The position numbers and the translations under genes were made by a program. A stretch of 64,000 nucleotides of DNA from Platanthera guangdongensis (lineage: Eukaryota > Streptophyta > Magnoliopsida > Asparagales > Orchidaceae), in contig CM077166.1 of NCBI GenBank assembly GCA_039583875.1, positions 88,968,564 to 89,032,563 of the forward strand, written 5' to 3'. Within the stretch, counting starts at the first letter, position 1. Each line of letters begins with the position of its first letter. This document shows positions 1-64,000 of this stretch, one piece after another. The notes under the pieces were generated by a model, which was not told the origin of the DNA, ran no database searches, and was given only the letters and a program-made list of their open reading frames with translations.

Positions 1-240
1 CGAGGGTAGGATTGATTTTCAATCTGAGATAGTGGTGTAGCCGAGTCTAGTTCATTGCTAGATCGGTGAGGGAAAGTGGATGTACCCAAGATCGGGGAAC
101 CACTATAAATCTTGTCTCGTATGTTATATTTTAGTAGATAGATCTGTGATGTGTTCTGAGATTTTTTATTCCGCAAAAGACGCACAACTCACCTATTCAC
201 CCCCCTCTAGGTAATATAGGTTGATAACTATTATCTTTCA
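1..240 (+). mobile_element. Terminal part of a SIRE-type Copia LTR (element G)
   Basis: This is the last 240 bases of an LTR that starts outside the window; it ends ...CTTTCA at 240. Read on the plus strand it parallels the reverse complement of the D LTR end at 34085-34250: the GGATGTACCCAAG stretch, the ATTCCGCAAAAGACG stretch and the CACCCCCCTCTAGG stretch come in the same order. It is therefore a diverged member of the D family in the opposite orientation. No primer-binding site follows at 241, so it is the 3' end of an element, or a solo LTR, inserted into element A. The matching duplication (GCTAC at 241-245) cannot be checked because the other end is outside the window. Confidence 0.8.
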
Positions 241-388
241 GCTACCCATGCTTTTAGTTGGAGAACGAGCAGGCTATATTCGATTAATTTTATAATGGTC
301 TGCGTGGCGAGCTGCGAATCCTACTGCTAGGACCAAAATTACTGGAATTCTGAGCCTTGGTGGAGTCAGCTATATATTTGGAGTAGAC
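241..388. other. Unassigned stretch between the G LTR and the gag remnant
   Basis: About 150 bases between the LTR end and the first recognisable gag codons. I see no long frame and no match by eye to element B, whose gag should be collinear here. It may be strongly decayed gag of A, or a piece of another Gypsy. Confidence 0.4.
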
Positions 389-835
389 TTGAGTAAGACT
401 CACCCGATGCCAGCGACCATGGTATCGAACTATGCAAGCCCCATAAGAGCTGCATCCGACAGAATATTGGAGAAGGGGGCTACAACATCGACTAGCAAAG
501 CAACTTACACTTGTCATACTTATGGAAGGAAAGGGCACTTCGACCGAGAGTGTCGGAATGTTGCTCAGAAGACTAAGAAAGCTATGTCAGGAGCACTTGA
601 GGACTTTAGTGCAAAGGAAACGACGTTCAAAATGCCGAACACCTCAAAGTATGGATATCATAGGTGGTATAAAAGGGCTAGGACTTTGGGTCTAGCCCCT
701 CCTTTCGGTGCTTCGTGGGAAACTACAGGCCAAATCCCGGGCGCATGTTACAACTGTGGGAACACGGGGCATTATGCCCGTGGGTGCCTAAAGTTCGAGA
801 GGAAGCACGCCGTGGTGAGGACAGGTATGGTTTAA
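389..835 (+). pseudogene. Gag remnant with two zinc-knuckle-like motifs, Tekay element A
   Basis: A 148-codon open frame. Residues 105-148 match the end of element B gag (23508-23907, minus strand): both share GACYNCG followed by GHYAR and a Cys, a CCHC zinc knuckle that in this family binds the RNA genome during packaging. An additional knuckle-like motif near residues 41-55 (CHTYGRKGHFDREC, second Cys replaced by Tyr) has no counterpart in B, so the upstream half may come from another Gypsy lineage. The frame runs up to a GACAG^GTATGG junction at 824/825 and stops shortly after, as expected if an intron begins there. The N-terminal gag is outside the window or lost. Confidence 0.7.
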
Positions 836-904
836 AGTTATAGCAGTTTAACCTTAAATACTTGTCGCCCTTGTGCATATTAGCTTAGAACTACTTGTGC
901 TAAG
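825..904 (+). other. Putative intron between gag and protease (element A)
   Basis: It starts at GTATGG after GACAG (825) and ends near TGCTAAG (904). Downstream sequence then aligns with the protease of B. Element B has a GT...TAG interval of similar size at the same position. The acceptor here is AAG rather than TAG/CAG, which could be decay. Confidence 0.45.
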
Positions 905-3764
905 CTTTGTTCTGATTTTCGTTTATCTAGCGAGAGAAGCGTTCGTTTAGGGAGCTTTGCAATCCTTTATTTAGGAATTATATTGCACGTCGGAGTACCT
1001 CCTTCGATGGTAAGAGACAAATTGGATGCGTTATGGTCTAATTGTGCTCAATGCACGCGGGTAGAATCTGTTGCTCTTAGGTATGGATTGGGAGTCAAGA
1101 GTTTGATTTACAAACGTTGTTACTATCGATAGTGGAGTTCGACGTAATATTTGGCATGGACTGGCTCTCGGAGCAGCAAGCTTATATCGATTGCGGTCGC
1201 AAGGAAGTCAAGTTGGGAACAGGTCGTGATACGACTTTCACAGGCTTGAAAGGATCGAGCAAGATGTTGAAGTCTGCTCTTCAGGTGGTGAAGGCGGTTC
1301 GTGCTGGAGCAGAGCTGTCCTTTACGCTAGTGGAGGTTACAAAGCCTAAGCCTATGTTGGATAGTATTTCAGTGGTATCGGAGTACCCTGATGTGTTTCC
1401 TAGTGATCTTCCTGGAGCCCCGCCTCAACAGGAGATAGATTTCATGATGGAGCTAGTGCTAGGTGCAAAACATGTGTCATGATCTCCGTATCGTCTAGCT
1501 CCTAAAGAAATGGCAGAGCTGAAGGTTCAACTGCAAGTGTGGTTGGAGCAAGGGTATGTGCGTCCAAGTTCGTCGCCTTGGAGCGCACTGGTCCACTTTG
1601 TTAAGAAGAAGGATGGGAGCTTGAGACTCTGTATTGATTATCAGAAGCTAACAAGCTAACGGAAAAGAATAAGTACCCGATCCCAAGGATTGATGATCTC
1701 TTCGATCAGTTAGACGGATCATCGGTGTACTCTAAATTGGATCTTAAGTCTGGTTACTATCAATTGAGTATAAGGGAGAGTGTTATCCCTAAGACAGCAT
1801 TCATTACGAGATACGGGCATTACGAGTCTACGGTCATGCCGTTTGGGCTGACCAATGCGCCGTCGGTGTTCATGGATTTGATGAATAGGACTTTCAGGGA
1901 GTACTTGGACCATTTTATGATCGTCTTCATCGACGACATTTTGGTGTACTCGTAGAGTGAGGATGATCACTTCAGGCATCTTCATTTGGTTTTGGAGATG
2001 CTGAGGAGGAATCAATTGTACGCCAAGTTCTCGAAATGCAAGTTTTGGTTGTCCTCAGTGGCGTTCCTCGGTCATATAGTCAGTGGAGAGGGCATTGCAG
2101 TGGATCCAACAAAGATTGTTACGATACGAGAGTGGACTGTGCTTTTTACGGTAGCGGAAGTCCGGAGCTTTCTCGAGCTTGCCGGCTATTATAGGCGTTT
2201 CATGGAGAACTTCTCCAGGATAGCGTTACCTCTCACTACTTTGACGAGGAAAGAGAAGAAGTTCATCTGGACACCGGAATGTGCGCGAACTTTTGAGGAG
2301 TTGAAATGTCGGTTGACCACGATGCCTGTGCTGAGTTCGCTGAGTGGGACCGAAGGTTTTGAGATCTACAGTGATGCTTTTGGCAGTGGTTTGGGTTGTA
2401 TGCTACTGCAGCACGGAAGTGTGATAGCGTATGGCTCGAGACAGTTGAAGGTGCATGAGAGGAACTATCCGGTCCATGACTTGGAGTTAGCGGCCGTGAG
2501 TTTTGCCTTGAAGCTATGGAGATATTATTTGTACGGTGTGAAGGTAGATATCTACACCGATCACAAGAACCTGAAGTATTTGTTGGATCAGAAAGATCTG
2601 AACATGCGACAGCATAGATGGGTGGAGTTCCTGGGGGACTATACATTCAAGTTCCACTACGTGCCTAGTAAAGGCAATGCAGTTGCGGAAGCATTGAGTC
2701 GGCGGGCCCCAGCTCAAGCCAATTGGCTATCGGTTCATGATGAGCGGTTGGTTCGGGAGTTGGAGGTGTTGGAGATTTCTTGCGTGGACAAGCAGTCAAG
2801 TGCTGAAGCACTATTTAACTGTACGGAAGTTCAGTATGAACTCGCTGATCGGATTCGGCAGGCTTTGGATGTGGATAGCAGCATGAAGCAGCTCATGTTA
2901 GAGACTCTGGATGGGTCAAATTCCCAATATGAAGTTGTGTATGGTTTGCTTTGGAAAGGCGGTCGTCTGTGCATCCCAAGCTTGGGAAATTTGCGGGTGG
3001 ATTTGTTATACGAGACGCATCATACCAAGAACTCGATTCACCCGGGGAGCACGAAGATGTACCGCAATGTTAAGAAATTGTTCTGGTGGCCAGGACTGGA
3101 GAAGGATGTGGCACTATACGCGGCGAAGTGCCAAACTTGTGCCTTGGTGAATGCGAAGTGTCAAAAGCCTGGAGGATTTTGAAGTCCTTGCCTATTCTGG
3201 AGTGGAAGTTTGACGACATTACTATGGACTTTGTGCACGGGCTGCCAAGTTCGCAAAAAGAGAATGACGCCATTTGGGTGGTCGTAGATCGTCTAACGAA
3301 GGTGTCGCACTTCATTCCACATAAGAAGGATGATCCTGTGGAGAAACTGGCGAAGTTTTATGTGGATAACATAGTACGGCTTCATGGTATGCCCCGCAGC
3401 ATCGTGAGTGATAGTGATCGATGATTCATGTCCAATGATTGGAGGCTGGTGCAGTAGATGTTGCGAACAAAGCTGAGTTTCAGCACAACCTTTCATCCGC
3501 AGATGGATGGGCAAACCGGGAGAGTTAATAGGACAATGGAGAACATATTTCGCATGTGCATCCTGGATTTTGGAAAGTAGTGGGAGGAACACTGATACAT
3601 GGTGGAGTTCGCGTACAACAATAGCTACCAGGCAAGCATACAAATGGCGCCCTTCGAGGCACTTTATGGTAGAAGATGTCGTACGCCGTTGTCTTGGTTA
3701 GAAACCGGCGAGTCGAAGTTGTAAAAGCGACAAGAGGTGGAAGATGCTACTTCTTTAGTGCGAA
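905..3764 (+). pseudogene. Pol remnant (protease, RT, RNase H, integrase N part), Tekay element A
   Basis: Collinear with the pol of element B. Order: decayed protease (about 905-1130, the DTGAS active site no longer readable), linker (1117-1480), reverse transcriptase with FIDDILVYS near 1928-1955, RNase H with [10 protein letters not shown] near 2367-2396 and [10 protein letters not shown] near 2554-2583, integrase HHCC zinc finger with CQTC near 3129-3140, then the integrase core with SDSDR near 3410-3424. Lesions: TGA at 1480, a one-base deletion near 1650, TAG at 1953, a one-base deletion near 3177, TGA at 3425, and further stops near 3455, 3580, 3595 and 3722. The reading is cut at 3764 by Athila and resumes at 14671. 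Clearly dead and older than B. Confidence 0.9.
3760..3764. repeat. Target-site duplication GCGAA, left copy (Athila)
   Basis: GCGAA directly precedes the LTR start TGATGGGC; an identical GCGAA follows the other LTR at 14671-14675. Confidence 0.95.
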
Positions 3765-5564
3765 TGATGGGCTAAAACTCGAACAGGCAAGTGTACCTGT
3801 CAAATTGTAGTATCAAGGTCATATTTAAACACGGGGTTGTCAAGTACTGCTACTCATGCTTGAACTATTATCCTATCGAAAGATTGTTGGATTTTGAGAA
3901 TTTTTAAAATTAAACTGAAATGAAATTAAAACGAAGCTATGGATTAAAAGATAACACCTGATCTATGATTCACCATGAAAAGACATAAGAGAAATAAAAA
4001 TACAATTTTATAATTGCGAATTAAACTCGACCGTGACGGATCCGAAAATAAGATAAAATCTCGCTAGAGCATTAAGTCTCCTAACTTATAGACACTTTGA
4101 TCGAAATCTCTTTGCAAATCAAAGAGGCCTAAGGTTGCATTATCGTGGCGATCCGCACTATTGGATTTGACTCCAGTCCGGAGGATTTACGTCGTCCTAT
4201 CTATAAGATTGCATGCAACTCCTTCCTTCTTTGAGCGATCTTTAAAATCAACGAGTCTCTCGACTACTATGAAATGAGATCAAAGGCCTACTACCGTATA
4301 CCGAAAATACGGAGTCGGCACAAAATAAATCAAAGAAGGATCGAGAAAAATTTAACGAAAATAAAATTACGAAGTAAAAAAGAATTCTCATCTCAAATCA
4401 TGGATCCTCATGATCAAATTCTAAAAGAAGATTAGCTACTCATAGTGGAGGAAGAAAACAAAATAAGATGAAGAGAAAACATTTTCATTGCTTGCAAAAA
4501 GGAAGAGGATTACACAATAATATAAAAAAAACAAGACTATATTAAACTACTAAAACAAAAATTACAATAATGGAAAAACTAGAACAACAAGTAAAATAAA
4601 AACAACTCACAAGCACTCTCAAAACTTCAACTCAACACTCAAATTCTAACTTGGATTCTAAATTTTCTTCTCTTTGATTTTTTTTCATGCTTGAGGGATG
4701 GGGTCTTTATATAGGAGAGGGAGAAGTTACTAGAATGATATAAAGATGAGGGGACAAGGGGGGTGGCCGGCCCTGTGCTTGGAGAGGGGGAATGCATTTA
4801 ATTTAATGAGGGGGAAGAAAGGGAGGTGGGTTCAATGCATTGGTGGCAAGGTGCATGCATGGATAAATTAATAAGAGAGAGAGAGAGAGGAGGGGAAAGG
4901 TGTGGCCGACCAACACATGAAGGAAGACAAATAAAAAAAGGGAAAGAAAGGGAGTGTTCGGCCACGCATTTAATGAAGAGCCAAACAAGGTGGCTGGATA
5001 CATGCATTTTTGGATTACACTTTGGTGGGGGGTCGGGCTGCTGCATTGAAAAGGGCTGCTAGGTGGGCTTTGTTGTAGGCTCGGGTAGGGTATAGAGGGG
5101 TTGCATGGTTGCTTGGGCTGCTCAATTGAAGTAAAGGGCTACTACACTTGGAATGGGCTGGGCTGCACCAATGAAGAAGGGATGCATCAAGGATCGCCGC
5201 CCATGCATTTCAATGGATCGGGTTGCATGTTGGAGGGATGGTCTTGTGTTTGGGCTACACCATGTGGCCTCCAACCTATAGAAATAAAATAAAATAGAGC
5301 ATTAAGTTATGTTATATAGCAAAACAAATATATAAAATGAAAAAAAACAATAAGATGCAAACAAAACATAATAGAAAATTTTGTAATTAAACTTAATAGG
5401 ATGCATAAGAGGATGCGTACAAAACATAAAATGAGGAATTAAAACACAACATCAAAAATAGAAATTAGAACCTGACAAACATAAAATACCTAAAAAAATA
5501 TAATTAATCCTAGGGATATCTATGCTAAACTAACCCAAAAACCGATGACTAAAACTAGTCATCA
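3765..5564 (-). repeat. 3' LTR of Athila (1800 bp)
   Basis: Direct repeat of 13004-14670 with TG...CA ends. It carries about 135 bp (around 4155-4290) that the other copy lacks, which explains most of the length difference. In element orientation, repeated GGGCTGC-type tracts (about 5290-5030 on the plus coordinates) lie upstream of a TATA-like box at 4705-4714, so they are in U3. Confidence 0.95.
4705..4714 (-). promoter_or_regulatory. TATA-like box in Athila 3' LTR
   Basis: Reads CTATATAAAG on the minus strand, at the boundary between the G-rich U3 and the AT-rich rest of the LTR. The same box is in the other LTR at 13818-13827. Confidence 0.6.
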
Positions 5565-5578
5565 AATTCCCCCATGCT
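5565..5578 (-). other. Polypurine tract of Athila
   Basis: On the minus strand AGCATGGGGGAATT abuts the 3' LTR start TGATGACTAG, the expected place for plus-strand priming. Confidence 0.75.
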
Positions 5579-7519
5579 AGAGTTTTTGCTTGCCCTCAAG
5601 CAAATATCATTTAAGATCTTGGGAATAAGAAAACAAAACATTTTTAGGTTGCATGAATATGAAAAACAAAACATGAAAAATTAAACCATCCTAATTCCTA
5701 TGTTATCAACTAGTGGGGTGAGAAGTGCAAAATAGAAAACTTGAAAGTGGAAACCTAAAATTATCATTAGAACATAAAGAAGAATTACAAATTTCAAAAT
5801 TCCTAAAACAAGGCATCCAAAATTAATGAAAGTAAGATACACAAAAATAGAAGTTCTAAATAAATGGCTCATTAATGAACTACTAGGTTGGTAGATAAAA
5901 ATTAACCCTAAAACGCCTCAAGGTAACCTCCAAAGAAATCCATCAATGATGGTGGCCATAGGCTTGTCCGTTCACACTCTCTCCACTACGCGAATTTACA
6001 TTATAAAGATTAATAGGACTTCTAATAGGTGTTAAAACTTGGCTTAGGTAAATGATTAGGAAATGAAAAAAAGGATAAACATGAGGGCTTAAACACTAAA
6101 CCAAGGTTGAGCTCAAAAATACACATAAAAACATGAAGAGAAATGATAAGTACTTTAAACGAACAAAAGGCCATAAAAAGTTTTTACTTTAATAAATTGG
6201 CCGCAAATAAACTTCATTTTTCACTTTTTTTGATTTGATAACATTTTGATAATAACATTTTTTTCATAAAAGAGAGCTCCAAAAATAGGCTTTAAAATTT
6301 TCTTTCCATTTCAAAGATAATACCCCCTCACAAAAAAATGATTTTTAAGCTCAAAGTTTTAGTGTGAAAATAGGAAAGGCATTTTGGCTTTGGAGCAAAT
6401 AATGAAATAAAGGTGGAGCTAAATACAATAAACATGGAAAAGGCCCAAAATTGTTTTGCAATGGAAATTTTTTTTGGTGGGCAAGAAAAGCTCAAATGAG
6501 TCAAAGGATGGCCTAAATCATTTCTAAAGTACGTAAAAAAGACGCACATGCTTCGAGAGTAGCTAGAGAAAAGTTTTAGACACCAAGAAAGACTACCCCA
6601 CAAATGAAAAAGCGCTAATATTACCTAGAAACCATTCATACGTAACTAACTGAATAAGAAGAGCAACTACAAATTGCTAACTTAAAATGAGAAAATAGAT
6701 GTCTATATTTAAGAACTAGAAACTAGTAAAACTAAGCAATGTTAAAATGATAAGTTTAACAGACCTTTTCAAACAAATCTATCTAGAACTACAAAACTGC
6801 ACGGGCCTACACATCACTAGAAGAAACATAAAAATAAAGATGGAAATAATTTTCGATTTTGTTTTTCAAAAATATTTTAGCATTTTTTTTTTATTTTTTG
6901 ATTTTGTTTTTATAAATTTTGGGTTTTGAATTTTCTAGTTTTTTTTTTGGATTTTTGATATAGTTAAATAAAAAAAATACTCCTAAAAGGCTTAATATAA
7001 CTTCACTAATTTTTTTGTAATTTCTGTGATTTTAAGACAACTAAACCCTCCCCCATGCTTAGATTCTTCATTGTCTTCAATGAAAGAAACAAAAAAAACG
7101 AGAAAGAGAAGGAGACTGAGAAGGAGAGAAAAATGCAAAAAGTAAATTAAATAAAAAGAATAGGACTTCCCCATGGTTATGAGGATGAATGTGGATGTCG
7201 CTCCCCCATGCTTGCGCTTTACATCACTTGATCATCAGCAGACTTAACTTGATCCATCTTGAAATCAGCAACGTTGGAGCGGCAATCACGAACTTGCTTG
7301 GTTGGCCTGCGGAAGGAAGTGCAAAATAAAAGCAGAAAAAAAAGAGTCAGTGGGCAGGTGCCCAAGATTGTTCTTTATTACAACTATTTAAAGTTCGAAT
7401 AATAATAATAAAAGTCTTAGAATAAAATGAAATGTCCAACATAAAAAAAAGTTCCATGAAAGAAAATATTACGATATAAATAAAAGTTGTTCCGCAGCAG
7501 GAGATACATAGTCATTTGG
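5579..7519. other. Non-coding 3' region of Athila
   Basis: About 1.9 kb, very A/T-rich with long A and T runs. No frame resembles a known protein; the short open frames (for example 6328-6603 and 6992-7174 on the minus strand) are low-complexity. Two more polypurine-tract-like CATGGGGGA blocks occur on the minus strand near 7050 and 7203. A short, less AT-rich patch at about 7200-7320 is unexplained and could be the last trace of an env-like region. Confidence 0.6.
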
Positions 7520-8630
7520 AAAAAAATAACTTTAAGCGACGGCCATTTACTTTAAAATCACCCTTATCCGGGTGCGAGAGTAGCACAGTGCCATAAGGAA
7601 AAACCTGTTTGACCGTAAAAGGTCCGGACCAACGTGATTTCAGTTTCCCAAGGAAGAGACGTAAACGCGAATTAAAAAGAAGAACCTAATTTTTATCGTG
7701 ATAAAGTTTCATGCGTTCTTTATAAAGTTTGTTATTTTCGTAAGCGTACGCTCTCCATTCATCGAATTCATTCAATTGATTTTTCCTATGCTTGCCGACT
7801 AAGTGCGGATCGAAATTAAAAAATTTTATCGTCCAATACGCTCGGTGTTCTACTTCTACCGGAAGATGACACGATTTTTCATAGACCAATCAGAAAGGAG
7901 TACGACCGATGACGGTCTTGAATGCTGTCTGATAGGCCCAAAGAACATCGTCTAATTTTAAGGACCAATCTTTACGAGAAGTAGAAATAGTTTTTTCCAA
8001 AATTCTTTTTAGTTCTCGATTGACTACCTTGACCTGAACGTTAGTTTGGGGGTGATAAGCGTTGGATAATTTATGTGTAACGCCATATTTAGTTAAAACC
8101 TTAGCTAGTTGGGCGTTACAAAAGTGGCTCCCCCTATCACTAACGATCGCACGAGGAAAGCCAAAACGAGAAAATAATTTTTTTAAGAAATTTATGGCTA
8201 CGCGAGCGTCATTACTTGGTATAGCATGGGCCTCCGCCTACCTAGAGATGTAATCTACGGCGACTAAAATGTATTTATTTCCGAAACTTGAGGGAAATGG
8301 GCCGACAAAGTCTATGCCCCACAAATCAAAAACTTCCCATTCGAGAAAAAAATGTTGTTCCATTTCATTTTTATTAGAGATGTTTCCAGTCCGCTGGCAC
8401 CGATCGCACCCGCCCATAAAGATTTGTGCATCTTTAAATATGCTTGGCCAATAGAAGTGAACAATAAGTACTTTGTGTCCGGTACGGTTTGCTTGAATGT
8501 GCCCGCCAGTCGGACCTTCATGAACATGTTTTAAAATTTGTTGACCTTCTTCCCGGGAGACACATCTTCTTACCACCTGATCCTCACAAATGCAAAATAG
8601 AAATGGATCCTCCCAAAAATAATACTTCAA
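7520..8630 (-). pseudogene. Integrase remnant, Athila
   Basis: One collinear frame with three stops (at 8238, 7890 and 7683). Order on the minus strand: HHCC zinc finger (HEGPTGGH, then CDRCQRTG; about 8535-8395), first catalytic Asp in the IDFVGPFP stretch near 8315, second Asp in SDRGSHF near 8130, then a C-terminal part with WSGPFTV near 7625, comparable to the GPY/F module. The usual NGQAE motif with the catalytic Glu reads NVQVK, so the Glu codon has become Lys. Together with the stops this integrase cannot work. The TGA at 7890 and the TAG at 8238 sit where Gly and Trp codons would normally be. Confidence 0.85.
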
Positions 8631-10143
8631 CTCAGAAAAGAATTTCTTCTTTTGCTAGGAGGAGTAATCTTTTGGGAGGACGCGGGCCACCAGATAATTG
8701 GCCAAATTGGCAAACCATGGGGTAGAAAAAGAAACGGTTAAAATTTTTTCATCCGGAAAAGAATCAATAGGTAAATTTTCATCAAAAATATCAATTTCAG
8801 GATTTTCTAGGCGTGAAAGATGATCAGCCGCTAAATTTTCCGTTCCTTTCTTATCCCGGATCTCCAAGTTGAATTCTTGAAGTAATAGGATCCAGCAAAT
8901 AAGACGCGGCTTGGCATCCGGTTTAGAAAGGAGGTACTTCAAAGCGAAATGATCCGTAAAAACGATAACCTTAGAAAGAGTGATGTAGGGTGGGAATTTA
9001 TCAAAAGCAAAAATGACAGCTAAGAGCTCCTTTTCATTTGTAGTGTAATTTTCTTGGGCTGAATTAAGCGTTTTGCTAGCGTAATAGATTGGGTGGAAAT
9101 TCGTAGCTATACGTTGTCCTAGTACCGCACCGACCGCAAAACTACTTGCGTCGCACATAATTTCAAAAGGTAAATCCCAAACTGGAGCGATCATAATCGG
9201 AGCATTTATGAGTTTGGATTTAATTAAGTCAAACGCCGCTAAACAAGCATCATCAAAAACAAAAGTAGCATCTTTCTCGAGAACGTGGGTGAGAGGCTTA
9301 GTAATGTTTGAAAATTCCTTAATAAATATTCGATAAAAACCCGCATGCCCTAAAAAACTTCTTATCGCTTTGATATTCGTAGGCGGCGGTAACTTTTCAA
9401 TTACTTCGATTTTTACCTTGTCCCCTTCAATTCCCTTAGCGGAAATTGTGGCCAAGGACTAAGCCTTCACGTACAATAAAGTGGCACTTTTCCCAATTTA
9501 AAACTAGATTTGTTTATTCGCAGCGTTTTAAAACTATTCCTAAATTCTTTAAACATAACTCAAACGAGTCGCCAAAAACCGAGAAGTCGTCCATAAACAC
9601 TTCCATAATGTTTTCTACATATTTATCGAAAATGGCCAACATGCACCGCTGAAAGGTAGCTGGTGCGTTGCATATCCCAAAAGGCATCCTACGGTAGGCG
9701 AACATTCCGAAAGGGCAAGTGAATGTTTTCTTCTCTTGGTCCTCGGGTGCGATAGGGATTTTGAAGTATCCCGAGAGACTGTCGAGAAAACAATAAAAAC
9801 AATTCCCGGATAAGTGTTCTAAAATTTGATCGATAAAGGGAAGGGGGAAGTGATCTTTACGAGTGACATCATTTAATTTGCGGTAATCGATGCACATCCT
9901 CCATCCCATTACCGTCCTAGTTGGAATTAAATCATTATTTTCATTTATTACCACCATGATCCCACCCTTCTTAGGTACAACCTGAACCGAACTTACCCAC
10001 TTACTATCGGAAATAGGATAGATTATCTCCGCATCTAATAACTTAAGAACCTCGCCCTTCACAACCTCCTTCATATTAGGATTAAGACGACGTTGAGGTT
10101 GGACTACACCCTTAGAATTATTTTCAAAAAATATTTTGTGGGT
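8631..10143 (-). pseudogene. Reverse transcriptase and RNase H remnant, Athila
   Basis: RT (10140-9450) shows WVSSVQVVPKKGG, CIDYRKLN, the RT palm FMDDFSVFG near 9603-9577 and CNAPATFQRCM. RNase H (9450-8655) shows [15 protein letters not shown] near 9155, [12 protein letters not shown] near 9030 and [10 protein letters not shown] near 8950. Lesions: stop at 10144, stop at 9514, a frameshift near 9447 and a stop at 8655. Between lesions the protein reads well, so the decay is moderate. The GWRMCIDYRKLN and FMDDFSVFG wording is characteristic of the Athila lineage. Confidence 0.9.
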
Positions 10144-10960
10144 TCAAAAGGAGGGGCTTTTGCCAGGAATATCAGAAATTTGCCACGCTATAGCTCGGCG
10201 ATGCTTTTGTAGTAGTTCGATCAATTGATCGTTTTCGGATTGAGAAAGCAAAGCCGCTATTATAACGGGAAATTTAGAATTTTGTTCAAGAAAGGCATAT
10301 TTGAGATGTTCGGTAAGGAGTTTTAGTTCTAAGTTTGGTGGTTCATCGTAAGAGTTCTTTAAAACCTTTTCATTTTTAAAGACAATATTTTCATAATATT
10401 TTTGTCTAAACACTGGTTCATTTGCAAAGTTGGCTTGTGCAGACATAACCGTGTCTTCAAAAACATTTGTAAAAAAATCAGAAAAAGAGGAAGAAAAATC
10501 ATTGGAAGAAACATTTGAAAGAGAAAAGAGGCGTCTTCATTTAAAACATCAAGGAAGAAACATGAGTCGTCTTTTTCTAAAGAATTTTTCATGGATTGAT
10601 TTATTGAAAACATCACCTCGTCATCTCCCACGCGAAGCAAAAGTTTTCTGTTACTTACATCGATGACCGCACGAGAGGTCGCTAGTAAGGGACGACCAAG
10701 GATAAGGGGGACCTCGACATCTTCTTCAATATCAAGAATGACAAAATCCACCGGGAAGATGAATTTGTCGACCTTCACTAGCACATCCTCAACGATACCT
10801 AACGGATACTTAATCGATCGATCAGCCAATTGAATGCTCATACGCGTTGGGCTGAGAGTGCCCAATCCTAGCTTTTTAAACAATGAAAAAGGCATCAAGT
10901 TGATGCTCACACCTAAATCCGCGAGCGCGTGCTTTACAAAAAATCATCAGAAACGCAAGG
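10144..10960 (-). pseudogene. Protease and pro-RT linker remnant, Athila
   Basis: Aspartic protease with active site ALADLGVS near 10935-10912 (family form DLGAS), followed by INLMPFSLFKKLGLG, the substrate-flap region and VPLILGRPLLATSRAVID near 10700-10650, the conserved Athila protease core. A frameshift near 10400 moves the frame into the linker to RT (10446-10144), which ends in a stop at 10144. Confidence 0.85.
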
Positions 10961-11349
10961 AGTCGAAAAACTACCCGGATCACTTATCTTTTTAGGAAGA
11001 TTGGAATTTTTTTTGACCGCCGAGCATTCTTCATTTAACGTAAAATGTGATAAGTTTTCTAATTTCTTTTTGTTCATTAACAGGTCCTTAAGGTATTTAG
11101 CGTATTTTTTCATTTGGCTAATCGCTTCATGAAATGGCAAATTGATATGAATTTGTTTAAACATTTCAAGAAAGCATTGGTATTGATCATCTAGCTTATC
11201 TTTCCTAAGCTTAGCGGGGTAGGGAGGTGGTGGAAATTCTTTTAAAATCTCGAGATCATTAGTTTTAAAACCATCTTTTTATTTTTCCAAAATAGGTGTT
11301 TCTTGTTCATTTTCAAAAATATAGTTTTCTTTTCCAAAATTTTTATTAG
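10961..11349 (-). other. Decayed gag-protease linker, Athila
   Basis: Contains KLPKKISDPGSF (minus, near 11005-10970), the conserved lead-in to Athila protease, so this belongs to the polyprotein. The frame is lost over about 11170-11350, an A/T-rich lysine-encoding stretch. Confidence 0.55.
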
Positions 11350-12689
11350 TTATTCTTCGTCACTAATTCGTTCAGCAGTAGGAGAGGCAATCACCTTTGG
11401 CTCTTCCCTTGTGGTGGGCTCGTGAATTACCTTGCCGCTCCGAAGGGAAATCGCTTTCGCGTGCTCCCTTGTGTTTGGCTCAGTATTTGAGGGAAGAGTC
11501 CCAGGTGGCCTCTCGGAAAACATCTTTGCTAATTGACCGACCGTATTCTCTAAATTTTTCATTGAGCCTGTTAGATTTCTTATGGTGACTTAATTGGTGC
11601 TTATGTATCTTGAAAGCATTTCCTCCAAGGAGGAAGTTTTTTGAAAATGTTGATTTTGTTGTGGTGGTGGTGGTGGAGTGAAATCGTGCGGTGGACGTAC
11701 GACATTCGCGAGATTACTCCAAGAAAACTTTGGATGGTTACGCCATCCATGGTGATATGAGTTTGAAGAAGAATTAAAACCAGGCGGAGCAGAAAAATTA
11801 GAAAAAGTAGAAAAGTTTGAAGCATTATTTTGAGCAGGCCTGGGTATGTTCCCCAGATAATTCACCTACTCGGCAGCAGCAACATTTTCATTTTCATATA
11901 CCTGAGGGCGGAGGCAGTAGTCATCTCCGAAATCTTCTTGTTCAGCATCTCCACTTGCAGTGCTAGTTGCAATATAGAGTCAACTTCGTAGATACCTATA
12001 GGTTTATTTGGGCGAGTCCTAGACGAGTTCCACTGGTAGGTGTTCATCGCCATGTCCTTGATAAGCTCAAGAGTGGCTTCTGGAGTTTTGCAGTCCAAAG
12101 AACAAGCGGAAGCGGCATCTATAATTTGCTTAGTCTCTTGATTTAGCCCATTATAAAATTTCTTAACTTGTAACCATACAGGCAGAGCATGATGAGGGCA
12201 TCTTCTCAAAAGTTCCTTGAACCTCTCCCAAGTGTCATAGAGGGTCTCAGAAGCAATTTGAGAGTAAGAAGTTATAAAATTTCTTAATTTAGCAGTTTTA
12301 GCGGGAGGGAAATATCTAGCAAGAAATTTATCAACTAAAATGTTCCAAGTAGAGATTCATACTTTTGGAAGAGAATTCAACCACTGTTTGGCTTTTGTCC
12401 TTAAAGAGAAGGGGAAGAGTCTTAGCCTAATAGAATCGTATGAGACACCATTTATTTTGAATGTGTCATAGATCTCAAGAAAACTGGCAATATGTAAGTT
12501 CGGATCTTCATCTTGTAATACGTCGAACTGTACATATTGCTGCACCATTTGTATGATGCTAGGATTAAGCTCGAATTTATTGTTCGCAATTGCAGGTCGA
12601 ACAATACTTATTTTTGTACCCTCCAGGTTGGGTCGTGCATAATCGGACATGGTCCTTTGCTGAGCCATTCCTGGGTTAGGATCTCCCAT
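11350..12689 (-). pseudogene. Gag remnant, Athila
   Basis: It starts at MGDPNPGMAQQRTM (12689), the usual Athila gag opening. The capsid-type region follows (DPNLHIASFLEIYDTFKINGV near 12510-12448, then FPFSLRTKAKQWLNSLP near 12405-12360, the Retrotrans_gag core). A frameshift near 12350 leads to the second half (YDTWERFKELLRRCPHHALP near 12250-12190, DAASACSLDCKTPEATLELI near 12122-12063). A proline- and glutamine-rich segment (11865-11590) and a C-terminal part with SLRSGKVI near 11450 complete it. Stops at 11862 and 11587 and the frameshift make it non-functional. Confidence 0.85.
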
Positions 12690-12979
12690 TTCAGAATTAA
12701 AATTACAATCACCGTCGGAATCCTCAACCGCTGTATCAGAAATGGAATCCCCGAATCGAAGTTATCTCCGAAAGGAGCATTCGATTTCTGGGTCCAAATC
12801 AACAAGTAGCGACGGGTTCGTGCGGGTCATGCACTAAAAAAATTGAAGGAGAATGGAGGGAAGAAAATAAAAGAACGAAAATAGAAACGTGAAGAGGAAA
12901 ATAGAGAAAGGTAAAATTTTTTTGATTTTTTTTTGCAAAAGTATAGTGAAAGAGCTTTCCTAATATTGACGAAAAAACT
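12690..12979 (-). other. Athila untranslated leader
   Basis: Lies between the primer-binding site and the gag start. A short open frame at 12805-12608 overlaps it without family resemblance. Nothing else is recognised here. Confidence 0.5.
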
Positions 12980-12997
12980 TTCCCGGCAACGGCGCCA
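12980..12997 (-). other. Primer-binding site, tRNA-Asp type (Athila)
   Basis: On the minus strand TGGCGCCGTTGCCGGGAA follows the 5' LTR after six bases. It is complementary to the 3' end of plant tRNA-Asp with one mismatch, the primer known for Athila. Confidence 0.9.
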
Positions 12998-13003
12998 AAA
13001 ACT

Positions 13004-14670
13004 TGATGGGCTAAAACCCGAACAGGCAAGTGTACATGTCGAATTGTAGTATCAAGGTCATATTTAAACACGGGGTCGTCAAGTACTGCTACTCACGCTT
13101 GAACTATTATCCTACCGAAAGATTGTTGGGTTTTGAGAATTTTTAAAATTAAACTGAAACGAAATTAAAACGAAGCTATGGATTAAAAGATAGCACTTGA
13201 TCTATGATTCACCATGAAAAGAGATAGGAAAAATAAAAAAATAATTTTATAATTGCGAATTAAACTCGATCGTGACGGATCCGAAAATAAGACAAAATCT
13301 CGCTAGAGCATTAAGTCTCCTAAGTTATAGACGCTTTGATCGAAATCTCTTTACAAATCAAAGAGGCCTAAAGTTGCATTATCGATGCGATCCACAGAGG
13401 CCTACCACCGTATACCGGAAATACGGAGTCGGCACAAAATAAATCAAAGAAGGATCGAGAAAAATTTAGCAAAAATAAAATTACAAAGTAAAAAGAATTC
13501 TCATCTCAAATCATGGATCCTCATGATCAAATGCTAAAAGAAGATTAACTACTCATGGTGGAGGAAGAAAACAAAATAAGATGAAGAGAAAACATTTTCA
13601 TTGCTTGCAAAAAGAAAGAGGATTACACAATAATAAAAAAAACAAGACTATATTAAAGTACTAAAACAAAAAATTACAATAATGGAAAAACTACAACAAC
13701 AAGTAAAATAAAAACAACTCACAAACACTCTCAAAACTTCAACTCAACACTCAAATTCTAACTTGGATTCTAAATTTTCTTCTCTTCGGTTTTTTTTTCG
13801 TGCTTGAGGGATGGGGTCTTTATATAGGAGAGGGAGAAGTTACTAGAATGAAATAAAGATGAGGGGACAAGGGGGGTGGCCAGCCATGTGCTTAGAGAGG
13901 GGGAATGCATTTCATTTAGTGAGGGGGAAGAAAGGGAGGTGTGTTCAATGCATTGGTGGCAAGGTGCATGCATGGAGAAATTAATAAGAGAGAGAGAGGA
14001 GGGGAAAGGTGTGGCCGGCCAACACATGAAGGGAGAAAAATAAAAAAGGGGAAAGGGAGGGAATGGCTGGCCAAGCATTTAATGAAGAGCCATGCAAGGT
14101 GGCTGGATACATGCATTTTTGGATTACACTTTGGAGGGGGGCCGGGCCGCTGCATTGAAAGTGGCTGCTAGGTGGGCTTTGTTGTAGGCTCGGGTAGGGT
14201 CTAGAGGGGCTGCATGGTTGCTTGGGCTGCTCAATTGAAGTAAAGGGCTGTTGCACTTGGAAGGGGTCGATCTGCACCAATGAAGAAGGGCTGCATCAAG
14301 GAGGGCCGGCCATGCACTTCAAGTGCTCGGGTTGCATGTTGGAGGGCTGGTCTTGTGTTTGGGCTGCACCATGTGGGCTCCAACCTATAGAAATAAAATA
14401 AAATAGAGCATTAAGTTATGTTATATAGCAAAACAAATATATAAAATGAAACAAACAATAAGATACAAACAAAACATAATAGAAAATTTTGTAATTAAAC
14501 TTAATAGGATGCATAATAGGATGCGTACAAAACATAAAATGAGGAATTAAAACACAACATCAAAATAGAAATTAGAACCTAACAAACATAAAATACCTAA
14601 AAAATATAATTAATCATAGGGATATCTATGCTAAACTAACCCAAAAACCGATGGCTAAAACTAGTCATCA
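13004..14670 (-). repeat. 5' LTR of Athila (1667 bp)
   Basis: Direct repeat of 3765-5564 with the same ends. It lacks about 135 bp present in the other LTR; the gap lies around 13390-13400, where GCGATCCACAG joins directly to GGCCTACCACCG. The TATA-like box CTATATAAAG is at 13818-13827 (minus). Confidence 0.95.
13818..13827 (-). promoter_or_regulatory. TATA-like box in Athila 5' LTR
   Basis: CTATATAAAG on the minus strand, about 820 bases before the LTR end, in the position from which the genomic RNA would start. Confidence 0.6.
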
Positions 14671-14675
14671 GCGAA
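14671..14675. repeat. Target-site duplication GCGAA, right copy (Athila)
   Basis: Exact repeat of 3760-3764; element A integrase resumes here. Confidence 0.95.
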
Positions 14676-15233
14676 CCATTCGGGAGAGGTTGCTAATCGC
14701 TCAGGACTGCAAGTCTAAGTACTATAATGCCAAGAACAGGAACGTGGAGTTCGCTATTGGCGACTGGGTGTACTTGAAGATCAAGCCGTTCAAGGGTGTC
14801 TCGCGGGTGTGGCGCATAAAGTAGCTAAGCCCGAGGTACCTTGGACCGTTTGAGGTTCTGGAACGGATTGGTGAAGCAGCTTATCGTTTGAATCTATCAG
14901 TGGAGCTTAGCGGTCTACATGATGTATTCCATATATCGGTAGTATGGAAGGCAGTTCAAGAGCCTTCGCATGTGATCGCGGTGGATCAAGTGATGGTCGA
15001 CAATGTGTTGACGACGAAGGTCAAGCCCGTACATATTGAGGATTCGGAGGTCAAGCGGCTACGCAATAAAAAGATCAGGATGGTCAAGGTCTGTTGGGAA
15101 AATTGCGGTTGTGAGGAGCTCTCTTGGTAGCGAGAGCAAACCATGCTTGAGGAGTACCGGAGTTGTTTCACTCAGGTACCGTTTAAGTTTTATTTTTCTT
15201 TCCTTTATGTAATTTCAAGGACAAAATTCTTTT
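14671..15233 (+). pseudogene. Integrase C-terminus and chromodomain, element A (resumed)
   Basis: Continues the integrase interrupted at 3764. It carries the GPY/F module ([20 protein letters not shown] near 14825-14886) and then VFHISV and a chromodomain-like tail (VKPVHIEDSE, LRNKKIRMVKVCWE near 15020-15108). Such chromodomains are thought to steer chromovirus integration to particular chromatin. Stops occur near 14821 (TAG, where B reads Lys) and 15128. The collinear region of B (20279-20030) matches throughout. Confidence 0.85.
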
Positions 15234-15247
15234 AAGAGGGAGAGAGT
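15234..15247 (+). other. Polypurine tract of element A
   Basis: AAGAGGGAGAGAGT immediately before the LTR start TGTAATGCCCCG. Confidence 0.8.
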
Positions 15248-17405
15248 TGTAATGCCCCGAAACTCAAAAGAGCGGCGGGAGGCATTTTGGGCCACATTTA
15301 GAACCTGGCAGGGGGCACACTGCCTGGGACACGGGCGTGTCCTAGGGCGTGTCGTGTTTGGGTGGACGATTTGGCCGAGAGGTCGATGAATTTCGGAGTC
15401 GACGATCGTTGAGCAACGAACACGGCCTGAGACACGGGCGTGTCTCAGGGCATGTCGAGCTCGTGTCGACCATCTGCCAGGAAGTAATGTCGAGATACAA
15501 AACACGGCCTAGGACACAGGAGTTTCCATGGCCGTGTCGGGTGGTCAACGAACTGTGCTCGACGAAGTGTCGAGACTGTGAACATAGCCTGGAGCCCAGG
15601 CATGTTCGGGTTTGACACAAGCATGTCAAAGAGGACACGGGCATGTCCAAGACCCGTGTGAGTCTCGTGTTGGTGTTGGTCCAATGTTGACGGAGGAACA
15701 CGCCCAGGAACACGGGCGTGTACTAGCTGATACGATCGTGTCAGGTCGTACACGGGCATGTCAGGTGCCCGTGTGTTTATCGAAATGCGTCAATTTCAAC
15801 GTAAAATGGGGGACACGGCCCTGGATACGGGCATGTCGCAGGCCGTGTTCGGCCCAGGTTTTACATTTCAGCTCCGGATCGTGGCCGTTCGTTTCCTTAT
15901 TATGGGATCTGATAGCTGGGGGTTTTTCCTACTGGGATATACCTGGGATTGGGTCTTTGAAACCCCCATTTCACTTGACTGGTTCTCTTTCTAAGTCTAG
16001 AGAGAGGGGAGAGCAAAGGAGGAAGAAGAAGCCTAGATCCGGTCACTAGCGGAGCTTCGGAGCTCCAAATCACGAGCCGACTTCGGATCTACGGAGGCAA
16101 GGAGATTGCAGTGCTCTTCATACGCGTAGATTTCCATGGTGCTAAGGAAGAATGCTAGGGTAACGATTCTCTACTTGAGCATGTGAAGCTCTTCTTTTCC
16201 CTTGCATAGGAAGCCCGCTCTCGCGAGTTTGCGGTGAGTTGAGGCGTTCCTTCGTGTAGACATGAATAGTCCCCATTGTGTACATGTAGAGTTCGTAATC
16301 GAGAACGGATATAGGCATGATGTGTGAAGCCTACCCATACAAGTTGGTCTGGATCGGTGATGTTGCATTGCATGAATGGCCGGAGAAGGCTCCACGCGAA
16401 TGTTTGTTTTTCGGGTTTTCTACGCGGTAGATTGCAATAGGGAGCCTTGGGGATTAACTCCATGGTGCACACGGAAAACTGGGCAGATGCGTGATTCTGC
16501 CAACATGGTGTCCTGGGAACCAACCTAAACATAACTGGGTTATGTGATATGTGTAGGAGATACGGGACTCGGGGAAGCTTGACCCGCGCAGACGACTTAA
16601 TTGACGTTGCGGTATGAGCAACGAGTCAGGCAGAACCGTGTCCGATCTATGTGGTTCGGTTAGAGAGACCTAAGGTACGTGGTACTCGCCGTTGGCATAG
16701 ATGGAGGGTCTTAGGCAGTGGCCAGAAAGACCAAATGCTCACGAGATATTGCCGTCCAAGGGGCGGGGTGAGTCGACTGACTTAGACCGTGATCAATGAG
16801 AATGTGCGCTGAGAGAACGGGGGGTGTGGCCATGCGTGCCTGCACCTGTGATGTAGTGTTATTACTCTACTTCTTGATTATGCTAATAAAGTGCAGGGAA
16901 GGAGCATCGCCGCCCCAAGTTCGGGGGCGGGATCATTATAATTTGGTCAGCATAGCTGACCGTTGGTTTTGTTTGCCACCGTACGGTGGAATGTTGCTTG
17001 CAGGTGCTGCGGAGCTGAGCGGTAAATAGCTAGCTAAAGCCCAAGTTGCTGAGCTGGCCCTCGAAGGCCTAATTTTGTGTGTTTTCTTTTATTCATGTAT
17101 GGCCGGCGTGCGTGCCGAGGTTTGAAAAACATGTAATTTGAGGAAAACAATTGTAAGGCCTTAAGGCCAGTACTTGTGTATTTGTACTTCATTCCTTTTG
17201 GTTCTGTTTATTGGACATCCATGCTAGTGTTGGGTTCTTGTTATTGCAACTAATATAATTGCTTCCGCTAGATTGACTGTGTGTAGGATGTTGGATTTGT
17301 TGGATGGTTTCCATTGAGTAACCGCCCGGACTATCTGTGGTATATGGCATCGGGCCCCGGACGGACCTTCTGCTATATGCTATGTGACAGATAGGGGGTG
17401 TTACA
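15248..17405 (+). repeat. 3' LTR of Tekay element A (2158 bp)
   Basis: Runs from TGTAATGCCCCG to GGGGGTGTTACA and is homologous to the two LTRs of B in the opposite orientation. In order: an array of dyad motifs (15300-15860), a TATA-like GATATACC near 15935, purine-rich leader, an AATAAA near 16884 and a conserved end. The 5' LTR is outside the window. It is inserted in the integrase of C; TGTAA follows at 17406-17410 but its partner is not visible. Confidence 0.9.
15300..15860 (+). repeat. U3 dyad array, A LTR (GACACGGGCGTGTC type)
   Basis: Many variants of the near-palindrome GGACACGGGCGTGTCC with spacings of about 30-90 bases, mixed with TCGACGATCGTTGAG-type sequence near 15400. More degraded than in the B LTRs, with CpG often changed to TpG or CpA. 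Open frames here (for example 15612-16049) come from the repeats and are not genes. Confidence 0.85.
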
Positions 17406-17709
17406 TGTAAGAATCTGCAAGTAATGTGCATGCAACTTCAATTAAGATTCTATTCTTCCTTTCAGCTACCCCATTTTGTTGAGGAGTTCTAGGAGCTGAG
17501 AAGCAATGCCTGATACCTTCCTTCTTACAGAACTCATGCATAAGAAGAGTCTCAAACTCAGTACCATGATCACATCTGATCAATGCAACTTGAGTACAGT
17601 ACTCAATTTGTATGGTCTTGAGATAATTTGTAAGAACCTTGAATGTATCTGACTTAGATTTCAGAAAGAACACTCAAGTGAATCTTGAGAAGTCATCTAC
17701 TATAATTAG
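17406..17709 (-). pseudogene. Integrase core fragment of SIRE-type Copia C
   Basis: Encodes FFLKSKSDTFKVLTNYLK, then RCDHGTEFET (second catalytic Asp) and [19 protein letters not shown] (catalytic Glu), the DD35E core of Copia integrase. It is the continuation of the integrase at 27158-27225: B was inserted within the VIVDD stretch, and dropping one five-base duplication brings both halves into the same frame. The left side is cut at 17405 by A; the rest of C lies beyond A, outside the window. Confidence 0.9.
17705..17709. repeat. Target-site duplication ATTAG, left copy (B)
   Basis: Pairs with ACTAG at 27158-27162, one mismatch. Confidence 0.75.
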
Positions 17710-19986
17710 TGTAACACCCCCTATCCGTCGCATATATATACCAGTAGGTCCGGCCGGGGCCCGACGCCATAAACCACATACAGACTGGGTGGTTACGTAT
17801 GGAAACCATCCAACCAATCTCAACTTCCTACACAGAGCATTCTAGCGGAAGCAGTTTAGAAGAGTTGTAAACAAGAACCCAGCAACAAGCATGAATGTCC
17901 ACTAATAAGAAAATTGGAATGTTATTACAAATACTCAAAACAAGCCTTAAGGCCTTACAAAAGTTTCACTTGACTGTTACATGATTTACAAACCATGGCA
18001 CGCAGGCCGGTCATACATGAATAAAGCAATAAACATTTCCATTCGGGCCTTCGAGGGCCGGCTTCGCAAAAAGGGCTTTAGCCCGCTATTGACCGCTTGG
18101 TCCGGCTGCACCTGCAAACAACAAACCACCGCACGGTGGCAAAACAAGGCAACGGTCAGCAATGCTGACCAAATTATAACGATCCCGCCCCCAACTCGGG
18201 GCGGCGATGCTCCTTCCCTGCATTTTATTAGCATAAGCGAGCAATAAATACATAGCCATTTCATCACAGACGTTGGCTCGCACGGCCACACGCCCCGTGC
18301 TCTCAGGGCACATTCTTGGTGATCGCAGTCTAAGCCGCTAACACACCACCATCTCTAGGACAGCAATAACTCGTGAGCTAAATGGTCTTTTATGCAAACG
18401 TTACGATACTTTATTGTCATCAACAGCCCATGTCACGACACTTCAATGTCATCGACAGAAAGACTCGACCTTTATGCCCTCGGCATAACGCAGGAACAGT
18501 TCCTACTCAACCCGTTGCTCACTTGCCACGACACTTAAATATCATCGGCACGGGTTAAGCTTCCCCGAAGCCCGTGAATCGAATGTACGATGTTACATAA
18601 CCCAGTTATGTACTAATTGACACCTAGGCCCATAAGTTGGCAAGATCTCGTATCCGCCCAGTTTTTCGGGTGCACCTTTGGGTTAATCCCCGAGGCTCCC
18701 TGCTGCAATCTACCGCGTAGAAAACCCGAAAAACACCCAATAGCGCGGAGTCTTCTCCGGCCTTATGCAATGCAACATCACCGATCCGGACTAACATGTC
18801 CGGGTAGGCTTCAACCAAAATGCCTATGTCCGTTCTCGCATACGGACTCTAAAAAACGGGGACTTTACATATCTACCCGAAGGAACGCCTCCAACTCTCC
18901 GTAAACTCGCGAGAGCGGGCTTCCTATGCTTAAGAAAGAGAGCTAATAGTGCTCAAGATGAGGATCGTTACCCTTGGGTTCCTCTTTGGCGCCATCGAAA
19001 AGTAATCGGATAGAAATCACCGCACTTGCGTTGCCTCCGTGGATCCGGAGTCGGCTTGCGATTCGGAGCTCCGAAGCTCCTCCAATGGCGGATCTAGCTC
19101 CTCTTCCTCCAATGGCTTTTCCCCTTTCTCCAAGGATTTGGAGAGATGAAAAGGTAAGAAAGAATGGATTTTTCTAAGTCAAACCCGGGTATATCCTCTC
19201 AGGAACCATCCCCAGCCGTTGGATCTCAACCTAAGAAAATGAACGGCTTTGATTCGGGGCTGAAATGCCCAATCTGGACCGAACACGGCCTGACACACGC
19301 CCGTGTCCAGGGCCGTGTGCCGCATTCACCGTCAAAATCGAATCTCCTGGACCCTCACACGGGTATCGAACACGCCCGTGTTCGAGCTGACACGCCCGTG
19401 TTCCAGCTGACACGGCCGTGTAGCCGGCCGTGTACCCCATGATTTTCCCCCGTTTTCAACCCGAGCACTGCACGGGTCCTAGGACACGCCCGTGTCCTTG
19501 CCCGTGTCACATTGACACGCCTGGACCCCAGGCCGTGTACATGGGACATTTCATCGAGTGGAGAATGACGACTGGATGACACGGCCTTGGACACGCCCGT
19601 GTCCTAGGCCGTGTGCCTTGTCTCGACGATCGTCGAGTGAATCTCGACGACTCCCCGGGACGATCGTCGACACGGGTCGACACGCCCTACGACACGCCCG
19701 TGTCGCGGGCCGTGTGCTCATTCTCGACGAATCGTCGAGTATATCTCGACGATTTCACGGCTAAGTGTCGACACGGGTCGACACGCCCTGCGACACGCCC
19801 GTGTCGCAGGCCGTGTGCCCATTCTCGACGAATCGTCGAGTATAACTCGATGACTTCGCGACTAAGTGTCGACACACGCTTGACATGCCCTGGGACACGC
19901 CCGTGTCCCAGGCCGTGTGCCTTCTGCCAGAACCCAAACTGGCCCAAAACATCCCCCTTTGCTCCTTTGAGTTTCGGGGCGTTACA
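17710..19986 (-). repeat. 3' LTR of element B (2277 bp)
   Basis: In element orientation it starts TGTAACGCCCCG at 19986 and ends GGGGGTGTTACA at 17710. U3 has the dyad array (19925-19260), then a TATA-like GATATACC near 19195. A sequence AATAAAATGCAGGG (minus, near 18230) is a candidate polyadenylation signal. The first and last seven bases form a terminal inverted repeat. Confidence 0.95.
19260..19925 (-). repeat. U3 dyad array, B 3' LTR
   Basis: Two interleaved motifs: GACACGCCCGTGTC-type near-palindromes, and TCGACGATCGTCGA or TCGACGAATCGTCGAG. A block of about 100 bases containing both is repeated at roughly 19620, 19720 and 19830. The array is upstream of the TATA-like site, in the U3 enhancer position. 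Confidence 0.9.
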
Positions 19987-20000
19987 ACTCTACCCCTCTT
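19987..20000 (-). other. Polypurine tract of element B
   Basis: AAGAGGGGTAGAGT on the minus strand, abutting the 3' LTR start TGTAACGCC. Confidence 0.8.
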
Positions 20001-20279
20001 AAAAGAATTTCGCCCGCGAAATTTCATAAAGGGAAAAACATGTACAAAAACAAAATTTGTACCTGAGCGGAACAACTCCGGATATTCATCAAGCATCGTC
20101 TGCTCTCGCTCCCAAGAGAGCTCCTCACGACCGCAATTGTCCCACCAGACTTTGACCATCCTGATCTCTTTATTACGTAGCCGCTTGCCCTCCGAGTCCT
20201 CAATCCGCACGGGCTTGACCTTTGTCGTTAGCCCACTATTCACCGGCACTTGATCGACCGCGATCACTTGCGTAGGCTC
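20001..20279 (-). pseudogene. Chromodomain tail of element B polyprotein
   Basis: Follows a TAA at 20280 that replaces a Gln codon (A has Gln at this place). Contains VKPVRIEDSEGKRLRNKEIR, then MVKVWWDNCGREELSWE and YPELF, the Tekay-type chromodomain. The frame has no stop before the polypurine tract and stays open through it into the LTR as far as 19761, so the normal terminator of the polyprotein appears lost. Confidence 0.8.
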
Positions 20280-21167
20280 TTACACCGCCTTCCGAAGCAC
20301 CGACATGTGGAATACATCGTGTAAACCACTTAGCTCCACTGAAAGCTTCAACCTATAGGCCGCTTCTCCAACTCGCTCCAGAACCTCGAACGGTCCAAGG
20401 TACCTCGGGCTTAGCTTTTTCAATCGTCGTACCCGCGAGACACCCTTGAACGGTTTGATCTTTAAGTATACATAATCGCCCACAGCGAACTCCACGTTCC
20501 TTTGCTTGGAATTATAGTACTTTGCTTGCCGGTCCTGAGCGATAAGCAACCTCTCCCGAATGATTCTCACCAAAGAAGTAGCATCATCCACTTCCGATCG
20601 CTTATACAACTTTGACTCACCCGTTTCTAACCAAGACAATGGCGTGCGACATTTCCTACCATATAGGGCCTCGAAGGGCGCCATCTGAATACTCGTTTGG
20701 TAGCTATTGTTGTATGCGAACTCCACCAAATAAAGGTGGTCTTCCCATTGCTTTCCGAAATCCAAGATACACATGCAAAGCATGTCTTCCATGGTTCTAT
20801 TGACCCTCTCGGTCTGCCCATCCGTTTGCGGATGGAAGGCTGTGCTAAACTTCAGCTTTGTTCCCAACATTTGCTGCACCAGCCTCCAATCATTGGACGT
20901 GAACCGCCCATCTCGGTCACTCACGATGCTGCGGGGCACACCATGAAGCCGTACTATGTCATCCACATATAGCTTTGCCAGCTTCTCCACCGGATCATCC
21001 TTCCTATGCGGAATAAAATGCGACACCTTCGTTAATCGATCCACGACCACCCAAATGGCGTCGTTCCCCTTTTGCGACCTTGGCAAACCGTGCACAAAGT
21101 CCATAGAGATGTCGTCAAATTTCCACTCCGAAATAGGCAAGGACTTAAGAAATCCTCCCGGCTTTTG
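20280..21167 (-). pseudogene. Integrase core, element B
   Basis: All DD35E landmarks are present: MDFVHGLP (first Asp), SDRDGRF (second Asp) and [16 protein letters not shown] (Glu), followed by [20 protein letters not shown] and the GPY/F module [20 protein letters not shown]. The protein between stops is well preserved, 286 codons without interruption. Integrase would join element cDNA to chromosomal DNA in the nucleus. It is isolated by a TGA at 21168 (Cys codon in A) and by the TAA at 20280. Confidence 0.9.
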
Positions 21168-21554
21168 TCACTCCGCCTTTACCAAGGCGCAGGTTTGGCA
21201 CTTCGCTACGTATAACGCCACATCCTTTTTCAAACCCAGCCACCAAAATAGCTTCTTGACGTCGCGGTACATCTTCGTGCTCCCCGGGTGAATCGAGTAC
21301 TTGGTATGGTGTGCCTCGTACAACAACTCCACCCGTAATTTGCCTACACTTGGGACGCACAAACGACCGTCTTTCCACAGCAATCCATCCTCCACGACGA
21401 ATTGGGAATTTGACCCATCCAGAGCCTCTAACATGAACTGCTTCATATGAGCATCCATATCCAAAGCCTGCCAAATCCGATCAGCCAGGTCATATTGGAC
21501 TTCAGTCCAATTCAGAACTGCTTCAGCACTTGCTTGCTTATCCACACAAACAAT
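21168..21554 (-). pseudogene. RNase H end and integrase zinc finger, element B
   Basis: Between the TAG at 21555 (Glu codon in A) and the TGA at 21168. Shows LLYEAHHTKYSIHPG and CQTCALVKAE, the HHCC zinc finger at the integrase N-terminus, after a connector from RNase H. In frame with both neighbours. Confidence 0.88.
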
Positions 21555-23431
21555 CTACAGCGCCTCCAACTCCCACACCAACCGCTCATCATGCACCGAT
21601 AGCCAATTAGCTTGAGCTGGGGCTCGGCGACTCAACGCATCCGCAACCGCATTCCCTTTGCCAGGCACATAGTGGATCATGAATGTATAGTCCCCCAAGA
21701 ACTCCATCCATCTACGCTGCCGCATATTCAGATCCTTCTGATCAATCAGGTACTTTAGGCTCTTGTGATCGGTGTAGATGTCAATCTTCACACCGTACAA
21801 ATAGTGTCTCCACAGCTTCAAGGCAAAAATCACGGCCGCTAACTCCAAGTCATGGACCGGATAATTCCTTTCGTGCACTTTTAGCTGTCTCGAGCCATAA
21901 GCTATCACGCTTCCGTGCTTCAGCAGCACGCAACCCAAACCGCTGCCCGAAGCATCGCTATATATCTCATAGCCTTCGGTTCCACATGGCGAACTCAGCA
22001 CAGGTGCCGTGGTCAACCGACACTTCAATTCCTCAAAAGCTCGCGCGCACTCCGGCGTCCAAACGAACTTATGCTCCTTCCTCGTCAAAGTAGTGAGAGG
22101 TAGCGCTATCCGCGAGAAGTTCTCTACGAAACGCCTATAATAACCGGCAAGCCCCAAAAAGCTCCGGACTTCTGCTACCGTAGCAAGCTCAGGCCACTCC
22201 CGTATCGCAACAATCTTCGCCGGATCCACCGCAATACCCTCTCCACTCACTATATGCCCGAGGAACGCCACTGAGGATAGCCAAAACTCGCACTTCGAGA
22301 ACTTGGCATACAACTGATATCTCCTTAGCGTCTCCAACACCAAATGAAGATGCTTGAAGTGATCTTCCTCACTTTGAGAGTACACCAAAATATCGTCGAT
22401 GAAGACGATCATGAAATGGTCCAAGTACTCCCTGAACGTCCTGTTCATCAAATCCATGAATACTGACGGCGCATTAGTCAGCCCAAACGGCATGACCGTA
22501 AACTCATAATGCCCGTACCTCGTACTAAACGCTGTCTTCGGGATATCACTCTCCCTTATCCGCAGCTGATAGTACCCAGCCTTGAGATCCCACTTCGAGT
22601 ACACCGTCGACCCGACTAACTGATCGAAGAGATCATCAATCCGGGGGATCGGGTACTTGTTCTTCTCCGTCAGCTTGTTTAGCTCCCGATAATCAATACA
22701 CAGCCTCAAGCTTCCATCCTTCTTCTTAACAAAGAGGACCGGTGCGCTCCAAGGCGAAGAACTCGGGCGCACATACCCTTGCTCCAACAACTCTTGCAGT
22801 TGAACTTTCAGCTCCGCCATTTCCTTAGGCGCTAGCCGATATGGAGATCGTGACACAGGCTTTGCACCTGCCACTAGCTCGATCGTAAAATCTATCTCCC
22901 GTTGAGGCGGGGCTCCAGGAAGATCTGCGGGGAACACATTAGGGTATTCCGATACCACTGAAATACAATCCAACGCGGGCTTCGGCTTTGCAACCTCCAC
23001 TAGTGTAAAGAACAGTTCTGCTCCGGCACGAACTGCCTTCACCACCTGAAGAGCAGACATCAACGTCTTGCTCGACCCCTTTAAGCCCGTAAAAGTCGTC
23101 TCACGACTTGCTCCCAGCTTGACTTCCTTGCTACCGCAATCTATATGGGCCTGCTGCTCCGAGAGCCAGTCCATGCCAAATATGACGTCGAACTCCACTA
23201 ACGGAAGTAAAGACGCCCGCAGGTCGAACTCCTGCTCCCCAATACGAATCTTAACATCGCAGATCCTAACCGCTCGCATCGAACACCCATTGGGCAACAA
23301 CACATCCAACTTATCCTTCGCCATCGAAGAAGGGACTCCGTTGCGTGATATAAATCCTTCGGACAAGAAGGAGTGTGAAGCTCCCGTATCGAAGAGTGCT
23401 CGTGCCGGATTTTCACAAATCAATACGAATC
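21555..23431 (-). pseudogene. Protease, reverse transcriptase and RNase H, element B
   Basis: About 625 uninterrupted codons. Protease active site [14 protein letters not shown] near 23400-23360; [12 protein letters not shown] near 23190; RT with [13 protein letters not shown] near 22705-22665, [19 protein letters not shown] near 22500-22440 and the catalytic FIDDILVYS near 22405-22380; RNase H with [14 protein letters not shown] near 21960-21920, [10 protein letters not shown] near 21775-21745 and [13 protein letters not shown] near 21660-21620. All catalytic Asp residues are present. The reading starts at a likely 3' splice site (TTGTTTAG^GATTC, 23432/23431) and ends at a nonsense TAG. Confidence 0.93.
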
Positions 23432-23507
23432 CTAAACAAGTAGTGGTAAGGTAACATGTGCATAACAAGCATATAAAGAAATTGACTTGCTATAAATTAA
23501 ACCGTAC
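23432..23507 (-). other. Putative 76-nt intron between gag and protease, element B
   Basis: On the minus strand gag reads to GTGACAG, then GTACGG starts the interval and CTTGTTTAG ends it. Unspliced, gag stops eight bases in. Removing the interval gives an uninterrupted phase-1 join into the protease lead-in. The interval is U-rich, as plant introns are. A and E have comparable intervals at the same point. Confidence 0.65.
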
Positions 23508-24654
23508 CTGTCACCACGTCAGCTTGTTTAATGGCCTCCTGTTGGCCAAGATTGTAGACCCTTGGTTGGGCCGGAGCATAGTGGGATGCGGTCGACTCCA
23601 CCGCCTTTCCCTTTTCTTCATAAGTAGCTCCCGGACTCCTCTCGGACTTAGGACGTCCGCTACGGCACTCACGGGCATAATGCCCCAACTTCCCACAGTT
23701 ATAGCATGCGCCCGGGGTCCGACCCGTAGTCGCCCCAGAAGCACCAGCAGAGAGGGCTAGACCCGAAGTCTTAGCTTTCTTGTTCCACTTTCGGAACACA
23801 GATTTTGAGGTGTTTGGCCCTCTGGACTCCGACCTCTTCTCGCCCAGGCTTTTCTTTGCCTGCACATTCTTCATGTCCTTCTCCAAGGACCAGGCAGTAT
23901 TGACCAAGGTTAAGAAACCCTACGTCATTGGCCCCGACAGTAATAGTCTCAACTCATCCCTCAGACCTTCGTAGAAGCGATTAGTCTTGCGCTCCTCATC
24001 CACGATGGTAGAGCTAGCATAACGGCTCAACCGCGTAAACTCGTGGAGGTATTCGTCCATGCTCCTCTCACCCTGTACCAGCTTCAGGAACTCATTCTCC
24101 AACGCTATCTTCTGCGTCGAAGGGAGGTATCTAGCCAAAAATAATCTCGAGAACTCCTCCATCGAGACATCACCAAGTTGTCTACCCCTCAGTAAGTGCA
24201 GCTCCAATCCTTCCCACCACATCCTTGCTTCACCGTCAAGAAGGAACGTAGCGATGGTGGTCATTTGCCACTCCTCCGTCTCCGTCACTATCATGACTCT
24301 CTTTACCCTGGAGAGCCAGTCTTCATCCGGAGATGGGGTTCCCAACCCCGAGAATAGCGGAGGGTTAAAGCTCATTACATGCTTTAGCTGACTCTCAGTT
24401 GCCCTCCTTGGCAATATTGGTTCAACAACCACTTGCTCCACCCTCCTCGGCTTAGCCTCTTGCAGAGGTTCTTGCTCCATCACGGGAGCGGGCTGCTGAG
24501 CTTGCCTTCCAGGCTGCGCATTAATCACGGCCAACACCGCTTCAGCCACCAAACGTATATTCTCAGCCGACAGAGGTGTTGCGGGAGCAACATCCGGTGC
24601 GCTACTAGCCTCAGAAACTCGGCGTTCTGATGGCCCAACACCACTTCTGGTCAC
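23508..24654 (-). pseudogene. Gag of element B (one nonsense codon)
   Basis: It starts at MTRSGVGPSERR (24654). The capsid part (Retrotrans_gag) covers about residues 75-240 with WLSRVKRVM, MWWEGLELHLL and FLARYLPSTQ. A TAG at 23920 interrupts after PMT; the frame then continues through a basic linker to a CCHC knuckle (CYNCGKLGHYAREC near 23705-23660) and up to the intron donor at 23507. Gag would form the virus-like particle and bind the RNA. Between the start and the 5' LTR lie about 225 bases of leader. Confidence 0.9.
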
Positions 24655-24866
24655 CTATAGTGGTACAAAACACCGTTAAGCGACCACATAACATTACAAA
24701 GAGCAATTATAGGAACACGCAGGTTCCTCAAACACGAGTATTTTCATTCCTAAGTGGACATTCATGGGTTCTTTTACCATTATAACGATGACGCACACAA
24801 TGTGCTCACCACCCCTTAAAAAGAATTCGCCCACGAATTCACTTTAAGCCCGACCAAAACCAGTAG
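24655..24866 (-). other. Untranslated leader of element B
   Basis: Between the primer-binding site and gag. No open frame of note. Confidence 0.6.
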
Positions 24867-24876
24867 TCTGATACCA
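24867..24876 (-). other. Primer-binding site, initiator Met tRNA type (B)
   Basis: TGGTATCAGA on the minus strand, three bases inside the 5' LTR, complementary to the 3' end of initiator tRNA-Met. Confidence 0.9.
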
Positions 24877-24879
24877 AAT

Positions 24880-27157
24880 TGTAACACCCCCTATCCGTCG
24901 CATAGTATATAGCAGTAGGTCCGGCCGGGGCCCGACGCCATATACCACAGACAGACCGGGTGGTTACGTATGGAAACCATCCAACCAATCTCAACGTCCT
25001 ACACAGAGCATTCTAGCGGAAGCAGTTTAGAAGAGTTGTAAACAAGAACCCAGCAACAAGCATGAATGTCCACTAATAAGAAAATAGGAATGTTATTACA
25101 AATACTCAAAACAAGCCTTAAGGCCTTACAAAAGTTTCACTTGACTGTTACATGATTTACAAACCACGGCACGCAGGCCGGTCATACATGAATAAAGCAA
25201 TAAACATTTCCATTCGGGCCTTCGAGGGCCGGCTTCGCAAAAAGGGCTTTAGCCCGCTATTGACCGCTTGGTCCGGCTGCACCTGCAAACAACAAACCAC
25301 CGCATGGTGGCAAAACAAGGCAACGGTCAGCAATGATGACCAAATTATAACGATCCCGCCCCCAACTCGGGGCGGCGATGCTCCTTCCCTGCATTTTATT
25401 AGCATAAACGAGCAATAAATACATAGCCATTTCATCACAGACGTTGGCTCGCACGGCCACACGCCCCGTGCTCTCAGGGCACATTCTTGGTGATCGCAGT
25501 CTAAGCCTCTAACACACCACCATCTCTAGGACGGCAATAACTCGTGAGCTAAATGGTCTTTTAGGCAAACGTTACGACACTTTATTGTCATCAACAGCCC
25601 ATGTCACGACACTTCAATGTCATCGACAGAAAGACCCGACCTTTATGCCCTCGGCATAACGCAGGAACGGTTCCTACTCAACCCGTTGCTCACTTGCCAC
25701 GACACTTAAATATCATCGGCACGGGTTAAGCTTCCCTGAAGCCCGTGAATCGAACGTACGATGTTACATAACCCAGTTATGTACTAATTGGCACCTAGGC
25801 CCATAAGTTGGCAAGATCTCGTATCCGCCCAGTTTTCCGGGTGCACCTTTGGGTTAATCCCCGAGGCTCCCTGCTGCAATCTACCGCGTAGAAAACCCGA
25901 AAAACACCCAATAGCACGGAGTCTTCTCCGGCCTTATGCAATGCAACATCACCGATCCGGACTAACATGTTCGGGTAGGCTTCAACCAAAATGCCTATGT
26001 CCGTTCTCGCATACGGACTCTAAACAACGGGGACTTTACATATCTACCCGAAGGAACGCCTCCAACTCTCCGCAAACTCGCAAGAGCGGGCTTCCTATGC
26101 TTAAGAAAGAGAGCTAATAGTGCTCAAGATGAGGATCGTTACCCTTGGGTTCCTCTTTGGCGCCATCGAAAAGTAATCGGATAGAAATCATCGCACTTGC
26201 GTTGCCTCCGTGGATCCGGAGTCGGCTTGCGATTCGGAGCTCCGAAGCTCCTCCAATGGCGGATCTAGCTCCTCTTCCTCCAATGGCTTTTCCCATTTCT
26301 CCAAGGATTTGGAGAGATGAAAAGGTAAGAAAGAATGGATTTTTCTAAGTCAAACCCGGGTATATCCTCTCAGGAACCATCCCCAGCCGTTGGATCTCAA
26401 CCTAAGAAAACGAACGGCTTTGATTCGGGGCTGAAATGCCCAATCTGGACCGAACACGGCCTGGCACACGCCCGTGTCCAGGGCCGTGTGCCGCATTCAC
26501 CGTCAAAATCGAATGTCCTGGACGCTCACATGGGTATCGAACACGCCCGTGTTCGAGCTGACACGCCCGTGTTCCAGCTGACACGACCGTGTAGCCGGCC
26601 GTGTACCCCATGATTTTCCCCCGTTTTCAACCCGAGCACTGCACGGGTCCTAGGACACGCCCGTGTCCTTGCCCGTGTCACATTGACACGCCTGTACCCC
26701 AGGCCGTGTACACGGGACATTTTGTCGAGGGGAGAACGACGACTGGATGACACGGCCTTGGACACGCTCGTGTCCTAGGCCGTGTGCCTTGTCTCGACGA
26801 TCGTCGAGTGAATCTCGACGACTCCCCGGGACGATCGTCGACACGGGTCGACACGCCCTGCGACACGCCCGTGTCGCGGGCCGTGTGCTCATTCTCGACG
26901 AATCATCGAGTATATCTCGACGATTTCACGGCTAAGTGTCGACACGGGTCGACACGCCCTGCGACACGCCCGTGTCGCAGGCCGTGTGCCCATTCTCGAC
27001 GAATCGTCGAGTATAACTCGATGACTTCGCGACTAAGTGTCGACACATGCTTGACACGCCCTGGGACACGCCCGTGTCCCAGGCCGTGTGCCTTCTACCA
27101 GAACCCAAACTGGCCCAAAACGTCCCCCTTTGCTCCTTTGAGTTTCGGGGCGTTATA
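24880..27157 (-). repeat. 5' LTR of element B (2278 bp)
   Basis: Nearly identical to 17710-19986. The terminal base pattern on the right is CGTTATA instead of CGTTACA, one substitution. The U3 dyad array is at 26450-27100 and the TATA-like site near 26367. Confidence 0.95.
26450..27100 (-). repeat. U3 dyad array, B 5' LTR
   Basis: Copy of the array at 19260-19925 with scattered substitutions, several at CpG (for example GACACGACCGTGT near 26581). Confidence 0.9.
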
Positions 27158-27162
27158 ACTAG
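27158..27162. repeat. Target-site duplication ACTAG, right copy (B)
   Basis: One mismatch to ATTAG at 17705-17709. The frame across the junction supports a five-base duplication. Confidence 0.75.
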
Positions 27163-27840
27163 AGTATAAGATTTCTCTCCTAGGCTATGGACAGCAATAT
27201 GGCCAAAAATGTCCAAGTGTATCAACTACAGGATCCTAGGTGAATCACTTCTATTAACTGATTTAAAACTAGATTTAGTTTGCTTTCCTAATTGACAAGC
27301 CCTGTAGAGGCCTTCCTTCTTGTAGGGAGCAGAAGGAAAACCTCTAACAAGGTTGTCTTTAAATAGCCTAGCAATGTTTTTCATATTAATATGTCATAAT
27401 CTTTTATGCCATAAACCATTTTGATTGCTAACAAGATTAAGTAAACATATATCTGATGTTGCAGAATGAAAATTAACTACATATATGTTGCATTGTCTAT
27501 TTCTAATTAAAACAGTTTGGTTTCCTTTAGTAGAAATAATACAGGAGCTAGAGTTAAAATATACCTGATAACCTTCATCACATAGTTGACTTATGGAGAT
27601 GAGGTTATGTTTTAGTCCACTTACATATGTAACCTTCTTGAAAGTGACTACTCCAATCTTAACTTCTCCAAAGCCTTCAGACTGACCACAATTTGAATCA
27701 CCAAATATCACCTTTGGTCCCAGCCTGGACTTATAGTTATTCAGGTTGTCCTTGCTGCCAATCATATGCTTGGGGCATCCACTGTCAAGATACCATTGTT
27801 GATTTAAAGCTGGACATCTATTTACCTGTAAAGAAAACAA
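27158..27840 (-). pseudogene. Protease and integrase N-part, Copia element C
   Basis: Protease active site WYLDSGCPKHMIG near 27800-27760, then KVTYVSGLKHNLISISQLCD (conserved pre-integrase lead). GLWHKRL near 27415-27395 begins the GAG-pre-integrase/HHCC region, with a stop at 27394, then HLDIFGHIAV (first catalytic Asp) and SLGEKSYTLV up to the B insertion. C lost its integrase continuity to B. Confidence 0.88.
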
Positions 27841-28361
27841 TTAGTTGTTCTTGACCCATATTACCTTGGGTCCTTTATTTTTCTGATAAAAAAAACTTGA
27901 TATAACTTAAAATTCATGTTGGGATTTATATCCTAAGGGATGGTATCTCCTAGGTGGAATTTCCCAATTAGCATAAGGATTAAAAGATTTACTAGATTGA
28001 TTAGAGTTTTTCTTAAAATTATGATTTTTGTTAAGTCTGACTGGGTTCGACGAAAAGTTGTAAGTTCGTCGACCAGAGTTCGACGAAGTAGGATGAGATC
28101 ATTGATCTCTGCTCAGAGAATGAATATATTCATTTTCTACGCCCTAAGTTCGTCGATCTCTTCTCGTCGAACCATACAAGATTCGTCGATCATAGTAAGG
28201 GGAACTATTATGGCTAATATTTGTGTTCATAGATCGTCGATCGTAGTTCGACGAACTAGCCATATTTCATTGATCTGAGTTCGATGAAATCTGTTGAACT
28301 TTGTTTTTACTTAGATTTTTCTTGTTTCTATTCTGTTGTTTTTTAGATTCAGGTAATTCTT
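27841..28361 (-). pseudogene. Gag-protease linker of C containing a TCGTCGA motif array
   Basis: Plus-strand positions 28040-28290 hold about ten TCGTCGA/TCGACGA or GATCGTCGATC motifs, the same motif family as in the C LTR (31140-31505). One minus-strand frame stays mostly open through it, with only three stops, and continues into NPYANWEIPPRRYHPLGYKS (near 27985-27930), which resembles the collinear KSQPEYS stretch of F. So the array lies in what was coding sequence. Confidence 0.65.
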
Positions 28362-29985
28362 CTAGGGTTGATTATTGTTTATTACCTCTTTACCATTAGC
28401 CGAAACAAATTTTATAGGGGTTGATAATATATTTTTCTTAAGTATGGGGGGTAAGCTTGATGAAGCAACTAAGCCTAGTTTGCCATTTAGTCTGGCATTG
28501 ATTGTACTTGTGATGTCCATCAGCTTAAGGCTTCTCCCATTGAGATTCCTCAAGTTGCTTAGCCTCTCATAACTCTGTTTTCAAAGAAATAATTTGTTCA
28601 TTAGCAAACACTAGAACATACTTAATCTTAGTGTTTTCAGCAAATAAATTATCAAATTCAAATTGCCTATCTCTTAGCATTTTAATTTCTTTTTCAGATT
28701 TAATTAAGTCATTACATAGAGCTTTGAATTCATTTTTAAAATCAACAGAATTTAAATCAAAAGATGGGATTACCTGATCCTCATCTGTCTCAGATTCCTC
28801 TTCTAATTCTTCGTAATGGTCTTCTGCTTGCTCTTTAGCATTAGGCCTGCTAAATGAGGCATTGATTGCCATGAGGCAAACTTCTCTTGCCTTGGTTTCT
28901 TCTTCATCTTCACTGGAGCTATAAGATGATGTCTCTTCATCAGTGTCACTACAGGTTTCAGCAATGAAACCTTTTTCATTTCTTTTATATTTGATGGAGG
29001 AGTGTTTTTTTGAATGCTTGGTGGAGTTCTTCTTATTCTCCTTCTCTTTTATCCCGTCTCTTTTCTGAGCTTCTGGGCATTCAGTGAGAATGTGCCCAGG
29101 CTTTCTGCATCCAAAGTAGACAATCATCTTGGTAGGAGTTCTGTCATACTTAGGTTTATCATAATTTTTGGATGGCCTTCTTCTGAAATCTTTCTTGGCC
29201 AGTTTGTAGAATCTTTTGGCCAGCAAGCTCATCAACTCTTCATTGGTTGGAAGGGTTTTAGATTCTTCTGTTGCTTTGAAAGCAATATTGTGTTCCTTTC
29301 TTGAAGTGGTTGAGACCTTCATTTCCGCAGACTCTCTGGTCTTGATCAATTGTTCATAGTATTTGAGCTTTCCCAAGAGAGATACAGTGGATATCTCATT
29401 CATACTTCTGTATTCTTTGATTGGCCAGATCCTGGAATCCCAAGTGTTGTGGAAGCACTTCAAGATCTTATCATTGATCTCAGTCAAGGAGATATCTTTG
29501 TCCAGGGTCTTCAGTTCATTGATGATAACATTGAGCGTATTATACATCTTAACCACTGATTCAGATTCATCCTTCTTGAAGTTCTAATATTGAGATATTA
29601 GGAGAGATCTTCTATCCTTTCTTTCATCTGTTGAGCATGCCATAATCTTGTTTAGAGAGTCCCAGATTTCTTTTGCAGAGGTGCACTCAGCCACCTTTTG
29701 AACAATATCATCTGTCATGGTCTGTGCCAATATGTTCATGGCTTTAGCATCAACAACTTTGGCTTTCTTCTGAGCATCAGACCACTCAGGTGGTGGAACT
29801 ACATGAGTGCTAGAAGTTGCTTTAGATGTGGATGTTGATGGTTGAGGAGGACCTGTCAAAATAGAGTTGAAAAGATCCTCATCAATAGAGTTCATGTATA
29901 GCTTTATTCTTGCCTTCTAGATTGCAAATTTATTTAAGTTGCAGACTGGAGGTCTGGTGCTAGCATAAACTTTATTTTGTGCCAT
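28362..29985 (-). pseudogene. Gag of SIRE-type Copia C
   Basis: It starts at MAQNKVYASTRPPV (29985); a TAG near 29919 stands where the family has Trp. The frame continues from MNSIDEDLFN (29895) to a TAG at 29584, then resumes in frame (VVKMYNTLNVIINELK...) to a TGA at 28567. After that a frameshift leads to a last piece (28553-28362). The zinc knuckle near 29115 reads VYFGCRKPGHILTEC, so its first Cys is now Phe. A glutamate-rich region (EEDEEETK) and a coiled-coil-like tail follow, as in SIRE gag. Confidence 0.85.
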
Positions 29986-30075
29986 TGCTGTAATAATAGA
30001 AAAACTAGAGAAGAGAGAAACAATTTAACAAGAATCTTGGTTTAGATGTGAATCTGTGAAGCCAAAGATAAACCT

Positions 30076-30087
30076 GCTTTGATACCA
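30076..30087 (-). other. Primer-binding site, initiator Met tRNA type (C)
   Basis: TGGTATCAAAGC on the minus strand, two bases inside the LTR; one mismatch to the complement of initiator tRNA-Met. Confidence 0.85.
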
Positions 30088-30891
30088 ATTGAAAGTGGTG
30101 GTATGCACTAATACCACCAGTGGGTTAGACTATTTAACTCTAGGGGGGGGGGTGTATAGAGTATTTTAAAGTCCTTTAGATTTTTATTTCAGAGTTAAAA
30201 ATAGTTATACTAATAAGTGGAATCAGAAAGGTGCAGAAATAAAACTAATCTAATCAGCAATCAGCACACAAAAAGAAATAAAGTAGCCTCACAGACGACA
30301 AAAGAATATTATAGTGGTTCCCCTAAAACTTGGGTACATCCACTCTTCTACCACCCTGGTAGGAATCCACTTAGGTTTTTGATCAGGTGCCCTGCCACCA
30401 AACAGGTTTTTGCTCAGGTGTCTGTCACTACAAGATCCGCTTCAGGTAGAACAGGAAACCCTTCAGGCTTTTGATCAGGTGCCTAAAAACCAAATCAAGT
30501 CTTTTGATCAGGAGACTTGCAACCAAGTGTTTAACTTTTGAGGGGAGTTATAACCCTGTGTATAGTGGGATGGAACAGATAAACTAGATATTATCTTCTC
30601 TTTCTCAAAGCAACAGAGTAGGCTTGTGGATTCTTGATGGTGTCAAAGCTCCCCCAGAGATGAAGATCTATTCAGGAAGAATGAGAGCTTTGCAAGGTTA
30701 GTAGGTCTTCTAAAGATTTTCTAGAAAGTTGTAGACAGATAGTAGTTGATTGTATCTGAAAGCTTGTTGGAGTATGAACACTTGATGAAGACAGTCAGAG
30801 CCTTTTATTGAATATTTTTAGGTGTCAGTCTTGTTCTCTGTGTGTTCTGCTATTCATGTTATATGTTCTATACTGAAAGAGAAAAATATCT

Positions 30892-30902
30892 TTTTATATA
30901 TC
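30892..30902 (-). promoter_or_regulatory. TATA-like box, C LTR
   Basis: GATATATAAAAAG-type sequence on the minus strand, about 240 bases downstream of the dyad array. Confidence 0.6.
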
Positions 30903-31139
30903 TCTGTCTAATTTCACCCTTGAATTTGAATTGTCTGCATTGAATGCTGACTGCCTGGAGAATGAAAATTCGGCTGGAGAGAATATTGCATTAATGGATT
31001 TCCCCAACTGTCCTATTAAAAATGGCAAGTAATATTCCTGATAAAGACCATAATCAATGTTGCCACTAATGGCTAGATTCAGAGAATATACGCATTGATT
31101 ATTCAAGAATTATTGCAAGAGAATAAGGACAAAATGCGG

Positions 31140-31505
31140 AAAATTCCAAGTCTGGGACTGCACTGAATTCGTCGAGCAGAGAACAAATTTCATCATCCTG
31201 AGTCCAAAGTTTGTCGACCAGAGAAATCGAGTTCGTCGACCTGAGAACCAAGTTCGTCGACCTGAGATCAGCTAACTGCTTTCTGTGAAGTACTTCCCAA
31301 ATCTGTGCTCCAAAATCATCGAGCTGATAATGTAACTTCATCGACCTGAGTTCAGAGAAAGGATTCTGGACTTAATGTGTTGAAGTTGATCTCCCAGAAT
31401 TCGTCGACCTGAGCTCGAATATCGTCGAGCTCAACTCAGAGAATTTACTCTGAATTCGTCGAGCGAAGCATGACTTTCGTCGAGCTGAGTTCGACGAACA
31501 TCGAA
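31140..31505 (-). repeat. U3 dyad array, C LTR (TTCGTCGA type)
   Basis: About eleven copies, plus-strand consensus TTCGTCGACCTGAG or TTCGTCGAGCTGAG, spaced roughly 15-45 bases, ending with GAGTTCGACGAACATCGAA. GTCGAC and TTCGTCGAA cores are dyad-symmetric. Confidence 0.9.
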
Positions 31506-32013
31506 CTCATTTTTTCTGAACTGATTTTTTTCTAAGTCTGAGTCTTCTGCAGTCTTCTGTTGGTTGGTCCATGAGTGGTTGAAACTAAGGACTTAGCCTA
31601 AACTCTAGAACACAAAGACATGACCCTGACTATACATGGTGGGTCAATTATCCTAGATTAGTGAACCTAGCCCAAATCAAACTAGGGATTCAACATTGAG
31701 GTTTCCAGCCATGGATCTTGTCACCCTTCTTTAAGACATATTCTTCTCCCTCATTGGTGTTCATTCTCCATGGGAAAGAGAGGAACATAGAGAAGTTTCT
31801 TCTAGTAGTCAGCTCAGGCGACTCCACTATTTTGTCAGGATAGACCAGTAACGGCTCGACAAAGACAACTGTTCGGCAAAGTGGCAAATAGACGGCTAGG
31901 GTTTTCTGCACGTCCGTTTTATAATGAGAAATTAGGGTAACTTTCTTTCATTGTGTTGGCCTGACATTGTACAGCGTAATTTGCTTTAAATGAGTCATCT
32001 TGAAAGAATGCGG

Positions 32014-32023
32014 CCTATTTATG
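32014..32023 (-). promoter_or_regulatory. TATA-like box, E LTR
   Basis: CATAAATAGG on the minus strand, about 90 bases downstream of the TTCGACGAA array. Confidence 0.55.
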
Positions 32024-32104
32024 TCGATTTGGGGGAATTCCCGACAATCCGGTTTAGAAGTGACCGAAATTTCTCCCAAGGTAATGTTTTTCCTATATTA
32101 AATG

Positions 32105-32460
32105 GCACTCTACGAATTTTAGCCCAGTTCGATGAATGAGCGCTCGACAAATTCAACATTCAATGCATTTTACTGAGTTCGACGAATCAGCGCCCGACAA
32201 CTTTAGCATTTGACGAATTTCCCTAAGTTCAATGAATCAACGCTCGACGAATTTGGGCGTTCGACGAAATTTAGCCTGAGTTCGACGAATCAGAGCTTGA
32301 CGAATTTCGGCATTCGACGAATTACCTGAGTTCGACGAATCAGTGGTTCACGAATATCAGTGTTCGATGAATCAGTGGTCGATGAATTTCGGCATTTGAC
32401 GAATTACCTGAGTTCAACGAATTGGTGGTCGACGAATTTCGACGGTCGACGAATTATACT
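32105..32460 (-). repeat. U3 dyad array 1, E LTR (TTCGACGAA type)
   Basis: More than fifteen copies or near-copies of GTTCGACGAAT and CTCGACGAATTT, in both senses, spaced about 15-30 bases. Confidence 0.88.
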
Positions 32461-32830
32461 CAGCCTATGGCGTTGAGTGGTGTTGAGTATACTCAACGCT
32501 CTCAATTCCTTAACCCACCAGTCTAAGTTAAATGTCATCTAGTGCGTTGAGTCCTCTCAACGCTCTCAACGGCTCAACCCACCAGTCTAAGTTAAATGAC
32601 ATCGAGAGCGTTGAGTCCACTCAATGCTCTCAATGCCTCAACCGGGCAGAATGAACTAAGTTAAATGGTGTCGAGTGCGTTGAGTCCACTCAATGCTCTT
32701 GATGCCTTAATCCGCCAAAATAAACTAAGTTAAATGGCGCTGAGTGTGTTGAGCCCACTCCACGAACTCGACGCCAAACCTGCCAGAATTTTCTAAGTTA
32801 ATTCCTGATTTAGTCGTTGAGTCCGGTCGA
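32461..32830 (-). repeat. U3 tandem array 2, E LTR (GTTGAGTnnACTCAAC)
   Basis: Six GTTGAG starts at about 32482, 32546, 32610, 32679, 32748 and 32816, so the period is 64 then 68-69. Each unit opens with the dyad GTTGAGTNNNCTCAAC, followed by CTCTCAA, a pyrimidine-rich spacer and CTAAGTTAAATG. Confidence 0.9.
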
Positions 32831-32913
32831 CTCACTCGATGCTCCCCAAACCTGTGTCAATTTTCTTGACTCAAAACATGTGCGAGGGGTCTGGCATGAA
32901 ATGGGAAATTACA

Positions 32914-34084
32914 AATCCTGTAAACAAAATAAAAGATTTCGTCCCCGAAATCAGGCTAAGGTTGTGGGGGAAATAGTTCAAGGAAATATATTATGCTTTA
33001 AAAATATTACATTGTGGAAACAACTCCGGGTAGTGCTTCTGCATCAAGTCCACCGGTTCCCAAGTAAATTAATCTTTCCCATCATTAGACCACGACACCT
33101 TTACTAAAGGAACGCTCTTGAGATGCAAATTCCTTGTCTCTGTGTCCACTATCCGCACCAGCTCTAGTCGCACAGATATATCGGTCGCTACTACTCAATT
33201 AGTGGTGGGGGTATGTTGATCGGGCCGCAAAAATGCCTTTCGAAGTGGCGACACATGGAATACATCTTGAAGATTCTCCAGCTCTGGTGGTAACTCCAAC
33301 CGGTAGGCCAAAGGGCCAATCTGTTCCAATATAGCATAAGGCCCAACATACCTTGGGCTGAGCTTCTTCACACCTTGTACCCATGACACTCCATGCATCG
33401 GCCGGATCTTTAGGAACACTTTGTCATCCACTTAAAATTCTACCATTCGGTGCATTACATTATAGTATTTTGCATGCTGACTTTGAGCCCAAAGCATGCG
33501 ATCCCGTATTAGTCTAACAACATTATCAGTATCAACGATGTACTCAATTGAAAAAACCTTCAGGTCTTCATCTTGAACTCATGACAAGGGGGTTCTACAC
33601 CTTCATCCGTAAAGGGCTTCATGGGGTGCCATCCCAATACTGGCCTGGTGACTGTTGTTATATGAGAATTCCACAAGTGGTATGAGACGTTCTCATGGCT
33701 CTCCTATATCAAGCATACACAGCCTCAATTGATCTTCCAAAGTTCTGATGGTCCTTTCAGACTTCCTGTCCGTCAGAGGGTGAAATGTTATGCTAAAAGT
33801 AAGGCACGATCCAAAATATGCTTGTACCACCTTCCACTCTCTAGAGGTGGAACGACCATCCCGCTCAGAAATGATTGTCTTTGGCACACTATGTTACCGT
33901 ACAAACTTCTTCACAAAGAGGCGCACCAAGACATCCACATGTGCCTCTTTCTTCATAAGGATGAACCTATCTACCTTTGTCAGGCGTTCAATGATTACCC
34001 AAACTGAACCATTCCCTGAGCGTGAGTGGGGCAACCTGTGGACGAAGTCCATGGAGATATCCTCGAACTTCCACTCGGGGATGG
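32914..34084 (-). pseudogene. Integrase C-part and chromodomain, element E
   Basis: From the D insertion leftward on the minus strand: [14 protein letters not shown] (first catalytic Asp), a stretch with frameshifts, MPKTIISERDGRSTSREWKV near 33887 (second Asp changed context, SERDGR), TFHPLTDRKSERT near 33790 (family DGQSER), then 33431-33195 with KLSPRYVGPYAILEQIGPLAYRL (GPY/F) and VFHVSPLRKAF. A chromodomain-like tail follows (RNLHLKSVPLVKVSWSNDG near 33130-33070) with a TAA inside. Continues E from 46049. The lineage is Tekay-like but clearly distinct from A/B. Confidence 0.82.
34080..34084. repeat. Target-site duplication GATGG, left copy (D)
   Basis: Pairs with GTTGG at 46049-46053, one mismatch; the E frame resumes when one copy is dropped. 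Confidence 0.75.
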
Positions 34085-34802
34085 TGAAAGAAAACTGTTG
34101 TCGACCTAAATCACCTAGAGGGGGGTGAATAGGTGGTTTGTACGTCTTTTGCGGAATAAAAAATAATTAGAGCACTGCACAGAAATATCTACCAATATAA
34201 CAAACGACACAAGATGTATAGTCGTTCCCCAACCTTGGGTACATCCACTTTCCTTCACCGATCTAGCAATCAACTAGACTCTGCTACTCCACTATCTCGG
34301 ATCAAAAACCGATCCTACCCTCGGAACAAAGTTCCTACAAACTCGATCCAAACAAAACGGATCTACACCTCGGAAGATAACACTTCCTACAAACTCGGAG
34401 TGAAAAACTCCTACACTCGGAGAAGATTTCTCCTACAAGATTAATAAAGAGTTTACAAGAATACAAACAGTAAATCACTCAGATCTGAAGGAAACGGCCA
34501 GGATCTTCTTCTTTTCAACTTTGTAACACTTTCAGAAATCGGTGAAGAAGTTCTCGGCCTCGATCTGGATCTACTCGCTTTTACGGAAATCGAGAAAGAA
34601 TATGATCAGTGAAGTCGATCTCGATCTGTAACTTTTCTTCAGAATAATACTCTCAAAATAGAAGCTTTGGCCGGAGAAGAAGGCGGCGGCGGCGGCTTTC
34701 GTTTCGCGAAAGTCAGAGAGGAGGCGGCTGAAGAATATTTCTCGAAAAAGAAATTACAAGAAAGCTTTAAGAATACTTAGGGTTTGTCATTTTCTGATAA
34801 GA

Positions 34803-34812
34803 CCTTATATAG
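34803..34812 (-). promoter_or_regulatory. TATA-like box, D 3' LTR
   Basis: CTATATAAGG on the minus strand, downstream of the array in element orientation. Confidence 0.65.
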
Positions 34813-34924
34813 GAGAGACTAACGGTCATAATCAGTCATAATGATGTACACGTGGACCAATCATGTCGCGTGATTGAAAAATCCCGTCAGAAAAATGACT
34901 TAGAAAAATTTCGGAAAGATTTGG

Positions 34925-35290
34925 TCAACTACACGAGTAAGTCAATAACTACTCGAGTAGTTGAATAACTACTCGAGTATATGATGGGAAACATACTCGG
35001 GTATGTATAAAAAAGACTACTCGAGTATATAGAGATCAACTACTCGAGTAGGCAGACAGAACTACTCGAGTATGTGAAGGGACCTACTCGAGTATATAGA
35101 GGATCTACTCGAGTACTAGAAAAGCTACTCGAGTATATTACATAACCTACTCGAGTACAAGAAGTACTACTGGAGTGGAATACTTAGAAAAATTCTGAAG
35201 AGGTCTGCTGGCAACAACTCAAGTAGTTGAACTAAACTACTCGAGAGAAAGTAATCTACTCGAGTAGGTGAAAGTTCTACTTGAGTAAAA
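34925..35290 (-). repeat. U3 dyad array, D 3' LTR (TACTCGAGTA)
   Basis: About 11 CTCGAG cores, mostly ACTACTCGAGTAG or ACTACTCGAGTATAT, spaced about 20-30 bases, plus decayed copies (ACACGAGTA, TACTCGGGTA, TACTGGAGT). Confidence 0.92.
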
Positions 35291-35394
35291 GACTTAAACA
35301 AATTCTGGAGTCGAAGCATCAAATACAACTTAATTCATCTTAGTTCCAGGGTGACTTCATCAAATCTGGGTTCATGTGGATGAAATACCCAACA

Positions 35395-35410
35395 ATCGCC
35401 CCCCTATTTG
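35395..35410 (-). other. Polypurine tract of D
   Basis: CAAATAGGGGGGCGAT on the minus strand, directly before the LTR start TGTTGGGT. Confidence 0.8.
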
Positions 35411-35638
35411 TTGAAGTCAGAACCCTTTACACTAAGGTGAATTATAGACATAAAAGAAACTAAGTAGAAAAATATGAGTAGGTAAGCAAAGGATAATGAA
35501 AAGATAATTAGACAGTAATGAAGAATTGTATATATATGTAAGTTTCCAAAAACATCAAGTCTACAATTTGTCATTTCAATTTCTCATGATCTTTTAGGTT
35601 TGGGCTTGGGATTGCTGCTTATCCATCTTCTCTTGTTG
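35411..35638. other. Untranslated 3' region of D
   Basis: A/T-rich, between the extra ORF stop and the polypurine tract. Nothing recognised. Confidence 0.5.
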
Positions 35639-37990
35639 TCACCTTAGGTAGCTGAATGGCTTTGGGAAGTATTTAGGAGGCCTTGGAGGAGCAGTAGTGT
35701 TATTTCTCCCAAATTCTCTATCATGGATCTTCCTTTTCAGCATAGACTTCTCATATAACTCCCATTCCTGGGAACTGTAGTGCATGTTTCTGTTCTCATT
35801 GTGATCCATGACCAACCTGAGTGTGTCCAAGATGAGAGACTTTGAAGTTGGAGACCAGGCTTCAGCATGTTCAGGGGCCTTAGAAGGAGCTGTGCTGCTG
35901 GAAGAGGGACCTTCACCATATTTCCTTTTCTTCTTGTGGATTCTGATCTCTGGAGGTGCTTGAAGGAATATATCAGCAGGATCTTCTTCCCATCCTGGAA
36001 CATAAGTGTTTGGAGGAGCAACTGAGTCTCCAGGCCTGGGGGAGAAGGTAGGTTGTTGAGGAACATCAGGAGCAGAGACATCTATGGCAAGAGGATTGAG
36101 ATGATGGGGAATGATGTTTGGGTCAACTGCAAGATCTGGCAAGATCTGATTGTGCATCCAGACAGCAGTGTCATAGGTGTGAAATTGGACACTCTGTATC
36201 TGGGCAAGCACATCATCATGAATGGTCTTTACATGAGCTTCCCATTCAACTGTCTTATGAGCAGTAGATTTTTCTACTTGTTCTTTGAGTTCTTTTATCA
36301 AACCCTCCCCCTTTCTGATTTCAACAAATACTGTCTCTATGGTGTCATCTTTGAAAGTGCCAACTTCTTCACATATCTTCATCTTATTGGCTTCAGTCCT
36401 CTTGTCTAGCTCAATCTGATTGTTGGCCAGGGTTACACCTTGTTCCATGACATTGCCAATACTAGTGATAGTATGGTCAAGAGCTTTGCCACCAAGTTGG
36501 AATAGGTACTTTAGCTTGTTAGTGTTATGCTGAATTTCAGCAAAACCTCTGCTCATCTCAGTCTCAAGAGCAGTGACCTTGTAAGTGACCACCTTTAGAG
36601 AGGTGTCAAAATGATGTCTTTGTTCTTGAAGAAGAATGGCAATACTTTGCAGCAGATCTGAGGAGGAGGAAACTGTAGCAGCAGCAGTAGAGGGAGCAGC
36701 AGTAGGGATAGGAGGAGTTACCCAACGAGCTATTTCTTCAATAAGCACTGAGCTGAGAGCTCTGGTGGTAGGAATGACAGCATCCAATTCTTCTGTATCA
36801 TGGGGGAAGGAGAAATCGAGGTTTCTGAGAGGGGCCTCAGCTGGCTCAGGAGAAGGCTCATCAGAAATAAAAATGGTGTCTGGCTTATCTGCTGGAGGAG
36901 GAGGAGGAGAAGGTGTTGGAGATCTGGCTAGAGAATGGGCAGGAGACTGTGCTGGAGACAAGTCCTTGTGATGTTCAGTGGTTGGAGTTGGAGGAGATAG
37001 AGGAGGAGGGGGAAGCACATCTTTAGTAAGCTCTGCAATCATGGCATCTATGGCAGCAGCTGTGGACAGAAAAGTGTCTTGAGGTACTTGATCTGAGGAG
37101 GTGGTTGGACTCTTTGGAGTATGAGGTAGGGATGGAATCTCTGGCTGAGGAGAGGGTTGCCTGACTGGGCTAGATATAGCAGGCTCCCACTCCCTTGGTG
37201 CACCAGAGGAGCTGGCCAGATGATGAGGAGAGGGAGATGGAGTCATGTCCTCTACAGCTGGAACTACTGGGATTGCTGAGACCTTTGCAGCTTGGGCAGA
37301 GTTCTTGAGCTTGAGATCCCATCTTTGAATTGAAGAGATGGAGACCTTCTTCATGTGGTGAAGTGGAGTCCCTTTTGAGAAGTTGAATACTTCAGGATTT
37401 GTTTCATGAAGGAGCAGAGATATACTTCTTGCGTAGTTGGGGGATTTCATGCTGTCCTTTATCTTGTCCAAAATCAGCATACCAAATTGGTATTTCTTGC
37501 GGCAGACAATGACTTGCATTATATCGAAGAAGTATGAGGGAATGTCTCGGATGGAGTGAGTCTTGCACAGTAAAATTTTTCCAATAACATCAACGAGGAA
37601 TTTGCCTTCTGCATTCATATCTGACCTTTTGAAGTATTGAGCATCAGTGGAAAAGCCACAGAAAAGGGTTGTCCTGTCGGAATCCTCAGCAACTAGGTGA
37701 TCTTCTTCATCAACAATCGGTAAACGGAGAAGTTGAGAGACAGAGGTCTTGGTGAACTTTAGTTTCAAACCCTTTACTGTAGATTTTAGGACTTTGCCAT
37801 TGCGTCGAACCTTGAGATTTGAGAAGAATTCTGCAACTTTGGGGAAGAGAACGCGACAGGGTTCTTGGAGGATGAAGGAGAGGCCGGCGGTGTCGAGAAG
37901 AATGAGAAGGTTGTGGAAATCGTCAGAAAGCTCTGCAATACTGTCGGTGACGAGTTCGGAGCCGACGCCGATCTTGTGAGAAGTCGCCAT
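35639..37990 (-). CDS. Intact extra ORF of SIRE-type Copia D (783 codons)
   Basis: This lies after pol, where SIRE-type elements carry an additional, sometimes called env-like, ORF. Start ATG at 37990 in TTCCATGG. N-terminal globular part (about 1-235) with FHNLLILLDTAGLSFI, then FFSNLKVRRNG and KFLVDVIGKILLC, recalling the family annotated as putative plant transposon protein. Residues about 245-440 are rich in Pro and Ser (PSPSPHHLASSSG, PPPPPADKP). Residues about 455-610 look helical or coiled-coil (LETEMSRGFAEIQHNTNKL). The C-terminus is basic (KKKRKYG, then KSMLKRKIHDREF), with a possible nuclear localisation signal. I see no signal peptide or membrane segment, so an envelope role is not supported. 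Function unknown. A broken homologue is in F. Confidence 0.85.
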   Translation of the reverse strand: MATSHKIGVGSELVTDSIAELSDDFHNLLILLDTAGLSFILQEPCRVLFPKVAEFFSNLKVRRNGKVLKSTVKGLKLKFTKTSVSQLLRLPIVDEEDHLVAEDSDRTTLFCGFSTDAQYFKRSDMNAEGKFLVDVIGKILLCKTHSIRDIPSYFFDIMQVIVCRKKYQFGMLILDKIKDSMKSPNYARSISLLLHETNPEVFNFSKGTPLHHMKKVSISSIQRWDLKLKNSAQAAKVSAIPVVPAVEDMTPSPSPHHLASSSGAPREWEPAISSPVRQPSPQPEIPSLPHTPKSPTTSSDQVPQDTFLSTAAAIDAMIAELTKDVLPPPPLSPPTPTTEHHKDLSPAQSPAHSLARSPTPSPPPPPADKPDTIFISDEPSPEPAEAPLRNLDFSFPHDTEELDAVIPTTRALSSVLIEEIARWVTPPIPTAAPSTAAATVSSSSDLLQSIAILLQEQRHHFDTSLKVVTYKVTALETEMSRGFAEIQHNTNKLKYLFQLGGKALDHTITSIGNVMEQGVTLANNQIELDKRTEANKMKICEEVGTFKDDTIETVFVEIRKGEGLIKELKEQVEKSTAHKTVEWEAHVKTIHDDVLAQIQSVQFHTYDTAVWMHNQILPDLAVDPNIIPHHLNPLAIDVSAPDVPQQPTFSPRPGDSVAPPNTYVPGWEEDPADIFLQAPPEIRIHKKKRKYGEGPSSSSTAPSKAPEHAEAWSPTSKSLILDTLRLVMDHNENRNMHYSSQEWELYEKSMLKRKIHDREFGRNNTTAPPRPPKYFPKPFSYLR

Positions 37991-38002
37991 GGAAGCGAAT
38001 GC

Positions 38003-38030
38003 CTGGAGGAAATTAAAGAGAGAGAACTCT
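38003..38030 (-). promoter_or_regulatory. 3' splice-site-like sequence before the D extra ORF
   Basis: On the minus strand TTCTCTCTCTTTAATTTCC leads to TCCAG^GC, 13 bases upstream of the ATG. It would suit a spliced subgenomic mRNA. F has the same arrangement. Confidence 0.5.
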
Positions 38031-38129
38031 GCAACTTCGGCGAAGGTGAGTCGGCAGGGTAGGCGAAGAGACAGGGGGGGTACTCGAGAGATAGAAATGA
38101 TATCGAGTAGGTTTGATGTTTTGGAATTT

Positions 38130-38143
38130 CATATATATATAAC
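38130..38143 (-). promoter_or_regulatory. TATA-like stretch between internal array and D extra ORF
   Basis: GTTATATATATATG on the minus strand, about 140 bases before the ATG and about 120 bases after the internal array. Confidence 0.45.
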
Positions 38144-38261
38144 TCTTAAATTTTCGCTAATTAAGTTAAAGAAAGAGGCGGCATATAGCCTTGGGTGGCG
38201 AATAGAACAATTTTTTTTGAAAAACTGGGAATCAGGACACGAGAGAGAGAGAGAGAGGCTC

Positions 38262-38520
38262 CTCGAGTAGGTAAAGGAGCTACTCGAGTAGGTCGACTGG
38301 AGTTACTCGAGTATGTGAGAGAACTACTCGAGTATATAAGGACTTACTCGAGTAGGTGAGAGAATTACTCGAGTAGGTATTGACTTACTCGAGTAGGTGA
38401 GAAACTTACTCGAGTAGGTCTTTAGATACTCGAGTAGGTCAGTACACATACTCGAGTAGGTTCATTCATATACTCGAGTAGGTGTTTAGATACTCGAGTA
38501 TGTCTCATGCTTCTCGAGTT
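38262..38520 (-). repeat. Internal CTCGAG array of D, between pol and extra ORF
   Basis: About 13 TACTCGAGTA copies, mostly TACTCGAGTAGGT, at 18-25 base spacing, more regular than in the LTR. It uses the same core as the D LTR array but is outside the LTR. Confidence 0.93.
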
Positions 38521-38598
38521 GAATTTTGACAAAGTTGAGAAAGAGTAGATTTTGACTAACCCTTTGCAATTACTTGCTTCTTAGTCATTCAGCCTTCT

Positions 38599-41500
38599 TT
38601 AGTCCTCTTTGTTGAGCATCCCAAGCTCTGTCTTGAAGAACGAGAACTTGGTCTCGTCCAGCGGCTTTGTGAAGATATCTGCAACTTGCCTATCTGTAGG
38701 CACATATTGGAGATCTATGTCTCCATGCTCCACATGTTACCGGATGAAGTGGTACCTTAGCTCGATATGCTTTGTCCGGCTGTGGGAGACTGGATTGTTG
38801 GCTATTGCAATTGCGCTGGAGGAGTCACAGTACAAGGGAATATCCTTGAACTGCATGTTATAGTCCACGAACTGATTCTTTATCCATAGTAACTGTGTGC
38901 AACAACTGCCTGCAGAGATATACTCTGACTCCGCCGTTGAGATTGCGACACAGTTCTGCTTCTTGCTACATCAGGAAATTAGCCTTCTTCCGAAGAATTG
39001 GCAAGTCCCTGAGGTGCTTTTCCGGTCGTCTTTGCTACCTGCAAAATCTGCATCTGAAAATCCAATTAGTTCGCTGTCATTACTTCTTGGGTACCATAAG
39101 CAAAGATTTGGTGTGCCTTTAAGGTATCTCAGGATCCGATTTTCAGCAGCGTAATTAGATTCCTTAGAGTTCACCTGAAATCTAGCACAGACACATGTTG
39201 AGAACATTATGTCAGGCCTACTGGCAGTAAGGTAGAGCAAGGATCCAATTATGCTTCTGTACTTAGTTTCATCAAAAGGTTTCCCTTTTTCATCCTTGTC
39301 CAGAGACATAGTTGAGCCCATTGGAGTCCTCATAGAGGTTGCGTTCTCCATTCCGAATTTCTTAATTAGCTCTTTGGTGAATTTGATCTGTGAGATGAAA
39401 ATTTCATATTCAGATTGTTTCACTTGAAGCCCTAAGAAATACTTCAGCTCGCCCATACTACTGATTTCAAACTTCCCTTGCATAAGTTTTGAGAACTTTT
39501 TGCAGAGGTTGTTATCTGTAGAGCCAAAGATAATGTCGTCGACATAGATTTGCACTAGCAAAATCTTGCCTTATATTTCCCTAAGAAATAATGTCTTGTC
39601 TATCTTTCCCCTTGCTAACTTGTTCTCAAGTAGAAAGGTAGACAGCGTTTCATACCAAGCTCGAGGAGCTTGTTTCAGACCATATAGGGCCTTGTGCAGA
39701 AAATAGACATGATCGAGAATGTTAGGATCAACGAAACCTAGAGGTTGTTCCACATACACTTCCTCCTTTAAGTTACCATTCCGGAAGGCCGACTTCACGT
39801 CCATCTGATAGACGGTGAAGCCTTTGAACGCAGCATATGCTAGGAACAACCTTATTGCCTCCAGTCTGGCCACTGGAGCATATGTCTGGTCGAAGTCGAT
39901 TCCTTCTTCTTGACGATAGCCTTTAGCGACGAGTCTGGACTTGTTCTTTATGATAGTCCCGTCTTCATCCATGTTGTTCCTGAAGACCCATTTTGTTCCA
40001 ATGATGTTCTTTCCCTTGGGTCTTGGAACCAGCATCCACACATTGCAGCACTTGAACTGATTTAGCTCTTCTTCCATTGCCATTATCCATGATGCGTCTG
40101 AGTTTGCTTCCTCAAATTTCTTTGGTTCAACCTGTGAGAGAAAACTCAAATGAAGATTCTCATTAGTTGTACCTCTCCGAGTTCTGACACCATCCCGGAG
40201 ATCTCCTATGATCTGGTCCATGGGGTGATCTTTCAGATGTCTGAGCTCTTGAGTCCTTGCATCTGGATTATCTTCAAGCACCGGAGTGATTTCTTCATCC
40301 TGGATGACTTCTTCATTTTTATCATCAGCCTCTCCAATAGGAGTGGGAGTGGTGATCTTAATGAACTTCTCGCCTTCTTCTTCGGACGGATCATCCAAGC
40401 TAGTTTCTTTCAGCTTTTCACCTGCATCTTCAATGAGCACACTAGACGGATTGCTTTGAAGCAAGCTCGTCTCAACAAATACAACATGTATTGATTCTTC
40501 CACCACCAGGGTTTTTCTATTGAAAATCTTGTATGCCTTACTATGGCTACTATATCCTACAAAAATACCTTCAAAGCTTTTTTCGCTGAACTTGGTGGTA
40601 TGATATTTGCCAATGTTAAGTACGAAGCATTTGCAGCCAAAGATTCTAAAGTAAGAGATTGTTGGTTTTCTGCCTTTCAGAAGTTCGTAAGGAGTCTTTT
40701 TGTGGTCTTTGTTTATGAGTGCTCGATTTTGCACGTGGCATGCAGTGTTGACGACCTCAGCCCAGAAGTACTCCGATAGTGAAGCATCACTCAACATGGT
40801 CCTACAGGCCTCTATGAGTGTTCTGTTCCTTCTTTCAGCCACTCCATTTTGTTGTGGAGTATGATGAGAGGAAAACTCATGAAAGATACCTAAGCTTTCA
40901 CAGAATTCTGTCATGGCCCCAGATTTGAACTCTGTTCCGTTGTCACTTCTGATTTTGACTATGGAGCAGTTGTATTCATTCTGGACTTGCCTGACAAAAT
41001 TGGTAAGGATATCGAAGGTATCTGACTTTTGTTTCAGAAAGAACACCCACGCAAAGCGCGAGTAGTCATCAACAATTACCAATGTATATTCCTTGCCTCA
41101 AAAACTTCTAATCTGAAGTGGACCAAACAAGTCCATGTGCAATAGATGGAGACATCTGTTAGAGTCTTTGCCAACAGTGCTTTTAAAGGTAGCCCTTGTT
41201 TGCTTGCCTTTTACGCATGCGTGACAAGGTCTGTCTTTGACGCATTTGACATTTGGGGCATCACGTACCAAGATCATTGAAAATAATTTATTAATTTTTT
41301 TGAAATTAATATGTGCTAGTGTCTTGTGCCATTGGTCACCAAGAGACGCACTATCTTTTTCCAAAAGACACACTGGTGTGGAGGAATATATACAGATGAA
41401 AATTAAACAGAAAATATTCCTGCTTCGAGTGCCGGATAGAATCGTTTCCATATTGTCAACGAATTTTATCAAGCACTTATCAGCATGGAACTCAACTATG

Positions 41501-41740
41501 TATCCTTTATCGCAGAGTTGGCTTATGCTAATGAGATTGTGTTCCAATCCTTCAACATAGGCCACATCCGAGAAGGATACATTGCCGTTAGTAATCATAC
41601 CATAGCCTCTAGTAGTTCCACGGTCTGAACCTCCAAAGTTGACCTTTGGTCCGTTCACGACTGGAGTAAAGTTCTGAATGAGGCTTCTCGTCCCGGTCAT
41701 ATGCCGAGAGCATCCGCTGTCCAAGTACCAGATAGGCATT
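38599..41740 (-). pseudogene. Pol of Copia D (protease, integrase, RT, RNase H)
   Basis: Protease IWYLDSGCSRHMTG near 41735-41695. Integrase zinc finger (HKTLAHINF, CHACVKGKQTR), HMDLFGP (first Asp), SDNGTEF (second Asp), [15 protein letters not shown] (Glu). RT with [40 protein letters not shown] and [10 protein letters not shown]. RNase H with FSDADFAGSKDDRKSTSG and STAESEYISAGSCC. Ends at ELGMLNKED and TAA (38599-38601). Stops at 41098 (TGA), 39571 (TAA) and 38969 (TGA); otherwise in frame, with 503 codons uninterrupted from 41082 to 39571. Confidence 0.93.
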
Positions 41741-44103
41741 TTGTTGGCCTTTGGACATCCCTGTAATCACAATCAATTCGCCTTAGGAACCCAAACACGT
41801 TTGGGTCCTTGGTCTCGGGTTAGAGTGCCCCCCTACGAGTGTTGGCATTATGAGCGGTCTTTCTCATATTGCTGACATGAGGGGTTGCAGCATTTCTGGA
41901 ATTGAACCAGCAATATATGGCGAAGTGAGCAACCTTGCCACAGCACCAACAGTCAAATCTATTGTACCTTTACCTCAAGATCTCCTGCTTGACCTTTTGG
42001 AACTTTGGTCTAGTAGGGGTAGTATTCTTAGAGGAAGATGCCTCATGATGATGGCAATCACATGACTTCTTCTCCTTTATGGGCTTCTCTACAACAGGCT
42101 TTGTCTTTGGAGCGTTCTTGAAGTTATGCCCATGATTGAAAGGGCCATAGCTCTGAATAACAACTTCTTCATAAGGTTCCTTAAAGACACTTTCGCCAAA
42201 GTTTCGGGGTCGAGCCCATCCTTGATAGCGGGACTTTGGCTCTACATAAGTAGGCCTAGCAAAGTGCCTGTACGATGAGTCAAAGTCAAACTCATTTGTT
42301 GGAAAGATGACCTTTCTGAATGTGGTTTGATTTTGAGGGGGTTTTCCCTTTTCTTCGGCTGAGGCATTTTTGGCGGCCTTATTTTTCCGTTGATTCTTGT
42401 TTCTCCTAGAGGATTTACTAGGAGCTTCTTCATGGCCTAGTCCAGCTCCCTCGTCCTTTGCTGAGAATTCAGCAACGAATGGAAGAACTGTCTTGGGCTT
42501 AGAGAAACTCTCAACAAGTTTCCTTTCAGCCGCAAGTTCTGCTTCCAACCCTTTGATGATCTTCTCCTTCAGGTCAAGGTGCTCAAGAGCCTTGTTATAT
42601 TCTTCAATAGTATTATTGAAGTTTTCCTCGAGGAGTCAGTCTTTGCAACTTTCTCTCTCAAGTTGCTCTCTTCGGATTTTAGAGATTTGTCTCTTCAGCC
42701 TGAGTCTTCACGACTCGACGACATTTGTCGTAAGCCATGATTAACTCCTTATACTGGGCCATCAATTCTGACTCATCGTCAAAGGAGCTACTCTCGCAAT
42801 CATGTTCAGAGACTTCAGACTCTGAGAGAGGGGTGTGAGAGTTTACCTTCCCAGTGAACTCGGGCTCTTGTTCATCATCTGTTTGAGCCATTAGCCCAAA
42901 GTAAGCTTCTTTTTCTTCGCTTGACTCTGAGGAGTCGGAGTCGCTAAGAGTCTTGCTCCTTTTGGCTATGAGGCTCTTCTCTTTCCTCTTCCTGTTGTGT
43001 GAGGATTTCTTGTCTTCCATTCTGCCACCCTCCTTCTTCTCGTCAGGGCAGTCAGCAATGACGTGACCTGGCTTATTGCAACAGTAGCAAATGATGTCAG
43101 TTGAAACGTATTTGTTCTGTTTTGTGTTATACCTGTCGTTGCTGCTTGAGCCTCTTCTTTATCGATCGTCATCGCGCCACAATCTTCTGTGTGAGGCATC
43201 CTTGCCTTTCCATTGTTTCTTTTTATTAAGAAACTTCTTGAATTGCCTTGAGAGCAAGGAGAACTCTCCTTCAGATAGTTCAGAGCCTGAGGTGCTGGGC
43301 TCTGATGTTTCTTCCTCTTCATCAACTTCTGGAGCTGGAGTGGGGGAGGCAGCCTTAGTCTTTCTGGAGGTGTCTGCCTTTAGAGCTACAGATTTCTCCT
43401 TTAGAGCAGACCTGCCCTTCTCTTCTTCATCTTTTCTTGTATTGATTTGGAGTTCATAGGACATAAGCTTTCCAAAGAGATTTTGCTGGTCCGTTTCAGC
43501 TAGCTTCCCGAACTCCCTGAGGGCACATACCTTGTTATCCCATTCCTTGGTTAGGGAACTCAAGAATTTGTCGTTCAGTTCTCCGTTTGTGAAGACACGT
43601 CCATACACCCTTAGGCCATTTACAATCTTAAAGAAGTTCTCAAAGGTGTCGGTAATTGTTTCCTTATTCCCTTATCGGAACGCTTCATATTTTTGATTGA
43701 GAAGGGATCTCCGATCATCCCTTACTTCTTCAATCCCTTCCATCAAAGTGACTAAGGAGTGCCACATCTCCTTAGCTGATTGACAGTGAATCAAATTCTG
43801 CAGCATCGAGTCATCGACTGCATTTGCTATGATGTTCTTAGCTTTCTTGTCGAGAGAGACAAGTGCAATCTCGTCTTTGTCGAGATCCATTAGCTTTTTG
43901 GGAACTTTCTTGGTAGGGTCGATAGTGGATATAGTCATGGGAAAGTAAGGACCTTCTTCAACGATCATGAAGATCCTTGGATCCACAGCTTCCATGAAAA
44001 ATTTTATCCTTTCTTTCCACATGGGAAAGTTGTTATTGTTGCACAGTGGAAGCTTGGCGAAATCTTTGCCCTTGTTCATTTTATGGTAGAATCTTTCAGA
44101 CAA
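41741..44103 (-). pseudogene. Gag and gag-pol linker of Copia D
   Basis: Opens MSERFYHKMNKGKDF (44103). The capsid-type region includes LCNNNNFPMWKERIKFFMEA. TAA at 43672 and TAA at 43159 interrupt but stay in frame. The zinc knuckle CYCCNKPGHVIADC is near 43085-43045, with all four ligands plus one extra Cys. Acidic-serine stretch (SDSDSSESSEEKE), then two frameshifts near 42680 and 42635, a helical segment (EYNKALEHLDLKEKIIKGLE), a basic segment and a stop at 41970. The linker to protease (41969-41741) contains GPKRVWVPKAN. Confidence 0.88.
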
Positions 44104-44149
44104 CAGATCTGGATCTAATCAAGGTGTTAACCTTTTAAGGATCAACCTC

Positions 44150-44161
44150 GCTCTGATACTA
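44150..44161 (-). other. Primer-binding site, initiator Met tRNA type (D)
   Basis: TAGTATCAGAGC on the minus strand just inside the 5' LTR; one mismatch to the iMet complement. Confidence 0.85.
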
Positions 44162-44881
44162 ATTGAAAGAAAACTGTTGTCGACCTAAATCACCTAGAGG
44201 GGGGTGAATAGGTGGTTTGTGTGTCTTTTGCGGAATAAAAAATAATTAGAGCACTGCACAGAAATATCTACCAATATCACAAACGACACAAGATGTATAG
44301 TGGTTCCCCAACCTTGGGTACATCCACTTTCCCTCACCGATCTAGCAATCAACTAGACTCGGCTACTCCACTATCTCGGATCAAAAACCGATCCTACCCT
44401 CGGAACAAAGTTCCTACAAACTCGATCCAAACAAAACGGATCTACACCTCAGAAGATAACACTTCCTACAAACTCAGAGTGAAAAACTCCTACACTCGGA
44501 GAAGATTTCTCCTACAAGATTAATAAAGAGTTTACAAGAATACAAACAGTAAATCACTCAGATCTGAAGGAAATGGCCAGGATCTTCTTCTTTTCAACTT
44601 TGTAGCACTTTCAGAAATCGGTGAAGAAGTTCTCGGCCTCGATCTGGATCTACTCGCTTTTACAGAAATCGAGAGAGAATATGATCAGTGAAGTCGATCT
44701 CGATCTGTAACTTTTCTTCATAATAATCCTCTGAAAGTAGAAGCTTTGGCCGGAGAAGAAGGCGGCAGCGGCGTCTTCCGTTTCGCGAAAGTCAGAGAGG
44801 AGGCGGCTGAAGAATATTTCTCGAAAAAGAAATTACAAGAAAGCTTTGAGAATACTTAGGGTTTGTCATTTTCGGATAAGA

Positions 44882-44891
44882 CCTTATATAG
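44882..44891 (-). promoter_or_regulatory. TATA-like box, D 5' LTR
   Basis: CTATATAAGG on the minus strand, about 120 bases downstream of the array. Confidence 0.65.
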
Positions 44892-45009
44892 GAGAGACTA
44901 ACGGTCATAATCGGTCATAATGATGTACACGCGGACCAATCATGTCGCGTGATTGAAAAATCTCGTCAGAAAAATGACTTAGAAAAATTTCGGAAAGATT
45001 TGGCCAACT

Positions 45010-45722
45010 ACACGAGTAAGTCAATAACTACTCGAGTAGTTGAATAACTACTCGAGTATATGATGGGAAACATACTCAGGTATGTATAAAAAGACTACTC
45101 GAGTATATAGAGATCAACTACTCGAGTAGGCAGATAGAACTACTCGAGTATATGAAGGGACCTACTCGAGTATATAGATTATCTACTCGAGTACTGGAAG
45201 AGCTACTCGAGTATATTACATAACCTACTCGAGTACAAGAAGTACTACTCGAGTGGAATACTTAGAAAAATTCTGAAGAGGTCTGCTGGCAACTACTCGA
45301 GTATTTGAACTAAACTACTCGAGAGAAAGTAATCTACTCGAGTAGGTGAAAGTTCTACTCGAGTAAAAGACTTAGAAAAATTCTGGAGTAGGGAAATAGC
45401 AAGGTACACGGGTCACACATGAACTACTCGAGTAGGTAAAATGAACTACTCGAGTATGTTTCTATCTACTCGAGTATGTGAGTATACTTACTCGAGTATA
45501 TGACTTAGAGAAATTTAGATGAGAAAAACATTATGGTAATCGGGTATAACGAGTAATCTACTCGAGTATATAAGCATGCTACTCGAGTATATGACTTGGT
45601 CTACTCGAGTAGGTGACTTAGCTACTCGAGTATATGACTATGTCTACTCGAGTACAAGATTCCTTTACTCGAGTAACTTATACCCAGACTACTCGAGTAG
45701 GTAAAAGCTCTACTCGAGTAAA
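45010..45722 (-). repeat. U3 dyad array, D 5' LTR (TACTCGAGTA)
   Basis: About 26 CTCGAG cores counted by eye in 700 bases, most inside ACTACTCGAGTA. Flanks vary (GTATATGA, GTAGGT, GTACAAGA), spacing about 18-35 bases with two larger gaps (45390-45420, 45500-45555). Confidence 0.93.
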
Positions 45723-46048
45723 ACACTTAGAAATTTTCTGATGTTGGAAAAACTGATTCTTCTAGAGTAGCCAACTTCCAATGTCTTTCCCATAGTCCAA
45801 TATCTTGAATATGAAGTGTATCCCAATAGAGAGACCACACATGAGTCAACACCTTGGAATATGTAATGAGGGATTACATTGCACAGCTCCTGTGTTTGGT
45901 GACCCACTGTAGGCTGACATTGGCCTACACTTCCCAGTGAAACTCCTACAAACATATAGCTCAACCCAAGCATCAAAAACAACTTAATTCATCTTAGTTC
46001 CAGGGTGACTTCATCAAATCTGGGTTCATGTGAATGAAATACCCAACA

Positions 46049-46053
46049 GTTGG
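46049..46053. repeat. Target-site duplication GTTGG, right copy (D)
   Basis: One mismatch to GATGG at 34080-34084. Confidence 0.75.
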
Positions 46054-48383
46054 GCAATGACCGTAATAATCCTCCGGGGATCTTGCATTCCACCTTCACC
46101 CTTTGACAGGCCTTGTAGTGCGTAAAAAATATCTGATTTCTCTCTTCATTCCTGGCCAACACATGGTCTTCTGCAGGTCGGCGTACATCTTGGCAATCCC
46201 AGGATGCATTGAATACTGAGAGCAATGTGCCTCTCACAAGATATCTTCACAAATTTTACCGCCTTTGGGAATGGAAAGTCGGCAACGGAGATGAACGAGT
46301 CCATCTTTTAGGGAATACTTGTCAGTAGTCCCATCTTATATTGACTAAAACATCGGGGCCAGAGCAACATCCTTTCTTTGCTCCGCCCAGATTCGGTCCT
46401 GAATATCACAGACTACACTCATCGTGGTAAACTACTCTATATACCCTTCTGAATGGTTTTTATATACTAGGGTAATCTCAATCTCTTCGAGCATCCGATC
46501 TAATTCCATACTCATCAATCGAGACTCAGGGATCGATTCTGGAACCTTCATGCTCAATGCATCAGCTACGAAATTTGCTTTTTTGGTGTGGTAGTTCAAG
46601 GTAAACTCATAATCACATAAAATTTCTAGCCACTGCCACTATTTCAGGTTCAGTTCCTTCTGAGTATGAACGTACTTTAAATTCTTGTGGTCCGAAAAGA
46701 TTTCACAGTGGACGTTGTATAGATAATATCTCCAAACATTCAAAGCGAACACCACTGCTCCCAATTTTAGATCATGTACTGGATCGTTGACTTCATTTTC
46801 ATTCAGCTGTCTCGATGCATAAGCAATCACATGCTCGTGTTACATCAGTACTGCTCCCATCCCTTGATACGATGCATCAGTGTAGACTTGAAATTCTTCC
46901 TTCCCTAATATAAGGGCTAGTATGGGTGCGGTAGTAAGCCTATCCTTCAGTTCTTGGAACACAGCTTCACACTAGGGTGTCCACTCGTATGGACACCTTT
47001 CTTTGTCAAAGTAGTAAGAGGAAGGGTAATCTTTGAGAATCCTTTCACAAAGTTGTGATAATAACCGATATGTCCAAGGAAACTTCGTACATTGACCGAT
47101 GAATTCAAGGGCGACCTTTCCTTCACGGCACGCACTTTGGCTGGATCAATGGCTAGTCCATCCCCACTGATCACATGGACCAAGACAGCAACTTCATGGA
47201 GCCAGAATTCACACTTGATGAACTTGGCAAACAATGCATGGTCTTTTATCTTCTTCAGCACCAAGGTCAGATGTTCGACATGCTCCTCCTCTTATTTGAT
47301 TAGACCTAAATGTCATTGATTAATACAATTACAAAGACATTTATATATGGCTCAAACTCTTTATTCATCAGACACATGAATGCTGAAGGGGCATTTGTGA
47401 GCACAAATGGCATCAAGGTGAACTCGTACAAGCCGTACCTCGAACAAAAGCTGTTTTCTGAATGTCCTCCTCTTGTATCCTCAATTGGTAATACCCCGAG
47501 CACAAATCCAACTTAGAGAACCAATGCGCTCCTACCAATTGATCGAACAACTCGTCGATCTAGGGCAGTGGATAGGTGTTCGACACCGTCCATCGATTGA
47601 GCTCCTGATAATAGATACACAATTGCAACATTCCATCCTTCTTTTTGACAAATAGGACAGGGGATCCCCAAGGTGATGAGCCAGGGCGAACAAACCCTAA
47701 TTCCACCAGTTCTTGCAGCTGAGCTGTAAACTCAGCGAGTTCCTTCGGGGCCATTCGATAATGGGTCCTTGTGATTGGCTTGTCACCCGGTACAAGCTTG
47801 ATTTGAAAATCCATTTCTCTACGTTGTGGTAGTACTGCCAGTTTCTCAGGAAATACCTCGGGAAAATACTGCACCACTCGTATATCCTTCATATCTATTA
47901 TCCTCTCTTTCAATTCAAAACATATCATGCAAACTTCATCCCCCCTCTTGAGGTCTTTCAGGGCCTGAATTGAAGATAATAACAAACGTAGTGCGAATCT
48001 TATACCTTGAAAACAAACGTAGTGCGAATCTTATACCTTGAAAAATGACATCAGTGTCTCCATGTCTCAAGTAAATTCTCTTCTCTGCGTAGTTAATTCT
48101 TAGGTTATGCCAATTCAACCATGCCATCCCCAGAATGTGGTCGATTCTGGCATCCTCAAAACTATGGCAGGGGTATCAAAGTTCTTTCCTCCAAGAAGTA
48201 TCTCCAATTTGCACTTGGCGGTTGCGGTCATCTCAGAGCCATGTGGGATGCATTCTCTCCTAGCAATACCAGAGAAGTATTGCACTCCTTCTAGGTCTTT
48301 AATGAAGTCCACCGACGCAAACAAGTGCGAGGCACCGATATCAAATAATGTATAGGTAGGTTTCCCAACAACCATCACGATGC
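46049..48383 (-). pseudogene. Protease, RT, RNase H and integrase zinc finger, element E
   Basis: Protease with LFDIGASHLFASVDFI near 48330-48283 (active-site Thr now Ile). [22 protein letters not shown] near 47775-47715, [15 protein letters not shown] near 47675-47632, [18 protein letters not shown] near 47415-47360, catalytic FIDDI decayed near 47315 (VLINDI). RNase [11 protein letters not shown] near 46825, [10 protein letters not shown] near 46690. Integrase zinc finger near 46237-46080 (CQRVKVECKIPGG). Many frameshifts and stops. A short duplicated patch occurs near 47988-48040 (AACAAACGTAGTGCGAATCT twice). Confidence 0.88.
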
Positions 48384-48479
48384 CTAGGTACCAATAGCAA
48401 ATACTCAAAGCTAGATTTCTTGTAAATCTTAGGCAACTTAAGGTGAATACTGAAAATGTGTTAATTAACTATTGCATAC
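48384..48479 (-). other. Putative 96-nt intron between gag and protease, element E
   Basis: On the minus strand GATCGCAG^GTATGCAATAG ... GGTACCTAG^GCATCG. Removing it gives a phase-1 join of gag to the protease lead-in, the same position and phase as in B. Confidence 0.55.
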
Positions 48480-48517
48480 CTGCGATCACCTCCTGAAGGT
48501 TCCGTTCCTGCACCATG
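48480..48517 (-). pseudogene. Gag tail of element E
   Basis: A few codons ending in EVIAG before the intron donor; the rest of gag lies beyond F and outside the window. Confidence 0.5.
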
Positions 48518-49974
48518 TGAAAGTGAGGGATAGATAGAATTTACTCTAGAGGGGGGTGAATAGAGTATTAAAAAATTTGTTTATATTTATTGCGGCATTA
48601 AAATATTGATGCATATATGAAAGAGGAAATTGCACATAAAACTATCACAACACAATACAAAAAGAAAACACAAGGCAACCAGATGACATAAGAAATTTTA
48701 TAGTGGTTCCCCAAATCTGGGTACATCCACTCTTCTACCACCCTGGTAGGAATCCACTTAGGTTTTTCATCAGGTTCCCTATCACCACATGATCTGCTTC
48801 AGGTAGATCTAGAAACGCTTCAAGTTTTTGATCAGGTGCCTAAAAAATAATAGGTTTTTGATCAGCTGCCCTATCACCAAGGAGTTCACTTTTGAAAGGA
48901 GTAATAACCCTGTACAAGAGAGGTTAAAGAAAAATAGATGATAGTCTTCTCTTTCTCAAACACAATGAGAATATTATGTGGATTTGATGATGCCAAAGCT
49001 CCCTCTGAGATATTGAGTAGATTCAGGAAGATGGAAGCTTTGTCCAGGGTGTAGGTCTTCAGATTGATGTTGATTTCCAACAAGCTTTCTTAGATCTGTA
49101 GACTGATATTGATTTGAGCTCTCTATAGATTTTTGAATCCTGAGGAAAAGGAGAAGACTAGAGAGAATTGTGTGTTGAAAAAATTCTTCTTCTTTCTTGT
49201 TTTAGCAATGCAAGAGTCCTTGAGAACAAACAAAATTATTTTCTGACTTACTGTCTGACTGATTATTGTTGTACTCTTTCTTTTTTGAGTTCTCTATTTT
49301 AATCAGAATGGCCAACGACATAAATTTGAATTCCCAAGACAGTACTTAATTCTCTGCAAGAATTTAGGAGCCCCAATGGCTAGAATGACTGGCAATCATA
49401 AATGCACTTCCAATGATGTCTTTACAGAATATTCTGTGAATACCATAATTAATGCTTCAAGAAATACAGCTATCAGCCTTGAGAATGTCAGCATTAATTA
49501 TTAGAATATATTTGCCTTAAAATAATTCATCATAACCAAAATAAATACTTCTAACCGATCTGAGAAGAAATGATAACTGAAGGCAGCATAAATCGTAGAG
49601 CTTAGTTCAGAGATCGTCGAACTGAGTTAATAGATCGTCGACCTGAGAACCACTATCGTAGATCTGAGAAAACTGCTGAGAAGCACGAGATCATCGACCT
49701 GAGCTCGTAGATCGTCGAGCTCAGTTCAGAGTAGAGGACTCTGAGATCATCGATGGGAGATCGACGATCGTCGAGCTGAGTTCGACTATAGTCGAACTGA
49801 TATAGATAATCCATAAAATCTTTCTAAATCTAAGTATGAGTCCATTGCAATGCTGGTCCGCACAAACCTGACCTAAAAGGATCTAACTAAGACTAGACAA
49901 GGAGCCAGGCTATACACGGGGTTCAAGACATCCTAAGAGTGAACCTAGCACAAATCCAATCAAGGTTTCCAACA
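48518..49974 (-). repeat. 3' LTR of SIRE-type Copia F (1457 bp)
   Basis: TGAAAGTGAGGG at 48518 to GTTTCCAACA at 49974. The polypurine tract at its right edge shows it is the 3' LTR of a minus-strand element. Resembles the C LTR throughout (CTAGAGGGGGG tract near 48545, TTGGGTACATCC region, TCAGGTGCC repeats). Inserted in gag of E. Confidence 0.92.
49597..49803 (-). repeat. U3 dyad array, F LTR (GATCGTCGA type)
   Basis: About ten copies of AGATCGTCGACCTGAG-like sequence, including the longer dyad GATCGACGATCGTCGAGC near 49760. Same position in the LTR as in C, with the motif shifted from TTCGTCGA to GATCGTCGA. Confidence 0.88.
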
Positions 49975-49990
49975 ATCTCCCCCTATTTGT
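49975..49990 (-). other. Polypurine tract of F
   Basis: ACAAATAGGGGGAGAT on the minus strand before TGTTGGAAAC. Confidence 0.85.
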
Positions 49991-50127
49991 GTGAGGTCAC
50001 TCAAAAATAAAATTGAAAAGAAATAAAAATACAAAGACCATAAATATCTGTAGGGATGAAATAACATCAGCAGATATGTTATAGCAATGCATTGTACGTA
50101 ATCAGTTAAGCATTAAAAAAATACAAA

Positions 50128-53093
50128 CTATAGTTTATCACAGGAAGGACTAGAGGAGGTTTTAGAAAAGATTATCTTTCTGAGTGGATCTGGTATATTC
50201 TCCTTACAAGTCATCACGTCTTGTCCACCAATAGTTGTCTGAGCACTAGTCCTGGGCACAATTACTTCTGGATGCAATGCCATATATTCAGCTGGATTAA
50301 AGACTTTCTTGCAAACTTGGAGTTTGTTCAGGTCCTTTTCTCTGTAGGATGACATGGTGGAAAACCTAGATGGATCTTCTCCTTCTGTTACAGCTTTTCT
50401 TATCTGAGAGAGACCAGTCAGTTCTTGAAGCCTGGCCATCCTAAATTTAGGATCAACTTCCTGTTCAATAGGTGACTGATCATCTTGAGGAGGCAACATT
50501 GTAACTGCTTTGAACTGAGTGGACTGAGCCTGAAATCTTGTTGTGCTGTGTTGTTCATCACTTTGAGAATAGAGAGATCTTGGAGGAGCAACCACACTAT
50601 ACTTTCCTTTGGGCTTGTGAGATTCAACATGTCTTCTGGACTGATAAGCAACTGTCTTCTGAGCCTTGGGAAGAACTTGTTGTTGAGGAGGAGAGAAGGA
50701 GGGGCTCTGATAAATAATTTCCTTTACTTGCTCTGTAGAACTTTGATTTCTATGCTACTGACTGCTTCCTTGGTAATGATATCTGGAAGATCTATCCTGC
50801 CTTTGATATGTTCTAGAGAGAGAGGAAGGCTTGGAAAATGCATTAGAAGCTTAAGGAGCAGCTCCTGAAGCACCAGCAGGAGGAGGAGGAGGAGGACCTC
50901 TTCTAAACTTCTGAGGAGGAGGTGTGTATCTCCTGCTCTTCTTCCTCACTTTATGTTCATTTTTAGATAACCACATCCAACTTTCCATGCCAGGGTATGG
51001 AGTAATCTCTTTCAAGATGTAGTAAGTAGTATCATTAGTATTGCCTGGCATAGAGCAGCATTGGGAAAAGCTTTCTTTTCTTTGACACTTTCTTTTTCAT
51101 AGAATTATCATCCTCTGAATCATCATCCTCATCATCATCAGATGAATCAGGAGGATTGTCATATAGGTCATTTATTTCCTTCAGCTGTTTATCATAAATC
51201 TTTTTAGCAGCATTTTCTTTAGCTTCTTCCTGAATGTCAAGAGCAACAAGATCATCCAGAGAGGGAAGAAGACTATCGTCTATGGAATAGGAAGGTCCAT
51301 GGGGACTTGGGACTAGATCAATATCCATAGAATATATTTCAACAAGAGGAGCACAAGGCTCACAAAGATATATTTAACATGTCTCTAGGGCTAAGGCTAG
51401 ATTTCCTGAAGCCACTAGATCAAGCAGTGCATCAGCAATTAAGAGAGCATCAAGCTCATCCATATCTTCTATAACAAGCATAGGCTCAACATCCATTGGG
51501 GATGGCATATCTGTACAAACTGTAACTGACCGAATAACTATACAAGTTGGAGCTGACTGAATCTGCAAGAGTTGTTTCACAACTAAAGGACTCATGGGTC
51601 TGGTATAACAGACCATGGACTTGGAAGAATTTATCTCAACTGAAGTCCAAACTGATCTAAATATATAGAAAGAATGCAAAAGAAATTGTAAATCAATGGA
51701 GAGATTTATAAATCAGTAACCACTAAAAATGCCAGGGATTGAAACATCAGTGTCCTCATCTAACATAAGCAAATCTGAATAAGGAACTATAGCTGCACAA
51801 AATTTCTGAAAACTTCTTCTTCCTGTACTGCTGGAGGAGACTGAGCTTGAAGTTCTGCTGAGGCTGAACCTGTTGCATCTTCAATGGACATCTCCCCCTG
51901 CCTGGTTTCAGTGATAACTGGAACCAGGCCCCTAGATGAAGAAGGGACAGAGAAAGCAGAAATTGAAGCAGATAGAGAGGCAGAAAGAGAGGAGATAGAT
52001 TGAGCAAGAGGTGAAATAGCCTCTACTATCAAGGATTTAAGAGTTGGAGTGAGGAGTTCCAGAAGATGAGAGAGGAAAGAGGGATCATCATGAAGAAACT
52101 CAGTTGGAGTCTGAGTTGAGACATAATGATGAGAGGGAGGAGGAGTGAAATCAGTCATGATGTCATCCTGAATAGGGGAGTTTCTTGAAGAATTTTATGG
52201 AGAATGTGGTGTTGAGTCTTCAATGTTGATGGGTGAATCATTTTGACGAGAAGGAGATGAGTGAGGTGAGGGTAGGTCAAAATTGGGAAAAGACATGGTA
52301 TGGAGGTTTTGAGGTTCAATAGGGTGAAGGGTAAATGGTGACTGGGTAGGTGAAGAAAGAGGGAAAACTGGGGATGCTGGAGGTGGAGGAGGAGGAACTT
52401 CTTCATTAGGGTGAGGAGTGGCTGTTACAGCCCTTGTGTCCTCAAATATATTGGAGGAAGTTCCAGCCTTATAGGGCTTTTGAATTGACCTCTCCCACTT
52501 CCTAAACAGAGAGGAGTCCAACCTCTTGCTTGCATTGATAGTTATGGTTCTGGAAACTAGTAGCTCTGGAGCTTTCTTCTAAAGGAAGATTCCTAGAATC
52601 CTTCCTAAGCAAACTTCCTTCTTACTATTCTTTCTCTTAATCAAATCAAAGAACAAACTGGCCCAATCTATTGACTTCTTATTAACTAGAGCGGACATAA
52701 CGACAAACTATTACCTATTGATGTTGTCATGGGCCGAATGCTTACCCAGCAGTACTTGCCCACAATATCAATAAGGAACTTAAAACCAACAGATAAATTC
52801 TTCTTTAAGAGCTTAGATGTGATGCCCTCAGCATGACCCATCTCCATTAACATCTTGCTGTCCTGAAATGAAACCGATCATTGAAGAGTCATTTGTTGAA
52901 GAGAGTAAACCCATTCTTTGATCTCAGCAATAGATAGTTTGATCCTTATAGACATGAACTTCATCAGGCCCTGATTATCACATAACTGTAACATTTCTTG
53001 AAAAATAGGATCACTGAGACTGATCGATTCGAAATTAACGTCGAAACCAGTGTCGAACTTCATCACTGAAAGAATCGCCGCAGAAATCACCAT
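50128..53093 (-). pseudogene. Broken extra ORF of Copia F
   Basis: Homologous in position and layout to the D extra ORF. It starts MVISAAILSVMKF (53093) in TTCCATGG. Fragments: FQEMLQLCDNQGLMKFM, then KFLIDIVGKYCWV (near 52790-52750, compare KFLVDVIGKILLC in D) and FFDLIKRKNSKK (near 52660). A Pro/Ser-rich middle follows (EEVPPPPPPASPVFPLSSPT near 52405), then an alanine/serine helical part (SISSLSASLSASISAF) and a C-terminal part ending SPSCDKL at 50128. At least six stops or frameshifts. Function unknown; no membrane segment seen. Confidence 0.75.
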
Positions 53094-53100
53094 GGAAGAT

Positions 53101-53125
53101 CTGTAGACTCAAGAGAGAAGAGATC
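53101..53125 (-). promoter_or_regulatory. 3' splice-site-like sequence before the F extra ORF
   Basis: On the minus strand CTCTTCTCTCTTGAGTCTACAG, ending seven bases before the ATG. Matches the arrangement in D (38003-38030) although the sequences differ. Confidence 0.5.
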
Positions 53126-53229
53126 AAGAGCAAAGGGAAAATAGAATATCAAAGCACGAGACAGAGGTCGAAGAGAAACCTACATATAGGTTTTTGGAAT
53201 ATGAAAAGACGATCTCTGTCTGACGATAA

Positions 53230-53480
53230 AATCAAAAACGTCGATCTTAGGTCAAAGATTTATTTATAAACAAATAATATCTTTGGTCTCTGATCTCAAT
53301 TGGAAATTGATAGTCGAGCATAGCTTGAAGATTAATTTACTGAAGCAAAGTCATCGATCTCTGGTCGACGATTTTTGTCTTCACACAGAGCTGTCATCAA
53401 ACTCATGTCGATGATTTAGCTCAAGATCAGTTCGAAGATCGTCGATCTCCGTTCGACGATTTAGGAACAGATCCAAAAAA
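53230..53480 (-). repeat. Internal motif array of F, between pol and extra ORF
   Basis: About seven GATCGTCGATCTC, GGTCGACGATTT and CGTTCGACGATTT motifs, the same family as the F LTR array. A TATA-like TTTATAAATA (minus, near 53265) lies on the ORF side. Confidence 0.75.
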
Positions 53481-53499
53481 ACCGAATACAAAAATTAAA

Positions 53500-56400
53500 T
53501 TAATCCTTCCCATTGATCATTCCAAGATGATTCAGGAAGAACAGTTGCTTCTTTTCATCAAGGTGTTTGGTGAAAATATCTTCTCCTTGAAAATCAGTGG
53601 AGATAAAGTCTAGATTGATTTTCTTTTTATCTACATTATCTCTAATCAAATGATGTCTTATATCTATATGCTTTGTTTTAGAATGATGCACTGGATTATG
53701 TGCTTTAGATATAGCACTAGTATTATCACAGAAAATGGTGGAATTATTTAGATTGAAACCATAATCTAAGAGTTGGTTTTGTATCCACAAAATCTGTGAA
53801 CAGCAACTACCAGCAGCCATATATTCAGCTTCAACAGTAGATGTTCATACAGAGGTTTGCTTCTTGCAAAATCAGGACACAAGTCTATCACCCAAGAACT
53901 GGTAAGTTCCTGAAGTGTTCTTTCTGTCCACTCTGCATCCAGCATAGTCAGCATCTGAAAATCCAGTCAACTCAAATGCTAACTCTGTTGGATACCAGAG
54001 TTCTAGATTAGGACAACCCTTTATATATCTCAAAATCCTTTTTATAAAAATAAGATTCGATTATTTAGGGTTCACCTGGAACCTTGCACATAAACATGTA
54101 GCAAACATGATATCTGGTATGCTTGCTGTTAGATATAGTAGGGATCCAACAATGGCCCTATACCTGGTCTGATCAACAGGTTTTCCATGTTCATCAGTGT
54201 CTAATACATCATTGTCAGCCATGGGAGTCTTCATAGAAGATACATCAGCCATCCCAAACTTCTTAATAAGTTCATTAGCATATTTAGATTGGGAAATGAA
54301 GATCCATCAGGAGATTGTTTCACTTGGAGACCAAGGAATTAAGATAACTCTCCCATGCTACTCATCTCAAATTTGGAATGCAATAGATTAGAAAATTTCT
54401 TGCACAATTTGGGATCAGTAGAACCAAATATAATATCATCTACATATATTTGTACTAATAAAATTTTATCATGATGCAATTTTGTAAAAAGGGTTTTATC
54501 TACCATGCCTCTTGAAAAACCATGTCGTAAACGAAAGCTGGCTAAGGTCTCAAACCAAGCTCTTGGAGCTTGCTTTAAACCATAGAGAGCCTTATGCAGT
54601 TTGAAAACAAACGTGGGATGAGTTGGAGAAACAAAACGTGGAGGTTGTTCAACATAGACTTCTTCTTTAAGTTCTCCATTTAAGAATGTACTTTTGACAT
54701 CCATCTGATAAACTATGAACTTTTTGAATGCAACATAGGCCAGAAAAATCCTTATAGCTTCTAGCTTGGCAACTGGAGCAAAGGTCTGATCATAGTCAAT
54801 TCGTTCCTCTTCCCTATATCATTGAGCAACAAGCCTAGCCTTGTTCCTCACAATCACACCTTGGGCATCAAGCTTATTCCTGAAAACCCACTTAGTTCCA
54901 ATTACTGGATAGTCTTTAGGCCATGGAACCAAGTCCCAAACTCTACATCTTTCAAATTGATTTAGTTACTCTTGCATTGCAATGATCCAATGGGGATCTT
55001 ACTCAGCATCAGTTATGGATTGAGGCTCAATTTGGGAGAGAAAACAGGCATTCATCACATCATGGTTGAGTGGATGACTTGTTTGTACACATACTGATAT
55101 GTCTCTAATTACTTGGGATCTAGGGTGATCCCTAAGTGTGATAAAATCAGATGGTGGAGTTGGTTTAATAACAACAATTGGAATGAAATCCTCTTGTGGA
55201 ATTACTTCTATTGTTGGAGGAAGTTTAGTTTCTTCCATATTGTCTTCTTCACTGTCTTCATTTGCTTGTGGTGAGGGATGAGATATCATATTCTGGGTGA
55301 GATTTAAGTCATCCAGCTTTTTACATAGACTTGGTACCTGCAAATAATCACTGGTAGAAGCTTCCTTCTCCTTATAAAACATATTAGCTTCATAAAATAT
55401 AACAAGTATAGATTCGTAAATTTTCAAGGATGATTTATTGAGGACCCTATATGCCTTGCTAATTTGGGAATATCCTAGAAAGATTCCCATTGTAGCTTTG
55501 GCTTCAAACTTTCTAAGATAATCTTTGTTGTTATTATGTATATAACTGATACAACCAAAAATTCTAAAGTAGTCTATTTTAGGTTTTTTTCCTTTGAGTA
55601 ATTCATAGGGAGTCTTGCCTTTAAGTTTGTGTATCAAACTTCTATTCAAGACATAATTTGTTGTGCTTACAGCTTCTGCCCAGTAGGATAGAGGCATGTG
55701 AGCATCAGCAAGCAATGTGCATGCAGTTTCAATGAGTGTTCTGTTTTTCCTTTCAATTACACCATTTTGTTGAGGAGTTCTGGGAGTAGAGAAGCAGTGC
55801 CTGATACTTTCCTTCTCACCAAATTCTTGCATAGGAAGAGATTCAAACTCAGTGCCATGATCACTTCTGATCAATGCAACTGGAGTAGAGTACTCAATTT
55901 TATTCATTTTAGAAAGTATGTAAGAACTTTGAAGTTATCAGACTTGTTTCTCAAGAAGAAAATCCAAGAGAACCTAGAGAAGTCATCTACAATTACTAAA
56001 TTATAGAACTTCCCTCCCAGGCTTTGTACAACAATTGGTCCAAAAAGGTCCAAATGAAGCAGATACAAAATCCTAGGTGAATCACTCTTATTAACTAATT
56101 TAAAACTATTTTTAGTTTGCTTGCCTTCTTGACAAGCCTTGTAAAGGCTTTCCTTCTTATAGGGGCAAGAGGGCAATCCTCTAACAAGGTTGTCCCTAGA
56201 TAACCTAACAATGTTTCTAAGATTTACATGTCCTAGCCTTTTATGTCACAATGTATTATTATTGCTAACCTGGTTAAACAAACAGATTTATGAACAAGCA
56301 GAATTAAAATCAACCAAATAGATATTGCCTAACCTAATACCTGATAACACAGCATTACTGTTTAAAGAAATATTGCATTTAGATTATGTAAAACATACCT

Positions 56401-56744
56401 CAAAACCTGCATCACATAGCTGACCTATGGATATCAAGTTATGTTTCAGGCCACTAACATATGCTACTTTCCTGAATGTGACAACTCCAAGTGTAAATTC
56501 TCCATAGCCTTCTATCTGACCAAAGCTTGAGTCTGCAAATATAACCTTTGGACCTAGCTTTGCCTTATAGTTACTTAGATTGGCCTTGTTTCCTGTCATG
56601 TGCTTGGAACACCCACTATCCAAATACCACTTATCCTGTATGGTAGGATAGGTCTTTATCTGCAAGAAAAAATAACTTATATATTTTGGACCCAGGTAAC
56701 CTTGGGTCCTGGCTTCTTTTCATAGTTAAAACTTGAAATATAAG
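53500..56744 (-). pseudogene. Pol of Copia F (protease, integrase, RT, RNase H)
   Basis: Protease WYLDSGCSKHMTGNKANL near 56630-56575; YVSGLKHNLISIGQLCDAG. Integrase zinc finger partly kept (CQEGKQTKNSF), [88 protein letters not shown]. RNase H with MAAGSCCSQILWI and FCDNTSAISKAHNPVHHSKT, end NHLGMINGKD at 53500. Several stops and frameshifts (56384, 55904/55907, 54999, 54339, near 54060). Cut at 56744 by H; gag is beyond the window. Confidence 0.9.
56740..56744. repeat. Target-site duplication ATAAG, left copy (H)
   Basis: Identical to 63976-63980. The F frame continues across the junction and matches C there. Confidence 0.95.
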
Positions 56745-56819
56745 TGTTAACCCCGAAATCGTCGATCCTTCCCGAGGTAGCCAGCTCGCTCATCGCGGCC
56801 TGCCACAGGTTCCTCCTTG

Positions 56820-57740
56820 AGGCCGCGATGCCCTAGGTTGGGCGGACAGAGTTCTCTATCCGCTCAGGCCGCGCGGCCTGCACGGTCTCAGCGGTCTGAC
56901 CCCCCAGGCTGCGTGCCTTTCCTTGGTCGGCAGGTCCACGGACTGCTTCCGCAGTCCGCCTCTGCAGGCCGCCCCCTTTTCAGCTTAACTGCAAAGTTGT
57001 TTCCGCAGGACTCTATCTACCAGAATCAATTCCCTATCCACTATACAACTACTATGGCTTCTGCCTCGTCAACATGCTCGACCTGCCTCGCCAGCCCAGC
57101 AGGACATATGTCCTTTGTCACCCGGCAGCGTGGGAAGCCACCTTCACCAGTCCGCCTAAGGAGTGCAGACTCCAACTCCGCCACTACTCACAGAAATCAA
57201 CAGCAACAACCCGTTCATTGCGAGCTCTGCAGACTAAAAGTATGGTGAAGATTTCCAGTCCGCCTCCATTGTTGAACCCCAACAGCCAAGCAGCAGAATT
57301 CCCTCAAAGCAGTCCCAGGCCGCCCAGTCTCCTGTGGACTTTGCGGACTCTGCGGACTCAGCGGGCGCTCCTCCGCTCGCATTACCTTTGCTCACAGTTC
57401 AACTGTGGTGGACTCCGTGGGTTCTCCTCGCAGTCCGCCACATAGCTCCCAGCTCTCGCTTTCCAGCAGCAGGCAGTCCCAGTTCAACTATGGCGGACTC
57501 CGCGGGTTCTCCTCGCAGTCTGCCACATAGCTCCCAGCTCCTACTTTCCAGCAGCGGGCAGTCCCAGCTTAGCAGTGACGGACTCCGCGAAACTGCATCG
57601 CAGTCCGCCACTGAGTCTTCCATTTCTGCCAAGTAGCTCCGACTTCAGTTCCATTCCCAGTCCGCGCGGCTTGTTGCGGACTCCGCGGACTCCGTTCCCA
57701 TCTCGCTCAAGTTACTGTTTCACCAGGGGTAACGTCACCG
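56820..57740 (+). repeat. U3 repeat region, H 5' LTR (GCGGACTCCGCGG)
   Basis: Dispersed CAGTCCGCC, GCGGACTCCGCGGACTCC and CGCGCGGCCTG motifs on both strands, in the same promoter-proximal position as the arrays of the other families. Confidence 0.8.
57396..57650 (+). repeat. 85-bp tandem repeat in H U3, three units
   Basis: Units start at 57396, 57481 and 57566 (AGTTCAACTGTGG, AGTTCAACTATGG, AGCTTAGCAGTGACGG), each with GACTCCG and CGCAGTC(C/T)GCCAC. The same units occur near 62865-63115 in the other LTR. Confidence 0.88.
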
Positions 57741-57761
57741 TAAGCCGTTACCTCCTCGGGC

Positions 57762-57771
57762 CTATAAATAG
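57762..57771 (+). promoter_or_regulatory. TATA box, H 5' LTR
   Basis: CTATAAATAG, a very good plant TATA box; the transcript of H would start about 30 bases downstream. Confidence 0.75.
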
Positions 57772-58096
57772 CCCGACATGCCTCTCATTTGGCCAGGTCT
57801 GGGGTCGCTGGATGATAGAGTTCTCGTCATCGCCAAGGCGCTCACGCCGTCAGCCAGCCCTCTGGCGAACTCCGTTTCTCAGTGCGCACCAACTCTCCTC
57901 TAGTCGCGCGGCCTGCCGACTCGCCTGTCCAGCCCGCGTGGTCACCTTTTGATCTCCAATCCGCACGGCCTGCCTGTTGTGCCCTTCAGTCCGCGCGTCC
58001 TCTTCTGGCACCTCTTCCTTAGCCTCCAGCTTCCCTTTGTACTCCTTTATTGCTTTGTTGTAAACGTGTATAGGCAAGCTTGTAACTCTCGCTATT

Positions 58097-58102
58097 AATA
58101 AA
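58097..58102 (+). terminator. Polyadenylation signal, H 5' LTR
   Basis: AATAAA about 330 bases after the TATA box; the same signal at 63566-63571 in the 3' LTR is the one that would end the genomic RNA. Confidence 0.6.
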
Positions 58103-58505
58103 GGAAAGCCCGTCGCAAGAGTGGCATTTAACCCGCGGTGGTCGAAGTCTGCTGTTGCCGTTACTAGCGGCCCCTTCTCCCTTCTCTCTAGCTCAACTCA
58201 GCTCCTCTCGGCAACCAACCTGCAAGTACAACCGTCATATTAACCGTCTGCTCGACAGCTCCTGATCAACCTCCTCCTCTCTTAATCGACCTTTTTTGTT
58301 GATCAAGCTTCTCCTCTGCTCTCAGCACCCTCTTCTCTATCCCCGCAACCTCCTAGACAAGCTGCTTACTCCACTCTCGAGCACTCAGAAGCTTCCCTCT
58401 TCTCCTCTATCCCCGTGACCTTCATCCTCTTGCTCTCCTAGCTTGTGAGACCGAACACGCTTCCCTCCGTGTTAGCTGCACCGATGCCGTTTTCGCGCAT
58501 CAACA

Positions 58506-58557
58506 GTTAACACGCGGCCTTCAGATCCGATCAGGCGGTGAACAACGACAGTTAACC
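58506..58557 (+). other. H leader without a recognisable primer-binding site
   Basis: After the LTR comes GTTAACACGCGGCC. No TGG-starting complement of iMet, Asp, Arg or Lys tRNA is apparent. Either the primer is unusual or the site has mutated. Confidence 0.5.
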
Positions 58558-60024
58558 ATGTCAGATCATCACTCAGCCGAGAACCTTACTCAAAGTCCCA
58601 GTGAAGATCCTCTCTGGGAAGCCTTTGAGCAGTCGTGCCGTGAGAATGCTCAACAATTCCAAGCGATCAATCAAATGCTCGCTGCAATCACACAGTGACT
58701 AGACTCTCAACCAGCAATAGCTCAAGTTGTTTTCGCTGCTCCAATCAATACAACATCAACTTTGGGTCATCAGCAAGCTTATCCTCCAGCTTGCCCGTCA
58801 GTCTGTCCTCCTCCTTACACAGCAACCTTCCCGCAAGGTACAGCAGCTCCTCTGCGATCTCAATATGAAGAATTTGCTGCTCGCCAAAACTTCTTCCGGG
58901 AAGCAGCCTGGGGAAGTCCTGCTAGATTTCTCAATTTTCAGGGAAGTCATCCCTACCATGCAGCTCCTGCCTTTGCTCCTCATGCAACAACTTTTCCTTT
59001 TTATCCTCCTGCTTCTTTTGCAGCTACAGCTTACGCCCCCTTCTTTCCTTATGCTATAGGAGAGTAAGAAGAACCTTCACCATTCACAGAGAATGTTTGC
59101 CATGAGCCTACTCTAGTAAACTTCAGAGAGCCTCGACTGCCAATCTACACTGGAGAGACTGATCCAGTAAAGCACCTTCAAGCTTTTGAGTCAGTCATTG
59201 CTCTCAAAACCCTATCAAATGCAACTAAGTGCAAGCTCATTGTGACAACCTTTGATGGGCAAGTGAGGGATTGGTTCTATGGCCTCCGTCCTCACTCCAT
59301 CACTTCCTTCGTCGATCTGCGAAGAGAGTTTCTTCTCAGATTCTCTACCTCCACCAAGATAAAGGGCGGTCCTGAAACCCTCTTTGAGATCAAGCAGCGT
59401 AGCGATGAAACTTGGTCTCAGTTTGTTGATCGATTCCAAAGAGAGATTTTGGACATCGAAATTGCTGATCAATAATTGTACCGAGTGGCTCTTATTCACG
59501 GTCTTCGTGAAGGGCCTCTCAAATTTGAAGCCAATGTCTGTGATCCAAGGACATACCAAGAGTTGATTGCTCTAGCCAACTCGTACATCCAAGGCAAGAA
59601 GAGCAACCCAGGCTTCGTCTTCAAGCTCTTATCAGAGAAAGACCCTTCTCATAAGCAGCCTCCGAGGTCTCCTCACCATCATTTCCCATCTCACTCAAGA
59701 AAGGAGAGATGGTTTCAATGCCATCGATACACCTTCCCGAGCCATGAACTTGCTCAAGGTTCATTGCTGCCACTAGCTCTGTCTTCTCAAGTAGCAACAA
59801 TTCATCAGCAGCAAGACAATGAATTGTATGAGTATGATCTCGACGAGGCCATGCAAGAAGTAGTCCAAATTATGAAGGATAGGGCATGCTACAAGAAGCC
59901 CTATCGGCCAGCCGATCAAAGGTACAGAGACTCAGAGCCTTATTACGAGTTCCACAAAGAGTCAGGCCACTTGACTAAAAACTTCCGAGCACTCCGCCAG
60001 CTTGCGCAAAGGATGCTCCGATAG
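58558..60024 (+). pseudogene. Gag of element H, Tat-like, three in-frame stops
   Basis: ATG at 58558 in ACCATGTC. One frame of 488 codons with stops at codon 47 (TGA, 58696), 170 (TAA, 59065) and 306 (TAA, 59473), and no frameshift. Residues about 60-165 are rich in Pro, Ala and Phe. The capsid core (Retrotrans_gag) spans about 190-310: DPVKHLQAFESVIAL, VRDWFYGLRPHSITSF, then LRREFLLRF and FEIKQRSDETWSQFVDRFQR. The C-terminal knuckle near residues 462-477 reads YYEFHKESGHLTKNF: two of the expected Cys ligands are now Tyr and Phe. The frame ends in TAG at 60022. Tat-lineage resemblance is by eye. Confidence 0.85.
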
Positions 60025-61539
60025 GGCAAGATGCGCGACCTGCTTCCTAAATAAGATCGCCTTGATCCATCAACCTCAAAAGGAAAAGAAATTGCAGACG
60101 TTCCTTGCTCCTCAAGGGGAGTGAACCAAGTCGAAGAGCCTCCTCTCCTCGTTGTTAACCAAGTTGTCGAATGCTTCGATGCTGACGACGAGGGTGTGCT
60201 TGGAAGGCTATTCTAAGCAAGCAAAGGACTTCACTGTCCTTCAAATTCTCTTACAACTCTGATGGGTTATCTCAACTCTTGCTCTTATTCTTTCAAACAT
60301 TTTCATTTCAAAAGCACTTCTCAGTATTCTTTACTTGCTTTTCAACAAAGCTTTTTATCTGGGATCTGATACTGACACAGTTCCCTTTTTATGATGCTTC
60401 TACCTCCTTTTTTCTCTTTGCCAAAGAGATCACTACACCTTTGAGATATCGTCAAGTCTGGAATGCTCCCTCCGTAGATTGTTCTCTGGTACCACTGCTT
60501 CGACCATATATGGCGTGAGTATACCCATATGTGTAGTGGAGTCGTTCAATCTAGAATGTTCGGCTTCAGACATAGGATCCTAGCCATCATCTGACACAGA
60601 GTGTGTGCTAGGGGAGCCCCATGTGTTAGCTCTGCTATGCTTCGCGAAGGATACATTACAGTTAAGATGATCTTTTTTGACAAGCAATGGCGATCAAGCG
60701 TAGCCTTGTCTCTTCGATCATCACATGACTGTGATGGTCCGAACACTCTCTAGTACTCTCGATCCGTGCCTTCGCGGGTTCCCACAATTACACTGATCAG
60801 TCCACAGACAAGCAATAGGCCTCTTGGCGCAACAAGTCTCATTGATCAGTGTTGATTGTACCCAATGCAAGAGAGCAGTGCATCTAGCGATCCTTCTTAG
60901 GAGTTTCCCCTTGCTTTTCCCTTTTGTGCCCTCCTAGAGGATGCGCGGCCAACCCACTTTGAGTAGGACTATACTCGGGATGATTTTCTCAAGCAAGTGA
61001 TGCATAAGGCCCACGGGGAACACCTGTGGCAGCATTCAACCTTCTTTAGTCATTCTGAGTATATACCTCTTTTTGTCAGTTGCCTTCTTTCATGGGTGAA
61101 TAGGTTGATCCGATCTTCCAAGAGTATTTCCGGCATACATTTTGCTTACGCTTATCTTATATGCATCTCTTGCTCAAGCTCCATCGGATGATGACTTACA
61201 AGCTCTTTACTTGTACAAGATCTATTACTTTCATCTTATATTCACTGCCTGCTTATGCGCTATCAGATGAAGATTCGCAGAGCTATTAACTACTCTTATT
61301 AAATCTAGTGGTATCAAGCATTGATCAAAGAATCTTATTCTCCTCGATCATCAAGCCATGCTATTGCAATCTAGTTAAGATTGGCATAATTCGTCAAGTT
61401 ACTTCTCTGCTAATCTGATCATGTCTATCCAGCCATATCAACAGTTAAAGCTCGATTTATTGATATGGACTTCATGATAAAGAGTTCATCAGGCATTTTC
61501 CTTGCTATATGGTCATATCAGCCTTATCTCATCAACAGA
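60025..61539 (+). other. Non-coding middle of H
   Basis: About 1.5 kb without pol similarity. Just after gag (60060-60220) there is a short stretch with few stops (QVEEPPLLVVNQVVECFDAD) that may be a leftover of the gag-protease linker. The rest is T- and C-rich with many short frames. Confidence 0.6.
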
Positions 61540-62061
61540 TTAACGCTTGCAAGCCTTCTTCCAGGTACTTGCAAGCTTCTTTCATATATTATCTGCGTCT
61601 AACCCTTCTCTTTGTAGAGATCAACAGACACTTGTATGTCTCATCCAGGTACTTGCAGTTTTATTCATTATTCTATGTCTGCTGCTCACTTTTTTCTTAG
61701 AAGTGGATAGCAGACACCTGCAACCCTTATCCAGGTACTTGCAGCTTATTTTTTTGTATACAATACCTGCTCCTAACTCTCTTCTTTTGCAGAAACCATC
61801 AAAGACTTGCAAGTTCCTTCCAGGTACTTGCAGCTAATTTTTCCTTCTCGTATATCCTTCATCATTCCTTTTTTGTAGAGGATAACAGGTTCTTGCAAGC
61901 CTCCAACAGGTACTTGCAAGTTATTATGCTTCTATGTTTTTCTCTCACTTTCACTTTGTAGAACTTAGTGGAAGACACACCTTATTCGTTTTGCAAAGAC
62001 AAACTCTGGTACGCACTCGATGTACCACCTATACATGCCTACCCTAACTTTCCTCTTGCAG
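61540..62061 (+). repeat. Tandem array of intron-like units in H
   Basis: Core CCAG^GTACTTGCA recurs with donors at 61565, 61649, 61735, 61824 and 61911, plus a diverged CTCTG^GTACGC at 62009. Each is followed by a pyrimidine-rich run ending in TAG or CAG at 61617, 61700, 61792, 61879, 61961 and 62061. The implied introns are 53, 52, 58, 56, 51 and 53 nt; the implied exons are 31, 34, 31, 31 and 47 nt. CTAAC-like branch sites precede the acceptors near 61600, 61774 and 62046. Repeat period is about 84-89 bases. Confidence 0.85.
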
Positions 62062-62214
62062 GAAAATAGCTAGACAGCACCGAGCTCCTAAGGAGAGGCT
62101 TCAGGTTCTATCTCTCCTTGCCCCCCTTCTCTTTCCGTTGGGGTGAATCACGATTTTCGTGGATCTCCAACTTTTTCGAAGTTCTTTTCGGAACTTAAAA
62201 AAGTGCAGGGATTA
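62062..62214 (+). other. End of H internal region
   Basis: Runs to the 3' LTR. The purine-rich AAAAAAGTGCAGGGATTA before the LTR start is a weak polypurine tract. Confidence 0.5.
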
Positions 62215-63975
62215 TGTTAACCCCGAAATCGGCGATCCTTCCCAAGGGAGCCAGCTCCCTTATCGCGGCCTGCCCCGGGTTCCTCCTGGAGGTCGCGATG
62301 CCCTAGGTTGGGCGGACAGAGTTCTCTGTCCGCTCAGGCTGCGCGGCCTGCACGGTCTCAGCGGTCTGACCCCCCAGGCCGTGCGCCTTTCCTTGGTCGG
62401 CAGGTCCACGGACTGATTCCGCAGTCCGCCTCTGCAGGACGCCCCCTTTTCAGCTTAACTGCAAAGTTGTTTCCGCAGGACTCTCTCTGCCGGACTCAAT
62501 TCCCTATCCTCTAGATAGCTACTACGGCTTCTGCCTCGTTAACATGCACGGTCTGCCTCGCCAGCCAAGCAGGTCGTATGTCTTTTGTCGCCCGGCAGCA
62601 TGGGCAGCAACCTTCGCCAGTCCGCCTAAGGAGTGCGGACTACAACTCCGCCACTACTCGCAGAAATCAATAGCAACACCCCGTTCATTGCGAGCTCGAC
62701 GGACTCAAAGTATGGTCAAGACTTCCAGTCTGCCTCCATTGGTGAACCCCAACAGCTAGGCAGCAGAATTCCCTCAAAGCAGTCCCAGGCCTCCCAGTAT
62801 CCTATGGACATTGCGAACTCTAGGACTCAACAGGCGCTCCTCCGCTCGCATTCCCTTTGCTCACAGTTCAACTATGGCGGACTCCGCGGGTTCTCCTCGT
62901 AGTCCACCACATAGCTCCCAGCTCCCTCTTTCGAGCAGCGGGCAGTCCCAGTTCAACTATGGCGGACTCAGCGGGTTCTACTCGCAGTCCGCCGCATCGG
63001 TCCTAGCTCCCGCTTTCCAGCAGCAGGCACTCCCAGCTCAGCAGTGACGGACTCCGCGAACCTGCATCGTAGTCCGCCACTGAGTCTCCCATTTCTGCCA
63101 AGCAGCTCCGACTTCAGTTCCAGTCCCAGTCCGCGCGGCCTATTGCGGACTCCGCGGACTCCGTTCCCATTTCGCTCAAGTTACCGTTTCACCGCGGGTA
63201 ATGTCACCGCAAGCGGTTACCTCCTCGGACCTATAAATATCCCCCCATGCCTCTCATTTGGCCAGGTTTGGGGTCGCTGGACACTCGAGGTATCGTCATC
63301 ACCAAGGCGCTCACACCGTCAACCAGTCCTCCTGCAGACTCCATTTCTCAGTCCACACCAGCTCTCCTCTAGTCGCGCGGCCTGTCGACTCGCCTATCCA
63401 TCCCGCGCGGTCCCCTTTTGCTGTACAGTCCGTGCGGCTTGCCTGCTGTGCCCTTCAGTCTGCGCGGCCTCTTCTGGCACCTCTTCCTTAACCGCAAGCT
63501 TCCCTTTGTACTCCTTTATTACTTTGTTGTAAAGGTGTATAGGCAAGCTTGTAACTCTCGCTATTAATAAAGGAAAGCCCGTCACAAGAGTGGCATTTAA
63601 GCCGCGGCGGGCGAAGTCTGCTATTGCCGCTACTAGCGGCCCCTTCTCCCTTCTCTCTAGCTCAGCTCAGCTCATCTCGGCAACCACCCAACAAGCACAA
63701 CCGTCATATTAAACCGTCTGCTCGACAGCTCCTGATCAACCTCCTCCTCTCTTGATCGACCTTTTTTGTTGATCAAGCTTCTCCTCTACTCTCAGCACCC
63801 TCTCCTCTATCCCCGCAACCTCCTAGACAAGCTGCTAGCTCCACTCTCGAGCACTCAGAAGCTTACCTCTTCTCCTCTATCCCCGCGACCTTCATCCTCT
63901 TCCTCTCCTATCTTATGAAACCAAACACGCTTCCCTCCATGTTAGCTGACCCAGTGCCATTTTTGCACATCAACA
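62215..63975 (+). repeat. 3' LTR of H (1761 bp)
   Basis: Same length as the 5' LTR, with scattered substitutions (for example CGGCGATCC against CGTCGATCC at the start). TATA box at 63231-63240, AATAAA at 63566-63571, followed by the ATAAG duplication. Confidence 0.95.
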
Positions 63976-64000
63976 ATAAGAGTATTCAGGTTGACTTTTA
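63976..64000 (-). pseudogene. Resumption of Copia F (gag-protease linker)
   Basis: After the ATAAG duplication, the minus strand encodes KSQPEYSY, which continues in frame with 56739 downward and parallels GYKSQHEF in C. Too short for more. Confidence 0.75.

What the first reader, a model, noticed from the sequence alone, without database searches (positions are those of the whole stretch)
15300..63180. Five retrotransposon families each pack U3 with short dyad or repeated CG-rich motifs
The arrays are D: TACTCGAGTA; C and F: TTCGTCGA/GATCGTCGA; E: TTCGACGAA plus GTTGAGTnnACTCAAC; A and B: GACACGCCCGTGTC plus TCGACGATCGTCGA; H: GCGGACTCCGCGG. Copia and Gypsy families share the design though the LTRs are otherwise unrelated. 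Where a TATA-like box is visible, the array is upstream of it. This suggests a common selective force in one host, such as a transcription factor class, methylation-related control or an RNA-silencing interaction. Tandem promoter boxes are known in single elements (Tnt1, Tto1); this parallel use across lineages is, to my knowledge, not a described system.
Basis: partly seen in the sequence, partly recalled or inferred. Interest (0 to 1): 0.88.

Follow-up and report, generated by a model that had tools for sequence, protein, structure and literature searches.

The report
Switching palindrome arrays in plant retrotransposons
Several unrelated jumping-gene families in a large plant genome, probably an orchid's, carry dense arrays of short CG-rich motifs at the promoter end of their long repeats, and some close relatives carry a different palindrome at the same place, which hints at binding sites for DNA-binding proteins.

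Summary
The arrays are real. In 7 of 7 array-bearing LTR families the U3-side part holds repeated CG-rich words beyond all 100 shuffles (F narrowly); an Athila-like family (G) does not. As true dyads only B and D stand far out. The arrays are not confined to U3: D and F have a second cluster between pol and an envelope-like region, C has one between gag and pol.

D and F, and partly C, match the described Sirevirus repeated-motif boxes (Bousios 2010), so the design is known for Copia. Three things go further. (1) Gypsy families have it, and TCGTCGA recurs in Gypsy (B, E, weakly A) and Copia (C, F). (2) It is genome-wide: 38 arrays in 19 of 25 random 10-kb stretches; GTGTCGACAC occurs 2,076,908 times against 2,228 for the reversed control. 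(3) Relatives of D carry a different palindrome at the homologous place.

Best reading: cis-regulatory arrays for dimeric DNA-binding proteins. No binding, transcription-start or small-RNA data were available. New variant of a known kind.

The parts
44164..46048 (-). D 5' LTR (Copia, Sirevirus-like); TATA-like box at 44890
   Evidence: LTR pair with 34085-35394; TG...CA ends, 5-bp flanks CCAAC/CCATC
45009..45720 (-). D 5' LTR U3 array, TACTCGAGTA 24 exact; gaps under 30 bp average 21.5 +/- 1.0
34085..35394 (-). D 3' LTR; U3 array 34930-35287 with 10 exact TACTCGAGTA; TATA-like box at 34811
38260..38520 (-). D internal array between the end of pol and the envelope-like frame, 11 exact TACTCGAGTA, spacing 21.0 +/- 1.0
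35642..38128 (-). D envelope-like open frame, 829 codons (first Met at residue 47); no Pfam family, no homologue found, no window above 1.26 on the Kyte-Doolittle scale, KKKRK at about residues 732-736
48518..49974 (-). F 3' LTR (Copia); ends approximate; array 49592-49800 with ATCGTCGA on a 7-bp lattice
   Evidence: PPT AGGGGGAG at 49984
53340..53460 (-). F internal cluster between the end of pol and envelope-like pieces; in 52600-53600 3 exact TCGTCGA and 10 with at most one mismatch
   Evidence: shuffles 0.09 and 2.55
30088..31712 (-). C 5' LTR (Copia); ends approximate; array 31168-31497 with TTCGTCGA; TATA-like box at 30900
28046..28285 (-). C internal TCGTCGA array between gag and pol, 8 exact copies
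   Evidence: same layout in L027
31713..32913 (-). E 3' LTR (Gypsy); ends approximate; arrays 32126-32455 (TTCGACGAA, steps mostly 15-21 or two to three times that) and 32482-32760 (GTTGAGT..ACTCAAC-like, units of 64-69); TATA-like box at 31923
24880..27160 (-). B 5' LTR (Gypsy); array 26450-27096: ACACGGGCGTGT, TCGACGAATCGTCGA, TCGACGATCGTCGA, GTGTCGACAC; 101-bp units
17710..19989 (-). B 3' LTR, same motifs at 19295-19925
15245..17405 (+). A 3' LTR (Gypsy, related to B); ACACGGGCGTGT at 15329, 15432 and 15710, 2 TCGTCGA-type sites
56745..58505 (+). H left LTR (Gypsy-type gag inside); GCGGACTCCGC-like sites 57343-57695, 85-bp units; TATA-like box at 57763
62215..63975 (+). H right LTR with a like array 62860-63155; TATA-like box at 63232
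13004..14670 (-). G LTR (Gypsy; Athila-like by its primer site, a label from recall; pair 3765-5564): control without an array

Best explanation
Each array is a row of binding sites for a dimeric sequence-specific DNA-binding protein, working as the element's enhancer: in U3 upstream of the LTR promoter and, in the Sirevirus-like elements, a second time in front of the envelope-like gene (or between gag and pol), where it would serve an internal promoter. Tandem amplification makes and homogenises the rows; selection keeps the core while spacers drift, and a whole row changes to a new palindrome through half-site variants when a subfamily moves to another factor. Shown: the arrays, their places, a uniform core among differing spacers in D, symmetry in the D-like arrays, sharing of motifs between superfamilies, different palindromes at homologous places. 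Inferred: protein binding, enhancer activity, the identity (host or element) of the factor, selection as the cause, the direction of the change.
For: Uniform core: of all TCGA sites in D's arrays, picked by TCGA alone, 24 of 26 (5' LTR), 10 of 12 (3' LTR) and 11 of 14 (internal) are full TACTCGAGTA; spacer positions around 32 core-like sites mostly have a commonest letter at only 31-50% (its 94-100% for the core is partly by construction, as sites were picked by at most 2 mismatches to it). The same core sits in both the LTR and the internal array of one element (D; C; F) and differs between D and C/F. LTR arrays lie upstream of the TATA-like box in C, D, E and H. The internal array begins within about 30-110 bp of what I read by eye as the pol stop in D, F and L013. 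At homologous places the palindrome differs as a set: U3 D TACTCGAGTA 24 of 26, L030 TTCTCGAGAA 13 of 15 (flank 75% identical over 194 bp); pre-envelope D TACTCGAGTA 11 of 14, L013 GTGTCGACAC 10 of 19 and no TACTCGAGTA (pol flank 70% over 844 bp); L007 and L008 (pol flank 83% over 978 bp) hold mixed half-sites such as TACTCGAGAA. Arms symmetric at 3 or more of 4 outer pairs: D 25/26, 10/12, 12/14; L030 13/15; L013 33/35 and 11/19; L022 19/24; L033 12/21; against 14.7% of all 1,036 TCGA sites of the 250-kb sample, these arrays included. TCGA is enriched in U3 of A-F but not clearly in G or H.
Against: No binding, reporter or transcription-start data. Unit lengths differ by family (7-bp lattice in F, 15-21, 21, 85, 101 or more), so there is no common spacing rule; at a 10.5-bp period the phasing is 0.39 and 0.52 in D's LTR arrays and 0.87 in its internal array. 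C and E arrays are not dyads by my test. Symmetry is low in L026 (0/9), L006 (1/4) and L005 (11/25) and mixed in L007 and L008 (5/8 each). L005-L008 lie within about 16 kb of each other, so they are not independent. CpG transitions between paired LTRs are as common in arrays as outside (B 8/180 v 9/186, D 5/36 v 8/86, H 27/167 v 18/115 CpG positions), so I see no post-insertion protection. TCGA is also above expectation inside D (38 v 24.1, array included) and F (14 v 6.6). Tandem amplification alone can give uniform cores.
Confidence: 0.6

Rival explanations
1. Neutral tandem-repeat turnover: slippage in reverse transcription and unequal exchange amplify any short word in a length-tolerant part of the LTR; CG words stand out by chance or history.
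For: Array length differs between the two LTRs of D (24 v 10 exact boxes). Tandem units of about 20-23, 50, 64-69, 85 and 101 bp are found by the tandem-repeat finder. A larger tandem block of another kind lies in the sample (L029).
Against: In D the core is uniform while spacers differ. Palindromes are replaced by palindromes in D's relatives. CG is in the top word of 31 of 38 sample arrays against 22.6% background, TCGA in 16 of 38 against 2.1% (arrays of one family are not independent). TCGTCGA is shared by three LTR groups without other similarity; arrays built from shuffled units gave a triple share in 6 of 3,000 simulations.
Confidence: 0.16
2. RNA-level role: the repeats fold into hairpins in the 3' U3 and internal part of the transcript and are templates for small RNAs, or serve packaging.
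For: Fold energy below 60 shuffles each (first 500 nt of a segment): B z -10.9, D -10.1, D internal -10.5, A -6.5, C internal -6.2, second E array -6.4; eight controls -2.3 to +1.3. Maize Sirevirus palindromes are reported small-RNA hotspots (citing passages read in PMC5311732 and PMC10760457).
Against: The TTCGACGAA array of E folds no better than shuffles (z +1.4); C -2.0, H -3.1, F -3.7. Any row of palindromes folds, so the fold may be a by-product.
Confidence: 0.12
3. An element-encoded DNA-binding protein reads the element's own arrays, in the way the VANC proteins of Arabidopsis VANDAL transposons are thought to counter silencing (recalled, not looked up).
For: LTR and internal arrays of one element share a core that differs between relatives. 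D's large open frame next to its array has no strongly hydrophobic stretch and a KKKRK stretch near its end.
Against: TCGTCGA and GTGTCGACAC are shared by Copia and Gypsy. Four Sireviruses without an envelope gene also have boxes (Table 3 of PMC2829016). No known domain or homologue found; the fold attempt failed (pLDDT 32.2).
Confidence: 0.08
4. Host silencing sites: host factors such as the REM proteins that bring RNA polymerase IV to short tandem motifs mark these arrays.
For: In Arabidopsis, REM factors bind double or triple tandem motif units much better than single ones and recruit the Pol IV complex (passages read, PMC12270911). Array CpGs do decay by transitions.
Against: The motifs reported there (TTTTGCTTAT, AAGCGGAT) do not resemble these. 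A silencing mark should be lost from successful elements, yet arrays are dense in the genome.
Confidence: 0.04

Closest known systems
Sirevirus repeated-motif (RM) boxes (Bousios et al. 2010, PMC2829016)
   Same: Palindromic, high copy number, CpG-rich, in the LTR upstream of a TATA box, with a second cluster 5' of the envelope-like gene; D and F also show the AT/TG attachment site and the C-rich signal near the LTR end.
   Different: Core is TCGA, not CGG-CCG (Vitis and Tnd-1 in their Table 3 also have a TCGA centre). Copy number is within their range on their way of counting: 3' LTR plus internal array gives 21 exact boxes in D, their maximum is 32; both LTRs counted, D has 45. Here Gypsy families have arrays too, the Gypsy-type H bears a CGG-CCG box, and palindromes differ at homologous places between relatives.
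Maize Opie/Ji LTR palindromes (Bousios et al. 2016; only citing passages read)
   Same: Palindrome rows in the cis-region of LTRs.
   Different: That work concerns CACCGGAC..GTCCGGTG boxes in Copia elements and small-RNA mapping; neither was tested here.
Tnt1/Tto1 tandem promoter boxes (recalled; box I of Tnt1 is mentioned in PMC2829016)
   Same: Repeated cis boxes in U3.
   Different: A few copies in single elements, not a pattern across superfamilies of one genome.
VANDAL/VANC motif arrays (recalled)
   Same: Short repeated motifs differing between related elements, in non-coding parts.
   Different: DNA transposons with a known element-encoded binder; none is known here.

Membership tests
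Sirevirus (element D) | Copia order INT before RT with RVT_2 | tested here: met
   PF00665, PF25597, PF07727 in that order in one frame
Sirevirus (element D) | Terminal PPT AGGGGGAG followed by AT/TG | tested here: inconclusive
   AT/TG present, octamer varies (AGGGGGGCG)
Sirevirus (element D) | Multiple PPT copies near the 3' LTR | tested here: not met
   one further AGGGGGAG, at 36312 inside the envelope-like frame
Sirevirus (element F) | Terminal PPT AGGGGGAG followed by AT/TG | tested here: met
   AGGGGGAGATTG at the 3' LTR edge
Sirevirus (element F) | Multiple PPT copies | tested here: inconclusive
   two octamers, 49984 and 51899; the paper's average is four
Sirevirus (D, F, C) | C-rich integrase signal near the LTR end | tested here: met
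   a C-run inside TATTCACCCCCCTCTAG in D and F and a longer C-run in C, found by eye 20-60 bp from the LTR end
Sirevirus (D, C) | Conserved 5' LTR/internal junction with primer site | tested here: met
   AGTATCAGAGC (D) and TGGTATCAAAGC (C) right after the LTR end; the tRNA it pairs with is from recall; F has no 5' LTR in the window
Sirevirus (D, F, C) | Place in the RT tree | not tested
   no tree was built
Sirevirus RM box | Array in the LTR upstream of TATA and 5' of the envelope-like gene | tested here: met
   D both; F both clusters but no usable TATA-like box; C an LTR array upstream of TATA and a gag-pol array instead
Sirevirus RM box | CGG-CCG core | tested here: not met
   TCGA core in D, C, F; CGG-CCG only in the Gypsy-type H (GCGGACTCCGC)
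Transcriptional enhancer array | Binding and activity | not testable with these tools
   no expression or binding data
Small-RNA hotspot palindromes | Excess of small RNAs on the array | not testable with these tools
   only folding was tested
VANC-like anti-silencing | Element-encoded protein that binds the array | tested here: inconclusive
   no homologue, no Pfam family, poor model

The most novel reading that the evidence does not exclude
In this genome Copia and Gypsy elements have converged on TCGA-centred dyad arrays that are read by the same or sister DNA-binding proteins, and the palindrome evolves by half-site switching, in concert between the LTR array and the internal array of an element, as a specificity race with a fast-evolving binder (a host factor family or an element-encoded anti-silencing protein). 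Two million copies of one 10-bp palindrome would then form a genome-wide sink for that protein.
Probability: 0.2. Interest if true: 0.88.

Novelty: new variant of a known kind. Interest (0 to 1): 0.72.

Why it matters
Sirevirus palindrome boxes have been on record since 2010, and that paper could name no common binding factor. Here the same design is found in Gypsy families and at very high dose in a probable orchid genome, with sister elements that differ in palindrome at homologous places. That makes a natural experiment: each palindrome predicts a different binding specificity and each half-site hybrid an intermediate.

Tried and rejected
Helical phasing as a common rule: rejected, unit lengths differ and of the window's arrays only D's steps, and C's and F's 21-bp lag, are near 21 bp. 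CpG-island protection: not seen in the B, D and H pairs. 'All are dyads': rejected. Envelope-like frame as a recognisable DNA-binding or membrane protein: undecided; two homologue searches found nothing, Pfam nothing at E up to 5, and the single-sequence AlphaFold2 model of 245 residues of its N-terminal part is unusable (pLDDT 32.2), so no fold search was made. D and F envelope-like pieces show no similarity. Exact motif search in viral contigs gave 4 contigs with one TACTCGAGTA pair each in the same short context; no array, taken as unrelated. Motif text searches in papers gave hairpin-oligo noise and nothing of use in the listings. Within 10-kb stretches only some sample arrays could be tied by similarity to a window LTR or pol flank or to a direct-repeat pair (L010, first of L012, first of L013, L022, L025, L026, L027, third of L030, first of L030 by D's flank); the others stay unassigned. 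Long exact words shared across families (B-F 15 letters, A-E 16, C-E 14): none of 1,000 shuffles reaches B-F or A-E, 11 of 1,000 reach C-E. Genome-wide counts of TTTCTCGAGAAA, ACACGGGCGTGT, TACTCGAGAA, a TTCGTCGA pair, TTGTGTCGACAC, GTGTTGACAC and GTATCGACAC were asked for but did not complete.


Full report
What is there. The window is a nest of LTR retrotransposons. On the minus strand lie B (Gypsy, LTRs 17710-19989 and 24880-27160), C (Copia, 5' LTR about 30088-31712, interrupted by B as judged from its match to F), D (Copia, LTRs 34085-35394 and 44164-46048, inserted in E), E (Gypsy, 3' LTR about 31713-32913), F (Copia, 3' LTR about 48518-49974) and G (Gypsy, LTRs 3765-5564 and 13004-14670, inserted in A). 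On the plus strand lie A (Gypsy, 3' LTR 15245-17405) and H (Gypsy-type gag, LTRs 56745-58505 and 62215-63975, next to F). The window is G000:C20:88968564-89032563 of a 4,245,561,818-base genome. The best match of D's pol piece is from the orchid Platanthera zijinensis, 84% over the whole query (best 120 of 7,992 listed); sizes of about 4.2 Gb follow from the repeat figures for two Platanthera species in PMC9023349 (passages read). So the host is probably a Platanthera-like orchid; this is an inference.

Check of the observation. Repeated 7-mers exceed the maximum of 100 dinucleotide shuffles in 7 of 7 array U3 segments (F by 5 to 4) and in 1 of 8 R/U5-side segments (H, 5 to 4); G's U3 does not exceed it. 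The two internal arrays (C between gag and pol, D before the envelope-like frame) exceed it, the 6 other internal segments do not. As dyads with arms of 5 or more and a CpG inside, only B (16 against 2.5), D (24 against 0.9) and D's internal array (11 against 0.5) stand far out; A, F, H and C-internal are weak (z 2.0-2.6), no better than some array-free segments (D pol 3.5, G U3 2.7, H internal 2.1, B R/U5 2.0); C and E are at chance. So 'repeated CG-rich motifs' is right for all seven, 'dyads' clearly for two.

Shared words. TCGTCGA/TCGACGA is the commonest 7-mer of the window, 59 against 4.2 +/- 1.8 in 50 shuffles: LTRs of B 9 and 8, C 8, E 8, F 5, A 2, H 1; C's internal array 8; elsewhere 10, of which three in F's internal cluster. 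TCGA against a first-order expectation in U3: A 8 v 3.5, B 18 v 5.1, C 14 v 5.0, D 26 v 5.7, E 19 v 7.9, F 9 v 4.3, G 1 v 0.3, H 2 v 2.7; internals: B 22 v 20.2, G 27 v 26.6, H 16 v 11.1, D 38 v 24.1 (its array included), F 14 v 6.6. Simulated arrays from shuffled units shared a word among three groups in 6 of 3,000 runs; the B null gave more words than the real B (67 v 26), which makes the test strict, but the choice of groups was made after seeing the data. B also holds GTGTCGACAC twice per LTR, the palindrome of Copia arrays below.

Anatomy. In D's 5' LTR 24 exact boxes, in its 3' LTR 10, lie from about 120 bp upstream of a TATA-like box outwards, to about 830 and 480 bp. A second row of 11 sits between the end of pol and an 829-codon open frame. 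F has a like cluster at 53340-53460 (in 52600-53600 10 sites with at most one mismatch against 2.55, 3 exact against 0.09). C has 8 sites between gag and pol. Of D's TCGA sites 24 of 26, 10 of 12 and 11 of 14 are full TACTCGAGTA, while spacer positions mostly have a commonest letter at 31-50%. Spacing differs: D 21.5 (5' LTR), 21.4 (3' LTR) and 21.0 (internal), each +/- 1.0 for gaps under 30; F multiples of 7 (all ten strongest lags), C partly so (4 of 10); E mostly 15-21 or multiples; B 101, A 103 and 115; H 85.

CpG and RNA. CpG transitions between the two LTRs of one element are as frequent in arrays as outside: B 8/180 v 9/186, D 5/36 v 8/86, H 27/167 v 18/115 CpG positions. RNA folding (first 500 nt, 60 shuffles) is strong in A, B, D, D-internal, C-internal and the second E array (z -6.2 to -10.9), weak in C, F and H (-2.0 to -3.7) and absent in the first E array (+1.4); eight controls run from -2.3 to +1.3.

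Genome-wide test. They were scanned for 8-mers seen at least 5 times in 400 bp. There are 38 merged arrays in 19 of 25 stretches (30 in 14 of 20, 8 in 5 of 5); one shuffle of each of the first 20 (stretches with N left out) gave 0. The top word holds CG in 31 of 38 (22.6% background) and TCGA in 16 of 38 (2.1%); 7 of 38 have no CG in the top word. Arrays of one family recur, so the p-values there (2e-14, 2e-17) overstate the case. Of the 50 most over-represented 8-mers that occur at least 20 times and in at least 5 of the first 20 stretches, 39 contain CG against 46 of all 743 that qualify. Exact genome counts against the reversed pattern: TACTCGAGTA 263,017 v 7,045, TCGACGATCGTCGA 54,754 v 49, GTGTCGACAC 2,076,908 v 2,228. 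The reversed controls lack CpG and so are, if anything, favoured by composition. TACTCGAGTA did not occur in the 250-kb sample, where an even spread would give about 15, so it is clustered; GTGTCGACAC occurred 91 times, near the 122 expected.

Palindrome switching. Flanks of D's arrays were searched in all fetched stretches of the genome (L005-L033). L030 matches D's U3 flank (75% over 194 bp) and R/U5 (70-86% in pieces), yet its array has TTCTCGAGAA at 13 of 15 TCGA sites and no TACTCGAGTA. L013 matches D's pol end (70% over 844 bp), and just after what I read as the pol stop has GTGTCGACAC (10 of 19 TCGA sites) and no TACTCGAGTA. L007 and L008 (83% over 978 bp) have mixed half-sites at the same place, 8 TCGA sites each: TACTCGAGAA twice, TACTCGAGTA, TTCTCGAGAA and GTCTCGAGAC once, the rest other forms. 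L026 matches U3 (68% over 254 bp), but its array is built of TTCTCGACGAATCGTCGAGAA-like and longer dyads and scores 0 of 9 on the simple TCGA-arm test. L006 has the flank (78% over 251 bp) and only a remnant of three boxes. L005 has TTCTCGAGAA seven times and TACTCGAGAA three times with a D-like R/U5 (78%). L005-L008 were found because they hold TACTCGAGTA and lie within about 16 kb, so they are neither random nor independent; L013, L026 and L030 are from the random sample. C-like and F-like copies in the sample repeat the layout: L027 has TCGTCGA arrays between gag and pol and in the LTR, L022 next to an LTR match and next to the pol end.

Comparison. The Copia side is the Sirevirus RM box system (PMC2829016: abstract, sections 6, 7, 9, 10, 13 and passages read). 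D fails the multiple-PPT feature and has a variant octamer; F meets the PPT and attachment site; no RT tree was built, so I call them Sirevirus-like. The CGG-CCG core is not met by D, C or F. Not found in my searches: the Gypsy side, the TCGA centring, the switching (listings only, except PMC2829016, PMC5311732, PMC10760457, PMC11656987, PMC12270911 and PMC9023349, of which I read the passages or sections named or, for PMC11656987, twelve passages).

Verdict. Regulatory arrays for dimeric DNA-binding proteins explain most; repeat turnover with chance is the main rival.

Noticed in passing
28046-28285; L027:4601-5300: TCGTCGA arrays between gag and pol in C and a relative: an internal position not named for RM boxes in the sections of the 2010 paper that I read.
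   Followed up: partly
35642-38128: Intact envelope-like frame of 829 codons without a strongly hydrophobic stretch, with a KKKRK stretch near the end; no homologue found.
   Followed up: partly
G000, L009-L033: AGGGGGAG, the Sirevirus PPT octamer, occurs 56 times against 8.9 expected, in 19 of 25 random stretches, which may reflect many Sirevirus-like elements.
   Followed up: no
L026:7101-8000: Array of long dyads (AGTGATTCTCG...CGAGAATCACT) in a relative of D, which seems to link the CTCGAG and TCGTCGA types.
   Followed up: partly
L025:1647-2714 and 5682-6746: One direct-repeat pair, presumably LTRs, carries both TCGACGAA and GTGTCGACAC arrays.
   Followed up: no
1-240: Fragment 85-86% identical to the U5 end of the D LTRs, on the other strand: another D-like copy at the window edge.
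   Followed up: no
47981-48044: Perfect 31-bp tandem duplication near the protease region of E.
   Followed up: no
L001-L004: Four viral contigs share one short context with two TACTCGAGTA 21 bp apart.
   Followed up: no
13004-14670: G, the control, has loosely repeated GCAGCCC and GGCCGGCC words in U3 that do not reach significance.
   Followed up: no
30088-30900; 48524-49239; 49990-55934: R/U5 of C and F and F's body are strongly CpG-poor (observed/expected 0.07, 0.09, 0.19) while their U3 is at 0.76-0.81; most U3 CpGs lie in the motifs (18 of 26, 16 of 22).
   Followed up: partly
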